In this document: one piece after another, positions 1-64,000 of the stretch
Layout of the letters: each line of letters starts with the position of its first letter
How positions within the stretch are numbered: the stretch's first letter is position 1
Source of the DNA: Phytopseudomonas straminea
Lineage (GTDB): Bacteria; Pseudomonadota; Gammaproteobacteria; Pseudomonadales; Pseudomonadaceae
Length of the DNA stretch: 64,000 nucleotides
Direction of reading: 5' to 3'
Assembly: GCF_900112645.1 (NCBI RefSeq)
Contig: NZ_FOMO01000001.1
Span: 310,001 to 374,000, forward strand
Made by a program: the position numbers and the translations under genes
The notes under the pieces: model-generated
What the model was told of the DNA's origin: nothing
Seen by the model: only the letters and a program-made list of their open reading frames with translations
Databases searched by the model: none

Positions 1-3464
<3,464 letters not shown>

Positions 3465-3554
3465 GTTCGGATAACGCAGCTCAGCATGTCCTTTCCATGC
3501 TCACCCGCTAATAAAGCAGACTCGACTCCTCGCATCAGCCCACAGGTGATCACC

Positions 3555-3968
3555 ATGAAAGTCCACGGTAGCTGCCACTGCGACGCCATTGCATTCGTCG
3601 CAGAAACGGACCCGCAACTGACCAGCGTTTGCCATTGCCACGACTGTCAGAAGCTCACCGGCACAGCATTCCGGGTGTCGACGCCGGCGCTGCCCGGTAC
3701 GTTCTCACTGCTGCGCGGTAGGCCCAAGGTATACGTGAAGGTGGCGCAAAGCGGTTCGCGCCGTGCTCAGGCATTCTGCGGCGACTGTGGCTCGCAGCTG
3801 TTCACCTACGATGCCGACAACCCAACGGCCTATGGCCTGCGCGTAGGTGTGCTGGCCGAATCGCAGCAACTGCAGCCGACCTGGCAAAAGTGGTGCGAAG
3901 CGGCGCTGCCTTGGGTGCAGGATCTGTCGGCGCTGGACAGAGCGCCGCGCAACGATCGCGTGCGCTGA
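3555..3968 (+). CDS. GFA/CENP-V family zinc protein
   Basis: A 137-residue protein with the cysteine pattern of the glutathione-dependent formaldehyde-activating (GFA) fold: GSCHC near the N-terminus, CHCHDCQKLTG at about residues 26-36 and FCGDCGSQLF near 75, the ligands for two zinc ions. Members of this family are widespread and most have no demonstrated substrate; true GFA activity cannot be inferred. ATG at 3555 was chosen because the family begins with a strand directly before the first CxC. The frame extends upstream, but that part has no family similarity. It stands alone between selO and the ComJ-like gene. Confidence 0.85.
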   Translation: MKVHGSCHCDAIAFVAETDPQLTSVCHCHDCQKLTGTAFRVSTPALPGTFSLLRGRPKVYVKVAQSGSRRAQAFCGDCGSQLFTYDADNPTAYGLRVGVLAESQQLQPTWQKWCEAALPWVQDLSALDRAPRNDRVR

Positions 3969-4038
3969 GCCCGCGTTTGCCGAACAGCGAGACCAGACAA
4001 GATCTCTACTTAGCCACCTATTGCAGCAGGCCGACCCC

Positions 4039-4503
4039 ATGCAACCCCATCAACTCATCCTGTTCGCCGACTACCACCAGTTCTACCTGCAGGACGAAGC
4101 GGCCTCTGGCGACCTGTCCAAAGCCTGGAGCCCGGAGGCCGTCGAACGGATGCTGGCCGTGGCCAATGGCGTCGTGGGTATCGGTACGTTGCGCAATATG
4201 GACGTTGGCGTGACGCTCGAAATTCTTGCCGAACCGCCAAGCGCCGATACCAACGGCTTCGATCATGTCGTCGAGGGATCGCTCGACGCGCGCTGCGGCA
4301 CCCTGGTGGTCGCCGGCTGTACGGATTATTTCCCGGACGCAGCGCGCTTCGCCCTCGCACCTGGCTCCTACCGGGTTCGGCTGTCGATTTCCGGCGCCGA
4401 TACGCTTTCCGAGGACGGGCTCGAGGGAGAGGATCACTACTTGGTGCAGCTCTGGCCTGCGCCGGCTGGTGCGACCGTCGTGCTCAAGCAAGGCGCATTC
4501 TGA
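4039..4503 (+). CDS. ComJ/Nin-like protein (competence protein J family)
   Basis: A 154-residue acidic cytoplasmic protein. It follows the pattern I recall for Bacillus Nin (ComJ): an early YHQF, then W-x-x-EAVE..A.ANG, an RN followed by alternating strand residues, and a C-terminal LAPGSYRVRLSI beta segment. In Bacillus, Nin inhibits the DNA-entry nuclease NucA. No nucA-like gene lies next to it here, so the role is open. The start at ATG 4039 places the family motif at residue 11; longer in-frame starts add unrelated sequence. Family call is from pattern memory, not a search. Confidence 0.6.
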   Translation: MQPHQLILFADYHQFYLQDEAASGDLSKAWSPEAVERMLAVANGVVGIGTLRNMDVGVTLEILAEPPSADTNGFDHVVEGSLDARCGTLVVAGCTDYFPDAARFALAPGSYRVRLSISGADTLSEDGLEGEDHYLVQLWPAPAGATVVLKQGAF

Positions 4504-4573
4504 CCGACGGCAAGACTTCCGGGCGAAAACCCGGATAATGCCGGCCATTCGTTTTGCTTGCCGGTGCCGCTCC

Positions 4574-6775
4574 ATGGAAATCAAGGTCAACTTTCTCGAC
4601 AACCTTCGCCTCGAAGCCAAGTTCGATGACTTCACGGTGATCGCCGATCAGCCAATCCGCTACAAGGGCGATGGCTCGGCGCCGGGGCCATTCGACTATT
4701 TCCTGGCCTCCTCGGCGCTGTGCGCGGCGTACTTCGTCAAGCTGTACTGCCAGACGCGGGACATTCCCACCGAGAACATCCGCCTGTCGCAGAACAACAT
4801 CGTCGACCCGGAAAACCGCTACGCGCAGATATTCAAGATCCAGGTCGAGCTGCCGGCGGACATTTCCGAGAAGGATCGCCTGGGGATTCTGCGCTCCATC
4901 GACCGCTGCACGGTGAAGAAGGTGGTGCAGCAGGGCCCCGAGTTCATCATCGAGGAAGTGGAAAACCTCGACGCCGATGCCCAGGCGCTGCTGATGCCGG
5001 TTAGCGATACCACCACCTATATCCCGGGCAAGGACCTGCCGCTGGAGCAGACCATCGCCAACATGTCGGGCATCCTCGCGGATTTCGGGATGAAGATCGA
5101 GATCGCCTCCTGGCGCAATATCGTGCCCAACGTCTGGTCGCTGCATATCCGCGATGCCCAGTCGAACCTGTGCTTCACCAACGGCAAGGGGGCGACCAAG
5201 GAAAGCGCCCTGGCCTCGGCGCTGGGCGAGTTCATCGAGCGGCTGAACTGCAACTTCTTCTACAACGACCAGTTCTGGGGCGAGGACATCGCCGCCGCTG
5301 AGTTCGTCCATTACCCCAACGAGCGCTGGTTCAAGCCAGGCCCGAAGGACGCGCTGCCCGAGGAGATCCTCGACGAGCATTGCCTGGCCATCTACAACCC
5401 GGACGGCGAGCTGCGCGGCTCGCACCTGTACGACACCAACTCGGGCAACACCCTGCGCGGCATCTGCTCGCTGCCGTTCGTGCGCAGGAGCGATGGTGAG
5501 ACGGTGTACTTTCCGTCCAACCTGATCGAGAACCTGTACCTGTCCAACGGCATGAGCGCCGGCAATACCCTGGCCGAAGCTCAGGTGCAGTGCCTGTCGG
5601 AAATCTTCGAGCGGGCGGTCAAACGCGAGATCCTCGAAGGCGAGTTGTGTCTGCCGGACGTGCCACCGGAGGTGCTGGCCAAGTACCCGGGCATCGTCGC
5701 TGGCATCCAGGGCCTGGAGGAGCAAGGCTTCCCGGTGCTGGTGAAGGACGCTTCGCTGGGCGGTGAGTTTCCGGTGATGTGCGTGACGCTGATGAACCCG
5801 CGCACCGGCGGCGTGTTCGCCTCCTTCGGCGCGCACCCGAGCCTGGAAGTGGCCCTGGAGCGGAGCCTCACCGAACTGCTGCAGGGCCGCAGCTTCGAAG
5901 GCCTCAACGACCTGCCGCAGCCGACCTTCGACAGCCTGGCGCTGACCGAGCCGAACAACTTCGTCGAGCACTTCATCGACTCCAGCGGCGTTGTGTCGTG
6001 GCGCTTCTTCGGCGCCACGCCGGACTTCGAATTCGTCGAGTGGGACTTCTCCGGCGAGGGTGCAGATTCCAATGAACAGGAAGCCGCGACCCTGTTCGGC
6101 ATCCTCGAAGACATGGGCAAGGAGGTCTACGTCGCCACCTATGACGACCTCGGCGCCAACGCCTGCCGCATCCTGGTGCCGGGCTACTCGGAGATCTACC
6201 CGGTCGAGGATCTGGTCTGGGACAACACCAACAAGGCGCTGCTGTTTCGCAAGGACATCCTCAACCTGCATGCCCTGAGCGACCGCGAACTCAAGTCGCT
6301 GCTGCGCAACCTCAACAACGCCGAGGTCGACGACTACACCGATATCACTACGCTGATCGGCGTCGAATTCGACGACAACACGGTGTGGGGCCAGCTGACC
6401 ATTCTCGAGCTGAAGCTGTTGATCAACCTGGCGCTGAAGAAATACGACGACGCCAAGGAACTGGTCGAGGCCTTCCTGCAGTACAACGACAATACCGTCG
6501 AACGCGGCCTGTTCTATCAGGCGGTCAACGCCGTGCTGGAGATCCAGCTGGACGACGAGCTGGAGCTGGCCAACTTCGAGCACAACCTGCGGCGCATGTT
6601 CGGTAGCGAGCGCATGGACGCGGTGATTGGCTCGGTAGATGGCAGCGTGCGCTTCCACGGCCTGACACCGACCAGCATGCAGCTGGAGGGCCTGGACAAG
6701 CACCTGCGCCTGATCGAAAGCTACAAGAAACTGCACGCCGCCCGTGCCAGAGCCGCCGGCCTGGCCGGTCAATAA
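4574..6775 (+). CDS. OsmC-YcaO fusion protein
   Basis: 733 residues. Residues 1 to about 140 resemble an OsmC/Ohr fold (thiol peroxidase superfamily), and the remainder is a YcaO domain with ATP-binding signatures ALGEFIERL and EAQVQCLSEIFERAVKRE. YcaO enzymes use ATP to activate backbone amides. Stand-alone E. coli YcaO has been linked to RimO-dependent methylthiolation of ribosomal protein S12. No azoline precursor peptide or partner dehydrogenase is visible nearby, which argues against a RiPP cluster. ATG 4574 is preceded by GCCGCTCC, a weak ribosome site, but it is the only ATG that starts the OsmC fold correctly. It is followed by a strong terminator. Confidence 0.88.
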   Translation: MEIKVNFLDNLRLEAKFDDFTVIADQPIRYKGDGSAPGPFDYFLASSALCAAYFVKLYCQTRDIPTENIRLSQNNIVDPENRYAQIFKIQVELPADISEKDRLGILRSIDRCTVKKVVQQGPEFIIEEVENLDADAQALLMPVSDTTTYIPGKDLPLEQTIANMSGILADFGMKIEIASWRNIVPNVWSLHIRDAQSNLCFTNGKGATKESALASALGEFIERLNCNFFYNDQFWGEDIAAAEFVHYPNERWFKPGPKDALPEEILDEHCLAIYNPDGELRGSHLYDTNSGNTLRGICSLPFVRRSDGETVYFPSNLIENLYLSNGMSAGNTLAEAQVQCLSEIFERAVKREILEGELCLPDVPPEVLAKYPGIVAGIQGLEEQGFPVLVKDASLGGEFPVMCVTLMNPRTGGVFASFGAHPSLEVALERSLTELLQGRSFEGLNDLPQPTFDSLALTEPNNFVEHFIDSSGVVSWRFFGATPDFEFVEWDFSGEGADSNEQEAATLFGILEDMGKEVYVATYDDLGANACRILVPGYSEIYPVEDLVWDNTNKALLFRKDILNLHALSDRELKSLLRNLNNAEVDDYTDITTLIGVEFDDNTVWGQLTILELKLLINLALKKYDDAKELVEAFLQYNDNTVERGLFYQAVNAVLEIQLDDELELANFEHNLRRMFGSERMDAVIGSVDGSVRFHGLTPTSMQLEGLDKHLRLIESYKKLHAARARAAGLAGQ

Positions 6776-6795
6776 GCCAGCCACAAGCGTCAACG

Positions 6796-6828
6796 GGAAA
6801 GCACCTTCGGGTGCTTTCCGCGTTTTTG
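6796..6828 (+). terminator. Rho-independent terminator after the OsmC-YcaO gene
   Basis: A perfect 10-bp stem GGAAAGCACC / GGTGCTTTCC closes on a TTCG tetraloop and is followed within three bases by TTTTT. It lies 20 bases after the stop codon. Confidence 0.92.
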
Positions 6829-6992
6829 CGCCGGGAAAACGTCGCTACGAGAACGGCGCGGGGCGTTACCAGACAGAGAAATCGAGTAGCGCATCCGCAT
6901 CATCGTCGACGCACCGTGCACGCGACGAGCCAGGGAATGCGCCCATTTGCGTGAGCAGATCAACAAGAACCCATAGAGGGCACGCAGCGACC

Positions 6993-8732
6993 ATGGCAAC
7001 CCAAGACAAGGTTGAAACACCCGAACTCGGCATCACCGACCCGTCGCAAACCGAGGAAGCCAGGCGCGACCGCTATCTGGAAGGCAAGCTGGACTGGGTG
7101 GTGTTCGGCTTCACCAGCCTGCTGGCCCTGGCCTTCGTGGCCTGGGGCTTTCTCAACCAGACCAGCCTGGCGAAAAACGCCGCCACGGCGCAGAGCTGGG
7201 TGATCGTCAATTTCGGCTGGTTCTTCGTGCTCACCTCGACCATCTTCGTGGTCTTCGTGCTGTGGCTGGCCGCCAGCCGTTACGGGCGAATTCCCCTGGG
7301 CAAGGATGGCGAAGCACCGGAATTTCGCACCACCTCGTGGATCGCCATGATGTTCAGCGCCGGCATGGGTATCGGCCTGATGTTCTTTGGCGTCGCCGAG
7401 CCGCTGTCACATTACGTGAGCCCGCCGCCAGGCACCGCCGAGGCGCAGACCAACGGCGCCATGCAGATCGCCATGGCCACCACGCTGTTCCACTGGAGCC
7501 TGCACCCCTGGGCGATGTACGCCATCGTCGGCCTGGCGATCGCCTACGGCACCTTTCGCCGCGGCCGCTCGCAGCTGATTTCCGCCGCCTTCCGGCCACT
7601 GATGGGCGAGCACGCCAACGGCCCGGTCGGCCGCGCCATCGACATGATGGCGATCTTCGCGACGCTGTTCGGGTCGGCCGCCTCCTTGGGCCTCGGCGCC
7701 CTGCAGATCGCCGGCGGGCTGGAGTACAACGGCTGGGTGGAGCAGCCCGGCAAGCTGTTCTACGTCGGCCTGATCACCCTGCTGACCATCGCCTTCGTGG
7801 CCTCGGCGGTATCCGGCATCGACAAGGGCATCCAGTGGCTGTCCAACACCAACATGGCGCTGGCCCTGCTGCTGGCCGCCTTCGTGTTCATCGCCGGGCC
7901 GACCCTGTTGATGCTCAACCTGTTGCCCACCGCCCTGGGCGACTACATCGCCATGCTGCCGGAGATGATGGCGCGCACCAACGCCAGCGGCGGCGACAGC
8001 ATGGACAACTGGCTGTCCAGCTGGACGGTGTTCTACTGGGCCTGGTGGATTTCCTGGACGCCGTTCGTGGGCATGTTCATCGCCCGCATCAGCCGCGGCC
8101 GCACCATCCGCCAGTTCGTCACCGGCGTGCTGCTGGTGCCGAGCCTGGTCAGCCTGGTGTGGTTCGTGATCTTCGGCGCCGCCGGCATCGATGCGCTGCG
8201 CGAAGGCGTGTTCACCCTGAGCAACGGCGCGGTGGACAGCAACATCGCCCTCTACGAGCTGCTGGAAAGCTACCCCTTCATCTCCGTCACCTCGGTGCTG
8301 GTGATGATCCTGGTGGGCATCTTTTTCGTCTCCGGCGCCGACGCGGCGTCGCTGGTGATGGGCACGCTGTCCGAGCACGGCACCACCGAACCGTCACGCG
8401 GCACCATGATCTTCTGGGGTGCGCTGACCGGCGCGGTGGCCGCGATCATGCTGGCCATTGGCGACCCACGCGATCCGGGCGCGGCACTGACCGGCCTGCA
8501 GAACCTGACCATCGTGGTGGCGCTGCCCTTCGTGGTGGTGATGGCCCTGCTGTGCATCGCCCTGTACCGCGACCTGCGCAAGGACCCGATGATGCTGCGC
8601 GACCAGCGCGGCAGCGAGCTGATCGAGAAGGCCGTGCTCTACGGCGCGGTGAAGCACGGCGAAGAGTTCTACTTCGTGGTCAAGGAGAAGAAGGACAAGG
8701 GTGATGCGGCTGAGGGGCAGCCGAGTGTTTGA
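6993..8732 (+). CDS. BCCT-family (betaine/choline/carnitine) transporter
   Basis: 579 residues with about twelve membrane helices. Family signatures include GMGIGLMFFGVAEPLSHY, FHWSLHPWAMYAIVGLAIAY and the tryptophan-rich WTVFYWAWWISWTPFVGMF-IARISRGRTIRQF in the central helices. These secondary transporters take up quaternary ammonium compatible solutes or choline, using Na+ or H+. The substrate cannot be read from sequence alone. The C-terminus is short and charged (KEKKDKG), unlike the long osmosensing tail of BetT. ATG 6993 was chosen because the hydrophilic leader MATQDKVETPEL is typical; the in-frame upstream extension overlaps the preceding terminator. No betI or betBA genes adjoin. Confidence 0.9.
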   Translation: MATQDKVETPELGITDPSQTEEARRDRYLEGKLDWVVFGFTSLLALAFVAWGFLNQTSLAKNAATAQSWVIVNFGWFFVLTSTIFVVFVLWLAASRYGRIPLGKDGEAPEFRTTSWIAMMFSAGMGIGLMFFGVAEPLSHYVSPPPGTAEAQTNGAMQIAMATTLFHWSLHPWAMYAIVGLAIAYGTFRRGRSQLISAAFRPLMGEHANGPVGRAIDMMAIFATLFGSAASLGLGALQIAGGLEYNGWVEQPGKLFYVGLITLLTIAFVASAVSGIDKGIQWLSNTNMALALLLAAFVFIAGPTLLMLNLLPTALGDYIAMLPEMMARTNASGGDSMDNWLSSWTVFYWAWWISWTPFVGMFIARISRGRTIRQFVTGVLLVPSLVSLVWFVIFGAAGIDALREGVFTLSNGAVDSNIALYELLESYPFISVTSVLVMILVGIFFVSGADAASLVMGTLSEHGTTEPSRGTMIFWGALTGAVAAIMLAIGDPRDPGAALTGLQNLTIVVALPFVVVMALLCIALYRDLRKDPMMLRDQRGSELIEKAVLYGAVKHGEEFYFVVKEKKDKGDAAEGQPSV

Positions 8733-8792
8733 GATGATCGCTTGCAGCCAGAGGCTTGAGAGTAACCGACTCTAGTAAGGCCGGCACGTTAC

Positions 8793-8858
8793 CTGTGGGA
8801 GCGGGCGGGGACGCCTAGCCCATGCCCGCGAATTCGCAGGCATGGCCCGCTCCCACAG
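8793..8858. repeat. REP-type palindrome
   Basis: Outer arms CTGTGGGAGCGGG (8793-8805) and CCCGCTCCCACAG (8846-8858) are perfect complements, with an inner CATGCC/GGCATG pair. This is the characteristic Pseudomonas REP sequence. It sits between convergent genes and may also serve as a bidirectional terminator. Related copies occur at 20342 and 37842. Confidence 0.85.
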
Positions 8859-8888
8859 ATAGCTGCCGATCCCTGCCTCTGGGTCCAG

Positions 8889-10343
8889 CTATTGCTCTTG
8901 CAATCCCCCATGCTCCCGTAGCCGCTCGATCATGTACGGGTAGAAGGGATTCGAGGTCACCCGCTGCAGCGCCTCCATGCTCACCAGCAGCACACCGCGC
9001 TCGCCGCGCACCGACAGCGCACCGAGGTGAACGCCGTAATCCTCCGGCTCGTCCGGCTGCAGCCCGTACAGCGAATCGCTGACTGGAAACGGCAGGGCGA
9101 CATGGGACAGCGAGAACACCTCACGCGGAAACGCCAGGCCGAGGGGTGTGACACGCTCTTCGCTGGCTCCGCCCTCGGTGATGCGCGCCGCAGCGTCCAG
9201 GGTTTGCGGCGAGAGGTTGCCGATCAGCGTGGTGCGATAGCGCCGTGGCGCCACCGGCAGCAGATCGCCTGGCGACTTGGCGTGGGCGCCAAGCAACGGC
9301 CCGAAATCGACGTAACGGTTGAGGTCGAACAGCACCAGCTCGCTGCCATTGGCCGGCAGGTGCCCGTACAAGGCATCGACCACCGCTGGCGTGCTGACGG
9401 TGTAATCGACCAGCGACTGGAAGGTCAGCACCGGCGCCAGCTCGCCCAGCGCTCCGCGACCGTCGAGCACGGCGAGCTGCTCCTGCAGGGCAGTGGTGAA
9501 CAGGTACGACTGGCGCGCCGCATTGAGCGGGAAGGAGTTGTACTTGAACGGGTTGTACTCGGGCAGCACGTCCAGCCAGGCCGCCTTGGCGAACGCCGGG
9601 AACACCGCCGGCAGCCCGGCCAGACCGGCGAAGCGGGCGTAACCGGCGACGCCGATCATCGGTGAAATCAGGGTCAGGCGCGTCGGCCGCGGCAATTCCT
9701 GGTTGCCCAGGGCGTCGAGTGCATACTTGAGGGCCATCCCGCCGCCGGCGGAATAGCCCACCAGTTGCAGCTCGTCGCCTGGCTCGATCAGACGCTGCGC
9801 CTCGCGCACCGCCAGGCGGGTGGCGGCGAGCCAGTCCTGCCAGGTTACTCGGGTCAGCGCGCCCGGCGTGGTGCCATGCCCAGGCAGGCGCAGGCCGACC
9901 ACCACGAAGCCGGCGTCACGATAGACGCCTGCGATATGCCGCAGGCTGTAGGGCGAATCGGTCAGGCCGTGCAGCATCACTGCGGCGCCTTTGGGCTTGC
10001 CGTCCGGCTCCAGCACGTAGGAGCGGTTCCAGTCCCATTCGAAGCGCGAGGCATTGAGCGGGCTGTCGACGAAGTAGCGGTTGTCCGGCACGCGCTCGGC
10101 ATCGTCCAGGCGCTGGTAGACATTGCCGGGCAGCGCCGCGAACAACGCCTGCTCGGCAAGCAGATAATCCTGCCAGCTGGCGGCATCCAGCTCGTCGGCG
10201 CTCAGCTCACGCGGCACGAAGGTATGCCAGGGGCCGAGGTCGGGTTTGTTGTGGGCGTCGTAGATGCGCAGGGCGAAAAAGGTCAGGGCGATCACCGCCA
10301 CCACCAGGCTGCCCAGACGCACCCACTTCTTCACCGCCTTCAT
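8889..10343 (-). CDS. Membrane-anchored alpha/beta hydrolase
   Basis: 484 residues. One N-terminal hydrophobic segment (about residues 9-27, VRLGSLVVAVIALTFFAL) would anchor the protein, with the catalytic domain outside the cytoplasm. The fold is shown by MLHGLTDSPYS (oxyanion region), LRLPGHG and the nucleophile elbow GYSAGGG; the likely histidine is in the C-terminal LSHVALPFP. Substrate is unknown; the family includes lysophospholipase-like carboxylesterases. ATG at 10343 has an AGAG ribosome site seven bases upstream, whereas the longer in-frame start lacks one. It is transcribed convergently with the BCCT gene. Confidence 0.8.
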   Translation of the reverse strand: MKAVKKWVRLGSLVVAVIALTFFALRIYDAHNKPDLGPWHTFVPRELSADELDAASWQDYLLAEQALFAALPGNVYQRLDDAERVPDNRYFVDSPLNASRFEWDWNRSYVLEPDGKPKGAAVMLHGLTDSPYSLRHIAGVYRDAGFVVVGLRLPGHGTTPGALTRVTWQDWLAATRLAVREAQRLIEPGDELQLVGYSAGGGMALKYALDALGNQELPRPTRLTLISPMIGVAGYARFAGLAGLPAVFPAFAKAAWLDVLPEYNPFKYNSFPLNAARQSYLFTTALQEQLAVLDGRGALGELAPVLTFQSLVDYTVSTPAVVDALYGHLPANGSELVLFDLNRYVDFGPLLGAHAKSPGDLLPVAPRRYRTTLIGNLSPQTLDAAARITEGGASEERVTPLGLAFPREVFSLSHVALPFPVSDSLYGLQPDEPEDYGVHLGALSVRGERGVLLVSMEALQRVTSNPFYPYMIERLREHGGLQEQ

Positions 10344-10490
10344 GCTTAGCTCTCCACCGGCCGCCGCAAACGGCCCATCATAGCGCTCGCCCGGCAAAAG
10401 CGCTGGCATCGTCCGCCAGTCTGCGCGTCTTGCGATGGCACGCCACAGTCCATAGGCTTTCGGCCGATATTCTTCTGTTCGGAGCCCGTC

Positions 10491-10925
10491 ATGAGCGACT
10501 CAGCGATCATCCCCTGCCCCAGCTGCAGCAGCCTCAACCGCATTCCCACCGCGCGCCTGGGTGAGGCGCCGCGCTGCGGCCACTGCAAGGCCGAGGTGTT
10601 GCCGGGCTCGCCGTTCGACCTCAATCAGGGCAACTTCGCCAACCAATTGAAGGGCGACCTGCCGCTGCTGGTGGATGTCTGGGCCGCCTGGTGCGGGCCG
10701 TGCCGCAGCTTCGCACCGACCTTCGCACAGGCGGCCAGCGAGCTGCGTACCCGTTGCCGGCTGGGCAAGCTGGACAGCGAAGCCAATCAGCAACTGTCCG
10801 CGCAGTTGGGTATCCGCTCGATTCCCAGCCTGATTCTGTTTCGTAAGGGTCAGGAAGTCGCCCGGCAAAGCGGCGCCCTGCCCGTGCCGCAACTGCTTGC
10901 CTGGCTGAACAGCCAGGGCGTTTGA
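10491..10925 (+). CDS. trxC: Thioredoxin 2 (zinc-binding thioredoxin)
   Basis: 144 residues. An N-terminal zinc ribbon has Cys9, Cys12, Cys29 and Cys32 (CPSC...CGHC), followed by a thioredoxin domain with the active site WCGPC (Cys68 and Cys71) and the cis-proline region SIPSLILF. Architecture and length match TrxC, a cytoplasmic disulfide reductase induced by oxidative stress. I see no clear OxyR site upstream. Confidence 0.93.
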   Translation: MSDSAIIPCPSCSSLNRIPTARLGEAPRCGHCKAEVLPGSPFDLNQGNFANQLKGDLPLLVDVWAAWCGPCRSFAPTFAQAASELRTRCRLGKLDSEANQQLSAQLGIRSIPSLILFRKGQEVARQSGALPVPQLLAWLNSQGV

Positions 10926-11030
10926 AGGGTGCTGCGCTGACACCTGACCTTGCCACCGGTCAAAAAGCCGACTAATCCAAGGAGGGATCATTCAGGCGCA
11001 ACGCCGGATGACTGTACGGTGGGAGGCGCC

Positions 11031-11828
11031 ATGTTCAAGCACATTCTGATCGCCCATGACCTGCGCAGCACCGCCGACCTGGCGCTGCGCCGCGCGGCGC
11101 AACTGGCGGAGCAGCATGGCGCACGCCTGAGCGTGCTGCACGTGCTCGACCCGACCCAGAGCGAGCAGACCCACGACCATGCACGCCAAACGCTGGACGC
11201 CAGCATCAGCCAATACGCCCCGCCCGGCAGCGAATTAAAGTTGCGCAGCGGCAAGCCGTCGGAGGTGGTGCTGCAGCATCTACGGGAAAACGGTCACGAC
11301 CTGCTGGTGCTCGGTGGCCATCTGGAGCGCCACGAATTCTTTTCCGGCACCAGCCTGGACCGCATCGCCCGCAACTGCCCGGTGCCGTTGCTGCTGGTCG
11401 CCCATCCAAGCCCCGGCCCCTATAAGCAGGCCTTGGCCGCCATCGACTTTTCCCTGTGTGCCTGCAGCGCCCTGGCCGGCGCCTACGGGCTGCTGGCGGA
11501 GAGCGCCGAGCTGCACGCCGTGCACGTGTTCGATCCGGGCAAGGCCAGCGGTGAGCAGGCCGACAGCCAGTTGCAGATCCAGCAGGCGCTGATCGCCCAA
11601 TTGTTGGAGGATGAAGCCCGCCTGTTGCCGCCGTCCGGCCCGAGCATCAGTCATGCGGTGCACCAGGGCGGCATCCTGCGTTGTCTGCAGGAACAGCTCA
11701 GGGCGCGTAACAGCGACCTGCTGGTACTCGGCAGCCACGGTCGCGGCGCTCTCAGCCAGGCACTGCTCGGCAGCCTGGCCCAGCATTTCCTGCACAAGGC
11801 GCCGTGCGACGTGTTCGTGGTGCGCTAG
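11031..11828 (+). CDS. Universal stress protein, tandem Usp domains
   Basis: 265 residues made of two Usp domains (about 1-140 and 141-265). The first begins MFKHILIAHDL and the second contains the nucleotide-binding loop GSHGRGALSQALLGS; the first-domain loop is less canonical (GGHLERHEFFSGTS). Tandem UspE-like proteins act as cytoplasmic stress modulators. ATG 11031 has GGGAGG eight bases upstream, better than the longer frame. In Pseudomonas aeruginosa, from memory, a gene of this kind also sits next to the ParA gene that follows here. Confidence 0.88.
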   Translation: MFKHILIAHDLRSTADLALRRAAQLAEQHGARLSVLHVLDPTQSEQTHDHARQTLDASISQYAPPGSELKLRSGKPSEVVLQHLRENGHDLLVLGGHLERHEFFSGTSLDRIARNCPVPLLLVAHPSPGPYKQALAAIDFSLCACSALAGAYGLLAESAELHAVHVFDPGKASGEQADSQLQIQQALIAQLLEDEARLLPPSGPSISHAVHQGGILRCLQEQLRARNSDLLVLGSHGRGALSQALLGSLAQHFLHKAPCDVFVVR

Positions 11829-11838
11829 TAACGAACCC

Positions 11839-11911
11839 GGGTATCGCTACGCTCAACACCGGGCTACAGAAGGAATAAGGCCGTAGCCTGCGGTTGAGCG
11901 AAGCGATACCC
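11839..11911. repeat. Long inverted repeat between convergent genes (likely bidirectional terminator)
   Basis: Two 19-base arms, GGGTATCGCTACGCTCAAC at 11839-11857 and its complement at 11893-11911, differ at a single position. This intergenic repeat type (GGGTATCGCTACGCTCAAC...) is common in pseudomonads. Here it separates the stop codons of the Usp gene and parA, so it probably ends both transcripts. Confidence 0.7.
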
Positions 11912-11928
11912 AGGACAGCCCGCCCCGA

Positions 11929-12699
11929 TTAGCCGCGCTGCAGCAAGTCGTGCAGCTCGACATACTGCTGGGTCAGCTTGTGGCGCGGGTCGAGGTAGAT
12001 CAGCGGCGTGCAGGCCTGGTGGGATTCACGCATCTTCACCGAACTCATCAGGTTGACCGGCAACACCGGCAGGCCTTCTTGCACCAGCTCGTCGAGCAGT
12101 TGCTGCGGCAGCGAGGCGCGGGGCTGGAACTGGTTGACCACGATGCCCTCGACCTGCAGCTCCTCGTTGTGATCCTCCTTCAACTCCTCGATCTCGCGCA
12201 GCAGCCCGTACAACGCGTTGCGGGAAAAGGTGTCGCAATCGAAGGGAATCAGCACACGATCCGCGGCGATCAATGCGGAAACCGTGTAGAAGTTCAGCGC
12301 CGGCGGGGTATCCAGGTAGATCTGCTCGTAGTCCTCGGACAATTCCTCGAGCAGTTTGCGCAGCTTGTTGATCTTGTGCTTCTGCTCAAGCTTTGGCTGC
12401 AGCTCGGCCAGCTCGGGCGTTGCGGTTATCACGTGCAGGTTCTCGAAGGGCGTTTCGTAGATATCCACCTTGCCCTTCTTGGCGAACGGCCCGCTGGACA
12501 GCGTCTGCTTGAAGAAATCGGCGATGCCCATGGGAATCTCGTCGCCGGTCAGGCCTGTGAGGTAATGGGACGAATTGGCCTGGGCATCGAGATCGACCAG
12601 CAACGTTCGGTACCCTTGTGACGCACTGACCGCGGCCAGATTGCAGGCAATGCTGGATTTGCCCACGCCACCTTTCTGATTGAACACCACACGCCTCAT
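11929..12699 (-). CDS. ParA/MinD-type ATPase (orphan)
   Basis: 256 residues with the deviant Walker A motif KGGVGKSS at residues 8-15, Walker A' VDLDAQAN and switch region [11 protein letters not shown]. ParA-like ATPases dimerise on ATP binding and position chromosomes, plasmids or protein clusters. No parB or parS lies nearby, so it is an orphan. The ATG at 12699 has GGGAGG upstream, which decides against the longer frame. A 6-6-6 palindrome lies just upstream. The gene diverges from the pigment operon. Confidence 0.88.
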
Positions 12700-12716
12700 C
12701 CGAACCTCCCCTATGA

Positions 12717-12734
12717 CTAGTACATAGATACTAG
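12717..12734. promoter_or_regulatory. Palindrome upstream of parA, possible operator
   Basis: CTAGTA (12717-12722) and TACTAG (12729-12734) form a perfect inverted repeat with a six-base spacer, 18 to 35 bases upstream of the parA start. CTAG is a rare tetramer in such genomes, and here it occurs twice in 18 bases. No cognate regulator is identified, so function is inference only. Confidence 0.35.
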
Positions 12735-12932
12735 GCAAAACTTGATGACATTCACGGGAAACAAGCGAAACGGGTCATCCATCAGAAAATCGCTACTTAA
12801 TGTTTGCGGGGTCTTGCCAAGCCCCGGATAATGGCCGGCGCAGCATCGCTACCCATCGACAAGGCTCTTGTCGCACAGGACAGTCGCACAGACAAGGAAA
12901 TGCCCGGCGGGCCAAGCAGAGTTTCTTCAGAA

Positions 12933-13646
12933 ATGCAGTTCAGGATCGATCAATGGCGTGCCTGGGCCCCCGGCCTGGACAGTACGGATGACTGGCTCGC
13001 CTGGAGCAAGGCGCCCGAACGCCTTGCCGATGGTGCTGAACAGCCCGATGTCGGCTTTCTGCCCGCTCTGCAGCGCCGCCGCCTGAGCCGCCTGGCGCGC
13101 ATGGTGTTCCAGGTCGCCTGGCCGCTGGCCGAAGGACATTCCGCGCTACCGCTGGTATTTGCCTCGCGACACGGCGAAACCCCGCGCAACCTGGCCATTC
13201 TCAAGGACCTTGCGGTTAAAGAGCCGCTGTCGCCGACACAGTTCAGCCTTTCTGTGCACAACGCGATCATCGGTCAGTGGTCGATCATGCGCGGCGACAC
13301 CAGCGAGATGACCGCCCTGGCCGGCGAAGGCGATGGTCTGGAAATGGCCATGCTCGAGGCCCTGAGCCTGCTGGCCGAGGGTGCACCGGCGGTTTTGCTG
13401 GTGATCGGCGAAGAAGCCCAGCCAGAGCCCTATGCGCCGTTCATCGACGATGTCCCGTTCCCTTACGCCCTGGCCTTGCTGCTCAAACCCGGCGACGACT
13501 GGCGCCTGGCACTGCACAACGCCAGCGGCCCGCACAGTGGATGGCCACACCCTCTGAGCCTGATCCAGTGCCTGAGTACAGACGGCACCTCCCTTCAACA
13601 CACCTGGAAAGAGCGCCAATGGACCTGGTCACGCCAAAGCCTGTGA
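12933..13646 (+). CDS. apeC: APE ketosynthase-like chain length factor ApeC
   Basis: 237 residues, the short KS-like partner that pairs with the ketosynthase ApeO in aryl polyene assembly. Where a ketosynthase has its nucleophile in TACSS or similar, this protein has FSLSVHNAIIGQ, so it has no catalytic cysteine, as expected of a CLF. It opens the co-directional pigment run. I chose ATG 12933 because family members begin with an I/F-x-QWxAWAPG segment directly after the start; the frame stays open to about 12804, so the start is uncertain. The 233 bases between this gene and parA must hold both divergent promoters, but no clear -35/-10 pair stands out. Confidence 0.82.
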   Translation: MQFRIDQWRAWAPGLDSTDDWLAWSKAPERLADGAEQPDVGFLPALQRRRLSRLARMVFQVAWPLAEGHSALPLVFASRHGETPRNLAILKDLAVKEPLSPTQFSLSVHNAIIGQWSIMRGDTSEMTALAGEGDGLEMAMLEALSLLAEGAPAVLLVIGEEAQPEPYAPFIDDVPFPYALALLLKPGDDWRLALHNASGPHSGWPHPLSLIQCLSTDGTSLQHTWKERQWTWSRQSL

Positions 13647-14428
13647 AGCACTACAGCCCGCCCTATTGGTGGCGACTGATCGCCACGGCGGCCAGCTTCA
13701 CGCTGTTCGGCATCGGCGGCGTGCTGCTGCGCATTCTGGTGTTCCCGGTATTGTCCCTGCTGCCTGGCGACGCCGCCGCTCACCAGCGCCGCGCCCGCCG
13801 GGTGGTCAGCCTGACCTTTCGCACCTTCGTCGAATTCATGTACCGCAGCGGCGTGCTCACCTATGAAGTCGAAGGCGCCGAGCGCCTGGGCCGCCCAGGG
13901 CAGATGATCATCGCCAACCACCCCTCGCTGATCGACGTGGTGGTGACCATCGCCTTCACCCGCGACACCAACTGCGTGGTCAAGCAGAGCCTGTGGAACA
14001 ACCCCTGCATGCGTGGGCCGATCCGCTCGGCCGGCTACATCAGCAACAGCGGCAGCATGGACATGCTCGACGAAGCCGCCGGCGCACTGCAGCAAGGCCA
14101 GACCCTGGTGATCTTCCCGGAAGGCACGCGCACCACGCCCGGCCAGCCGCCGGAATTTCACCGCGGCGCCGCGGCCATCGCCCTGCGCGGCGCGCGAATC
14201 ATTACCCCGGTGGTGATCAGCGTCTCGCCTACCACCCTGACCAAGGCCGAGCCCTGGTACCGGATTCCCGAGCGGCGCTTCCACATCCGCCTGCGCGTCG
14301 GCGAAGACATCGACCCGGCGCACTTCGCCGCCATGGGCGCGGCGCCAGTCGCGTCGCGCAAACTCAACGATCATCTGCATCAGCATTTCATACAGGAGCT
14401 CGCCAAAGATGAGCGCTCTACAGCTTGA
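13619..14428 (+). CDS. apeD: PlsC-like acyltransferase ApeD
   Basis: 269 residues: an N-terminal hydrophobic stretch (about 20-48), then a 1-acylglycerol-3-phosphate acyltransferase fold with the catalytic NHPSLID box (His101, Asp106) and FPEGTRTTPG. Such membrane acyltransferases move an acyl group from an acyl carrier to an alcohol. In APE loci the enzyme is thought to attach the polyene or a fatty acid to a lipid-like anchor; the acceptor is unproven. ATG 13619 has GGAAAGAG upstream and overlaps apeC by 28 bases. Confidence 0.82.
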   Translation: MDLVTPKPVKHYSPPYWWRLIATAASFTLFGIGGVLLRILVFPVLSLLPGDAAAHQRRARRVVSLTFRTFVEFMYRSGVLTYEVEGAERLGRPGQMIIANHPSLIDVVVTIAFTRDTNCVVKQSLWNNPCMRGPIRSAGYISNSGSMDMLDEAAGALQQGQTLVIFPEGTRTTPGQPPEFHRGAAAIALRGARIITPVVISVSPTTLTKAEPWYRIPERRFHIRLRVGEDIDPAHFAAMGAAPVASRKLNDHLHQHFIQELAKDERSTA

Positions 14429-14669
14429 GATCAAAAACCTGATCATCGACTCCCTCGGCCTGGAGGATGTCACCCCTCAGGACATCGACGACGACATGAC
14501 CCTGTTCGGCGAAGGCCTGGGCCTGGACTCGGTCGACGCCCTTGAGCTCGGCCTGGCCATCCAGAAGCGTTTCGGCATCAAGATCGACGCCGAAGCCAAG
14601 GACACCCGCACCCATTTCGCCAACGTGGCCAGCCTGGCAGCCTTCGTTGCCAGCCGCCAGGCAGCTTGA
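14409..14669 (+). CDS. apeE: Acyl carrier protein ApeE
   Basis: 86 residues, acidic, four-helix ACP type. The phosphopantetheine-attachment serine is Ser41 in GLGLDSVDALELG. It overlaps apeD by 20 bases. APE loci encode two dissimilar ACPs, one of which carries the growing polyene. No phosphopantetheinyl transferase is encoded in the window, so activation must come from elsewhere in the genome. Confidence 0.93.
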   Translation: MSALQLEIKNLIIDSLGLEDVTPQDIDDDMTLFGEGLGLDSVDALELGLAIQKRFGIKIDAEAKDTRTHFANVASLAAFVASRQAA

Positions 14670-14680
14670 GGACGATGACC

Positions 14681-14938
14681 ATGCAAACCCGTGAGGAAAT
14701 CTTCGCCACCTTGCGCGACGCCCTGGTTGAGCTGTTCGAACTAAGCCCCGAGCGCATCAGCCTGGACGCCAACCTGTACGAAGACCTGGAGATCGACAGC
14801 ATCGACGCCGTCGACCTGATCGACCACATCAAGCGCCAGACCGGCAAGAAGATCGCCGCCGAGGCGTTCAAAACCGTGCGCACCGTCGGCGACGTGGTCG
14901 AGGCGGTTTATCAGATGGTCAACGCGGAACCCGCATGA
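14681..14938 (+). CDS. apeF: Acyl carrier protein ApeF
   Basis: 85 residues with attachment Ser40 in LEIDSIDAVDLI, distinct from ApeE (LDSVDALEL). The ribosome site GAGGA at 14668-14672 lies eight bases from ATG 14681 but only two bases from the alternative ATG at 14675, which decides the start. The stop overlaps the apeG start by four bases. Confidence 0.92.
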   Translation: MQTREEIFATLRDALVELFELSPERISLDANLYEDLEIDSIDAVDLIDHIKRQTGKKIAAEAFKTVRTVGDVVEAVYQMVNAEPA

Positions 14939-15480
14939 GCCGTCTGTTCGGCCTGCTGGTCACGCTGGTCAGCGTGGCCTACCCGTTCGCCGTGTATTTC
15001 GGCGCCGGGCACCTGTCGCCAACGCTGTTCGCCGCCCTGCTTGGCGGCCTGTGGCTGGCGCGCCTGCTCAGCAACCCGGCTGACCGCAACAGCCGGCGCA
15101 TGACCGGCGCCGTGCTGGTGTTCTGCGTGCTGCTGGTGCTGGCCGACGAGCCGGCGCTGCTGCGTTGGTATCCGGTACTGGTCAGCCTGCTGCTCGGCCT
15201 GCTGTTCGCCAGCAGCCTGAAGATCGGCATGCCGATGGCCGAACGCCTGGCGCGCCTGCGAGAACCCGAACTGCCCCCGGTGGCGGTGCGCTACACCCGC
15301 CGCGTCACCGAGGTATGGGCCGCCTTCATGCTCAGCAACGGCCTGCTGGTGGTGGCGCTGAACCTGTGGGCACCGCTGTCTTGGTGGGCGCTGTACACCG
15401 GGCTGATTTCCTACCTGCTGATGGGCCTGCTATTCGCCGGCGAATGGCTGGTGCGTCAACGTGTAAGGAGAACCGCATGA
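14935..15480 (+). CDS. apeG: Predicted inner-membrane protein ApeG (COG4648-like)
   Basis: 181 residues with about five to six hydrophobic segments beginning at residue 3. It contains the arginine-rich loop YTRRVTEVWAAFMLSN that I associate with the COG4648 membrane proteins of APE loci. Function is unknown; its constant presence between the ACPs and the ligase suggests a role in anchoring the synthase or its product at the membrane. It is coupled to both neighbours by four-base ATGA overlaps. Confidence 0.75.
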   Translation: MSRLFGLLVTLVSVAYPFAVYFGAGHLSPTLFAALLGGLWLARLLSNPADRNSRRMTGAVLVFCVLLVLADEPALLRWYPVLVSLLLGLLFASSLKIGMPMAERLARLREPELPPVAVRYTRRVTEVWAAFMLSNGLLVVALNLWAPLSWWALYTGLISYLLMGLLFAGEWLVRQRVRRTA

Positions 15481-17135
15481 GCTGGCTGAACCTCGAAGAC
15501 CTGCTGCTAGAGGCCGACGCCAGCCGCCAGGTGACGCCCGAACTCGAGCACGCCGAGCTGCGCCGCCGCGCCTTGTGCCTGGCCGCCCACTGGCAGACAG
15601 CCGGTGTGCAGCGCGTCGCCCTGCACCTGCATGACGCCGCCGAGCTGGCCATCGCGCTGCTCGCCGCCTGGCAGGCCCACATCCACGTGCTGCTGCCCGC
15701 CGATGCGCAGCCGCAGACCCGCCAGCGCCTGGGCGCTCAGGTCGACCTGTGGATCGAGCAGCTCGACGAAACGATTGCCGCCGAGCCGCTTGCCGCCAAG
15801 CGGCTGGACCGCGAGCGCTGCCGCCTGACCCTGTGCACCTCCGGCTCCAGCGGCGAGCCCAAGCTGATCGACAAGAGCCTTGGCCAGCTGGCCAACGAAG
15901 TCGAGGCGCTGGAAGCCTTGTGGGGCGAGCGCCTGGGCGATGCGCTGATCATCGGCAGCGTGGCCGCCCAGCACATCTACGGCCTGCTGTTCCGCGTGCT
16001 CTGGCCGCTGTGCGCAGGCCGCATGTTCATGCCCAAGGCTCAACCGTTCCCAGAAGACCTGCAGCTGGCCAGCCTGCCGCACCCGAAATTTGCCTGGATC
16101 ACCAGCCCGGCGCTGCTCAAGCGCATGGGCGACAACCTCGACTGGGCGGCGCTGAGCCGCGTGCGCCAGGTGTTCTCCTCCGGCGGCGCCCTGCCGGCCG
16201 ATGCTGCCGCCTCGGTGCTCGAGCGCCTGGGCCAGTGGCCGACGGAAATCTACGGCAGCTCGGAAACCGGCGGCATCGGCTGGCGCCAGGGCGGGCAGCA
16301 CTGGCAGCCATTCGCCGGCGTGCAGCTCGAGGTCAACGAAGAAGGCGCCCTGCGCCTCAGCTCGCCCTACCTGCCGGCCGGGCACTGGGAGCAGATGGCT
16401 GACGCCGTGGAGATCCACGCCGACGGCCGCTTCACCCTCGGCGCGCGCCTGGACCGCATCGTCAAGCTGGAAGAAAAACGTATCTCCCTGCCCCTGCTCG
16501 AACAGGCCCTGGCCCAGCATGCTTGGGTCAGCGAGGCGCGCCTGGGCGTGCTGCAGCAGGGCCGCGCCTTTCTCGGCGCGCTGGTGGCGCTGTCGCCGGA
16601 AGGCATCCACACGCTGCGCAATCAGGGCCGTCGGCACCTGACCGAAGGCCTGCGCCAGCACCTGGCCGGCCACTGCGAGGCCATAGCCTTGCCGCGCCGC
16701 TGGCGCCTGCTGCCGCACCTGCCCTACAGCAGCCAGGGCAAGCTGGGCCAGGCCCAGGTCAACGAGCTGCTGGCCGCCGCCCGGCCAACCCGCGTCGAGC
16801 CGGCCAGCGCCCGTGAGGATAACGGCGAGTGGCATCTGGAACTGGACGTGCCGCTCGATCTGGCCCACTTCAGCGGCCACTTTCCCGGCACTCCGGTGCT
16901 GCCCGGTGTGGTGCAGATCGACTGGGCCCAGCAACTGGCCCGCGAGCTGATCAACGACCTGCCGCCGCTGTTCGGCGGCATGGAAGTGCTCAAGTTTCAG
17001 CAGCTGGTGCGCCCTGGTGACCGCCTGCAGCTGACCCTGCGTTTCGACGCCGAGCGCAGCAAGCTGTACTTCACCTTCCGCAGCGGCGAAGCCAACTGCT
17101 CGTCCGGGCGCATCCTGCTCAAGGCGGCGCCATGA
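15477..17135 (+). CDS. ApeH-ApeI fusion: aryl-ACP/CoA ligase plus hotdog dehydratase
   Basis: 552 residues. Residues 1 to about 440 form an adenylate-forming ligase with the P-loop [11 protein letters not shown] and the [12 protein letters not shown] motif, expected to activate the aryl starter acid and load it on an ACP. From about residue 455 a FabA/FabZ-like hotdog domain carries [15 protein letters not shown] with the catalytic histidine. In reference clusters, as I recall, these are two separate genes (apeH, apeI). Here the frame is continuous with no stop or internal ribosome site, so it is a genuine fusion. The neighbours are joined by ATGA overlaps. Confidence 0.88.
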
Positions 17136-17875
17136 GCGGTTTGCAGCATCGCCCCTGCGCGCTGATCCCGGTGTACAACCACGAAGGGCCGCTGCCCGGC
17201 GTGGTCGCCAGTTTACTGGCCGCCGGCTTGCCGTGTCTGCTGGTCGACGACGCTTCAGGCCCAAGCTGCGCCGCGGTGATCGACCGCCTGGCTTGTGAAG
17301 CCGACACCCATCTGCTGCGCCTGCCGGAGAACCAGGGCAAGGGCGGCGCGGTGATGGCCGGCCTGCGTGAAGCGCAGCGCCTGGGCTTCACCCACGCCCT
17401 GCAGGTGGACGCCGACGGCCAGCACGACCTGCAGGCGGTGCGCGCCTTTCTTGACGAATCTCGCGCCCACCCCGAGGCCATCATCTGCGGCTATCCGCAG
17501 TACGACGCCAGCGTGCCGAAGAGCCGTCTCTATGCGCGTTACCTGACCCACGTGTGGGTGTGGATCAACAGCCTGTCGCTGGAGATTCGCGACTCCATGT
17601 GCGGCTTCCGGGTCTACCCGCTGGCCGCCAGCGTGGCGCTGATCGACTCGGCGAAACTGGGCAAGCGCATGGATTTCGACTCGGAAATCCTCGTGCGCCT
17701 GTCCTGGCGCGGGCAGCCGATGCGCTGGCTGCCGACCCGGGTGCACTACCCCGAGGACGGCGTCTCGCACTTCCGCCTCTGGCAGGACAACGTGCTGATC
17801 TCGAAAATGCACGCCCGACTGTTCTTCGGCATGCTCTGTCGCGCGCCCGTGCTGCTCTACCGGCGGTGGCGCTGA
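17132..17875 (+). CDS. apeJ: Family 2 glycosyltransferase (ApeJ N-terminal equivalent)
   Basis: 247 residues of GT-A fold: LIPVYNHE at the N-terminus, VDDAS, NQGKGGAVMAGL and the metal-binding DADGQHD near residue 90. It resembles dolichol-phosphate mannose synthase-like enzymes but has no C-terminal membrane helices. It presumably adds a sugar or sugar phosphate to the pigment head or its anchor. The stop and the next start overlap in TGATG. In E. coli I recall this domain fused to the acyltransferase encoded next. Confidence 0.8.
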   Translation: MSGLQHRPCALIPVYNHEGPLPGVVASLLAAGLPCLLVDDASGPSCAAVIDRLACEADTHLLRLPENQGKGGAVMAGLREAQRLGFTHALQVDADGQHDLQAVRAFLDESRAHPEAIICGYPQYDASVPKSRLYARYLTHVWVWINSLSLEIRDSMCGFRVYPLAASVALIDSAKLGKRMDFDSEILVRLSWRGQPMRWLPTRVHYPEDGVSHFRLWQDNVLISKMHARLFFGMLCRAPVLLYRRWR

Positions 17876-18810
17876 TGCAGCGTTCCAGCCACTGGGCCAG
17901 CCAGCGCGAGCGCGGCAGCTTCGCCCTGATGAAATTCACCGCCCTGGCCGCCCGCCATCTCGGCCGCCGGGCGCTGAGCCCACTGCTGTACCTGATCGTC
18001 GCCTACTTCTTCGTGGCCGGCGGCAAGGCGCGGCGCAGCATTCACCAGTACCAGCACAACCTCGCCGAGTGGAGCGCACGCCCCGACCTGCACCCGAGCC
18101 GCCGCTCGGTGTTCGCCCAGTTCATGGCCTTCGCCGACAGCCTGCTCGACAAGCTCGATGTGTGGAGCGGCCGCCTCAAGCTGAGCGACGTCGAGCTGGT
18201 CGACCCCCACGGCCTGCACGGGCAGATGAACGGCAGCCGCGGCCAGCTGCTGGTCGGCGCCCACCTGGGCAACCTCGAAGTGTGCCGCGCCCTGGCCGAG
18301 CTGAGCGCCCGGGTGCGCATGAACGTGCTGGTGCACACCCGCCACGCCGAACAGTTCAACCGCCTGCTCAACGAAAGCGGCGCCAGCAACCTGCGGCTGA
18401 TTCAGGTCAGCGAGCTGGACCCGGCGGTGATGCTGCGCCTGGCCGAGCACCTGGAGCGCGGCGAGTGGCTGGCGATTGCCGGCGACCGCGTGCCGCTGCA
18501 TGGCGAGCGCACCGTCGAGGTGAATTTTCTCGGCCACCCAGCGCCGCTGCCGCAAGGCCCCTGGCTGCTCGCCGGGCTGCTGCGCTGCCCGGTCAACCTG
18601 ATCGACTGCCTGAAGATCGACGGCCGCTATCAGGTCATGCTGCAGCCCTTCACCGACGCCGTGCAGTGGAAGCGCAGCGAGCGCCAGGCGGTGATTCAGG
18701 GCTGGGCGCAACGCTACGCCGATCACCTCGCCGGACGCTGCCTGCAAGCCCCGCAGCAGTGGTTCAACTTCTATCCGTTCTGGAACGACCATGACAACAC
18801 AGCAGCCTGA
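17875..18810 (+). CDS. LpxL/HtrB-like acyltransferase (ApeJ C-terminal equivalent)
   Basis: 311 residues of the lipid A acyltransferase family. The catalytic HX4E is His130/Glu135 in GAHLGNLEVCR, with a hydrophobic segment near residues 35-48 that would sit at the inner membrane. These enzymes use acyl-ACP donors, so the protein could move the finished aryl polyene acyl chain or a fatty acid to a lipid-linked acceptor. It is translated immediately after the glycosyltransferase (TGATG junction) and overlaps the ammonia-lyase gene by 20 bases. Confidence 0.82.
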   Translation: MQRSSHWASQRERGSFALMKFTALAARHLGRRALSPLLYLIVAYFFVAGGKARRSIHQYQHNLAEWSARPDLHPSRRSVFAQFMAFADSLLDKLDVWSGRLKLSDVELVDPHGLHGQMNGSRGQLLVGAHLGNLEVCRALAELSARVRMNVLVHTRHAEQFNRLLNESGASNLRLIQVSELDPAVMLRLAEHLERGEWLAIAGDRVPLHGERTVEVNFLGHPAPLPQGPWLLAGLLRCPVNLIDCLKIDGRYQVMLQPFTDAVQWKRSERQAVIQGWAQRYADHLAGRCLQAPQQWFNFYPFWNDHDNTAA

Positions 18811-20332
18811 AACCGTGACCTTCGGCGCGCAGCCTCTGCGTCTCGAGCAGATCGTCAGCCTGGCCCAGCGACGCGCGCGCGGCGTGCTCGACGACAGCCC
18901 AGCCTGGCGCGAGCGCATCGCCCGCGGTGCGCGTTTCGTCGACCGCCTGCTGGACCGCGAAGGCATGATCTACGGCATCACCACCGGCTACGGCGACTCC
19001 TGCGTGGTGGCCGTGCCGCTGCATCAGGTCGAGGCGCTGCCGCGTCATCTTTACACCTTCCACGGTTGCGGCCTGGGCAAGCTGCTCGACGAGCAGGCCA
19101 CCCGCGCCGTGCTGGCCGCGCGTTTGCAGTCGCTGTGCCAGGGCATGTCCGGCGTGCGCCTGGAACTGCTCGAGCGCCTGCAGGCGTTTCTCGACCACGA
19201 CGTGCTGCCGCTGATCCCGGAAGAAGGCTCGGTGGGCGCCAGCGGCGACCTGACGCCGCTGTCCTACATCGCCGCGACCCTGTGTGGCGAGCGCGAGGTG
19301 ATGTACCGCGGTGAGCGCCGCAGCGCCGCTGACGTGCACGCCGAACTGGGCTGGACACCGCTGGTGCTGCGCCCCAAGGAAGCCCTGGCGCTGATGAACG
19401 GCACTGCGGTGATGACCGCCCTGGCCTGCCAGGCCTATTCGCGCGCCGATTACCTGCTCAAGCTGGCCACGCGCATCACCGCGCTCAACGTCATCGCCCT
19501 GCAGGGCAACCCGGAGCACTTCGACGAGCGCCTGTTCGCCGCCAAGCCGCACCCGGGCCAGAACCAGGTGGCCGCGTGGATCCGCCAGGACCTGGCCATC
19601 GACGCGCCGACCGCGCCGCTGCATCGCCTGCAGGATCGTTATTCCATCCGCTGTGCACCCCACGTGCTCGGCGTACTGGCCGACAGCCTGGGGCTGCTGC
19701 GCCAGTTCATCGAAAACGAACTGAACAGCGCCAACGACAACCCGCTGATCGACCCCGATGAAGAACGCGTCCTGCACGGCGGGCACTTCTACGGCGGGCA
19801 TATCGCCTTCGCCATGGACAGCCTGAAGAACCTGATCGGCAACCTCGCCGACCTGCTCGACCGCCAACTCGCCCTGTTGGTCGACACCCGCTACAACCAC
19901 GGCCTGCCGAGCAACCTGTCCGGCGCCCCCGTGGAAACCGCGATGATCAACCACGGCTTCAAGGCCGTGCAGATCGGCGCCAGTGCCTGGACCGCCGAAG
20001 CCCTGAAGAACACCCTGCCGGCCAGCGTGTTCTCGCGCTCCACCGAGTGCCACAATCAGGACAAAGTGAGCATGGGCACCATCGCCGCCCGCGACGCCCT
20101 GCGCAGCCTGGAGCTGGCCGAGCAGGTCGCGGCCGCCACGCTGATCGCCGCCAACCAGGGCGTATGGCTGCGCCAACGTGCCGAAGCCACCGTGCTGCCC
20201 GCCGCCCTGGCCGAGATGCACGGGCAGTTGGGCGAGGACTTCCCGCCGCTGATCGAGGATCGCGCCCTGGAAGGCGAACTGCGCCTGTGCCTGCAACGCA
20301 TCCGCGCTCAGCACTGGAGCCTGTATGTCTGA
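18791..20332 (+). CDS. Aromatic amino acid/histidine ammonia-lyase family enzyme
   Basis: 513 residues. The self-cyclising Ala-Ser-Gly of the MIO cofactor is at 150-152 in GSVGASGDLTPLSYIA, the catalytic tyrosine is Tyr61 in YGITTGYGD, and NDNPLID is present. The substrate-selectivity pair, Ser-His in histidine ammonia-lyases, is Phe90-His91 here (LYTFHGCGLG), so it is not an ordinary HutH, and no hut genes adjoin. In this cluster it should deaminate tyrosine or phenylalanine to coumarate or cinnamate for use as the aryl starter. The choice between Tyr and Phe is not settled by sequence alone. Confidence 0.88.
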   Translation: MTTQQPETVTFGAQPLRLEQIVSLAQRRARGVLDDSPAWRERIARGARFVDRLLDREGMIYGITTGYGDSCVVAVPLHQVEALPRHLYTFHGCGLGKLLDEQATRAVLAARLQSLCQGMSGVRLELLERLQAFLDHDVLPLIPEEGSVGASGDLTPLSYIAATLCGEREVMYRGERRSAADVHAELGWTPLVLRPKEALALMNGTAVMTALACQAYSRADYLLKLATRITALNVIALQGNPEHFDERLFAAKPHPGQNQVAAWIRQDLAIDAPTAPLHRLQDRYSIRCAPHVLGVLADSLGLLRQFIENELNSANDNPLIDPDEERVLHGGHFYGGHIAFAMDSLKNLIGNLADLLDRQLALLVDTRYNHGLPSNLSGAPVETAMINHGFKAVQIGASAWTAEALKNTLPASVFSRSTECHNQDKVSMGTIAARDALRSLELAEQVAAATLIAANQGVWLRQRAEATVLPAALAEMHGQLGEDFPPLIEDRALEGELRLCLQRIRAQHWSLYV

Positions 20333-20341
20333 TCAGATTGT

Positions 20342-20390
20342 TGTGGGAGTGGGCCATGCCCACGATTCGCGGGCATGGCCCGCTCCCACA
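20342..20390. repeat. REP-type palindrome inside the pigment operon
   Basis: Arms TGTGGGAGTGGGCCATGCC and GGGCATGGCCCGCTCCCACA are complementary apart from one G-T type mismatch. It occupies most of the 89-base gap between the ammonia-lyase and thioesterase genes, the largest gap in the run. It matches the copy at 8793-8858. Confidence 0.88.
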
Positions 20391-20421
20391 GAGATAGCCA
20401 TCGCTCTCGAGGACGCTCCCC

Positions 20422-20847
20422 ATGCGCGCTAAAGGCGTTCTGCAAGCCGAAGTGGAAATCCTCGTACCGTTCTTCGACGTGGACATGATGGAAATCGTCT
20501 GGCACGGCCACTACGTCAAATACTTCGAGCAGGCGCGCTGTGCCCTGCTCGACAAGCTCGACCACGGCTACCCGCAGATGCGCGACAGCGGCTACGCCTG
20601 GCCAGTAATCGACCTGCAGTTGCGTTACATCCGCGGCGCCACCTTCGGCCAGCGCATCAGCGTATGCGCCGATCTGGTGGAGTGGGAAAACCGCCTGAAG
20701 ATCCACTACCTGATCAGCGACACCGCCACCGGCGAACGCATGACCCGCGGCAGCAGCGTGCAGGTCGCGGTGGAGATCGCCAGCCGCGAAATGCAGCTGG
20801 CCTCGCCCAAGGTGTTTGTCGATGCCGTGCAGCGGGTGATTGGATGA
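20422..20847 (+). CDS. apeK: Hotdog acyl-thioesterase ApeK
   Basis: 141 residues of the 4HBT/YbgC family: VPFFDVDMMEIVWHGHYVKYFEQAR carries the catalytic Asp and the HGHY helix (the stretch spans about residues 15-39). In APE assembly the thioesterase releases or edits ACP-bound polyene acids. ATG 20422 follows the REP element, and the stop overlaps the next start by four bases. Confidence 0.87.
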   Translation: MRAKGVLQAEVEILVPFFDVDMMEIVWHGHYVKYFEQARCALLDKLDHGYPQMRDSGYAWPVIDLQLRYIRGATFGQRISVCADLVEWENRLKIHYLISDTATGERMTRGSSVQVAVEIASREMQLASPKVFVDAVQRVIG

Positions 20848-21452
20848 AAGCCCTGGCGCGTTTCTCATTGCTGATCGGCCTGCTGTTCACCGCGTTGGTC
20901 AGCCAGGCCGATACCTTCACCCTCGATGCCCTGAGCCAACAGCTCTCGCAACACCCCGTGGTGCGTGGTCCATTCGTGCAGGAAAAGCACCTGCGCGCCC
21001 TCCCGCAACCGCTGACCAGCAGCGGCACCTTCGTGCTGGCCGCCGATGCCGGCCTGTTGTGGAAGCTGGAAAAACCGCTCAAGCAGGATTACCGCATCGA
21101 CGCCAACGGCATCGCCAAGCGCACCGCCGACGGCTGGCAGATGCAACCGGGGCGCGACGTGGCGGCCCAGCAGAGCAAGCTGTTTCTCGACGTGCTCAAG
21201 GGCAACCACAGCGGCCTGGCGCGCAATTTCGCGCTGCAGCTCAGTGGCGATGCCAAGGCCTGGACCCTGACCCTGACGCCGACCTCGCTGCTGCTCAAGC
21301 AGGTGTTCAGCCGTATCGACATCGGCGGTGGCGAACTGGTCGAGCGCATCGAACTGCACGAAACCCAGGGTGACCGCACCTTGCTGCGCATGTCCGCCAG
21401 CATCGCCGGCGACGCCCTGAGCGAACAGGAGCGCAGCGATTTTGCGCGCTGA
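20844..21452 (+). CDS. apeL: LolA-like periplasmic carrier ApeL
   Basis: 202 residues with a signal peptide (MKALARFSLLIGLLFTALVSQA, cleavage after about residue 22) and the LolA pattern: HPVVRGPFVQEKHLRALPQPLTS in the region of residues 38-60, then F-x-L near AADAGLLW and a two-sheet barrel. LolA proteins carry lipophilic cargo across the periplasm. In APE loci this member probably shuttles the pigment from the MMPL pump to the outer membrane. It overlaps apeK by four bases and the pump gene by eleven. Confidence 0.85.
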   Translation: MKALARFSLLIGLLFTALVSQADTFTLDALSQQLSQHPVVRGPFVQEKHLRALPQPLTSSGTFVLAADAGLLWKLEKPLKQDYRIDANGIAKRTADGWQMQPGRDVAAQQSKLFLDVLKGNHSGLARNFALQLSGDAKAWTLTLTPTSLLLKQVFSRIDIGGGELVERIELHETQGDRTLLRMSASIAGDALSEQERSDFAR

Positions 21453-23778
21453 GCACGCCCTGATCGAACGCCGCCTGCCGCGGCTGTTTGCCGTGCTGCT
21501 GGTGGCACTATTGGCGCTGACCGCCTGGCAATGGCGCAATGGCCCGCCGGTAGCGGCCAGCATTCTCGCCCTGCTGCCCAGCGGCGCTGGCGACGCACGC
21601 CTGCAACAGGCCGAAGCACGCATGCAGGAGCCGATTCAGCACGACCTGCTGGTGCTGGTCGGCCACCCGCAGCGCGAGCGCGCCATCGCCCTGGCTGGCG
21701 AGCTGGGCCGGCAATGGCAGGAAAGCGGCCATTTTGGCCAGGTGCGCTGGCAGCTCGACAGCGACCTCGATGCCCTGCGCCAGCACCTGCGCGACAGCCG
21801 CCTAAACCTGCTGTCTGCCGCCGACCGCAAGTTGCTGGTCGAGCGGCCGGACGCCTTCATCGAGCAACGTGCCGCGGCACTTTTCGACCCCTTCGCCTCA
21901 TTCAGCCTACTGCCGCCGGAGCAGGACTGGCTCGGCCTCGGCGCCCGCGCCCAGCAGGCCCTGAATTTTGGCGGTCGGGTGCAGCCGGACCTGGCCAGCG
22001 GCGCACTGCTGGTCAGCGAGCCCGGCATGAGCTGGGCCGTGCTGCACCTGCGCAGCCGTGGCGACGCCTTCGACATGCAGTCGCCGCTGGTCATCGCCCA
22101 GGGCATCGAGGCCGCCCGCCAGCGCGTCGAGGCCGACGGCGGCCAGCTGCTCGCCACCGGTGGCGCGCTGTATGCCGCCGCCGGCCAGAACAAGGCGATG
22201 AGCGAGATGACCCTGATCGGCGGCGCGGCCAGCCTCGGCACCCTGCTGCTGTTGCTGATTGGCTTCCGCCGCCCGCGGGTGCTGCTCAGCCTGCTGCCCA
22301 TCGGCATGGCGCTGGTGGCCGGTTGCGCCGCCTGCGTGCTGATCTTCGGGCAGATCAACGCCCTGACCCTGGTGCTCGGCGCCAGCCTGATCGGGGTGGC
22401 CGCCGACTACCCGCTGCATTACCTGAGCAAGAGCTGGGGCCATGCCAAGTGGCGCAGCTGGAGCGCCCTGCGCAGCACCCTGCCGGGCCTGACCCTGAGC
22501 CTGGGCACCAATCTGATCGGCTACCTGGCGCTGGCCTTCACGCCGTTTCCGGCGCTGACCCAGATAGCCGCGTTCTCCGCCGCCGGGCTGATCGGCGCCT
22601 ACCTCTGCTCGGTGTGCCTGCTGCCCGCCTGGCTGAACGGCATGCAGCTGCGCCCGGCACCGCGCCTGCTGGCCCTGGCCACCCGCACGATCAGTTGGCA
22701 CAACCGCCTGCGCCAGGGCCATGGCACCTACTGGCTGCTGGCGCTGTTCCTGGCGTTCTGCGCCGGCGGCATCTGGCAGCTGCACAGCCAGAACGATCTG
22801 CGCCAGTGGCTGGGCAAGGACCCGGCGCTGTTCGCTCAATCCCAGCGCATCGTCGAACTCACCGGCCAGCAGCCCACCAGCCAGTTTTTCCTGGTGCGAG
22901 CCAGTGACGAAGCACAGTTGCTGCAGCGCCAGCAGGCGCTCGGCGCACGGCTCGATACCCTGGTCGGCAACGGCCAACTGCGCAGCTACCTGTCGCTCAA
23001 TGGGTTGATCGCCCCTGCCGACCAACTGCAGGCCACCCGCGCTGCGCTGCGTACTCTGCCGGAGCACTGGCAGCCGCTGCTGGCCTTGGGCATTCCCGCC
23101 GACGCCCTGCAGGCCGAGTTGCAGCAACTGCTGGAGCAGCCACAAGCCAACCTGGAACAGGCCCTGACGAGCCCTCTGGCCGAGCCCTGGCGCGCGCTGT
23201 GGCTGGGCCGCGATGAAAATGGCGTGGCCGCCATCGTCAGCCTGCAGGGGCAGGCCGACAGCGCCGTGCTGCAAGGCGCCGCCGATGGCCTGGACGGTGT
23301 GCAGCTGGTCGACCGCCTCGGCGAGCTGAACCGCCTGTTCGCCGCTACCCAGGTCAGCGCCGCCGAACTCAAGCTGATCTCCTGCCTGGCCATCGTGCTG
23401 CTGCTATGCATCCCGTTCGGCCTCGGCGGCGCGCTGCGGGTGGTCTGCCTGCCGCTGCTGGCGGCCCTCGCCGCCCTGGCCTGCCTGGGCTGGCTGGGCC
23501 AGCCGCTGACGCTGTTCAGCCTGTTCGGTTTGCTGCTGATCACCGCCATCGGCGTCGATTACGCCATCCTGATGCGCGAGAACATCGGCGGGCCGGCGGT
23601 CAGCTTGCTCGGCACGTTGCTGTCGGCGGTCTCCAGCTGGCTGTCGTTCGGCCTGCTGCTGATCAGCCAGACGCCGGCAATCGCCAACTTCGGCCTGGCC
23701 ATCAGCCTGGGCCTGATGTTCTGCTTCCTGCTCTCGCCCTGGGCGGCGCCGCGCCACAGAGCGGAGGCCCAGCCATGA
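21442..23778 (+). CDS. apeM: MMPL/RND-type exporter ApeM
   Basis: 778 residues with two repeats of one helix, a large periplasmic loop and five helices. The loop of repeat one is about 40-250 and that of repeat two about 440-620. FGQINALTLVLGASLIGVAADYPLHYL and GVDYAILMREN mark the two transmembrane cores, with the proton-relay Asp residues. It presumably extracts the pigment from the inner membrane toward ApeL. The only reasonable start is TTG at 21442, with AGGAG about ten bases upstream; the next ATG would delete the first helix. Confidence 0.87.
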   Translation: MRAEHALIERRLPRLFAVLLVALLALTAWQWRNGPPVAASILALLPSGAGDARLQQAEARMQEPIQHDLLVLVGHPQRERAIALAGELGRQWQESGHFGQVRWQLDSDLDALRQHLRDSRLNLLSAADRKLLVERPDAFIEQRAAALFDPFASFSLLPPEQDWLGLGARAQQALNFGGRVQPDLASGALLVSEPGMSWAVLHLRSRGDAFDMQSPLVIAQGIEAARQRVEADGGQLLATGGALYAAAGQNKAMSEMTLIGGAASLGTLLLLLIGFRRPRVLLSLLPIGMALVAGCAACVLIFGQINALTLVLGASLIGVAADYPLHYLSKSWGHAKWRSWSALRSTLPGLTLSLGTNLIGYLALAFTPFPALTQIAAFSAAGLIGAYLCSVCLLPAWLNGMQLRPAPRLLALATRTISWHNRLRQGHGTYWLLALFLAFCAGGIWQLHSQNDLRQWLGKDPALFAQSQRIVELTGQQPTSQFFLVRASDEAQLLQRQQALGARLDTLVGNGQLRSYLSLNGLIAPADQLQATRAALRTLPEHWQPLLALGIPADALQAELQQLLEQPQANLEQALTSPLAEPWRALWLGRDENGVAAIVSLQGQADSAVLQGAADGLDGVQLVDRLGELNRLFAATQVSAAELKLISCLAIVLLLCIPFGLGGALRVVCLPLLAALAALACLGWLGQPLTLFSLFGLLLITAIGVDYAILMRENIGGPAVSLLGTLLSAVSSWLSFGLLLISQTPAIANFGLAISLGLMFCFLLSPWAAPRHRAEAQP

Positions 23779-24923
23779 GCGTGCTCGGCTTCTGGCTGCT
23801 GGCGCTGGCGCTCTATGCCCTGGTCGGCATCCTCGGTGGCCGCCGGCTGATTCCCATCGTCGGCCAGTTGCTGGTCGCCAGCCTGGCGATTCCCGCCCTG
23901 CTGCTCGGCTGGGCGGAGCCGTACCTGCAGCTCACGGCCGATGACCTGCTGGCACCGGCCTGGGTCGAGCTGGCCTATGGGCTGAGTTTCGCCCTGCTGC
24001 TGGGGTACATCCTCAGCGACGTGATCGACCTGCAGCTCAGCCCGGCGTGCCTGAAGATCGCCCTGCCGAGCTTTCTCATTCCGCTGCTGGCCGGTCTGGC
24101 CTGCGCCCTGTGGGTGCTGCCCGGCGACTACAGCTGGCTGAGCGCGGTGGGCATCGGCCTGCTGTTCTCGATCACCGCGATTCCGGTGCTGTACCTGTTC
24201 CTGCAGAGCATCGGCTACCCGCCGGCGGCCACCAAACGCCTGCTGCACGCGGCGATTCTGATGGATTTCATGTGCTGGAGCCTGTTCGGCCTGGCCCAGG
24301 GCAGCAGCCATCCGATCAGCCTGCTGTGGCCACTGCTGGCCGCTGCGCTGCCGCTGGCGCTCAACCTGTTGCGACTGCGCCACCCGCTGTTCTACAGCCT
24401 GCCGTTCTTCGCCCTGATGGTGCTGCTGCACAACCTCAAGCTCAACGCCCTGGTGTTCGGCATCGCCTACATGCTGTGCCTGGCGGCGATCCGCGTGCCA
24501 TTCCAGCTGCCCTTGCCGCAGCGCCAGTGGAAGTTGTTGATGAACGGCCTGGCGGTACCGCTGATCCTCACCTGCGGCGTGTTGCGCGTGGACTTTCACG
24601 GCATCGGCGCGGCCGACTCCTGGTTCGCCGTGGGCGTGCTGCTGGTGGCGCCGGTGCTCAGCAAGGTGCTCGGCAGCTGGCTGGGCCTGCACTGGGCCGA
24701 GCCCGGTGCCTCAGCGCGGATCAAGTGGCAGGAAAGCCTGCTGCTGAACATTCGCGGCCTGACCGAAATCGTCTTTCTCAACCTGCTCCTGCAACTGCAG
24801 CTGATCGATGCCATTGTGTATTTCGGCCTGCTGCTGATGAGTCTGTTCTCCACCCTGCTGCCCGCCGTGATGGGTCGGCACGCTTATCCGAGCGAGGCGA
24901 AAAGCCGTTATGAAATCTCCTGA
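23775..24923 (+). CDS. Cation/proton antiporter (CPA2)-like membrane protein
   Basis: 382 residues with about eleven to twelve helices. GLLFSITAIPVLYLFLQSIG corresponds to the discontinuous helix of CPA2 exchangers, and LLLNIRGLTEIVFLNL corresponds to their NTRGLxE motif. The paired acidic ion-binding site (DD or ND in CPA2) reads Met-Asp here (ILMDFMCW), so ion selectivity may differ or exchange may be lost. There is no RCK/TrkA domain. It is coupled to apeM (ATGA) and overlaps the following oxidoreductase gene by 14 bases. Not part of the reference APE gene set that I know. Confidence 0.7.
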   Translation: MSVLGFWLLALALYALVGILGGRRLIPIVGQLLVASLAIPALLLGWAEPYLQLTADDLLAPAWVELAYGLSFALLLGYILSDVIDLQLSPACLKIALPSFLIPLLAGLACALWVLPGDYSWLSAVGIGLLFSITAIPVLYLFLQSIGYPPAATKRLLHAAILMDFMCWSLFGLAQGSSHPISLLWPLLAAALPLALNLLRLRHPLFYSLPFFALMVLLHNLKLNALVFGIAYMLCLAAIRVPFQLPLPQRQWKLLMNGLAVPLILTCGVLRVDFHGIGAADSWFAVGVLLVAPVLSKVLGSWLGLHWAEPGASARIKWQESLLLNIRGLTEIVFLNLLLQLQLIDAIVYFGLLLMSLFSTLLPAVMGRHAYPSEAKSRYEIS

Positions 24924-26154
24924 AGTCCAACAGCATCAGATCGTCGTAGCCGGTGCCGGCCCGGCTGGCGCGATTGCCGCCGCCATCCTCAAGCGCAAGG
25001 GCCACGAGGTGCTGATCCTCGAACGCCAGCGCTTCCCGCGCTTCTCGATCGGCGAGAGCCTGCTGTCGCACTGCCTGGACTTCGTCGAGGAAGCCGGGAT
25101 GATCGACGCGGTGCGTGCCGCAGGCTTCCAGACCAAGCACGGCGCGGCCTTCGCCTGGGGTGATCGCTACACCGACTTCGATTTCCGCGAGACCTTCACA
25201 AAGAGCTTCGGCTCGACCTATCAGGTGCAGCGCGCCGATTTCGACAAGGTGCTGGCCGACGAAGCCGAGCGCCAGGGCGTGACCATCCGCTACGAAGAGG
25301 AAATCGTCGCCGTGGACTTCAGCGGCGAGCAGCCGTTGCTGTCGGTACGCCGCCTGACCGACGGTCACGAGTACCAGGTGCGCTGCACCTTCGTGCTCGA
25401 CGCCAGCGGCTACGGCCGCCTGCTGCCGCGCCTGCTGGATCTGGAACTGCCGTCCAATCTGCCGATGCGCAAGGCGCTGTTCACCCATATCGAAGACCGC
25501 ATCGACCACCCGGGCTTCGACCGCGAGAAGATCCTCATCACCACCCACGCCAGCCTGCGCGACGTGTGGTTCTGGACCATTCCGTTCAGCAACGGCCGCT
25601 GCTCCCTCGGCGTGGTCGGCCTGGCCGAGCGTTTCGACGGCTACCCCGAGGACATGGACGCTGCGCTCAAGCAGTTCGTCGCCGAAACGCCGAGCCTGGC
25701 CAAGGTGCTCGGCAATGCCGTGTGGGACACCCCGGTGCGCGAGATCAAGGGCTACTCGGCCAACGTCAAGGCACTGCACGGCAAGGGCTTCGCGCTGCTG
25801 GGCAACGCTGCCGAATTCCTCGACCCGGTATTCAGCTCGGGCGTGACTATCGCCATGCGCTCGGCGAGCATGGCCGCCAACCTGCTGCACCGCCAGCTGA
25901 GCGGCGAGACGGTGGATTGGGAACAAGACTTCGCGATTCCGCTCAAACGCGGCGTCGACACCTTCCGCGTGTACGTCGAAGGCTGGTACGACGGCAGCTT
26001 CCAGGACGTCATCTACTACCCCAATGCCTCGCCCGAGATCCGCGCCATGATCAGCTCCATCCTCGCCGGCTATGCGTGGGACGCGCGCAACCCCTATGTA
26101 GCCGAACCTCGCCGTCGCCTGCGGGTGCTCGCCGAGTTGTGTGCCAGTGCCTGA
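24910..26154 (+). CDS. FAD-dependent halogenase-like oxidoreductase
   Basis: 414 residues. GAGPAG at 15-20 is the FAD-binding loop. Lys76 in TKHGAAFAWG and W220-F-W-T-I-P225 reproduce the KxGA and WxWxIP motifs of flavin-dependent halogenases of the pyrrole/phenol type. Aryl polyenes such as xanthomonadins are halogenated, so the likely role is chlorination or bromination of the aryl head, possibly on an ACP-bound substrate. Many proteins called geranylgeranyl-reductase-like share the fold; the two intact motifs favour a halogenase. No flavin reductase gene adjoins. Confidence 0.75.
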   Translation: MKSPEVQQHQIVVAGAGPAGAIAAAILKRKGHEVLILERQRFPRFSIGESLLSHCLDFVEEAGMIDAVRAAGFQTKHGAAFAWGDRYTDFDFRETFTKSFGSTYQVQRADFDKVLADEAERQGVTIRYEEEIVAVDFSGEQPLLSVRRLTDGHEYQVRCTFVLDASGYGRLLPRLLDLELPSNLPMRKALFTHIEDRIDHPGFDREKILITTHASLRDVWFWTIPFSNGRCSLGVVGLAERFDGYPEDMDAALKQFVAETPSLAKVLGNAVWDTPVREIKGYSANVKALHGKGFALLGNAAEFLDPVFSSGVTIAMRSASMAANLLHRQLSGETVDWEQDFAIPLKRGVDTFRVYVEGWYDGSFQDVIYYPNASPEIRAMISSILAGYAWDARNPYVAEPRRRLRVLAELCASA

Positions 26155-26164
26155 GGAGATTGCG

Positions 26165-26887
26165 ATGGATCGCGCCGCATCCACCTACGTCGAAGAGACC
26201 GGTTTCGGTTTCTGGTTCCTGCGCAGCCACGTGTGGCAGCACCATGTGCTGCGCGTGGCCGTCGACGACCTGTGCGGGCTGATCGACAGCCCGCTGCCTG
26301 TCGCACCGGTGGTGCTGGATGCCGGCTGCGGCCAGGGCAAGTCGTTCTCGCTGCTGCAACGTGCCTTCGCGCCGTCGCGGATCATTGGCCTGGATGCCGA
26401 CCCGCACAGCCTCGATTGCTCGCGCGCCGAAGCCCAGCGCCTGGGCCTCGACGTGCAACTGATCGCCAGCGACTGCGCGGCGATCCAGTTGCCCGATGCC
26501 AGCGTGGACATGCTCTTCTGCCACCAGACCTTTCATCATCTGGTCGAGCAGGAGCAGGCGCTGGCCGAGTTCTGGCGCGTGCTCAAGCCCGGCGGCCTGC
26601 TGCTGTTCGCCGAGTCGACCAAGTACTATATCGACACCTGGGTGATCCGCTGGTTGTTCCGCCACCCCATGGAAGTGCAGAAGAGCGCCGCCGAATACCT
26701 GGCCATGCTGCGCCAGCAGGGCTTCGAATTCAGCGAGCGCAACGTCTCCTATCCGTACCTGTGGTGGAGCCGCTCGGAGGATTTCGGTTTGCTGGAGCGC
26801 TGGGGCATCCGCAAGGCCAAGCCGTTCGGCCAGCGCAACGAGACCCTAGTCAACGCTGCGGTGCGCAAACCCCTGGAGCCGGCATGA
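26165..26887 (+). CDS. Class I SAM-dependent methyltransferase
   Basis: 240 residues with motif I VLDAGCGQGKS near residue 60, the acidic loop IGLDADPHSL and a post-motif LKPGGLLLFAES. It probably O- or C-methylates the aryl head group, a common decoration of aryl polyenes; the position is unknown. ATG 26165 has GAGGAG six bases upstream, which decides the start. The gene follows the halogenase-like gene after ten bases and overlaps the lipoprotein gene by four. Confidence 0.85.
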   Translation: MDRAASTYVEETGFGFWFLRSHVWQHHVLRVAVDDLCGLIDSPLPVAPVVLDAGCGQGKSFSLLQRAFAPSRIIGLDADPHSLDCSRAEAQRLGLDVQLIASDCAAIQLPDASVDMLFCHQTFHHLVEQEQALAEFWRVLKPGGLLLFAESTKYYIDTWVIRWLFRHPMEVQKSAAEYLAMLRQQGFEFSERNVSYPYLWWSRSEDFGLLERWGIRKAKPFGQRNETLVNAAVRKPLEPA

Positions 26888-27363
26888 AACACCTGCTGAC
26901 CCTTGCCTGCATCCTGCTGCTGACGGCCTGCGCCGCACGCACGCCGCTGCCCGCCACCACGCCGCAACTGGCGCAGCCGCTGCCGATGTCGCTGCAGGTC
27001 AGCACTGCCGATGGCCAGGACTGGCTGTTGGTGATCCAGGCCGAGGGCGCGGCCCTGCGCTGGTCGCTGTTCGACCCCCTTGGCGTCCCGCTGGCCCGGC
27101 AATCGCTGGCAGACGGCGCCTGGCACAATGACGGCCTGCTGCCACCCAACCCCGCGGCCCGCGAGCTGTTCGCCGCCCTGCTGTTCGCCCTCACTCCGGA
27201 TGCTCAACTGGCCGGCAGCTATGCCGATAAAGGCTGGCGACAAGGCGCCGAGGGGCGCCAGCTGGCCCCTGACTGGCGCATCCGCTATGGCGCCGGGCAG
27301 GCCATCGAACTGAGCAATGCCACGCAGCAGTACCGCGTGAGCCCGCTGGAGACGCAACCATGA
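26884..27363 (+). CDS. apeN: DUF3261-type lipoprotein ApeN
   Basis: 159 residues beginning MKHLLTLACILLLTACAA, with a lipobox LTAC (lipidation at Cys16). The mature part is small and beta-rich, resembling the DUF3261 lipoproteins that accompany APE exporters. By analogy with LolB it may accept the pigment from ApeL and insert it in the outer membrane; this is inference from cluster context. Four-base overlaps tie it to both neighbours. Confidence 0.82.
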   Translation: MKHLLTLACILLLTACAARTPLPATTPQLAQPLPMSLQVSTADGQDWLLVIQAEGAALRWSLFDPLGVPLARQSLADGAWHNDGLLPPNPAARELFAALLFALTPDAQLAGSYADKGWRQGAEGRQLAPDWRIRYGAGQAIELSNATQQYRVSPLETQP

Positions 27364-28553
27364 TCGCTCGACTCGACGCCCTCGGCGTGATCTGCGCCCT
27401 TGGCCAGGGCAAGCAGGCGGTGGCCGACGCCCTGTTCGCCGGTGACACCCGCGGCATGCGCCGCCAGGCCGGCTGGATTCCCGAGCGCAGCGTGACCGTG
27501 GGTGCGGTGGCTGCGCCGCTGCCGGAAATGCCCGCAGGCCTCGAGCAGGCGGCGAGCCGCAACAACCGTCTGCTGCTGGCCGCCGCTCTGGAAATCCACG
27601 ACGATATCCAGGCCGCCATCGCCACCTACGGCGCCAGCCGCATCGCCGTGGTGCTCGGCACCAGCACCTCGGGCATCGCCGAAGCCGGCGAGCACATCGC
27701 CGAGTACGTGCACAGTGGCGAGCTGCCGCCCGCCTACCGTTACAGCCGCCAGGAGATCGCCGCGCCGGCCAATTTCCTGGCTGACTGGCTGGGCCTCGCC
27801 GGCCCGGTCTATTGCCAGTCCACGGCCTGCACCTCCAGCGGCCGCGCCCTGCTCGCCGCCCAGCGCCTGCTGCGCATGGGCGTGTGCGACGCGGTACTGT
27901 GCGGCGGCGTGGACAGCCTGTGCAAGCTGACCCTGAACGGCTTCGCCAGCCTGGAAGCAGTGTCCGACGAGCGCTGCAACCCGTTCTCGGCCAACCGCCA
28001 CGGCATCAACATCGGCGAGGCTGCCGCGCTGTTTCTGATGACCCGCGCCAAACAGGGCCCCGGCATCGGCCTGCTCGGCGGTGGCGCCACCTCCGACGCC
28101 CACCACATTTCCGCGCCGCATCCCGAGGGCCTCGGTGCCCAGCAGGCGATGCGCCAGGCGCTGGCCGCCGCCGGGGTGGCTGCCGAGCAGATCGGCTACC
28201 TCAACCTGCACGGCACCGCCACGCCGCACAACGACGCCATGGAAAGCCTGGCGGTAGCGCAGCTGTTCCCGGCCGGTGTGCCCTGCTCGTCGAGCAAGCC
28301 GCTGACCGGCCACACCCTGGGCGCCGCCGGTGCGCTGGAAGCGGCCTTCTGCTGGCTGACGCTGAGCGAATACAACGCCGGCAAGCGCCTGCCACCCCAC
28401 GTTTGGGACGGCCAGGCCGATCCACAGCTGCCGCGCCTCAAGCTGGTCGGCGTCGGCGAGCAGTTGCCTGCGGCCGAGCGGCGTTATCTGATGAGCAATT
28501 CGTTCGCCTTCGGCGGCAACAACATTTCATTAGTCCTGGGAGACCTGCCGTGA
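27360..28553 (+). CDS. apeO: Ketosynthase ApeO
   Basis: 397 residues of the KAS I/II fold with a complete triad: Cys157 in STACTSSG, His284 in LHGTATPHND and His318 in TGHTLGAAGA. It is the elongating ketosynthase expected to pair with the cysteine-less ApeC. The C-terminal FAFGGNN loop is intact. It is coupled to apeN upstream (ATGA) and to apeP downstream through a GTGA overlap. Confidence 0.92.
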   Translation: MIARLDALGVICALGQGKQAVADALFAGDTRGMRRQAGWIPERSVTVGAVAAPLPEMPAGLEQAASRNNRLLLAAALEIHDDIQAAIATYGASRIAVVLGTSTSGIAEAGEHIAEYVHSGELPPAYRYSRQEIAAPANFLADWLGLAGPVYCQSTACTSSGRALLAAQRLLRMGVCDAVLCGGVDSLCKLTLNGFASLEAVSDERCNPFSANRHGINIGEAAALFLMTRAKQGPGIGLLGGGATSDAHHISAPHPEGLGAQQAMRQALAAAGVAAEQIGYLNLHGTATPHNDAMESLAVAQLFPAGVPCSSSKPLTGHTLGAAGALEAAFCWLTLSEYNAGKRLPPHVWDGQADPQLPRLKLVGVGEQLPAAERRYLMSNSFAFGGNNISLVLGDLP

Positions 28554-29014
28554 GTGTCTGGCCCGTCGCCGAGCTGGTGCCCCACGCTGGCGACATGATT
28601 CTGATCGACGAGGTGCTGGGGTTCGGCGCCGAGCACATCGACACCCGCCTGGTGGTGCGCCCGAACGGCCTGTTCAGCCAGGCAGACGGCAGCCTGCCGG
28701 CTGCGGTGGGCATCGAGCTGATGGCCCAGAGCGTGGCCGCATTCGCCGGTTGCCATGCCCGTGAGCAGGGCCTGCCGGTGGAGCTGGGCTTTCTGCTTGG
28801 CACCCGCAACTTCAGCTGCAACGTCGACCGCTTCCCGGCCGGCAGCACCCTGCTGATCCATGCCAACCGTTCCCTGCAGGACGAAAACGGCATGTGCGTG
28901 TTCGAATGCCGTCTCGAAGGCCCGGGCATTCTGGTCGAGGCGCGGCTCAACGTGTTCCAGCCCCGCGACGTGTCCACCTATATCCAAGAACCCCCACTTC
29001 AGGAGCCGTCTTAA
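28550..29014 (+). CDS. apeP: 3-hydroxyacyl-ACP dehydratase ApeP
   Basis: 154 residues, hotdog fold. LVPHAGDMILIDEV carries His12 and AVGIELMAQSVAAFAG carries Glu56, the catalytic pair of the FabA/FabZ-like ApeP proteins. It dehydrates the 3-hydroxyacyl intermediates that give the conjugated chain. The GTG start at 28550 is embedded in the apeO stop with CCTGGGA upstream. The TAA stop shares one base with the apeQ ATG. Confidence 0.9.
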   Translation: MSVWPVAELVPHAGDMILIDEVLGFGAEHIDTRLVVRPNGLFSQADGSLPAAVGIELMAQSVAAFAGCHAREQGLPVELGFLLGTRNFSCNVDRFPAGSTLLIHANRSLQDENGMCVFECRLEGPGILVEARLNVFQPRDVSTYIQEPPLQEPS

Positions 29015-29742
29015 TGAGCGAGACCATTCTGGTCACCGGATCGAGCCGCGGTATCGGCCGCGCCATTGCCCTGCGCCTGGCGCGCGCCGGTTTCGACCTG
29101 GTGCTGCATTGCCGCTCGCGCCGCGACGAGGCCGAAGCGGTGCAACGCGAGATCGAGGCCATGGGCCAGAAGGCGCGCATCCTGCAATTCGACGTGGCCG
29201 ACCGGGCCACCTGCCGCAACGCCCTGGAAGCCGACGTGGAAAGCCACGGCGCCTACTACGGCGTGGTGTGCAACGCAGGGCTTACCCGCGACGGCGCCTT
29301 CCCGGCCCTCGGCGAGGAAGACTGGGATGTGGTGCTGCGCACAAATCTGGATGGTTTCTACAACGTGCTGCACCCGCTGACCATGCCGATGGTGCGTCGC
29401 CGCAAGCCAGGGCGTATCGTCTGTATCACTTCGGTTTCCGGGCTGATCGGCAACCGCGGCCAGGTCAACTACAGTGCCTCGAAAGCCGGCATCATCGGCG
29501 CCGCCAAGGCCCTGGCAATCGAGCTGGGCAAGCGCAAGATCACCGTCAACTGCGTGGCGCCGGGGCTGATCGACACCGAGATTGTCGACGAGCACGTGCC
29601 GCTCGAGGAGATCCTCAAGATGGTGCCGGCCGCGCGCATGGGCACGCCGGAAGAAGTGGCCGGCACGGTGAATTTTCTGATGTCCGAAGAGGCGGCCTAC
29701 ATCACCCGCCAGGTGATCGCCGTCAATGGCGGTCTGTGTTGA
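29014..29742 (+). CDS. apeQ: 3-oxoacyl-ACP reductase ApeQ (FabG-like)
   Basis: 242 residues of the short-chain dehydrogenase family: TGSSRGIGRA for NADPH binding, NAGLTRDGAF, catalytic Ser in ITSVSGLIG and the YSASK Tyr/Lys pair. It reduces the 3-oxo group after each condensation. An AGGAG site lies eight bases before the ATG. It is distinct from housekeeping fabG, which would sit with fabD and acpP. Confidence 0.92.
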   Translation: MSETILVTGSSRGIGRAIALRLARAGFDLVLHCRSRRDEAEAVQREIEAMGQKARILQFDVADRATCRNALEADVESHGAYYGVVCNAGLTRDGAFPALGEEDWDVVLRTNLDGFYNVLHPLTMPMVRRRKPGRIVCITSVSGLIGNRGQVNYSASKAGIIGAAKALAIELGKRKITVNCVAPGLIDTEIVDEHVPLEEILKMVPAARMGTPEEVAGTVNFLMSEEAAYITRQVIAVNGGLC

Positions 29743-29758
29743 AAGAGAGCGAAGTGGC

Positions 29759-30985
29759 ATGAAGCGCGTAGTCGTAACCGGCATGGCCGGCATCACCTCC
29801 CTAGGCGACAGCTGGGACAGCATCGCGGCGAATTTCCGCGCCAACCGCAGCGGCATCCGCGTGATGCACGAGTGGGATCGCTTCAGCGAGCTGAACACCC
29901 GCCTGGGCGGCCCGGTGGACGACTTCGTCGTGCCATCGAGCTGGACCCGCAAACAGCTGCGCAGCATGGGTCGCGTGTCGCGCCTGTCGGTGTACGCCGC
30001 CGAGCGCGCCCTGGCCGATGCCGGCCTGCTGGATGACAACAGCATCAAGGACGGGCGCATGGGCGTGGCCTGCGGCTCGTCCACCGGCAGCACCGAGGAG
30101 ATCAAGGCGTTCGGCAACATGCTGCTCAACTCGGTGGCCGACGGCCTCAACGCCAACTCTTACATCCGCATGATGCCGCACACCACGGCGGCCAACATCA
30201 GCATCTTCTTCGGTCTCACCGGCCGGCTGATCCCTACCTCCAGCGCCTGCACTAGCGGCAGCCAGGGCATCGGCTACGCATACGAGGCGATCAAGTTCGG
30301 CCGCCTGCCGCTGATGCTTGCCGGCGGCGCCGAGGAGCTGTGCCCGACCGAAGCGATGGTCTTCGATGCGCTGTACGCGACCAGCCTGAAGAACGACGCG
30401 CCGCACACCAGCCCGCGCCCCTACGACAGCGGCCGTGACGGCCTGGTGATCGGTGAGGGCGCCGGCATGCTGGTGCTCGAGGAGCTGGAGCACGCCCTGG
30501 CCCGTGGCGCGACCATCCACGCCGAGATCGTCGGTTTCGGCTGCAATGCCGACGGCCAGCACGCCACCAAGCCGGTGCAGGCCACCATGCGCCGCGCCAT
30601 GGAACTGGCCCTTGAAGACGCAGCCCTGGCGCCCGACGCCATCGGCTACGTCAACGGCCACGGCACCGCCACCGAACAGGGCGACGTCGCCGAAACCCAG
30701 GCCACCAGCAGCCTGTTCGGTGCGCGCATGCCGATCAGCTCGCAGAAGAGCTACTTCGGCCACACTCTCGGTGCCTGCGGCGCGCTGGAGTCCTGGTTCA
30801 GCATCGAGATGCTCAACCGCGATAGCTACGTGCACACCCTCAACCTGGATCACATCGATCCGGCCTGCGGCGAGCTGGACTACCTGCGCGGCGAATTCCG
30901 CGAGATGAGCCACGAATACGTGATGAACAACAATTTCGCTTTTGGCGGGGTCAACACCTCGCTGATCTTCCGCCGCTGGCGCTGA
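29759..30985 (+). CDS. apeR: Ketosynthase ApeR
   Basis: 408 residues, with triad Cys164 (SSACTSGSQG), His301 (NGHGTATEQGD) and His335 (FGHTLGACGA). The published division of labour has ApeR acting early or as a homodimeric KS, complementary to ApeO:ApeC. ATG 29759 was chosen for its GAGAG site and the typical MKRVVVTG start. Sixteen bases separate it from apeQ, and 24 bases separate it from the following lipoprotein gene. Confidence 0.92.
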   Translation: MKRVVVTGMAGITSLGDSWDSIAANFRANRSGIRVMHEWDRFSELNTRLGGPVDDFVVPSSWTRKQLRSMGRVSRLSVYAAERALADAGLLDDNSIKDGRMGVACGSSTGSTEEIKAFGNMLLNSVADGLNANSYIRMMPHTTAANISIFFGLTGRLIPTSSACTSGSQGIGYAYEAIKFGRLPLMLAGGAEELCPTEAMVFDALYATSLKNDAPHTSPRPYDSGRDGLVIGEGAGMLVLEELEHALARGATIHAEIVGFGCNADGQHATKPVQATMRRAMELALEDAALAPDAIGYVNGHGTATEQGDVAETQATSSLFGARMPISSQKSYFGHTLGACGALESWFSIEMLNRDSYVHTLNLDHIDPACGELDYLRGEFREMSHEYVMNNNFAFGGVNTSLIFRRWR

Positions 30986-31009
30986 TTTTTCTCAAGACAA
31001 GGACCAAGG

Positions 31010-31414
31010 ATGATGTCTCGTTTCAACCGCTTCGCCCTGCTCACCGTGCTTTTGCTGGGCATTACCGCCTGCACCTCGAAACCGCTGATGAACATCAACA
31101 GCAGCGCGCCTGCCAGCGTGGCGGTGAGCGAGGACGACATGCGCCGTGCTGTCCTCACCGCCCTGCAACGCCGCCAGTGGACGGTGGAGCGCGCCGACCG
31201 CGGGCAGATCATGGCGCAGTACACGCGCCGCGGGCACCAAGCCGACATCACCATTCCCTACACGGCCTCGACCTACGCGATCCAGTACCGCGACAGCCAG
31301 AATCTCGGCTATCGCGACGGCAAGATCCACCGCGCCTACAACAAGTGGGTACGCACGCTCGACCGCACCATCCAGCAGGAACTGCGCCGTCCTTCCCTTT
31401 CCAAGACCCAGTGA
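31010..31414 (+). CDS. Small lipoprotein at the end of the APE run
   Basis: 134 residues. Signal peptide with lipobox ITAC (MMSRFNRFALLTVLLLGITAC), so it is lipidated at about Cys21. The mature part is rich in basic residues and contains the strand pattern ADITIPYTASTYAIQY. Not recognised as a named family. AAGGA lies just upstream of two adjacent ATG codons, either of which could start it. It is transcribed with apeR, so a role at the cell envelope in pigment handling is plausible but unproven. Confidence 0.75.
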   Translation: MMSRFNRFALLTVLLLGITACTSKPLMNINSSAPASVAVSEDDMRRAVLTALQRRQWTVERADRGQIMAQYTRRGHQADITIPYTASTYAIQYRDSQNLGYRDGKIHRAYNKWVRTLDRTIQQELRRPSLSKTQ

Positions 31415-31433
31415 CACCCCAGGAGAAAAACCG

Positions 31434-31874
31434 ATGAACGCGAAACGCTTGACCGCTGCTGCTCTGCTTACCGCCGCCCTGCTGCCCGCCGTCAGCCAGG
31501 CCCGTGACACCGCCCACTTCCTGGACTTCCAGTCGGTGGTCAACGAAGCCACCCAGGCCGGCCGCCTGGACGGCTCCGTGAAGTTCTACCTGAACAAGAC
31601 CCCGGCTGGCGCCAAGATCATCAATGCCAACGTCACCACCAGCCAGAAGACCAACGCCTTCAACAAGACCGACGAAGAAGCCTGCCGCTGGGTGCTGCAA
31701 TCGGCGCTGATCAAGCTACAGAACTCGGCCAAGGCCGCCGGCGCCAACGCCGTGGTCGACCTGGCCAGCAACTACAAGAACCAGGAATACCGCGACAACA
31801 GCAAGTTCGAATGCCACGCCGGCGCCATCATGGCGGGCGTCGCGCTGAAGGGTAAGTACGCGAGCGTCAAGTAA
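31434..31874 (+). CDS. Small secreted protein of unknown function
   Basis: 146 residues with a signal peptide (MNAKRLTAAALLTAALLPAVSQA) and a mature domain holding two cysteines that could pair (EEACRWVL and KFECHAG). Its second half, NSAKAAGANAVVDLASNYKNQE, resembles the small-helix plus strand pattern of YbjQ/DUF4156-like periplasmic proteins. Relatives are sometimes labelled excinuclease in databases, but there is no ATPase motif. The ribosome site AGGAG is strong. The gene ends 24 bases before the terminator at 31899 and so closes the pigment transcript. Confidence 0.75.
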   Translation: MNAKRLTAAALLTAALLPAVSQARDTAHFLDFQSVVNEATQAGRLDGSVKFYLNKTPAGAKIINANVTTSQKTNAFNKTDEEACRWVLQSALIKLQNSAKAAGANAVVDLASNYKNQEYRDNSKFECHAGAIMAGVALKGKYASVK

Positions 31875-31898
31875 GCGCCTGCTTCCCCCTGCCAAACA

Positions 31899-31920
31899 AG
31901 CCGCCTGCGGGCGGCTTTTT
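31899..31920 (+). terminator. Rho-independent terminator ending the APE operon
   Basis: A seven-base stem AGCCGCC / GGCGGCT with loop TGCG is followed directly by TTTTT. It is the first convincing terminator on this strand downstream of 12933. Confidence 0.9.
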
Positions 31921-31942
31921 CATCACAAGGAAGTTGCTCAGC

Positions 31943-32542
31943 ATGTCCAAAGCTCTATCCGCGCTTTCCCTCTCGGTTCTGGCGCTAGGCCTGGCCGCCT
32001 GCACTTCGGTTCGCGTCACGCCACTGCAAAGCGCGCCGACTACTATGTGCATCGAAGAAAACCCCAAGGTCATGGTCAGCGACTTCGTACCGGTGCTGCA
32101 GCAGGGCTTCGCCCGACACGGCATAACCACCCAGCCATATTCGACGATTCCATGGCACCAGTGCCCTTACGTAGTGCGGTATACGGCGCGGCGCACGTGG
32201 GACATGGCGCCTTATCTGTCCAGCGCCGAGCTGACCGTTCTCGGCCCGCAGCGGCAGACACTGGCCACGGCGGCCTATCACCTGCGCGGCAAAGGTGGCC
32301 TGTCGCTGATGAAGTGGCAGGGCACAAAAAGCAAGATGGACCCGGTGATCGATGAGTTGCTGAGCAACACTCAGCTGATCGACGAGCCTGTCGCCAAGGC
32401 TCCAGCTGTAAGCGAGAGCGGCAAGCTGAGCAAGCAGGAGCGCCTCAAGCAGCTTCAGCAGCAGAACCTGGATTACGAGGCATACCAGCGCGCTTACCGG
32501 CAGCTGATGCTGGAAGACCAGCCTTCATCCGACGTTCGCTGA
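31943..32542 (+). CDS. Sbal_3080-like lipoprotein
   Basis: 199 residues: signal peptide with lipobox LAAC (Cys20), then MCIEENPKVMVSDFVPVLQQGFARHGI and WHQCPYVVRYTARRTWDMAPYLSSAEL (about residues 35-60 and 75-100), a pattern I associate with Sbal_3080-family lipoproteins. The C-terminal third is a charged, probably coiled-coil segment (SKQERLKQLQQQNLDYEAYQRAY). ATG 31943 gives a proper signal peptide; the in-frame TTG nine bases earlier is less likely. It is separated from the APE run by a terminator, so it is probably transcribed separately. Confidence 0.72.
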   Translation: MSKALSALSLSVLALGLAACTSVRVTPLQSAPTTMCIEENPKVMVSDFVPVLQQGFARHGITTQPYSTIPWHQCPYVVRYTARRTWDMAPYLSSAELTVLGPQRQTLATAAYHLRGKGGLSLMKWQGTKSKMDPVIDELLSNTQLIDEPVAKAPAVSESGKLSKQERLKQLQQQNLDYEAYQRAYRQLMLEDQPSSDVR

Positions 32543-32550
32543 ATTCAGCT

Positions 32551-32643
32551 ACGTAGGGTGGATGACGCTCTTTTCATCTGCCATTGCGATTGGAGAGCGG
32601 TGGACAGATCGGGCCGCGTAGGTGAAGCGTCGTCCAACCTACG
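32551..32643. repeat. Imperfect inverted repeat between convergent genes
   Basis: ACGTAGGGTGGATGACGCTC (32551-32570) and the complement-like GAAGCGTCGTCCAACCTACG (32624-32643) pair with a few mismatches. The CGTAGG(G/T)TGGA..CGC.TC type is a dispersed intergenic repeat of pseudomonads. It lies between convergent genes and may end both transcripts. Confidence 0.6.
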
Positions 32644-32710
32644 AACGTCCGTTCCCGCCACTTAGCTGCCAAAATCGGTGAGCCTGTAGCGAAAGACCCT
32701 AAACGGGTTC

Positions 32711-33265
32711 TCAGAAGATGTAGGGCACAAACATCCGACTGCGCGCCATGTAGCCGCGGTAGGCGTCGCCGAAATAGGCCAGCGACTCACGCTCCTCGAC
32801 GCGCGCTGCCAGCCACAGCAACACGCTGGCAGCCACGGCCAGCAGCATGACGAGGATGGTCGGCTGCTTCCAGGCGATGCCCCAGGCGAGCAGCAGCAGC
32901 GAGCAATACATCGGGTGGCGGATGTAGCCGAAGATGCCACTGGTGACCAGCTGCGAGGTGCGCTCGAAGGCAAACAGCTCGTCATCCTGACGCTGCTCAT
33001 TAGCGCGGCCAAAGCGGCGCATCTGGTGTATGCCGGCGAACAGCACCGCCAGCGAGGCGGTCAGCAACACCCAGGAAATCTGCTGATGCACGGCGGCGCG
33101 GTCCTCGAACCAGAACGGCGCGTTGAGCACCAGCATCACCAGCATCACCTCCCAGGCGAAGTAGCGGTAGAAGCCGTGGCTGCGCGGGTTGCCCAGCGAA
33201 CGCCAGGAGACCAGGGTCAGGGCGATGCTCAGCCCCACGAAAACCACCAATTGCCAACCGCTCAC
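32711..33265 (-). CDS. Isoprenylcysteine carboxyl methyltransferase-like membrane methyltransferase
   Basis: 184 residues with four to five membrane helices and the C-terminal SAM-binding hallmark of the ICMT/PEMT family: GIFGYIRHPMYCSLLLLAWG, then a re-entrant hydrophobic segment and RVEERESLAYFGDAYRGYMARSRMF-VPYIF. Bacterial members methylate small lipophilic acids, thiols or lipids. Its position between the two pigment modules suggests O-methylation of a lipophilic intermediate, but it is on the opposite strand and could be unrelated. Start is GTG at 33265 with AGGGA upstream; no in-frame ATG keeps the first helix. Confidence 0.78.
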   Translation of the reverse strand: MSGWQLVVFVGLSIALTLVSWRSLGNPRSHGFYRYFAWEVMLVMLVLNAPFWFEDRAAVHQQISWVLLTASLAVLFAGIHQMRRFGRANEQRQDDELFAFERTSQLVTSGIFGYIRHPMYCSLLLLAWGIAWKQPTILVMLLAVAASVLLWLAARVEERESLAYFGDAYRGYMARSRMFVPYIF

Positions 33266-33323
33266 TCGTTTGCTCCCTGAGACCCTCTGTTACACTGCTG
33301 CGCTCGCACGCCAGACACCCGCC

Positions 33324-33731
33324 ATGGATCGCACCCAACTGCACTCACTGCTGCCGCATCAGGGCCAAGCCCTCTGGCTGGATGCCCTGCTCGACCACGA
33401 TGCCACCGGCATTCGCGGCCTGAGCCACTGGCGGCATCTGCAGAGCCTGGGCGAGAACGCTTCGCCCTGCCTGTTGTTCGAGGCCGCTGCCCAGTTGTGC
33501 GCTGCGCATGGTGCCTTATACGGCAACGACAGCGCCATCGAAATGGCCCTGGTCGGCAAACTCTCCCAGCTGCAGCTGCACTATCACCCCACGCATCGCG
33601 AAGGCTTCTTGCTGGTCAGCGCGACCCAGGAAGCCCTCAGCCCGGCGGGTGCGCTTTACGAGTTCAGCGTGCACGAAGGCGAGCGCCTGCTGCTGGACGG
33701 CAAACTGCTGCTGGTACTCGTCCGTGCTTGA
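33324..33731 (+). CDS. ApeP-like hotdog dehydratase of the second module
   Basis: 135 residues resembling ApeP: LLPHQGQALWLDALL aligns with ApeP VPHAGDMILIDEV (His12), and LLFEAAAQLCAAHG aligns with GIELMAQSVAAFAG (Glu53), so the catalytic His/Glu pair is kept. It opens a second co-directional set (dehydratase, ABC pair, ACP, KS, CLF-like). The probable role is dehydration of 3-hydroxyacyl-ACP, supplying a chain for DAR formation; this is inference. The ATP-binding gene starts inside its last codons. Confidence 0.8.
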   Translation: MDRTQLHSLLPHQGQALWLDALLDHDATGIRGLSHWRHLQSLGENASPCLLFEAAAQLCAAHGALYGNDSAIEMALVGKLSQLQLHYHPTHREGFLLVSATQEALSPAGALYEFSVHEGERLLLDGKLLLVLVRA

Positions 33732-34608
33732 ACTCAGCCGCCTCGCCTATCGCTACCCTGGCGCCGCGCGACCGGCGCTGCAGGGCATCGACCTGCAGCT
33801 GCAGGCCGGCCAGTGCCTGGGGCTGCTGGGCAGCAACGGCGCCGGCAAGACCACCCTGCTGTCGTTGCTTAGTGGCGTGCTGCAGCCGCTCGATGGGCAG
33901 ATCGCCTGGCACGGCGAGCGGCGCCTGGGTCTGGTGCCCCAGCAGTTGGCCTTTTACGCCGGGCTGAAGGTGCGGGAGAACCTCGCGCTGTTCGCCGATC
34001 TCTATGGGCTGCGCGGCGCCGAGCGGCGCCAGCGCCTGGAGCGCTGCATCGCCAGCACGTCCCTGGAAGACAAGCTCGAGCGCCGCGCCGAGCGCTTGTC
34101 CGGCGGCGAGCAGCGGCGCCTGAACTTCGCCATCGGCCTGCTGCAACCGGCCGAGCTGTACCTGTTCGATGAGGCCACCGTGGGCGTCGACGCCGCCAGC
34201 CGGCAGTTGCTGCTCGACGCCGTGCAGCAGCTGACCGCCGATGGCAAGGCGGTGATCTACACCAGTCATTACCTGGATGAAGTGGAAAAGATCGCCGACC
34301 GCATCCTGCTGCTGCACGAAGGCCGCGTGCAGCTGGATGTCGACACGCGCCAGTTGCTCGGCGACCAGCCGGGGCTGTTTCTGGAATGGCCCGAGGGTAT
34401 GCCGCAAGCCTTGCCGGCGCTGCTGGCCGAACTCGAGCTGAGCACCGAGCCCACGCCGGACGGCCTGCGCATCGCCGCGCTGAACGTCGAACAGCTGCTG
34501 GCGATCACCCGCTTCATCGCGGCACAGCCGCAAGCGCCCAGCCTGCTGCGCTTCGGTCGGCCGTCTCTGGAGCAGCTGTACCTGCGCCTCAACGGAGGTC
34601 GCCTGTGA
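33724..34608 (+). CDS. ABC transporter ATP-binding protein
   Basis: 294 residues: Walker A GSNGAGKT at 36-43, ABC signature LSGGEQRRLNFAIG, Walker B LYLFDEATVGVD and H-loop TSHYLDE. It resembles the drug/lipid exporters of the ABC-2 class. A GTG start at 33724, eight bases inside the preceding gene, keeps the N-terminal LELSRLAYRYPG strand; the longer frame is unrelated sequence. The stop overlaps the permease GTG in GTGA. Confidence 0.92.
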   Translation: MLELSRLAYRYPGAARPALQGIDLQLQAGQCLGLLGSNGAGKTTLLSLLSGVLQPLDGQIAWHGERRLGLVPQQLAFYAGLKVRENLALFADLYGLRGAERRQRLERCIASTSLEDKLERRAERLSGGEQRRLNFAIGLLQPAELYLFDEATVGVDAASRQLLLDAVQQLTADGKAVIYTSHYLDEVEKIADRILLLHEGRVQLDVDTRQLLGDQPGLFLEWPEGMPQALPALLAELELSTEPTPDGLRIAALNVEQLLAITRFIAAQPQAPSLLRFGRPSLEQLYLRLNGGRL

Positions 34609-35792
34609 GACTGCGCGCCCTGGTTCGCAAGGAGATCCTCCTGCTGGCGCGCGACCCTCACGCCCTGGCCGTGCTGTTCCTGATGCCGACGATGTTTCTG
34701 GTGATCATGGCCGGCGCCATGTCCAGCTACCTGCAGGACCATCTGCCGCCACTGCAGCTGGTGCTGGAAGCCCCGCAGCAGAGCGAGTCGAGCCGTTTCT
34801 TCCACGACGCCCTGCAGGCGCAGCTGCCGGACAGTCAGCTGCTCGAAAACGGCCCGGCGCAAATGGCGCGCATCAGCCTGCCCGAAGGCTTCGACCAGCA
34901 CTTGCTGGATACGCCGCATCAGGGCCCGACCCTGAGTTTCCCCGCCCAGTTCGACCGCCTCTCGCGCCAGCGTCTGCATGGCGCGGTGACCATCGCCCTG
35001 GCGCAGACCCGGCTGCTCGCCTATCTGCAGGACAGCGGCGCACTGCAGGACGGCCTGTCCCGCGCCGAGCAGCTCGAACTGATCCAGCAACGCACCGAAA
35101 GCCGCATCGACGAGCAGGAACGCCTGGCCAGCGGCGACCTCAGCGCCCAGGCCAACGCCACGCAGATGAGCGTGCCGGCCTGGCTGATCTTCGGCATGTT
35201 CTTCGTGATGCTGCCCATGGCCGGCAGCTTCCAGCGCGAGCAGCAGAGCGGCGCGCTGCTGCGCTTCCGTTGCCTTGGCCTGGGGCTCGGCACCCTGGCG
35301 GCGAGCAAGATGCTGCCGTATCTGGCCATCAATCTGGTGCAGTTCGCGGTGCTGCTGAGCATCGGCGTGCACGGCTTGCCACTGGTCGGCCTGCCGGCGC
35401 TGGAACTCAACGGCAGCCTGCTTGCCTATGCCTGGCTGGCCATCAGCATCGCCCTGGCCACCACCAGCCTGGGCCTGCTGTTGGCCGCCCTGGCGCGCAG
35501 CAGTGAACAAGCCCTATTGCTTGGCGGCGGGATCAATATCATCCTCGCAGCCATCGGCGGCATCATGGTGCCCAAGAGCGTGATGCCCGAGGCCATGCGC
35601 CAACTGGCAGAAGTATCTCCGATGAGCTGGGCACTGGACGCCTTTCTCACCCTGCTGGTGGGCCACGGCTCACTGAACGACGTAGCCCCCTGGTGCGCGC
35701 GCCTGCTGCTGTTTGCAGCGATAGCCGGCATCAGCGGCCTGTTCCTGTTTCACCAACGAGTACAGCAAACGCAATGGACCACACACTACTAG
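34605..35792 (+). CDS. ABC-2 type permease
   Basis: 395 residues: one N-terminal helix (about 20-40), a periplasmic domain of about 150 residues with long helices, then five helices from about residue 190, the layout of ABC-2 membrane proteins of the YhhJ/NodJ type. WLIFGMFFVMLPMAGSFQRE and the C-terminal GGIMVPKSVMPEAM are characteristic. The GTG start has GGAGG eight bases upstream. With the ATPase it forms an exporter that probably moves the DAR or the final ester. Confidence 0.88.
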   Translation: MRLRALVRKEILLLARDPHALAVLFLMPTMFLVIMAGAMSSYLQDHLPPLQLVLEAPQQSESSRFFHDALQAQLPDSQLLENGPAQMARISLPEGFDQHLLDTPHQGPTLSFPAQFDRLSRQRLHGAVTIALAQTRLLAYLQDSGALQDGLSRAEQLELIQQRTESRIDEQERLASGDLSAQANATQMSVPAWLIFGMFFVMLPMAGSFQREQQSGALLRFRCLGLGLGTLAASKMLPYLAINLVQFAVLLSIGVHGLPLVGLPALELNGSLLAYAWLAISIALATTSLGLLLAALARSSEQALLLGGGINIILAAIGGIMVPKSVMPEAMRQLAEVSPMSWALDAFLTLLVGHGSLNDVAPWCARLLLFAAIAGISGLFLFHQRVQQTQWTTHY

Positions 35793-36040
35793 AAGAAAAG
35801 CTCAAGCAATTGCTGATTCGCGAGTGCGACAAAGAAGACGATATCGACTGGCAGAGCATTACCGACGACGAACCGCTGTTCGGCCAGCAGAGCCGCATCC
35901 AGATGGACAGCCTCGACGCCCTGCAGGTCTCCCTGGCGCTGCAGCAGCACTACGGGGTGCGCATCGAAGGCGCCCAGGATGGCCGCCGCATTCTCAATAG
36001 CATCGCCAGTATCGCGGCCTTCATCAGGCAACAGGCGTGA
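35774..36040 (+). CDS. Third acyl carrier protein
   Basis: 88 residues, acidic. Attachment Ser46 lies in IQMDSLDALQVSLALQQHYG. It overlaps the permease gene by 19 bases and the KS gene by four (GTGA), so it is expected to be made with the KS and CLF-like partner. It differs clearly from ApeE and ApeF and probably carries the chain destined for DarB. Confidence 0.9.
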   Translation: MDHTLLEEKLKQLLIRECDKEDDIDWQSITDDEPLFGQQSRIQMDSLDALQVSLALQQHYGVRIEGAQDGRRILNSIASIAAFIRQQA

Positions 36041-37143
36041 CGCCCGTCTACCTGCAGCGCGGCGCCCTGCACAGCGCCCTCGGCATCGACCTGCGCGCCG
36101 CCAACGCCGCCCTGCGTAGCGGCGTGCGGCCAATTGCTGAAACCGTACTGCTGCACGAGTTGCAGGAACCACGGCCGTATCTGGCCGTGGTAGGCAACGA
36201 AACCCCGGGCGAGCATTTCGACCGGCTGATCCGCGAAACCCTGGGCGACGCGCCCGGCGCGCTGGACGACTGCCTGCTGATCGTCGCCAGCACCAGTCTG
36301 GATATCGACGAGCTGGAAGCGCAGGCCGCTCGAAATGGCGGCTTTCACCCGGATCACTCGACCTCCCTCGACCTGATCGCTGACCGCTTGCGCCAGCGTT
36401 GGGGCTTCAATGATGCCTTCACCCTCAACACCGCCTGCACCAGCGCCGCCAATGGCCTGCTCTACGGTGCCCGGATGCTCGGTACCGGGCTCTATCGGCG
36501 GGTGCTGGTATTGGCCTTCGAAACACCCAGCGCCATCGCTCAGCAGGGCTTTGGCGCTCTGGGCCTGGTCTCGCCGAGCGGCGAGTACCGGCCTTTTCAT
36601 CCGCAACGCGATGGCCTGGTGCTCGGCGAAGCCTACGCGGCCACCCTGCTGGCCCTGGAGCCCGGCCCGGCGCCGCTGGCGCGCCTGCTTGGCGGCTTCA
36701 GCGCCTGCGACACCAGCAGCCTGACCAATACCCGCGAAGACGGCAGCCATATCGAATGGGTGATGCGCCAAGCCCTGCGCAGCGCTGGCGTGGATGCCAC
36801 GCAGATCGGCCTGGTCAAGCCCCACGGCACCGCCACCGGCGCCAACGACCGCGCCGAAAGCAACGGCGTAAGCCTGCTGTTCGGCGACGCGCTGCCGCCG
36901 CTCTGTGTGCTCAAGCCCTGGCTCGGCCACACCCTGGGCGCCTGCGGCCTGACCGAAACCCTGCTGCTGGTGGAAAACCTCGCCCACCTGCCCGCCTGCA
37001 ATTACGCTGGTGACACGCTGCTGCCGCTGCCGAGCGAACCACTGGCGATCAGCGAAGGCAGCCTGCTGCTGGCCAACTACTTCGGCTTCGGCGGCAACAA
37101 CGCCAGCCTGGTGTTGCAACGCGGCGCGGGAGACACACCATGA
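36037..37143 (+). CDS. Ketosynthase of the second module
   Basis: 368 residues, shorter than ApeO but complete: Cys134 in NTACTSAANG, His263 in KPHGTATGAND and His298 in LGHTLGACGLTE. It therefore should be active in condensation. The N-terminal 100 residues are more compact than in KAS II, and the C-terminal FGFGGNNASLVL loop is intact. GTG start in the ACP stop (GTGA). It overlaps the CLF-like gene by four bases, consistent with a KS:CLF heterodimer. Confidence 0.88.
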   Translation: MTPVYLQRGALHSALGIDLRAANAALRSGVRPIAETVLLHELQEPRPYLAVVGNETPGEHFDRLIRETLGDAPGALDDCLLIVASTSLDIDELEAQAARNGGFHPDHSTSLDLIADRLRQRWGFNDAFTLNTACTSAANGLLYGARMLGTGLYRRVLVLAFETPSAIAQQGFGALGLVSPSGEYRPFHPQRDGLVLGEAYAATLLALEPGPAPLARLLGGFSACDTSSLTNTREDGSHIEWVMRQALRSAGVDATQIGLVKPHGTATGANDRAESNGVSLLFGDALPPLCVLKPWLGHTLGACGLTETLLLVENLAHLPACNYAGDTLLPLPSEPLAISEGSLLLANYFGFGGNNASLVLQRGAGDTP

Positions 37144-37691
37144 ATCCAACCATCGCAGCCTGCAGCGTAAGCGGCGACGCACAGGACACCGACAAGGACC
37201 TGAAAGCCGCGCTGATCAACTGGCTGCCGACCACGCCGCGTCGCATCGATCGGCTGATCCTCCAGGCGCTGCTATGCACCGCGCCGCTCAAGGCCAAGAT
37301 CCGCCGTGACTGCGGCCTGTACCTGGCCTCCCGCCATCCAGCGCGGGCCACCATGGGCTCGCTGCTCGACAGCGTGTGCGTGCACCAGCTGCAACCCAAG
37401 CCCTTCGAATTCGTCAACAGCGTCAGCAACGCCGCCGGCTTCCACGTCGCCGCACAACTGGGCTTGGAAGGCCCGAACCTGTTCATCGGCGCCGGCCCCA
37501 ATGTATGGAAACACCTGCAGGCGTTGGCTGGGCTGGACCTGGCCGACGGCCTGATCGGCCAGGCGCTACTGGTGATGATTGATGAAGACGACGAGTTCAA
37601 GGCGCAGGCGGTGCTAATTGAGAGACCAAGCCAGGCAGCGGATTTTGCCGAGCTGACAGCGGGGATCGATGTGCTGCAGTTGCAGCTCTAA
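37140..37691 (+). CDS. Cysteine-less short KS-like (CLF-like) protein
   Basis: 183 residues corresponding to the N-terminal part of a ketosynthase. At the nucleophile position it reads FVNSVSNAAGFHVAA, the same SVxNA pattern as ApeC (SVHNA), with no cysteine. By analogy it would be the chain-length partner of the KS encoded immediately upstream. It contains no His pair and cannot condense alone. The N-terminal half carries basic residues that may face an ACP. It ends the plus-strand module, with convergent repeats following. Confidence 0.78.
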   Translation: MNPTIAACSVSGDAQDTDKDLKAALINWLPTTPRRIDRLILQALLCTAPLKAKIRRDCGLYLASRHPARATMGSLLDSVCVHQLQPKPFEFVNSVSNAAGFHVAAQLGLEGPNLFIGAGPNVWKHLQALAGLDLADGLIGQALLVMIDEDDEFKAQAVLIERPSQAADFAELTAGIDVLQLQL

Positions 37692-37724
37692 ATAGTGACT
37701 GTTTTGTGGTCGGAGCGACCATTC

Positions 37725-37774
37725 GTAGGATGGGTGCAACCCATCGGCAATTGATGGGTTTCACCCATCCTACG
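37725..37774. repeat. Inverted repeat between convergent pigment modules
   Basis: CGTAGGATGGGTG (37725-37737) and CACCCATCCTACG (37762-37774) are perfect complements, and the stem continues inward through AACCCATC/GATGGGTT. It is a dispersed Pseudomonas-type intergenic repeat and probably serves as a bidirectional terminator between the CLF-like gene and the BtrH-like gene. Confidence 0.75.
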
Positions 37775-37841
37775 GACTGAATACTCGGAAAAAGCAAGAC
37801 CGTTTAACGTCGAAAGACCCAAGCGGCCTTCCAGCGCCCCC

Positions 37842-37866
37842 GTGGGAGCGGGCCATGCCCGCGAAT
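37842..37866. repeat. Single-arm REP remnant
   Basis: GTGGGAGCGGGCCATGCCCG and the next few bases match one arm of the REP palindromes at 8793 and 20342, but the second arm is missing, so this is a truncated copy. Confidence 0.6.
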
Positions 37867-37912
37867 AATCTACAGGCTCTAGCCGCTCCTGAACGTATAA
37901 AGCTGCTGTGCT

Positions 37913-38914
37913 TCAGCCCTTACGCCTGGCCCAAGCCCCCAGCTCTTTCATCAAAACCCGCTCCTGGCTGGCAATCCCCCGCAGCATCTCGGCAATCGGC
38001 CGGAAGTCCGGTGCTTCGCCCTTGCTGCGGCTGGCGCGCACGCAGGCAGAGGCGAACTGGCGCCAGTCGTCGCCCACCGCGGTCAGGCGCGTCGAGGCTT
38101 CGCGCAAGGTGGCGTCGCCGATCTTCTCGCCGGCCTCCTGCAAAAAACTCGCGTACATGAAGCGAAAACCGGCGCCGCCGGTGCCGATCTCTTCCTGCAT
38201 GCGCACGATGTGGGTGAGGTACAGGCGGTTGTATTTGGCCTGAACCGGGTCGAGTTTCTCCACGCAGCTGGCCAGGTGGCGGATACCGCGAATTCCGATC
38301 CACGGCAGCGGCAGGCCATCGAGGATGCGCGTGGTGGACAGCACGCTCTGGCGAATCAGCCGCTGCCAGTCCTGCTCGGGCGGCACATCGTCCAGGTAAT
38401 ACATCAGCCCCTTGGCCGCCAGGGCGCCCTTGGCGAAGCGCGCCTTCTGCAGGTCCGCGGCGGCGCAGCGCACCGGCGCCTCGAACACCGGGTCGCTGAG
38501 CAGGTAGTCGTCGCCCTCGCGCCCATAGGCCAGCAGGTTGTGGGCATTGAAGTGAAAGCGCATCTCCGGCGGGAAGTACGGCAGCCAGAACACCGAACTC
38601 TGCAGCCCGACCAGGCGGCCGCTGTCCAGCGCTTCGTCGAGGGCTTGCCGGCCCTGCTCGGGGTTGTTGAAGGTGCGGCTGGTCAGGCGCACGCCCAGGC
38701 GTTTGCTGAGCGTCTTGATCAGGTGCCGCGGCGGCATGCGGTAGGCGATCAGCGGCATACCACCGAGCTTGACGATCGGCAGGTAGGCGAACGCCAGGCC
38801 CGAGGCCAGGCCGAAGGCCATCGGCTCGCTCATCGGCAAGCCGGCCTGGCTCAGCAGGCTGGCCATCACGCCGCTTTCGCAGTGAGCGCTCTGGCGATGC
38901 TCGAACGCGCTCAT
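37913..38914 (-). CDS. BtrH N-terminal domain protein (candidate acyltransferase)
   Basis: 333 residues. The first 150 resemble the BtrH N-terminal, papain-like acyltransferase fold: Cys12 in HCESGVMASLL, His125 in FHFNAHNLLAYG and Asp141 in YLLSDPVFE could form a catalytic triad. BtrH itself moves an ACP-bound acyl group to an aminoglycoside. Proteins of this type occur in flexirubin/DAR loci, where they could move the aryl polyene acyl chain to a resorcinol hydroxyl. The C-terminal half is helical with no known domain. ATG 38914 overlaps the preceding stop by four bases, which fixes the start. Confidence 0.8.
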   Translation of the reverse strand: MSAFEHRQSAHCESGVMASLLSQAGLPMSEPMAFGLASGLAFAYLPIVKLGGMPLIAYRMPPRHLIKTLSKRLGVRLTSRTFNNPEQGRQALDEALDSGRLVGLQSSVFWLPYFPPEMRFHFNAHNLLAYGREGDDYLLSDPVFEAPVRCAAADLQKARFAKGALAAKGLMYYLDDVPPEQDWQRLIRQSVLSTTRILDGLPLPWIGIRGIRHLASCVEKLDPVQAKYNRLYLTHIVRMQEEIGTGGAGFRFMYASFLQEAGEKIGDATLREASTRLTAVGDDWRQFASACVRASRSKGEAPDFRPIAEMLRGIASQERVLMKELGAWARRKG

Positions 38915-39318
38915 GGCAATTCCTTCTGGTAACGACGCAACTCGTCGATGGTCAGGCCGAAGGCTTCGGCATAGCGGGCCAGCAGCGAATCGCTCAGGCG
39001 CCGGTAGATTTCCGGGCGAAAGTGCCGGCGCACGCGCCATTGCCAGAGCCCGGCGATCTGCGCCAGGGCGGGCAGGTCCATGCGGTAGCGGTACATCAGG
39101 CACTCGAGCGGCGATGCCTCGCCACGTTGCCAGGCGGCATGGGCCTCGGCTTCCTGGGCCTGCAGCTCGGCGACCGCCAGCTGGGTGGAATAGGACTCCG
39201 GCTCCCAGCCGGCGCTCGGCGCGCCCTGGTACCGGCCCTTGTCATCGACGGCATAGAGCAGTTTGCTGTGCCCGCCGTAAGCGGAATCCGGGTCCTGGGG
39301 AACCTCGTCAAGCTTCAT
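38911..39318 (-). CDS. Small helix-turn-helix-like protein of the DAR locus
   Basis: 135 residues. The N-terminal 45 contain KLLYAVDDKGRYQ and SAGWEPES; the C-terminal 70 are helical and basic (ALAQIAGLWQWRVRRHF and LARYAEAFGLTIDELRRYQ), which reads like an XRE-type helix-turn-helix. I recall similar uncharacterised proteins next to darB in other DAR loci but know no function. It could be a regulator or a small partner of the ketosynthase. ATG 39318 is preferred over the in-frame TTG six bases upstream. It overlaps darB by eleven bases and the BtrH-like gene by four. Confidence 0.75.
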   Translation of the reverse strand: MKLDEVPQDPDSAYGGHSKLLYAVDDKGRYQGAPSAGWEPESYSTQLAVAELQAQEAEAHAAWQRGEASPLECLMYRYRMDLPALAQIAGLWQWRVRRHFRPEIYRRLSDSLLARYAEAFGLTIDELRRYQKELP

Positions 39319-40465
39319 CGCCAACCACCGTCAGGTGCATGAACGCACTGGAGAAACGACCGCTTTCCGGCACGTAGCAGAGCAGCTTCTGGCCACTGCG
39401 CAGATGCCCGCCATTGAACAGCTCTTCTAAGATGATGAAGATCGACGCTGCGCCGGTATTGCCCTTGCTCGTCAGGTTGGTGAACCAGCGCGCCATGGGA
39501 ATCGGCAGGTCGACCTCGGCCAGGCCGGCCGCCAGGCGCTCGCGGAAGAATTCGGACGAGTAATGCGGCAGGAACCAGTCGATGTCCGCCACACGCAACT
39601 CGCGGCGCGCCATGATGCGGCGCAGCGCCTCGACCACGGTGAGGCGCACGATGTTGTCGTTGAGCAGTTTGACGTCCTGCTTGACCGCCATCACCGAGCG
39701 CTGCGCGCGCTGCTCGGCGTCATAGCTTGTCCAGCCACGCAGCTCGCCACCTTCCATCTCCGCACCGGCATACATGCAGGCCGACATCTGACCAGCGAAG
39801 GAGACGATGTCCAGCCAGTCGATGCGCAGGCTCAGGCCCTTCGAATTGGGGCGGTCCTGCAGCAGCACCGCGCCGGCGCCGTCGGAGAGCATCCAGCGCA
39901 GAAAGTCCTTCTCGAAGGCGATTTCCGGGTGCGTCTCCAGCTCGTCGACACGGCTCTCGTATTCGGCGTTGAAGTTACGCGCCTGCATCATCGCCGAGGC
40001 CACCTCCGAGCCGCAGGCCACGGCGTTGCAGCTCTGCCCGCTGGCCACGCTCATCCAGGCATATTTCAGGGCAGTCATCCCGCACACGCAGATGCCGGCA
40101 GTGGTTGCCACTTCGCAGGGCGGGTTGCCCAACTCGCCATGCACCATCACCGCATGGCCGGGCATCACCTGGTCAGGCGACGAGGTACTGGCCACCAGAC
40201 ACTCAAGCGTATTCAGGTCGAAGCCATCGCCGACCAGGCCGCGAATCGCCTCGGCGCTGAGCTGGGCGTTGTTCATGCTCGGCTCGCCGGTGCGCGGATC
40301 GATGACGTAGTGGCGCTGCTGGATGCCGTTGCGACGCAGGATCAGCTTGCGCGCCCGTGACGGCTTGTCGCCGACCATGCCGAGGCGTGCTTCCATCTGT
40401 TCGTTGTCGACTGGCTCGTGGGGCAGGCAGGTACTGATGCGATTGATGAATACGGGTGTAGCCAT
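39308..40465 (-). CDS. darB: DarB ketosynthase (KAS III-like, dialkylresorcinol synthesis)
   Basis: 385 residues of the FabH/thiolase fold. The nucleophile region reads TTAGICVCGMTALKYA, with Cys126 or Cys128 as the active residue; HYSSEFF and SKGNTGAAS supply the His and Asn of the triad. DarB performs the head-to-head condensation of two 3-oxoacyl thioesters to a cyclohexanedione. ATG 40465 has GAGGA seven bases upstream; a GTG at 40489 overlapping the darA stop is a possible alternative. It lies directly after darA, as in other DAR loci. Confidence 0.9.
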   Translation of the reverse strand: MATPVFINRISTCLPHEPVDNEQMEARLGMVGDKPSRARKLILRRNGIQQRHYVIDPRTGEPSMNNAQLSAEAIRGLVGDGFDLNTLECLVASTSSPDQVMPGHAVMVHGELGNPPCEVATTAGICVCGMTALKYAWMSVASGQSCNAVACGSEVASAMMQARNFNAEYESRVDELETHPEIAFEKDFLRWMLSDGAGAVLLQDRPNSKGLSLRIDWLDIVSFAGQMSACMYAGAEMEGGELRGWTSYDAEQRAQRSVMAVKQDVKLLNDNIVRLTVVEALRRIMARRELRVADIDWFLPHYSSEFFRERLAAGLAEVDLPIPMARWFTNLTSKGNTGAASIFIILEELFNGGHLRSGQKLLCYVPESGRFSSAFMHLTVVGDEA

Positions 40466-40485
40466 AAACTTGTCCTCGGCCTGCG

Positions 40486-41403
40486 TCACTCGCCAGAAGG
40501 CTCGGCGAAATAGGCCTTTTCACGCTGGATGCGCGCCTGGAACAGCGGCGCCAGCAACTTCTTCAGCACCGCGGTGATCGGCACCACGGTGATGATCAGG
40601 CAGATCAGAAAAACGATGTAGACCACCAGTCCGGCACCACGGCGTCGGCTTTGCTGCGGCCCGAGCGCTGACAGCAGGCGGCTCCACAGGGTAAAGCTGC
40701 GATTGCCGACCTTCTCGCTGGCGATCAGCTTCTCGTCCACTTTCACCGCGCCCAGGCCGCTGAGCATCGGCTGCTCGATAGGCTGCTGGTCCGCCAGCAG
40801 GCGGCGCGCCATGGCCTCGCCAAAGCGGCTGGCGGCGGCGATTTCCGTCTCGTCGATACCGGCGCGCGGCACCCAGCTGTAGGGTTTTTGCCGGCCGGTG
40901 AACATCCACAGCGGCGTGGCCAGAAAGCTGGCCGCCGTGCCGCAGGCATCGGTTAGAACCACGTTGTCGACCAGTTTCGCACCCAACGCCTGCAGGCGCG
41001 CCTTGACCTTTTCCTGGGCCATCAGCCACATGTTGCGGCAACCGATCAGGGTCACCACCGGCGTGCCTTTGAGCAACTGCGCGGCCTCGGGAGAGGCGAG
41101 AAAACTGGTGCAGGGCAGCGAGGGCGACAGGAACCACACCTGGTAGGCGAGAATGATCAGGTCATAACGCTTGTCGGGGTCGACGGCCAACGGCAGCAGC
41201 GGCTGTGGTTTCATCAGTACGGTTTCCGGGAAGATCCGGAAGAAGCCGAGAAAGGGCCAGGGAAAGGGAAACGGCTGGGCGGGTTGCAGGGCCAGGAAGT
41301 CGACCTGCACGCCGTCACTCGCCTGCAAGGGCGCACAGACCGATTGCACCAGGCGGTTCAATTGGCCAGTCTGTGAGAAGTGAACGACGAGAACCTGACG
41401 CAT
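40486..41403 (-). CDS. darA: DarA aromatase (dialkylresorcinol condensing enzyme)
   Basis: 305 residues. The N-terminal flavodoxin-like fold begins VLVVHFSQTGQLNRLVQSV, followed by the DarA-specific PFPFPWPFLGFFRIFPE, LIILAYQVWFLSPSLP, IGCRNMW-AQEKVK and VVLTDACG stretches. The C-terminus has a membrane segment (VVYIVFLICLIITVVPI), so the enzyme is probably bound to the inner membrane. DarA aromatises the cyclohexanedione made by DarB to a 2,5-dialkylresorcinol. The match to the DarA pattern is strong. The start lies only 33 bases from a divergent start. Confidence 0.92.
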   Translation of the reverse strand: MRQVLVVHFSQTGQLNRLVQSVCAPLQASDGVQVDFLALQPAQPFPFPWPFLGFFRIFPETVLMKPQPLLPLAVDPDKRYDLIILAYQVWFLSPSLPCTSFLASPEAAQLLKGTPVVTLIGCRNMWLMAQEKVKARLQALGAKLVDNVVLTDACGTAASFLATPLWMFTGRQKPYSWVPRAGIDETEIAAASRFGEAMARRLLADQQPIEQPMLSGLGAVKVDEKLIASEKVGNRSFTLWSRLLSALGPQQSRRRGAGLVVYIVFLICLIITVVPITAVLKKLLAPLFQARIQREKAYFAEPSGE

Positions 41404-41436
41404 TTTTTAAGCGAATCCCTGCAAAATAGGCGGATT

Positions 41437-41889
41437 ATGCCACAGAGACGTCTTCAAATCGTAACCAAACGCTGCGCGGCATGCGCAGTGGTTCTCCTGT
41501 TTGGCACGTTGTCGGCCCAGGCGGGGGATCTCTTGGTGCGCGTGCAAGGCAAGCAGAGTGATGCGCCGCTGTACTTGGGGCTGGTCGCCGCTGACCAGCC
41601 CGACTGGGAGCCGCTGCTGCGCACCCAGCAGGGCAACGGCGAACAGCTGATCGTCAAGGACGTGCCGCCCGGGCGGTTTGCCCTGCAGCTGTATCAGGAC
41701 AGCAACGGCAACGGCAGGCTCGACCTCAGCCCCCGCGGCATTCCGCTGGAGCCGGTCGGTTTTTCCAGCAACCCGACCTTGCTCAAGGGCAAGCCTGCGC
41801 CCGAGGCGGCGCAGTTCGGGCATGGCGAAGACGACACGCTGATCGACATCCGCCTGCACTCGCCTCGCGGCAAGCCACAGGCGAACTGA
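41437..41889 (+). CDS. Secreted DUF2141-like protein
   Basis: 150 residues with a signal peptide ending SAQA near residue 29. The mature protein is a small beta-sandwich with FALQLYQDSNGNGRLDLSPRG (about residues 80-100), in which DxNxNGxLD resembles a calcium-binding loop, and GIPLEPVGFS typical of DUF2141. Such proteins recur near carotenoid and flexirubin genes in other bacteria; their function is unknown. ATG 41437 is preferred to the in-frame GTG at 41380, which would overlap darA. It converges with hemE, the stops being six bases apart. Confidence 0.75.
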   Translation: MPQRRLQIVTKRCAACAVVLLFGTLSAQAGDLLVRVQGKQSDAPLYLGLVAADQPDWEPLLRTQQGNGEQLIVKDVPPGRFALQLYQDSNGNGRLDLSPRGIPLEPVGFSSNPTLLKGKPAPEAAQFGHGEDDTLIDIRLHSPRGKPQAN

Positions 41890-41895
41890 CCAGGA

Positions 41896-42963
41896 TCAGC
41901 CGTGGTATTGGGCCGACAGCTCGTGCACCGCTTCGAGGAAGGCGCCAGCATGAGCCGGATCCACTTCAGGAGTAATGCCATGGCCCAGGTTGAAGACATG
42001 GCCTGTGCCATTGCCATAGCTCTCGAGAATGCGCGCGACTTCGGCGCGGATCGCAGCCGGTTTGGCGTACAGCACGGTCGGGTCCATGTTGCCCTGCAGG
42101 GCCACCTGATTGCCGACGCGGCGGCGCGCCTCGCCAATATCGCAGCTCCAGTCCAGGCCCAGCGCATCGGCGCCAGTAGCGGCCATGGACTCCAGCCACA
42201 GGCCGCCATTCTTGGTGAACAGGATCACCGGAATCTTGCGGCCATCCTGCTCGCGGATCAGCCCGTCGACGATCTTCTGCATGTAGGCCAGGGAGAACGT
42301 CTGGTACGCCGCCGACGACAGGTTGCCGCCCCAGGTATCGAAGATCTGCACCGCCTGGGCGCCCGCGCGAATCTGCCCATTGAGGTAGGCGGTCACCGAT
42401 TGCGCCAGCTTGTCGAGCAGCACGTGCATGGCCTCGGGCTGGTCATAGACCATCGCCTTGATCTTGCGGAAGTCCTTCGACGAGCCGCCCTCGACCATGT
42501 AGGTCGCCAGGGTCCAGGGACTGCCGGAAAAGCCGATCAGCGGCACCCGGCCGTTCAGCGCCGACTTGATGGTGCGCACCGCATCCATCACGTAGCCCAG
42601 ATCCTGTTCCGGATCGGGAATCGGCAGCGCATCGATATCCGCCGCGCTGCTGATCACCTTCCTGAAGCGCGGACCTTCGCCGGTCTCGAAATACAAGCCC
42701 TGGCCCATGGCATGGGGAATGGTGAGGATGTCGGAGAAGAGGATCGCGGCATCGAGCTGCGGGTAGCGATCGAGCGGTTGCAGGGTGACTTCGCAGGCGA
42801 ACTCGGGGTTCATCATCAGGCTCATGAAGTCCCCGGCCTTGGCGCGGCTGGCGCGGTATTCGGGCAGGTAACGACCGGCCTGGCGCATCATCCACACCGG
42901 CGTGACGTCGACGGGCTGCTTGAGCAGGGCGCGAAGGAAGCGGTCGTTCTTCAGGGCAGTCAT
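41896..42963 (-). CDS. hemE: Uroporphyrinogen decarboxylase
   Basis: 355 residues, the usual length. Signatures include the N-terminal [20 protein letters not shown] and GLDWSCD near residues 240-260, and [13 protein letters not shown] at the end. It converts uroporphyrinogen III to coproporphyrinogen III in haem synthesis. The ATG at 42963 matches the family N-terminus [14 protein letters not shown]; the longer frame runs into the gltD terminator. It follows gltD on the same strand, as in P. aeruginosa. Confidence 0.96.
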
Positions 42964-43011
42964 GGCAGCATCCAGCGAAAAAAGTGTGGGCATTTTCGCA
43001 GAGCGCCAAGC

Positions 43012-43039
43012 AAAAGGCACGGCGAGTGCCGTGCCTTTT
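43012..43039 (-). terminator. Terminator between gltD and hemE
   Basis: On the minus strand, a perfect 12-base stem AAAAGGCACGGC / GCCGTGCCTTTT with a four-base loop (positions 43024-43027) ends in a short T run. It lies about 60 bases after the gltD stop and separates the glt transcript from hemE. Confidence 0.85.
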
Positions 43040-43096
43040 CTCTATCGGGTCAATTTGTCGCGGGCAACTGCCTGACGGCTCGCCGAGCGCTGTCGC

Positions 43097-44527
<1,431 letters not shown>

Positions 44528-44617
44528 TTAGCAGCAGCGCCGGGCGGTACGCCCAGAGCTGCGAGACAATCACGTTGAGCGACGGCCCTGCTGTCAGGGC
44601 ACGCCGCTTGAAGCTGC

Positions 44618-47600
44618 TTATTGCGGGTTGGCGCGGATGCTGGAGAGCAGCGACTTGAGGTTCGCGGCCTTGGGCTTGACCAGCCAGAACTTGCGCAGGT
44701 AGTCGTCCAGGTTTTCCAGCAGGTTACGGCCCCACTCGCTCGACGTCTCTTCGACGTATTCGACCAGCACGCGCTCCAGGTGGCTACGATAGGCCTCCAT
44801 GGACTCGCTGTTGATGCGCTGGATTTCCACCAGCTCATGGTTCACGCGGTCGTAGAAGCTGTTGTCCAGATCGAGCACATAGGCGAAGCCGCCGGTCATG
44901 CCGGAACCGAAGTTGTAGCCGGTCTTGCCCAGTACGCAGACGAAACCGCCAGTCATGTACTCGCAGCAGTGGTCGCCCACGCCCTCGACCACCGCATGGG
45001 CGCCGGAGTTGCGCACGGCGAAACGCTCGCCCGCGGTACCCGCGGCGAACAGCTTGCCGCCGGTAGCACCGTACAGGCAGGTGTTACCGATGATGGCGCT
45101 GTCCTGGGTGGCGAACGGGCTGCCCTTCGGCGGCACGATCACCAGCTTGCCAGCGGTCATGCCCTTGCCGACGTAGTCGTTGGCGTCACCTTCGAGGTAC
45201 AGGTTCAGGCCGCCGGCGTTCCACACGCCGAAGCTCTGCCCGGCCGTGCCCTTGAAGCGGAAGGTGATCGGCGCCTTGACCATGCCCTGGTTGCCATGCA
45301 CCCGGGCGATCTCGCCGGACACGCGGGCCCCGATGGAACGGTCGCAGTTGCAGATGTCGAGTTCGAACTCGCCGCCAGTGGCGCCATCGATGGCCGACTT
45401 GGCCATGGACAGCATTTCCTCGGCCAGCAGGCCCTGGTCGAACGGCGGGTTGCGGTCGACTTCGCAGAACTGCGGTTTGTCCGCCGGGATGTGGTCGCTG
45501 CCCAGCAGCGGGGTCAGATCCAGGTGGTTCTGTTTGGCGCTTTCGCCCGGCAGCACGTCGAGCAGATCGGTACGCCCGATCAGCTCGCCGAGGCTGCGCA
45601 CACCCAGCTTGGCCAGCCACTCGCGGGTTTCCTCGGCCACATAGGTGAAGAAATTCACCACCATGTCGACGGTGCCGATGAAGTGGTCCTTGCGCAGCTT
45701 GTCGTTCTGGGTGGCCACACCGGTGGCGCAGTTGTTCAGGTGGCAGATGCGCAGGTACTTGCAGCCCAGGGCGACCATCGGCGCGGTGCCGAAGCCGAAG
45801 CTCTCGGCGCCGAGGATGGCGGCCTTGATCACGTCCAGGCCAGTCTTCAGGCCGCCGTCGGTCTGTACACGCACCTTGCCGCGCAGGTCGTTGCCGCGCA
45901 GGGTCTGGTGGGTTTCCGCCAGGCCCAGCTCCCACGGTGCGCCGGCGTACTTGATGGAGGTCAGCGGCGACGCGCCGGTACCGCCGTCATAGCCGGAGAT
46001 GGTGATCAGGTCGGCGTAGGCCTTGGCGACACCGGCGGCGATGGTGCCGACGCCGGCTTCGGAGACCAGCTTCACCGAGACCAGGGCGCTGGGGTTGACC
46101 TGCTTGAGGTCATAGATCAGCTGCGCCAGGTCTTCGATGGAGTAGATGTCGTGGTGCGGCGGCGGCGAGATCAGCGTCACGCCCGGCACCGCATAGCGCA
46201 GCTTGGCGATCAGGCCATTGACCTTGCCGCCAGGCAGCTGACCGCCCTCGCCCGGTTTGGCGCCCTGGGCGACCTTGATCTGCAGCACTTCCGCATTGAC
46301 CAGGTATTCCGGGGTCACACCAAAACGGCCAGTGGCGATCTGCTTGATCTTCGAGCTCTTGATGGTGCCGTAGCGCGCCGGGTCTTCGCCGCCCTCACCC
46401 GAGTTGGAGCGCGCGCCCAGGCGGTTCATCGCCTCGGCCAGCGCTTCGTGGGCCTCCGGCGACAGCGCGCCGAGGGAAATGCCGGCAGCGTCGAAACGCT
46501 TGAAAATCGACTCCAGCGGCTCGACGTCGTCCAGGCTCAGCGGCTGGTCGGCCAGCTTCACCTGCAACAGGTCGCGCAGCATCGACACCGGGCGGGTGTC
46601 CACCAGTGCGGTGTACTCCTTGAATTTCTCGTAGCTGCCCTGCTTCACCGCAGCCTGCAGGGTGTTGACCACGTCCGGGTTGTAGGCGTGGTATTCACCG
46701 CCATAGACGAACTTGAGCAAACCGCCCTGCTGGATCGCCTTGCGGTTGTTCCAGGCCTCGCCAGCCAGGGCCTTCTGTTCGGCTTCCAGATCGACGAAAC
46801 GCGCGCCCTTGAGGCGGCTTGGCACACCGCGGAAGCACAGGTCGGTGACCTCGTCGGCCAGGCCAACGGCCTCGAACAACTGGGCGCCGCGGTAGGAGCC
46901 GACGGTGGAGATCCCCATCTTCGAGAGAATCTTCAAGAGGCCCTTGGAGATGCCCTTGCGGTAATACTTGAAGACTTCGTACAGATCGCCCAGCACTTCG
47001 CCGGTGCGGATCAGGTCGCCGAGCACTTCGTAGGCCAGGAACGGATAAACCGCCGAGGCGCCGAAACCGATCAGCACCGCGTAGTGGTGCGGGTCACGGG
47101 CGGTGGCGGTTTCCACCAGGATGTTGCAGTCGCAACGCAGGCCGGTCTCGGTCAGGCGGTGATGCACGGCACCGGTGACCAGTGCGGCGTGGGCCGGCAG
47201 CTTGCCCGGGGCGATATGGCGGTCGGTCAGCACCAGCAGCACTTTGCCGGAACGCACGGCCTCCTCGGCCTGATCGGCCATGTTGCGTACGGCCGCTTCC
47301 AGACCGATCGACTCGTCGTAGTTGAGGTCGATGATCTGCCGCTCGAAGCCCGGGCGGTCCAGGTTCATCAGGGTGCGCCACTTGGCCGGAGAGATCACCG
47401 GCGAGCTGAGGATCACGCGAATGGCGTGCTCGGGCGACTCCTCGAAGATGTTGCGTTCGGCCCCGAGGCAGATCTCCAGCGACATGACGATGGCTTCACG
47501 CAGCGGGTCGATCGGCGGGTTGGTGACCTGGGCGAACTGCTGGCGGAAGTAGTCGTACGGCGAGCGCACGCGCTGGCTCAGCACGGCCATCGGCGTGTCA

Positions 47601-49066
47601 TCGCCCATGGAGCCGACCGCTTCCTGGCCCTGCTCGGCGAGCGGGCGCAGCACCTGGTCACGCTCCTCGAAGGTGACCTGGAACATCTTCATGTACTGCT
47701 TGAGCTGATCGGCCTCGTAGAAGGCCGAGCCATGGTCGTTGTCTTCCATGGTCGCGCGCACGCGCAGCGCGCTCTTGCGCAGCCACTGCTTGTAGGGGTG
47801 GCGCGACTTGAGGCGGTTGTCGATGTCGTCGGTGGTCAGCACCTGGCCGGTTTCGGTGTCCACGGCAAGGATCTGGCCCGGGCCGACACGGCCTTTGGCG
47901 ACCACGTCCTCGGGCTGGTAATTCCACACGCCGATTTCCGAAGCCAGGGTGATGTAGCCATTGGTGGTGGTCACCCAGCGCGCCGGGCGCAGGCCGTTGC
48001 GGTCGAGCAGGCACACGGCATGGCGGCCATCGGTCAGCACCACGCCGGCCGGGCCATCCCAGGGTTCCATGTGCATGGAGTTGTATTCGTAGAACGCGCG
48101 CAGGTCGGCGTCCATGGTCTCGACGTTCTGCCAGGCCGGCGGAATGATCATGCGCACGCCGCGGAACAGGTCGATGCCGCCGGTGACCATCAGCTCGAGC
48201 ATGTTGTCCATGCTCGAGGAATCGGAACCGACGCGGTTGACCAGCGGGCCGAGCTCGTCGAGGGCCGGGATCTGGCCATTCTCGAACTTGGTGCGGCGCG
48301 CCTGGGCCCAGTTGCGGTTACCAGTAATGGTGTTGATCTCGCCGTTGTGGGCGAGGAAGCGAAACGGCTGAGCCAGCGGCCACTTCGGTAGGGTGTTGGT
48401 GGAAAAGCGCTGGTGAAACACGCAGATGGCGGTCTGCAGGCGCTCGTCACCCAGGTCCGGGTAGAACTGCTGCAGGTCGGCCGGCATCATCAGGCCTTTG
48501 TAGATGATGGTCTTGTGCGAGAAGCTGCAGATGTAGTGCTCGGTGTCGGCGGCATTGGCCACCGAGGAACGGCGACGGGCGCAGAACAGCTTGATGGCGA
48601 ATTCCTGATCGCTCAGGCCTTCACCGCCGATGAACACCTGCTCGATCTGCGGCAAACGCTCGAGCGCCAGTTGGCCGAGCACGCTGGTATCCAGCGGCAC
48701 CTTGCGCCAGCCGACCAGGTTCAGGCCGGCAGCCTGGATCTCGTGGTTCATGTTCTCGCGGGCAGCGCTGGCCTTGGCGTCATCCTGGTTGAGGAAGACC
48801 ATGCCGACGGCATATTGCTTGGGTAGTTCGACGCCAAAGGTGTCCTTGGCGATGGCGCGCAGGAACAGATCGGGCTTTTGAATCAGCAAACCGCAACCGT
48901 CACCGGTCTTGCCATCGGCGTTGATGCCACCACGGTGGGTCATACAGGTCAGTGCTTCGATCGCCGTCTGCAACAGATGATGGCTGGCCTCACCTTGCAT
49001 GTGGGCGATCAGGCCGAAGCCGCAGTTATCCTTGAACTCATCAGGACGGTACAAACCTGCTTTCAT
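44618..49066 (-). CDS. gltB: Glutamate synthase large subunit
   Basis: 1482 residues. The N-terminal glutaminase uses Cys15 ([10 protein letters not shown]) after removal of a short propeptide. The central domain is followed by an FMN-binding synthase barrel with [14 protein letters not shown] and the 3Fe-4S cysteines in [15 protein letters not shown], then a C-terminal beta-helix (about residue 1230 onward). Length and order match the family. It begins the gltBD transcription unit downstream of damX. Confidence 0.97.
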
Positions 49067-49220
49067 AAGGGACTCTCACCAGACAGCCTTTCTCAGGCGT
49101 TTTCTCTAATCCGCGCGCAGGTCTAGACGCCGCGTTGCGCAGGCAAACGGAGGGCATTGTACATAGCGAGATAGACGTCACAAAGAACAATGTGACGAAA
49201 AACAGGAATAAAATGTCGCA

Positions 49221-49268
49221 AAAACGAAAGAGCCCGTTACGTCAGTTTCTGCGTAACGGGCTCTTTCG
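49221..49268 (-). terminator. Terminator of damX, abutting its stop codon
   Basis: A perfect 17-base stem CGAAAGAGCCCGTTACG / CGTAACGGGCTCTTTCG (49225-49241 and 49252-49268) is followed on the minus strand by a TTTT run. It begins one base after the damX stop codon, so the operon from pilM to damX probably ends here, before gltB. Confidence 0.92.
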
Positions 49269-49269
49269 A

Positions 49270-50886
49270 TCAGTTGGCCATTTCCTGGGTGACGCTGGCG
49301 AAGGTCTTCGGCCAGGGCTTGCCGGCCTGAACCTTGGCAGGCAGGGTCTTCACGGCAGCCTGGGCGGCATCGCGGCTGGCAAAACTACCATAAGTGATGA
49401 CGAAAAGTGGCTTACCCTGGTGCATCTTCTTGAAGTAACGGTACTGCACGCCGTTCTGGCTGACGAAGGAGCGTGCCGCGGCTTCCGTGCTGGTACCCAG
49501 CACCTGAAGGGTAAAGTGGGCCTTGTTCTGCGACGCGTACCAGCCATTGGCTTGCGAACCGCCTGCCGCAGCCGGTGCCTGGGTGGCGGGAGCCGGCCGG
49601 GCAGCCTGCGCAGGCTGGGTTGCGGGTTTGGGTTGCTCAACCGGTTTCGGCTGCTGAGCGACTTTGGGTTGTTCGGCTGGCTTCGGTTGCGGCGCGGCCG
49701 GCGTGGTCACTTGTGGGGCCGGAGTCGGCGCCGGTGCGTTTTGCGTGGGCGGCAGGGTCACCGGCGCGGCCGGCGTGGACTCGGGCAACTCCACATTGGC
49801 CTCACCATCCGTTTCGCCAGCCGCCTGGGCCAGCGGCTGACGGATCACCGGCTGGGACTGGCCTACCAGCGGCAGCGGCAACGGCTGGTTGCTGCCGGCA
49901 AACTCGATCGGCGGCTTGCCATCAGCGCCCTGCTCGGCACTTACCGGAGCGCTTGGCGCCGTTTGCGGCTGTGGTGCACTACCCATGGGCAACTGAGCCT
50001 GGGTCGGCGCCGGGGCCTGTGCATCGGTCGGTTCGGAGCGGCCCTGCATCAGCAGCGCGGCAGCTACACCGACAGCGACCACGCCAAGGGCCAGCAGGTG
50101 CTTCTTCGGCAGCTTGAGCGCCAAGCCACCGGCCTTAGCCGCGCCACGGCGCGAAGCCATGGCGTCGATCAGCACGTCCCGAGCCACCCGGTTGATCTCG
50201 CCCGGCCAGCCGCCGGAGCGCTCGTGGATCAGCTCGACCTGCTCGTCGGACAAGAGCTCGATGCCCTGGGCCGCGCCTTCCAGGCGAACGGCCAGGTACT
50301 CGCGGGTTTCCTCTTCGCTGTACGGTTCGAGTTCGATGATGTGGAACGACTCTTCGCCGTTGCTCAGCGCATCCAGGCGACCGATCAGATCGGTGTCGGC
50401 GAACAGGAAAACGTGAGGGCGCCCTTCGGCATTGCCCTGGGCCAGTATCAGCAGCTCATCGATCGCTGCGTCGCTGAGCTCTTCGGCATCGTCGATCAGC
50501 AGGTAGACTTCCTGGCCGGTCAGCGACAGCTGGCCGACCTGACCGAGCAGTGCGGCACGATCGGTCTGCTGCGTATTCAAACCCTGGGCGATGTGGCGCA
50601 TCAGGGTCGCCGGATCGGCAGCGCCCTGGGCCGAAACCACCACATTATGCACGGCCTGCTTGTTGGTGCTGGCCACCAGCGCCTGCCGCAGCAGGGTCTT
50701 GCCGCTACCCTCCGGGCCGGTGACCACCAGCAGCAACTGGCTATAGCGCGCCAGGTGATGCAACTGCCCGAGCACCGGCTTGCGTTGCGCCGGGAAGAAC
50801 TTGAAACCAGGCACCCGCGCCGCGAAGGGATCGTGGGTGAACTGGTAGTGATCGAGAAATGCTTCGTCGGCGTGCAAACTGGTCAT
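49270..50886 (-). CDS. damX: DamX-like cell-division protein (AAA ATPase plus SPOR domain)
   Basis: 538 residues: an N-terminal ExeA-like AAA domain with Walker A GPEGSGKT at 57-64 and Walker B VYLLIDDAEEL, one transmembrane helix (LLALGVVAVGVAAALLM, about 275-291), a long Pro/Ala/Gln-rich periplasmic linker with repeated QPKP units, and a C-terminal SPOR domain (GWYASQNKAHFTLQVLG). SPOR domains bind denuded septal peptidoglycan. E. coli DamX lacks a working ATPase site, whereas here Walker A is intact. Start is the ATG at 50886. It follows aroB, as in other pseudomonads. Confidence 0.9.
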   Translation of the reverse strand: MTSLHADEAFLDHYQFTHDPFAARVPGFKFFPAQRKPVLGQLHHLARYSQLLLVVTGPEGSGKTLLRQALVASTNKQAVHNVVVSAQGAADPATLMRHIAQGLNTQQTDRAALLGQVGQLSLTGQEVYLLIDDAEELSDAAIDELLILAQGNAEGRPHVFLFADTDLIGRLDALSNGEESFHIIELEPYSEEETREYLAVRLEGAAQGIELLSDEQVELIHERSGGWPGEINRVARDVLIDAMASRRGAAKAGGLALKLPKKHLLALGVVAVGVAAALLMQGRSEPTDAQAPAPTQAQLPMGSAPQPQTAPSAPVSAEQGADGKPPIEFAGSNQPLPLPLVGQSQPVIRQPLAQAAGETDGEANVELPESTPAAPVTLPPTQNAPAPTPAPQVTTPAAPQPKPAEQPKVAQQPKPVEQPKPATQPAQAARPAPATQAPAAAGGSQANGWYASQNKAHFTLQVLGTSTEAAARSFVSQNGVQYRYFKKMHQGKPLFVITYGSFASRDAAQAAVKTLPAKVQAGKPWPKTFASVTQEMAN

Positions 50887-50893
50887 TGAATAC

Positions 50894-52000
50894 TCACTGA
50901 TTGTTAAGCCGGGCCACCAGCGCCGGGTAGTCGGCAGCCAGGGTGGCACTCAATATGTCTGCCGGGTAATCGCTGGTCACCACCGCTTCGCCGAGCGAGC
51001 GCAGCAGCACCAGGCGCAATTGACCATCCAGCACCTTCTTGTCCACGGCCATGTGCTCCATGAACTGCGCAGGCGTCATCTCCTGCGGTGGCACCACAGG
51101 CAGCCCTGCCGCCTGGAACAGACGAATACCACGATCACGCTCGTCGGCATTGATCCAGCCCAGGCGATGAGACATCTCGAGGGCCATCACCGTTCCGGCC
51201 GCCACGGCCTCACCATGCAGCCAGACGCCATAGCCCATCTGCGTCTCGATGGCATGACCGAAGGTATGGCCTAGGTTCAGCGTGGCGCGCACGCCGGTTT
51301 CCTTCTCGTCGGCACCGACAACCCGCGCCTTGGCGGCACAGGAGCGCTCGATGGCCTCGGTCAGCGCAGCCTGATCCAGGCTGCGCAGGGCGGCCATGTT
51401 CTCCTCGAGCCAGTCGAGAAACGGCGCGTCGCAGATCAGCCCGTACTTGATTACTTCCGCCAGGCCCGCCGACAGCTCGCGCGGCGGCAAGGTATCCAGG
51501 CTGCGCGTATCGATCAGCACGGCCTGCGGCTGGTAGAAAGCACCGACCATGTTCTTGCCCAGCGGGTGGTTGATGCCGGTCTTGCCGCCCACGGACGAGT
51601 CGACCTGGGACAGCAGCGTAGTCGGCAACTGAATGAAGTTAACGCCGCGCTGATAGCAGGCTGCAGCGAAGCCGGCCATGTCACCGATCACCCCGCCGCC
51701 CAAGGCCAGAACGGTCGTGCGCCGGTCATGGCGAGCGCCGAGCAGGCCATCGAAGATGCTCTGCAGGGTTTCCCAGTTCTTGAACGCCTCGCCATCGGGC
51801 AGCACGATCGGGGTGACGCGGTAATTCGCCAGGGTGTCCTGCAGTTTTTGCAGATACAGCGGCGCGATGGTCTCGTTGGTGACGATGGCCACCTGACGGC
51901 CGACGATATGCGACGCCAGCAAATCGGCGCGACTCAGCACCCCAGCCCCGATATAGATGGGGTAGCTGCGCTCTGCGAGATCAACATGAAGTGTTTGCAT
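50894..52000 (-). CDS. aroB: 3-dehydroquinate synthase
   Basis: 368 residues: [17 protein letters not shown] for NAD binding, [13 protein letters not shown], the zinc-ligand Glu/His residues around [12 protein letters not shown], and [12 protein letters not shown]. It forms 3-dehydroquinate in the shikimate pathway. It lies 51 bases after aroK and eight bases before damX, so the three are co-transcribed. Confidence 0.97.
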
Positions 52001-52051
52001 GGAGCCCCCGATTGAAAAAGGGCTCTAGGATAGCGTAGTTCTGCCCTGTCA

Positions 52052-52570
52052 TTAACGGGGCGCCAGCGCTTCCAGCCGCTCGAGAATTTCCTGAACCACC
52101 ATTCGCGGCGGACGCTCGTCGGTCTCGATGATCACATCGGCGATTTCGCGATACAGCGGGTCACGGATGGCGAGCAGATCAGCCAGCACCTGCCCAGGAT
52201 TGGGTGCACGCAACAACGGACGATTGCGATCACGCGCCGTACGGTCGATTTGCTGCTCTACGGAAGCATGCAGATAGACGACCCGGCCACTTTCGCGCAG
52301 CGCCTGACGATTTTGCGGCCGCAATACAGCACCGCCCCCGGTAGCCAAGACCAAGCCATCGGATTCGCACAGCGAGCAGATCACCGCCTGCTCACGCTCG
52401 CGAAAACCCTGCTCACCTTCGACATCGAAAATCCAGGGTATATCGGCACCGGTACGCTGTTCGATCTCCTTGTCGGAGTCCTTGAATGGCAACCGTAACT
52501 CTTTGGCAAGCAAACGCCCGATGGTGCTTTTACCAGCCCCCATCGGGCCGACAAGGATCAGATTACGCAC
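52052..52570 (-). CDS. aroK: Shikimate kinase
   Basis: 172 residues: Walker [10 protein letters not shown] at the N-terminus, substrate-binding DSD-E and the RE region, LATGGGAVL and the lid arginines RDRNRPLL. It phosphorylates shikimate using ATP. The start lies three bases after the pilQ stop, so translation is probably coupled to pilQ. Confidence 0.97.
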
Positions 52571-52573
52571 AAA

Positions 52574-54793
52574 TTACCGACTCACGGCCACCGCAGAGTT
52601 GTTCATGATGCGCGGAGTGATGAAAACCAGCAACTCGGTCTTGTTGTCGTTGACAATATCGCGACGGAAGATCCTTCCGAGATAAGGCACATCACCAAGG
52701 AAAGGCACCTTTTCGGTAGCTTTTGTCTGCGTGTTCTCAAAGACCCCACCGATAACAATTGTCTCACCGTCGGATACCAAAACCTTGGCATTGACCTCAT
52801 TCTTGTTAATAGGGGGCGCGCCACCATCGAGAGTACGCTGATAATCGGCAGAGTCCTTATTAACCTTCACTTCCATGATGATGCGATTATCCGGCGTAAT
52901 TTGCGGAGTAACCTCAAGGGAAAGCGCAGCTTCCTTGAAAGATGTGCTGGTAGCACCGCTGGAGCTCGCCTCCTGATAAGGAATTTCCTGACCCTTGAGA
53001 ATTTTCGCCGTTTCTTTATCGGAGGTGACAACCTTCGGCTGGGAGACAACTTCGCCGTTGCCCGAGCTTTCCATGGCTGAGAGCTGCAAATCGATGATGG
53101 CGCTGTTGGAGATGAAGCCGATACCAATACCAGATGTGCTTCCGGTCACGCCCATATCGACAAACGGGGTCGGTGAGCCACCACCACTGCCACCCTCAGT
53201 AACCGGCAGGGTGCAGCGACCGGCAAAGGGACCGCAGCTGAAGCCATCTTCATCTTCTACGCCAATGTTGCCGTTCTTACCGAACGTCCGCCAGCCATTA
53301 CCCGCGTTCACTGCACCACCCCAACGGACCCCAAGCGCTTTACTGTAGTTAACGTTGGCCTCGACGATTCGCGCTTCGATCATTACCTGACGCACCGCCA
53401 CATCCAGCTGAGCCACGATACGACGCAGCTCATCCAGGCGTTCCTGAGTCTGGTAAGCAATGATGCTGTTAGTGCGCTCGTCGACCGTAATAGAACCGCG
53501 GTCATCCGGCACGCCGCCATCGGCACTGGTCACCGACTGGAACAACTTGGCCATGTCGGCAGCCTTGGCGTAGTTGACCTGAATCAGCTCACGACGCAGC
53601 GGCGCCAGTTCGGCGATCTGCTTCTGCGACTCCAGCTCCTGCTTCTCACGGGCAGCGATTTCTTCGGCAGGCGCGACCAGCAATACGTTGCCGACCTGGC
53701 GCTTGTCCAAGCCCTTGGTTTTCAGCACCAGATCCAGCGCCTGATCCCACGGTACGTTCTGCAGGCGCAGAGTGATATTGCCTGCAACCGTATCACTGGC
53801 CACCAGGTTCAAATCGGTGAAGTCGGCGATCAGCTGCAGTACCGAGCGTACGTCGATGTCCTGGAAGTTCAGCGATAGCTTCTCGCCGGTATAGGCGAAG
53901 CGATCAGCCTGACGCTTCTCGGCATCTTCTTGGGTCAGCGGCTTGACGCTGAGGGTCAGCTTGTTTTCGGTCTGGTAGGCCAGGTAGTCGAAGGCACCAA
54001 CCGGCTCAATGACGATACTGGCATCATCGCCTTTGCCAGTGGCACTGACGAACTGCACGGGCGTGGCGAAGTCCTTGACGTCCAGACGCACGCGCAGAGC
54101 CTCAGGAAGCTGGGTGCGATTGAAGTTGAGGATGATCTTGCCGCCGCGCTCTTGAATATCCGGGCTGACGGACGCATCGGACAGGTTGATGACGACATTG
54201 CCCTCACCCTGCTCACCGCGCTGGAAGTCGATATTGCTGATCGACTTGTTCACGGCGCCGAATACCTTCGGAGCGGCCGGCGCGGAAACTGGCGCTGCAG
54301 CCTGAGCAGGACGCGGGGCCGCTGCGGCAGGCGCAGTCACGGGCGCTGCAGCGGTCGTGGTCGCCGACGTGGCCACGCCGGTGCCCACCTGCACGAACAG
54401 ATTATTGCCTTCGGTGCGAGTGTTGTAAGGCGACAGGTTGGTCAGGTTGATGATCAGCCGCGTACGATCCTTGGCCTCCACAACCGTGACGCTGCGCGCA
54501 TTACCCATGCCCAGCTCGCGATTCTTCACGCCCAGCTTGTTGGATACGCCCGGCAGATCCAGGGCGATACGCGCCGGCTGCTCGATGGTATAGCCGCGGG
54601 GCGCTGCCACCGGCTCATCAAAAGACAGTTTCAACTCGACACGGTCACCCGGCAGAGCAGCCACATCCAGCGCCTGCAGATTGGCGGCCAGAACGGCAGG
54701 AGAGAGCATAGCCACCAGCAGCGAAATGCTGAGGCGAGAGAGGGAGCTGTTCATGCTTGGGTTCCGTTTGGCAGACCGGTTATTTCTATTCAT
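52574..54793 (-). CDS. pilQ: Type IV pilus secretin PilQ
   Basis: 739 residues from ATG 54793, which has GAGG eight bases upstream. An in-frame ATG at 54754 gives MNSSLSRLSISLL, matching the P. aeruginosa start, and is the main alternative. A signal peptide is followed by AMIN peptidoglycan-binding domains (near 45 and 200), an Ala/Pro-rich linker, secretin N domains and the C-terminal secretin barrel with VVSQPKVVTSDKETA and LEVTPQITPDN. It forms the outer-membrane pore for the pilus fibre. Last of five pil genes. Confidence 0.95.
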   Translation of the reverse strand: MNRNNRSAKRNPSMNSSLSRLSISLLVAMLSPAVLAANLQALDVAALPGDRVELKLSFDEPVAAPRGYTIEQPARIALDLPGVSNKLGVKNRELGMGNARSVTVVEAKDRTRLIINLTNLSPYNTRTEGNNLFVQVGTGVATSATTTAAAPVTAPAAAAPRPAQAAAPVSAPAAPKVFGAVNKSISNIDFQRGEQGEGNVVINLSDASVSPDIQERGGKIILNFNRTQLPEALRVRLDVKDFATPVQFVSATGKGDDASIVIEPVGAFDYLAYQTENKLTLSVKPLTQEDAEKRQADRFAYTGEKLSLNFQDIDVRSVLQLIADFTDLNLVASDTVAGNITLRLQNVPWDQALDLVLKTKGLDKRQVGNVLLVAPAEEIAAREKQELESQKQIAELAPLRRELIQVNYAKAADMAKLFQSVTSADGGVPDDRGSITVDERTNSIIAYQTQERLDELRRIVAQLDVAVRQVMIEARIVEANVNYSKALGVRWGGAVNAGNGWRTFGKNGNIGVEDEDGFSCGPFAGRCTLPVTEGGSGGGSPTPFVDMGVTGSTSGIGIGFISNSAIIDLQLSAMESSGNGEVVSQPKVVTSDKETAKILKGQEIPYQEASSSGATSTSFKEAALSLEVTPQITPDNRIIMEVKVNKDSADYQRTLDGGAPPINKNEVNAKVLVSDGETIVIGGVFENTQTKATEKVPFLGDVPYLGRIFRRDIVNDNKTELLVFITPRIMNNSAVAVSR

Positions 54794-54808
54794 GGATCAC
54801 CTCGCTCC

Positions 54809-55327
54809 TCAGGAGCGCTCCTTCAGAGTGAGGGTGCGAGGACGTTCGAGCCAGCCGCCCTCACCGTCCGGGACGATCTCGACCACGTCGATCTTGGCAC
54901 TGTCGATGGCAACGATGCGGCCCTCATTGCGTCCCAGGTAATCCCCGACCTTGACGCGATGAACACCACCGGCACCGCTTACCAACGCGAACGAACCCTT
55001 GTCATTGGCCAGGGTTCCGACCATCTCGAACAGCTCGATATTGAACCCTTCGAGGAACTGCTTGACGCGCGTCTCGTCGGGCTTGATTTCCTTGCTGCCT
55101 TTCGCCCGGGCGACCATATCGATCTTCACCGGCGGCTGGAAAGGGCTACGCAGAGCAGCGGCACTGTAGGTAAAGCTTTCGTAGGGCTCGGGTTGCGGCA
55201 GGGGCTCTATCTGCCCTTTCGGCCGTGCCCGCACTTCATCCATGTAGGCTTGCAAATCACTGAAGTCACCACCGCCGCAGCCACTCAGGGTCACCAGCAG
55301 CAGGCCGGGTAAGAGGACACGTTTCAT
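54809..55327 (-). CDS. pilP: Type IV pilus lipoprotein PilP
   Basis: 172 residues with a lipobox LSGC (Cys17). An extended N-terminal region binds PilNO, and a C-terminal beta domain (HRVKVGDYLGRNEGRI) contacts PilQ. It joins the inner-membrane alignment complex to the secretin. It overlaps pilO by four bases. Confidence 0.96.
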   Translation of the reverse strand: MKRVLLPGLLLVTLSGCGGGDFSDLQAYMDEVRARPKGQIEPLPQPEPYESFTYSAAALRSPFQPPVKIDMVARAKGSKEIKPDETRVKQFLEGFNIELFEMVGTLANDKGSFALVSGAGGVHRVKVGDYLGRNEGRIVAIDSAKIDVVEIVPDGEGGWLERPRTLTLKERS

Positions 55328-55947
55328 TGGTGTGCCCCTTTGTCGTTGTAGCGGTAGGTCTTGGCCAGAACGCTCATACGCAGCTTGGAGGTGCTGCCCT
55401 GTTCGGCCGGCACCAGCTCGAAGTCATGCAGGGTGACGATTCGCGGCTGACTGGCCACGCCACTGACGAACGTCGCCAGATCGTGATAGCCACCTACCAC
55501 TTTGATCTGAATTGGCAGTTCGATGTAGAAGGGCTGGGTCACTTCCGGCAGCAACTTGATTTCCTCGAACTCCAGGCCGCTATCGAGGCCGATACGGGTG
55601 ATGTCTTCGAGCAGGCCCGGCACTTCGGTATCGCTGGGCAGCTGCTTGAGCAGGGCGCCGAATGAGGTTTCAGCCTCCTTCATCTGCTCGCGGTAAGCCT
55701 CAAGGTTGGCGGCCTGAAAAGCCTTGGTGGAGAACTGCTCCTTGAGCGTTTCCTCATCCAGCCGCTGCTGATCCAGCGTGGCCTGCAGATCCTTGAGGTG
55801 AAAGTTGTAACCGAGGGCCAGCACCAGTACGACGGCCAGAATGCCGGCGATCACCTTGACCGCGGCAGGCCAGGAGCCGATGTTGTTCAGATCCAGATCA
55901 TTGACGTCGATCTTGCGCAAACTGGCCAGAGAATCGTTCAGGCTCAT
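55324..55947 (-). CDS. pilO: Type IV pilus alignment protein PilO
   Basis: 207 residues: a short cytoplasmic tail, one helix (AVKVIAGILAVVLVLALGY), a coiled coil of about 50 residues and a periplasmic ferredoxin-like fold. It dimerises with PilN. ATGA overlaps join it to pilN and pilP. Confidence 0.96.
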   Translation of the reverse strand: MSLNDSLASLRKIDVNDLDLNNIGSWPAAVKVIAGILAVVLVLALGYNFHLKDLQATLDQQRLDEETLKEQFSTKAFQAANLEAYREQMKEAETSFGALLKQLPSDTEVPGLLEDITRIGLDSGLEFEEIKLLPEVTQPFYIELPIQIKVVGGYHDLATFVSGVASQPRIVTLHDFELVPAEQGSTSKLRMSVLAKTYRYNDKGAHQ

Positions 55948-56515
55948 GGCTTGACCTCCGCCTGATCCTTGCCCGGCTGCGCTTGCTGCACGGTCAGCTG
56001 AAAGGTATTGGCCTGATCCACTGCACCGGCGGTGACGGCCTTGACCTCGGTCAGGTTGGGGGCGGTCAGCCAGTCGGAAGCATCCATGTCACGCATCAGT
56101 TTGGAAACTCGGCTATTGGATTCCGCGGCGCCGACAATGGCGATGGTCTTGCCGGTCATTTTCACCCCGGTGAAATACACACCATCGGGCAGCGTTCGCA
56201 CCAACTGGTCGAACACATGGCCGATGATCGGGCGGTTGCCCTGCAGATCCTGAATGATCTTCATCCGCTCCAGCAGCTGCTGGCGGCGGGTGCGCAGCTC
56301 GCTGATCTCCGCGATACGGGTATCGAGCACAGCAATTTCCTTGCGCACGAAGTCGTTACGGGCCTGCTGATTCTCGATTTCGCCATTCAGATACTGGTCG
56401 CCGAGGAAAACCAGCGCCGCAGCAGCGACCAAAAGGCCGCCCAGCGAAACCAGGAAGCGCTGCTTGCGTTCTTCGCGAAGCTGCTCACGCCAGGGAAGGA
56501 GGTTAATCCGCGCCA

Positions 56516-56516
<1 letters not shown>
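55944..56516 (-). CDS. pilN: Type IV pilus alignment protein PilN
   Basis: 190 residues. The N-terminal INLLPWREQLREERK motif, which binds a groove of PilM, precedes one helix, a coiled coil and a periplasmic ferredoxin-like domain. Its ATG shares one base with the pilM stop. Confidence 0.96.
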
Positions 56517-57764
<1,248 letters not shown>

Positions 57765-60200
57765 ATGCGTTTGCTGAAGTTTTTCTGCTGGTCCGTCATC
57801 GCCGTTTTTTGTGCGCTGGTACTCGCCGTCAGTGGTGCTTTCCTCTACCTGAGCCCGACCCTACCCTCTGTCGATGCCTTGCGCAGTATAGAGCTGCAGA
57901 TACCGCTTCGCGTTTACACAAGCGATGGAAAACTCATCGCCGAATTCGGCGAGATGCGTCGCTCGCCCATCGCCTTCGCCGATATTCCGCCCGACTTCAC
58001 CAGCGCCCTGCTGGCAGCCGAAGACGATAACTTCGCAAATCATTATGGCGTCGATCTTACGAGCCTGATGCGCGCTGCCACGCAATTATTGAAAACAGGT
58101 CAGATTCAATCCGGTGGCAGCACCATCACCATGCAGGTGGCGAAGAACTTCTTCCTCACCAGCGAGCGCAGTTTTTCGCGCAAGATCACCGAGATCCTCC
58201 TCGCCCTGCAGATCGAGCGCGAGCTGAGCAAAAACGAAATCCTCGAGCTGTACGTCAACAAGATCTATCTGGGCCACCGCGCCTACGGCATCGAAGCCGC
58301 CGCACAAGTCTATTACGGCAAGTCCATCCGAGACTTGAACCTTTCGCAGCTTGCGACGATAGCCGGTCTTCCCAAGGCGCCCTCGGCGTTCAACCCGCTG
58401 ACCAATCCCACGCGCGCCAAGGAGCGCCGCGACTGGATCCTCGGCCGCATGTTCCGCCTTGGCCGCATTGACCAGGCGCGCTACCAGGCCGCCCTGGCCG
58501 AGCCAGTGGATGCCAGCTACCACGTCGCGACGCCTGAAGTGTCGGCGCCCTACGTTGCCGAGATGGCCCGCGCCGAAATGGTCGGCCGCTATGGCAGCGA
58601 CGCCTACACCCAGGGCTTCAACGTCACCACCACGGTGCCCAGCAACCTGCAGGTGATGGCCAACAAGGCGCTGCGCGACGGATTGATCGAGTACGACCAG
58701 CGCCACGGCTACCGCGGCCCGGAGAGCCGCCTGCCCGGCATGACCCGGGAAACCTGGCAGACCGAACTGAGCAAGCAAGGCCTGCGTGGTGGCCTGGAGC
58801 CGGCCATCGTCACCCAGGTCGAGAAGAGCGGCATTCTTGTACTGACCCGCCGCGGCGACGAAGAAGCCGTGTCGTGGGACAGCATGAAATGGGCGCGCCC
58901 GTTCCTCAATACCAACAGCCTGGGGCCGCGCCCGCAGCAACCGGCGGACGTGGCACAGATCGGTGACCTGATCCGCGTGCAACGCCAGGACGACGGCAGC
59001 CTGCGCTTTGCGCAACTACCCAGTGCGCAAAGTGCCCTGGTTTCACTCGACCCGCAGAACGGCGCCATCCGCGCCTTGGTCGGCGGCTTCTCGTTCGAAC
59101 AAAGCAACTACAACCGCGCCGTGCAGGCCAAACGTCAGCCCGGCTCGAGCTTCAAGCCGTTCATCTACAGCGCCGCGCTGGATAACGGCTACACCGCCGC
59201 CAGCCTGGTCAACGACGCGCCGATCGTGTTCGTCGATGACTACATGGATCAGGTCTGGCGCCCGAAGAACGACAACAACACTTTCCTAGGCCCGATTCGC
59301 TTACGCGAGGCGCTGTACAAGTCGCGCAACCTGGTGTCGATCCGCCTGCTGCAGGCCATGGGCATCGAAAACACGCTGAGCTACATCGAGCGCTTCGGCT
59401 TCAATCGCCAGGACCTGCCGCGCAACCTGTCGCTGGCACTCGGCACCGCCAACCTGACGCCCATGGAAATCGCCACCGGCTGGACGGCGTTCGCCAACGG
59501 CGGCCACAAGGTGCAGCCGTACCTGATCCAGCGTATCGACAACCGTCATGGCAACCTGCTGTTCGTCGCCAATCCGCCGAGCGTACCCAACGCTGCCAAG
59601 GTCGAAGTGCCGCCGCCGGTCAACGAAGAAGGCGTGATGAACCCGGCCGAAGCGGCGCCCGAACAATTGCCGGACGCACCGCAGCCAGCCGAGGCCGAGC
59701 GCATTCTTGATGAGCGCACCGCCTACATCATGACCAGCATGCTGCAGGACGTGATCAAGCGCGGCACCGGACGCCGCGCTATGGCCCTGGGCCGCAACGA
59801 CCTGGCCGGCAAGACCGGTACCACCAACGAATCCAAGGACAGCTGGTTCTCCGGCTACAACGCCGATTACGTGACCACCGTATGGGCCGGCTTCGACCAG
59901 CCGGAAAGCCTGGGCCGCAATGAATACGGCGGCACCGTGGCGCTGCCGATCTGGATGAACTACATGGGCGCAGCACTCAAGGACAAGCCCAATCACGCGC
60001 CCATCGAGCCGGATGGCATCCTCACCCTGCGTGTCGATCCGCACAGCGGTCGTGCCGCCGCGCCAGGCACGCCGGATGCGTATTTCGAGCTGTTCAAAAG
60101 CGAAGACTCGCCGCCGCCCATGAACGAGCTCGACCCAGGCATGGGCGCGCCGAACAGCCCACTGCCAGCCGACGAGAGCGCGCCAATCGACCTGTTCTAA
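57765..60200 (+). CDS. ponA: Class A penicillin-binding protein 1A
   Basis: 811 residues: one N-terminal membrane helix, a GT51 glycosyltransferase domain (EDDNFANHYGVD with the catalytic Glu, and GGSTITMQVAKN), an inserted OB-like domain (about 320-430), then a transpeptidase with nucleophile Ser in PGSSFKPFIY and KTGTTNESKD. It polymerises and cross-links peptidoglycan. ATG 57765 is preferred to the TTG immediately before it. The C-terminal tail is Pro-rich and disordered. Confidence 0.96.
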   Translation: MRLLKFFCWSVIAVFCALVLAVSGAFLYLSPTLPSVDALRSIELQIPLRVYTSDGKLIAEFGEMRRSPIAFADIPPDFTSALLAAEDDNFANHYGVDLTSLMRAATQLLKTGQIQSGGSTITMQVAKNFFLTSERSFSRKITEILLALQIERELSKNEILELYVNKIYLGHRAYGIEAAAQVYYGKSIRDLNLSQLATIAGLPKAPSAFNPLTNPTRAKERRDWILGRMFRLGRIDQARYQAALAEPVDASYHVATPEVSAPYVAEMARAEMVGRYGSDAYTQGFNVTTTVPSNLQVMANKALRDGLIEYDQRHGYRGPESRLPGMTRETWQTELSKQGLRGGLEPAIVTQVEKSGILVLTRRGDEEAVSWDSMKWARPFLNTNSLGPRPQQPADVAQIGDLIRVQRQDDGSLRFAQLPSAQSALVSLDPQNGAIRALVGGFSFEQSNYNRAVQAKRQPGSSFKPFIYSAALDNGYTAASLVNDAPIVFVDDYMDQVWRPKNDNNTFLGPIRLREALYKSRNLVSIRLLQAMGIENTLSYIERFGFNRQDLPRNLSLALGTANLTPMEIATGWTAFANGGHKVQPYLIQRIDNRHGNLLFVANPPSVPNAAKVEVPPPVNEEGVMNPAEAAPEQLPDAPQPAEAERILDERTAYIMTSMLQDVIKRGTGRRAMALGRNDLAGKTGTTNESKDSWFSGYNADYVTTVWAGFDQPESLGRNEYGGTVALPIWMNYMGAALKDKPNHAPIEPDGILTLRVDPHSGRAAAPGTPDAYFELFKSEDSPPPMNELDPGMGAPNSPLPADESAPIDLF

Positions 60201-60272
60201 GGGCAACGCCAGCAGCCCAGCTGCTGGCGGAACCTCTCGCGGCACGCATCAACGACTCGAAACGCGCCCAAT

Positions 60273-60298
60273 AAAAAACCCGCCGAAGCGGGTTTTTT
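60273..60298. terminator. Bidirectional terminator between ponA and maeB
   Basis: AAAAAACCCGC / GCGGGTTTTTT is a perfect 11-base stem with a CGAA loop. It offers a T run in both directions and lies between two convergent genes. Confidence 0.93.
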
Positions 60299-60315
60299 AT
60301 TGCCGGCTGAATCAC

Positions 60316-61584
60316 TCAGCCTTTGAACACGTCAGCTACCGACTGCAGAGGGTAGTGCTTCGGATACGGCAGGGTCGCCACACCGCTTTCGATAGCGGCC
60401 TTGGCCACCGCGTCGCACACCACGTTGATCAGTCGCGCATCCATCGGCTTCGGAATGATGTACTCACGGCCGAATTCCAGCTTTATACCGCCGTAGGCGT
60501 CGCACACTTCCTGAGGAACCGGCAGCTTGGCCAGCTCGCGCAGGGCGTTGGCGGCAGCGATCTTCATCTCTTCGTTGATGCGGGTGGCGCGAACGTCCAG
60601 TGCTCCACGGAAGATGAACGGGAAGCCCAGCACGTTGTTGACCTGGTTCGGGTAGTCGGAACGACCGGTGGCCATGATCACGTCGCTGCGGGTGGCGTGC
60701 GCCACTTCGGGCTTGATTTCCGGGTCCGGGTTCGAGCAGGCGAACACGATCGGGTTCGGCGCCATCAAGTTGAGACCTTCAGGGCTCAGCAGGTCCGGGC
60801 CGGACAGGCCGACGAACACGTCAGCGCCGGTCAGCGCGTCATCCAGAGTACGCTTGTCGGTTTCGGTGGCGAATACCGCCTTGTACTGGTTCAGGTCGTC
60901 GCGGCCGGCGTGAATCACGCCCTTGCGGTCGATCATGTAGATGTTCTCGACCTTGGCGCCCATGCTCACCAGCAGCTTCATGCAGGAGATGGCCGCAGCG
61001 CCGGCGCCCAGGCAGACGATCTTGGCTTCTGGCAGAGTCTTGCCGGCGATTTCCAGGGCGTTGAGCATGCCGGCCGCGGTGACGATCGCGGTGCCATGCT
61101 GGTCATCGTGGAAAACCGGGATGTCGCACTGCTCGATCAGGGCGCGCTCGATCTCGAAGCACTCGGGCGCCTTGATGTCTTCCAGATTGATGCCACCGAA
61201 GGTGATGGAGATGCGCTTGACGGTGTCGATGAAGGCTTGCGGGCTTTCGGCATCGACTTCGATATCGAACACGTCGACGCCAGCGAAACGCTTGAACAGC
61301 ACGCCCTTGCCTTCCATGACCGGCTTGGAAGCCAGCGGGCCGAGGTCGCCCAGGCCGAGGATTGCGGTGCCGTCGGAAATGACCGCTACCAGGTTGCCTT
61401 TACCGGTGTAGCGGTAGGCGAGCTCCGGATCGCGAGCGATCTCGCGCACTGGCTCGGCGACACCCGGGCTGTAGGCCAGCGACAGGTCACGGGCAGTGGC
61501 GGTGGGTTTGGTGAGCTCGACGCTCAACTTACCCGGACGGGGCTTCTCATGGTATTCGAGAGCGGCAGTTTTCAGATCAGACAT
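60316..61584 (-). CDS. maeB: Malic enzyme
   Basis: 422 residues, the malic domain alone without the phosphotransacetylase-like C-terminal domain of E. coli MaeB. Signatures are SLAYSPGVAEP, the metal-binding FHDDQHGTAIV and the nucleotide fold CLGAGAAAISCMKLL. It oxidatively decarboxylates malate to pyruvate, probably with NADP. ATG 61584 matches the usual start; the longer frame is unrelated. Adjacent to ponA, as in P. aeruginosa. Confidence 0.92.
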   Translation of the reverse strand: MSDLKTAALEYHEKPRPGKLSVELTKPTATARDLSLAYSPGVAEPVREIARDPELAYRYTGKGNLVAVISDGTAILGLGDLGPLASKPVMEGKGVLFKRFAGVDVFDIEVDAESPQAFIDTVKRISITFGGINLEDIKAPECFEIERALIEQCDIPVFHDDQHGTAIVTAAGMLNALEIAGKTLPEAKIVCLGAGAAAISCMKLLVSMGAKVENIYMIDRKGVIHAGRDDLNQYKAVFATETDKRTLDDALTGADVFVGLSGPDLLSPEGLNLMAPNPIVFACSNPDPEIKPEVAHATRSDVIMATGRSDYPNQVNNVLGFPFIFRGALDVRATRINEEMKIAAANALRELAKLPVPQEVCDAYGGIKLEFGREYIIPKPMDARLINVVCDAVAKAAIESGVATLPYPKHYPLQSVADVFKG

Positions 61585-61685
61585 AGTGGCGTTCCGCTTT
61601 TTTTGGGCTATTGACTGGCAGTCGGCGAGGATACGCAATGTGCAGGGGCCTGCACAAGACTATGCAGTCAGCCTGCAAACGTGCC

Positions 61686-63119
61686 TCAGCGAACCGTTTT
61701 GAACCATTCCCCCGGGCGAGGCTCGCCCTGTGGATAAAGAGTGTTGAGCAACCGCAAGGTAGCCTCTGCATCACTGGCCAGGCCGCTACGTGCGGCAAAT
61801 GACTTGACCGTTTGACCCGGCGTTATGCGCACCAGCTGCAACCGCAGCGGCTCGGCCAGCTTGCGCTCGGCCGGCTGAAGTGGCCGGAAGCTATTGATCG
61901 TCGCGAGCATCTGCGCATCTTCCGCGGCACTGGCAGCGCGGCCTTTGACCGCCCCCACGAACAGGTAGGCCTTGCCACCCTTGAGGATCACCGCCACCCG
62001 TCGCGGCACATTGCCCTCGACCAGGCCGGTATAGCCCTGTAACCCGGTTTGTTGCAGTGCCTCGCCAGCGAGCAGACGCCGGCCACCGATGCGCTGCTTT
62101 AGCAGGCTGGCAGCGTCGAGACCACGCGGATTGTCCTCCAGTGTCATAGCGACGAGCACCTGCTTGTCGGGCGACTGGCCAACCACTTGCTGCGGCTCGT
62201 TGATTATGCTCCAGCTCTTGGCGAACGCCAGGGTGAAATCCAGATCGCGGTGATAGAAGCGCTCGCCGCGGCGAATGCCGCTCTCGGCCGAATCGCCGAA
62301 CGGCAGGCCCTGCAGATGCTTGAGAAAGGCCTCGCGGTTGACCTCCTGCTGCCCGCCGACCAGCGCACGCGCTGGGCCGATCACCTGCTGCAGGCGCCGG
62401 TCGTTGTCCGGGTGAGTGTCGAACAGACCGTGATAGCTGCCCACCGGCTGCTGCTCACCACGCGCAGCGGCCTGGTCGCGGGCGAAGTCCTCCTGCAACT
62501 TGAGCACCTTGACCACCTCGATCATCGCCTGTGGGTCGTAACCAGCGCGGGCCAGATACTGGGCGCCAAGGCCGTCGGCCTCCAGCTCCATGTCACGGCC
62601 ATAGCCGCGTACCACGGCATTGCCCAGCACACCGGTCACGTCCGCCGCGGCCCCTACTCCGGTGCCCATGGCCACCGCCTGGCCGAGGATTCCCCAGGCG
62701 GTCGATTGGCTTTGCTGACGCACACCGTGGCGAGCGGTCACGTGACCGACCTCATGGCCGAGCACGGCCGCCAGCTCGGCCTCGGAACTCAGGTAAGTCA
62801 TCAAACCGCGATGAATATAGATGTAGCCGCCTGGCAGCGCGAAGGCATTGATGTCCGGGCTGTCGATCACCGTGAAGTGATAATCCAGCTGGCCGCGGTG
62901 GCTGTGTCGCGCCACACGCTCGCCGACCTGCTGCACATAGGCTTGCAAGGCCTCATCGGGATAACGCGGGTATTGCTTGAGAATCTGCTGATGGGCGTCG
63001 CGGCCGATGGACAGCTCCTGGGATTCGCTCATCATCACGAAGTCGGTGCGCCCAGTGGCCGGATTCACCGCACAGCCGGCCAGGGTCGCCAGCATCAGAA
63101 TCAGCAGGCACAGCTTCAT
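61686..63119 (-). CDS. M48-family metallopeptidase lipoprotein
   Basis: 477 residues. Signal peptide with lipobox LAGC (Cys16), then the M48 zinc site HEVGH (His122, Glu123, His126) and the third ligand in MELEADGLGAQYL. The C-terminal half lacks TPR repeats of the BepA type and ends in a short LysM-like segment (ITPGQTVKSFAARSGL). It probably degrades misfolded envelope proteins. The start overlaps the nuclease stop by four bases, which fixes it. Confidence 0.88.
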   Translation of the reverse strand: MKLCLLILMLATLAGCAVNPATGRTDFVMMSESQELSIGRDAHQQILKQYPRYPDEALQAYVQQVGERVARHSHRGQLDYHFTVIDSPDINAFALPGGYIYIHRGLMTYLSSEAELAAVLGHEVGHVTARHGVRQQSQSTAWGILGQAVAMGTGVGAAADVTGVLGNAVVRGYGRDMELEADGLGAQYLARAGYDPQAMIEVVKVLKLQEDFARDQAAARGEQQPVGSYHGLFDTHPDNDRRLQQVIGPARALVGGQQEVNREAFLKHLQGLPFGDSAESGIRRGERFYHRDLDFTLAFAKSWSIINEPQQVVGQSPDKQVLVAMTLEDNPRGLDAASLLKQRIGGRRLLAGEALQQTGLQGYTGLVEGNVPRRVAVILKGGKAYLFVGAVKGRAASAAEDAQMLATINSFRPLQPAERKLAEPLRLQLVRITPGQTVKSFAARSGLASDAEATLRLLNTLYPQGEPRPGEWFKTVR

Positions 63120-63910
63120 CGCTGCACCTCCAGCATGGCGCCATGGGTTAGCGGCAACAGCCAGCGCGCCTGGCCGACCTTGAGGCCGCCGCGGGAGCGG
63201 TCGACCACCCAGCCACGCGCTTCTACGCGCTTGCCCTGTAGATCGCGAAGATCCGCTGCGGCAAAGGTATCCAGCACCTGAGGTGCAATACGCAGCACCA
63301 CCGAGTTGCCCAGCTCGATCCACAAGCCGCCACGATTACGATCGACACGCTGCACCTGGCCTTCGAGCAACACGAAGCCGCCGCTGCGTATCGCGCGGGC
63401 CGGCAACGGCCGCAGTTGCGCCCAAAGCCCAGCGCGAGCACTGCGCGCCTGGCGCTCGGCTTCAAGCTGGCAGTTCACCAGGCTGACATTGGGGGTGATC
63501 GCTACCAGCTGGCCATAGCCCTCGGCGAGCAGTTGCGCCTCCAGATTGTTGCCGGCGCGGTCGTAGAGATGGGCCAGGGTTCGCCCATAGCGATCCTGCC
63601 GCTCGACACCGACCTTTACGCCCACCCGGCCGCCATTGGCGGCGACCAGCGCGGTGAGGCGCTCACGGGCGGCCTCGGCGAAGGGCTCGGCCGGCCTGCC
63701 CTTGCGCGCCAGTTCGGGGGCGTTGATGCCGATCAGCCGCACGCTGCGACCATCGGCCAGGCGCACGGTGTCGCCATCCACCACCCGCTGCACCTTGGCC
63801 TGGGGCAGCTTGCCGGGCGCCGGGCAGAACGCATGAGCGGGAAGGCAAAAGACAGAAACGAAAAAGGCGCCCACCAGGGACGCCTTTTTCAATGATGCGA
63901 AAACAGCCAT
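63116..63910 (-). CDS. Secreted thermonuclease-like (SNase) protein
   Basis: 264 residues: signal peptide (ending PAHA near residue 27) and an SNase fold with VVDGDTVRLADGRSVRLIGINAPE in the region 43-67 and DRYGRTLAHLY, which hold the Asp, Arg and Glu residues of the active site. The C-terminal part (about 175-264) is a separate small beta domain. It is probably periplasmic. A terminator-like hairpin overlaps its signal-peptide codons. Adjacent to rpmE, as in P. aeruginosa. Confidence 0.88.
   Translation of the reverse strand: MAVFASLKKASLVGAFFVSVFCLPAHAFCPAPGKLPQAKVQRVVDGDTVRLADGRSVRLIGINAPELARKGRPAEPFAEAARERLTALVAANGGRVGVKVGVERQDRYGRTLAHLYDRAGNNLEAQLLAEGYGQLVAITPNVSLVNCQLEAERQARSARAGLWAQLRPLPARAIRSGGFVLLEGQVQRVDRNRGGLWIELGNSVVLRIAPQVLDTFAAADLRDLQGKRVEARGWVVDRSRGGLKVGQARWLLPLTHGAMLEVQR
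63861..63889 (-). terminator. Terminator-like hairpin inside the nuclease coding start
   Basis: AAAAAGGCG and CGCCTTTTT (63861-63869 and 63881-63889) form a nine-base stem with an eleven-base loop; on the minus strand it ends in TTTTT. It lies about 50 bases after the rpmE stop and within codons for KKASLVGAFF of the nuclease. Confidence 0.6.
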
Positions 63911-63936
63911 GTGGGCCTCTTTCGCTGCTCGGTCGC

Positions 63937-64000
63937 TTACTTGGCGCCGAACACACCGAAACGCTGCTTGAAGCGATCGATACGGCCGCCGGTGTCCAGC
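63937..64000 (-). CDS. rpmE: Ribosomal protein L31, C-terminal end (cut by window edge)
   Basis: The last 20 complete codons, read on the minus strand, give LDTGGRIDRFKQRFGVFGAK followed by TAA, the conserved C-terminus of bacterial L31. The rest lies beyond the window. Confidence 0.9.
   Translation of the reverse strand, partial: LDTGGRIDRFKQRFGVFGAK

Follow-up and report, generated by a model that had tools for sequence, protein, structure and literature searches.

Background

Aryl polyene (APE) genes combined with dialkylresorcinol (DAR) genes are known from the arcuflavin producer Azoarcus sp. BH72 (PMC3949708) and from the flexirubin clusters of Bacteroidota. The latter (C. pinensis, F. 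johnsoniae) hold, according to the accessible text of PMC3992019, APE genes, darA/darB and an ammonia-lyase. For pseudomonads, the accessible sources report hybrid APE-DAR clusters in Pseudomonas sp. 8O (2023) and P. chaetocerotis (APE-DAR V1; PMC10165715), and, for P. fulva 12-X, mention a resorcinol-aryl polyene cluster (PMC5851621). Which enzyme links the polyene to the resorcinol in pigments of the flexirubin type is not identified in the accessible parts of the open-licence literature searched, which is a weak absence; one paper guesses a ligase and another enters the BtrH-like gene as a peptidase.

Organization of the locus

The window, i.e. the whole stretch of 64,000 nt from Phytopseudomonas straminea that was analysed, holds at 12933-41889 an APE cluster, whose predicted product is a yellow pigment, and a DAR cassette, joined on one Pseudomonas chromosome within about 29 kb (Table 1). 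The APE part (12.9-32.5 kb) is of the E. coli type with an added ammonia-lyase and extends from a ketosynthase (KS)-like chain-length factor at 12933 to lipoprotein-like genes ending at 32542. It adjoins the cassette (32.7-41.9 kb), which consists of an ABC exporter, an acyl carrier protein (ACP), a KS, a KS-like half, DarH of the BtrH type, DarG, DarB and a DarA-like protein. What defines a hybrid APE-DAR cluster, APE and DAR genes in one genome together with DarH, is found here in one 29-kb stretch.

Table 1. Genes of the joined APE-DAR locus and its downstream neighbours; percentages are identities to E. coli proteins, positions are those of the window.
Feature	Position	Strand	Support
ApeC-like KS chain-length factor	12933-13646	+	PF13723 262 bits; 32% to ApeC
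ApeD-like acyltransferase	13619-14428	+	PF01553; 41% to ApeD
ApeE-like ACP	14409-14669	+	PF00550; 59% to ApeE
ApeF-like ACP	14666-14938	+	PF00550; 53% to ApeF
ApeG-like membrane protein	14935-15480	+	46% to ApeG
ApeH AMP ligase-ApeI dehydratase fusion	15477-17135	+	PF00501, PF22818; 34% to ApeH and ApeI
Glycosyltransferase, part of ApeJ-like pair	17132-17875	+	PF00535; 55% to ApeJ
LpxL-type acyltransferase, part of ApeJ-like pair	about 17872-18810	+	PF03279; 35% to ApeJ
Aromatic amino acid ammonia-lyase, likely starter enzyme	18791-20332	+	PF00221 526 bits; ASG motif
ApeK-like thioesterase	20422-20847	+	PF13279; 51% to ApeK
ApeL, LolA-like	20844-21452	+	PF19574; 31% to ApeL
ApeM MMPL exporter	21442-23778	+	PF03176; 28% to ApeM
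Membrane protein	23775-24923	+	no Pfam match; like Azoarcus arcG antiporter by position only
FAD protein, halogenase superfamily	24910-26154	+	PF04820 over cut-off (97.6 of 21)
SAM methyltransferase	26141-26887	+	PF08241 88 bits
ApeN position, LolB-like by position only	26884-27363	+	no Pfam match; no E. coli ApeN match
ApeO ketosynthase	27360-28553	+	PF00109/PF02801; 47% to ApeO
ApeP dehydratase	28550-29014	+	PF22817; 34% to ApeP
ApeQ ketoreductase	29014-29742	+	58% to ApeQ
ApeR ketosynthase	29759-30985	+	PF00109; 55% to ApeR
Three lipoprotein-like/secreted proteins, first ApeA-like	31010-32542	+	38% to ApeA; no Pfam match
PEMT/ICMT-like methyltransferase, left cassette edge	32711-33265	-	PF04191
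135-aa protein	33324-33731	+	no Pfam over cut-off; hot-dog dehydratase guess by eye only
ABC transporter ATPase	33724-34608	+	PF00005
ABC-2 permease, start uncertain	34605-35792	+	PF12698/PF01061
Cassette ACP	35774-36040	+	carrier-type DSL motif
Cassette KS	36037-37143	+	PF02801; TACTSA, HGT, GHT (C-H-H residues present)
KS-like half, CLF-like by eye	37140-37691	+	no Pfam or NCBIfam match
DarH, BtrH-type cysteine acyltransferase, likely ester synthase	37913-38914	-	NF053550, PF14399, PF16169
DarG-family protein	38911-39324	-	NF053536 176 of 70
DarB ketosynthase	39308-40465	-	NF005293 590.9 of 450; StlD 5gk0 486 bits
DarA-like protein	40486-41403	-	position beside darB
DUF2141 protein, right cassette edge, start uncertain	41380-41889	+	PF09912
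hemE	41896-43020	-	PF01208 463 bits
gltD-like	43097-44515	-	PF14691 and Pyr_redox_2

An earlier note on this DNA had described a near-complete APE gene set, and this is borne out by BLASTP: 16 of the 18 ape genes in E. coli CFT073 have homologues here in the same general order, the exceptions being ApeB and ApeN. The ApeC/O KS pair, ACPs, AMP ligase, ketoreductase, dehydratases, LolA and MMPL exporter that mark an APE cluster are all there. Compared with CFT073, ApeH and ApeI are fused in one protein and ApeJ is split into two; CFT073 has nothing that corresponds to the ammonia-lyase, flavoprotein or methyltransferase, and it also lacks the DAR cassette.

In the cassette, the note had seen a second module of KS, chain-length factor (CLF) and ACP with an ABC exporter. 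Family models confirm the ABC ATPase, the permease and the KS, but the ACP stays just under both cut-offs (20.3 of 20.8 in Pfam, 46.6 of 70 in NCBIfam) and the supposed CLF, by eye the N-terminal half of a KS without the active Cys, matches no model. From the proposed darA-darB pair and BtrH-domain gene, DarB and a BtrH_N plus DUF4872 protein were recovered by models, DarB falling below the narrower NF053539 (484.8 of 550). The DarA-like protein has no match in Pfam, NCBIfam or the solved structures (PDB), and is so called because of its position and its adjacency to darB, kept in 78 of 80 loci. The PEMT/ICMT-like methyltransferase, too, stays beside the cassette in most pseudomonad loci.

A pseudomonad origin of the locus is supported by the nearest named loci and by hemE and gltD next door. 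By synteny, hemE/gltD is the chromosomal site beside which APE lies in congeners. The further flanking genes we take, from Pseudomonas synteny, to be gltB, damX, aroB, aroK, pilQ, pilM, ponA and maeB.

Comparison with known systems

Gene by gene, the cassette corresponds to darF, I, C, J, K, E, D, B and A of Azoarcus sp. BH72 (Table 1 in the accessible part of PMC3949708). In Azoarcus, however, APE and dar genes are not linked, and a XanB2-type chorismatase delivers the starter, whereas here the two sets are joined and accompanied by an ammonia-lyase. The model for that chorismatase (PF21168) detected nothing in this genome, nor in any of 14 control genomes. The note had typed the locus as flexirubin/arcuflavin. 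With flexirubin clusters, APE genes, darA/darB and an ammonia-lyase are shared and the best solved relative of the flavoprotein is 3nix, but the flexirubin equivalogs of DarG (NF053545, 125.8 of 170) and FlxA (NF053541, 308.5 of 700) are missed, and the ammonia-lyase likewise stays under the cut-off of every other lyase equivalog. Pseudomonas sp. 8O (L114) shows the APE tail, cassette, DUF2141 gene and hemE as in the window, with a DarH 92% identical; it is a different species, matched by strain name to type V1 in the accessible part of PMC10165715.

Because APE and DAR genes occur together and the gene set matches the arcuflavin dar genes of Azoarcus, an APE-DAR ester, as predicted earlier, is supported as the best reading of the sequence. 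Such a locus is not new to pseudomonads, contrary to the note's suggestion: the same joined layout is found in 17 named Pseudomonas contigs, including strain 8O, and hybrid clusters have already been published. The joined layout itself is ordinary and common to related species.

A likely halogen in the product, also expected by the note, finds divided evidence. The flavoprotein matches PF04820, has WFWTIP at 220 and shares an aligned Lys with halogenases, but its closest solved structure (3nix, 368 bits) is named flavoprotein/dehydrogenase and not halogenase, with CndH (3e1t) at 173 bits. Moreover, no halogenase equivalog cut-off in NCBIfam is reached (CmlS equivalog, 153.5 of 900), and the gene is also present in congeners without DAR. 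A DNA search found no match to it in E. coli genomes.

Distribution and genomic location

In congeners, APE lies at the hemE site with or without DAR and the DAR cassette is mostly located elsewhere; therefore the joining of the two looks lineage-specific. Linkage as proof of a hybrid was dropped, since congeners have the gene sets unlinked. An initial scan of genus g3 for clusters with DAR alone found 0 of 25.

The distribution bears on the possibility that the cell makes APE lipid and DAR as two separate products, with DarH working on another acceptor and the genes sharing only regulation or export. This would fit the complete APE set with its retained ApeD and ApeJ homologues, the unlinked state of APE and DAR within about 10 kb in most relatives examined, and two congeners which have APE and DarA/DarB without DarH. 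However, DarH tracks DarB exactly: among 398 genomes, both exceed their cut-offs in an identical set of 13, and every one of these carries APE-type genes (support is weak in two). In L187, the sole genome without DarB, darH is interrupted by a stop, and Azoarcus with its matching gene set makes a hybrid. We consider separate products unlikely.

DarH as candidate ester synthase

DarH scores 476.4 of 300 with NF053550, a family already named 'BtrH-related acyltransferase DarH' by NCBIfam, and both BtrH_N (PF14399) and DUF4872 (PF16169) are over cut-off. All 81 sequences compared share its residues C12, H125 and D141. According to a fold search, its predicted fold matches that of the acyl-transfer enzymes CtaG and CcbD over 292-309 of 333 residues; in CcbD and CtaG, from the lincosamide and closthioamide pathways, the Cys and His occur in the same order, at an identity of 10-15%. 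These enzymes form amides (CtaG as proposed), whereas DarH would form a phenol ester. By sequence, neither DarH alone nor profile A1 found a relevant relative among solved structures; weak matches of the profile included designed coiled coils and apolipophorins, and relatives came from the fold search only. A single-sequence AlphaFold model of the DarH homologue P0001 (pLDDT 39.8) was discarded. As to naming, DarH of NCBIfam is darE of Azoarcus, where darG and darH are different genes. No paper describing DarH as a resorcinol acyltransferase was found in the open-licence literature, again a weak absence. We take DarH to be the likely ester-forming enzyme of a polyene-DAR pigment.

The ester might instead be made by an enzyme resembling a ligase, the role suggested for Chitinophaga FlxW in the accessible text of PMC3992019, or by the cassette KS with the KS-like half as an acyltransferase, and the KS does match the NCBIfam 'acyltransferase subunit' AmcF weakly (119 of 325). 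But this KS is closer to general KS families and keeps its condensation C-H-H residues intact, the cassette shows no second AMP ligase, and two genomes (G472 and G432) possess DarA, B, G and H but neither a KS nor an ACP within about 10 kb, so that another ester-forming enzyme appears rather improbable. That DarH is a peptidase or thioesterase which frees or edits chains rather than joining them, as the entry 'BtrH-like peptidase' for the Azoarcus gene in the accessible part of PMC3949708 could suggest, is very hard to believe.

Proposed pathway

We regard it as probable that the locus is an APE cluster at whose downstream edge a separate DAR cassette has apparently been inserted, and that DarH moves the finished polyene from a carrier protein to the resorcinol phenol, giving a flexirubin/arcuflavin-like ester. 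The proposal is based on the genes and their conservation, the co-occurrence of DarB, DarH and APE, the predicted fold of DarH and its invariant Cys/His/Asp, from which we infer the individual steps. The ammonia-lyase would provide a cinnamic or coumaric starter, which ApeH would load onto ApeE/F for extension of the polyene chain by ApeO/C/Q/P/I. DarB and DarA would build the resorcinol from two acyl chains, one of them perhaps supplied by the cassette ACP and KS. DarH would then accept the polyene on Cys12, and attack of the resorcinol OH on the thioester would yield the ester, which may reach the envelope via ApeL/M or the cassette ABC exporter. Since homologues of ApeD and ApeJ are kept, part of the polyene may still end up on the lipid anchor that is usual for APE.

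Beyond this locus, we lean, with some reserve, to a wider interpretation: DarH may be the APE-DAR ester synthase, representing a branch of the BtrH/CcbD/CtaG fold that O-acylates, transferring a carrier-bound polyene to a phenol. The DAR cassette may be a portable add-on by which the widespread APE lipid pathway becomes flexirubin-like, and its joining to APE may have happened more than once, with differing layouts.

Conclusion

The hybrid APE-DAR cluster in pseudomonads and the naming of the DarH family as acyltransferase by NCBIfam are already known. The present analysis adds the site and linkage pattern in congeners, the co-occurrence of DarB, DarH and APE, the fold match of DarH and its invariant residues. 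The chief worth of the locus is that it indicates the likely joining enzyme for polyene and resorcinol. Within the genus there are natural contrasts, namely APE alone, APE with DarA/DarB without DarH, and APE with DarA, B, G and H, which make darH directly testable as a switch from separate products to an ester pigment.

Gene content of the locus

In this genome of 5.0 Mb the gene calls bear out the earlier note, which had claimed an aryl polyene (APE) gene set lying beside a second gene set of the dialkylresorcinol (DAR) type. E. coli CFT073 has 18 ape genes, and BLASTP found homologues of 16 of them in the window, with ApeH and ApeI fused into one protein and ApeJ split; ApeB and ApeN gave no match. 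The ammonia-lyase, the flavoprotein, the methyltransferase and one membrane protein have no CFT073 counterpart. The best solved relative of the flavoprotein is 3nix, an uncharacterised flavoprotein/dehydrogenase, with 368 bits versus 173 for the true halogenase CndH. Because DAR-less congeners carry its gene, it belongs to the APE set. Going by the genes in Table 1 of PMC3949708, the DAR cassette holds counterparts of the Azoarcus genes darF, I, C, J and K as well as darE, D, B and A.

Features of the APE-DAR locus (window coordinates)
Feature	Position	Strand	Content
APE operon	12933 to about 32542	+	ape homologues
Membrane protein	23775-24923		no CFT073 counterpart
Flavoprotein	24910-26154		no CFT073 counterpart
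DAR cassette, first part	from 32711	+	PEMT-type methyltransferase, 135-aa protein, ABC ATPase, ABC permease, ACP, ketosynthase, KS-like half
DAR cassette, second part		-	DarH, DarG, DarB, DarA-like protein
DarG	38911-39324	-	one HTH-like Pfam match, very weak (E 0.25)
DAR cassette, right end	to 41889	+	DUF2141 protein
Whole DAR cassette	32711-41889

Two flexirubin equivalog cut-offs were missed, by the window's DarG (125.8 vs 170) and by its ammonia-lyase (FlxA, 308.5 vs 700), and a search of the genome for XanB2, the arcuflavin starter enzyme, run without a positive control, gave no match. The best-fitting label is a hybrid APE-DAR cluster of pseudomonads. Such a locus is not new in pseudomonads; hybrid APE-DAR clusters are already in print. 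PMC10165715 described one in 2023 for Pseudomonas sp. 8O and P. chaetocerotis, and P. fulva 12-X is named in a passage of PMC5851621 as having a resorcinol-aryl polyene cluster. Furthermore, a scan of named genomes for DarH (BtrH-type) found 323 relatives, and among the 80 loci kept for comparison at least 17, all from Pseudomonas, share the window's layout, in which the cassette is placed between the end of the APE genes and hemE. They include P. flavescens, punonensis, toyotomiensis, mendocina FFL34, alcaliphila, chengduensis, seleniipraecipitans and strain 8O. The window locus is a further member of the published kind.

DarH was also seen on contigs of Pasteurellaceae and Neisseria (L165, L169, L170, L171, L177, L178, L181, L184, L185, L187), where DarA, DarB and DarG are mostly present and APE genes often adjoin DarH.

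Co-occurrence of DarH, DarB and APE genes

Among 398 evenly drawn genomes of Pseudomonadota, DarB (NF005293) and DarH (NF053550) each exceeded the cut-off in 13, and these are the identical 13 genomes. Three more have DarH-like matches at 103-130 bits, far under the cut-off, with DarB not over it. DarA, DarG and DarH adjoin DarB in all 13 loci; not one of the three is present in any of the eight sub-threshold DarB-like loci. ABC homologues lie nearby in 12 of the 13, G364 being the exception, and the cassette-type ACP and ketosynthase likewise in 12, the exception being G272, a 22-kb contig. DarG is nearly as constant as DarH, being present in 79 of the 80 DarH loci.

ApeP exceeded the cut-off in 71 of the 398 genomes, including nine of the 13 with DarB and DarH (Fisher p 4.5e-5, uncorrected for relatedness). 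Among the four that remain, many adjacent APE homologues are seen in G364 and G272, while in G282 and G379 the AMP-ligase and exporter matches are weaker and lie about 2 kb from each other. In G042 only the exporter was unmatched among the APE genes; it was also unmatched in G190 and G058, which have neither DAR genes nor ApeP and give weak ligase matches (E 1e-6).

Within the genus, 25 of 348 genomes encode a full-length DarB-like protein. All 25 have an ApeHI orthologue of at least 67% identity (its match split into two pieces in G472, G742, G633 and G589), and in 22 DarA, DarG and DarH lie beside DarB. As the remaining three (G437, G525, G538) have no DarH, APE plus DarA/DarB exists without it, and such genomes are natural controls. 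G437 and G525 hold DarA and DarB only, without DarG or DarH, the darA match of G525 being spread over two frames. The product of G437 is possibly a free or methylated resorcinol. By eye, an O-methyltransferase-like ORF follows its DarA-DarB pair (L222-L223), with APE in the same genome. The DarB-like ketosynthase of G538 (L224-L225; 386 bits, no DarA) belongs to a different pathway; by eye, its neighbours are a large polyketide synthase and other lipid-type genes.

Conversely, darA and darB are absent from the stretch in two of the 80 DarH loci. In Aggregatibacter kilianii (L184) a DarB is encoded at another place in the genome (457 bits). In Bibersteinia trehalosi (L187) there is no DarB above 22 bits, a late stop cuts the darH frame (L187:10001-10981), the ABC ATPase match is partial, and the permease and cassette ketosynthase were not found. 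This looks like a decayed APE-DAR cluster and, as a single case, fits a dependence of DarH on DarB.

Position of the cassette and proposed history of the joining

The APE site is bounded by Trx2 (in the genus also ParA and Usp) on one side and by hemE-gltD on the other. Among genomes without DAR, G261 and G310 of the genus and G298 of the family have the same operon there; G356, likewise DAR-less, also carries it, with hemE and Trx2 unmatched within the stretch fetched. In the DAR-positive G372, G054 and G387 (genus) and G023 (family) the orthologous operon is at this site and the cassette elsewhere, DarB lying 58 kb from ApeP on one contig (G054), 1.1 Mb away (G372) or on a separate contig (G387, G023). 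Seven of the 22 genus loci, the window counted, are joined to APE and hemE; the other 15 show no such junction over a range of about 10 kb, or about 20 kb in the case of G054 and G387. PEMT and DUF2141 form the cassette edges in joined and in most unlinked pseudomonad loci; L153 and L155 lack PEMT, and L125 and L131 retain no more of the cassette nearby than DarA, B, G and H with DUF2141.

DarA, B, G and H were concatenated for a tree covering the window and 78 of the 80 loci; L184 and L187, whose stretches lack DarA and DarB, were left out. In this tree the window and the 17 joined Pseudomonas loci form a single clade (SH-aLRT 100). Two Thiopseudomonas loci (L154, L158) fall apart from it. 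Their cassette also lies in the gap between APE and hemE, reversed and flanked by two lipoprotein genes, which may reflect either a separate joining or an inversion. On this tree the layout requires 10 changes. Our reading is that the cassette came beside APE at the hemE site at least twice; an ancestral joined state that later came apart is conceivable.

The locus is real and its kind already described, with the sequence alone being new. It is useful in that the genus supplies clean genetic contrasts, which single out darH as the likely gene for ester formation.
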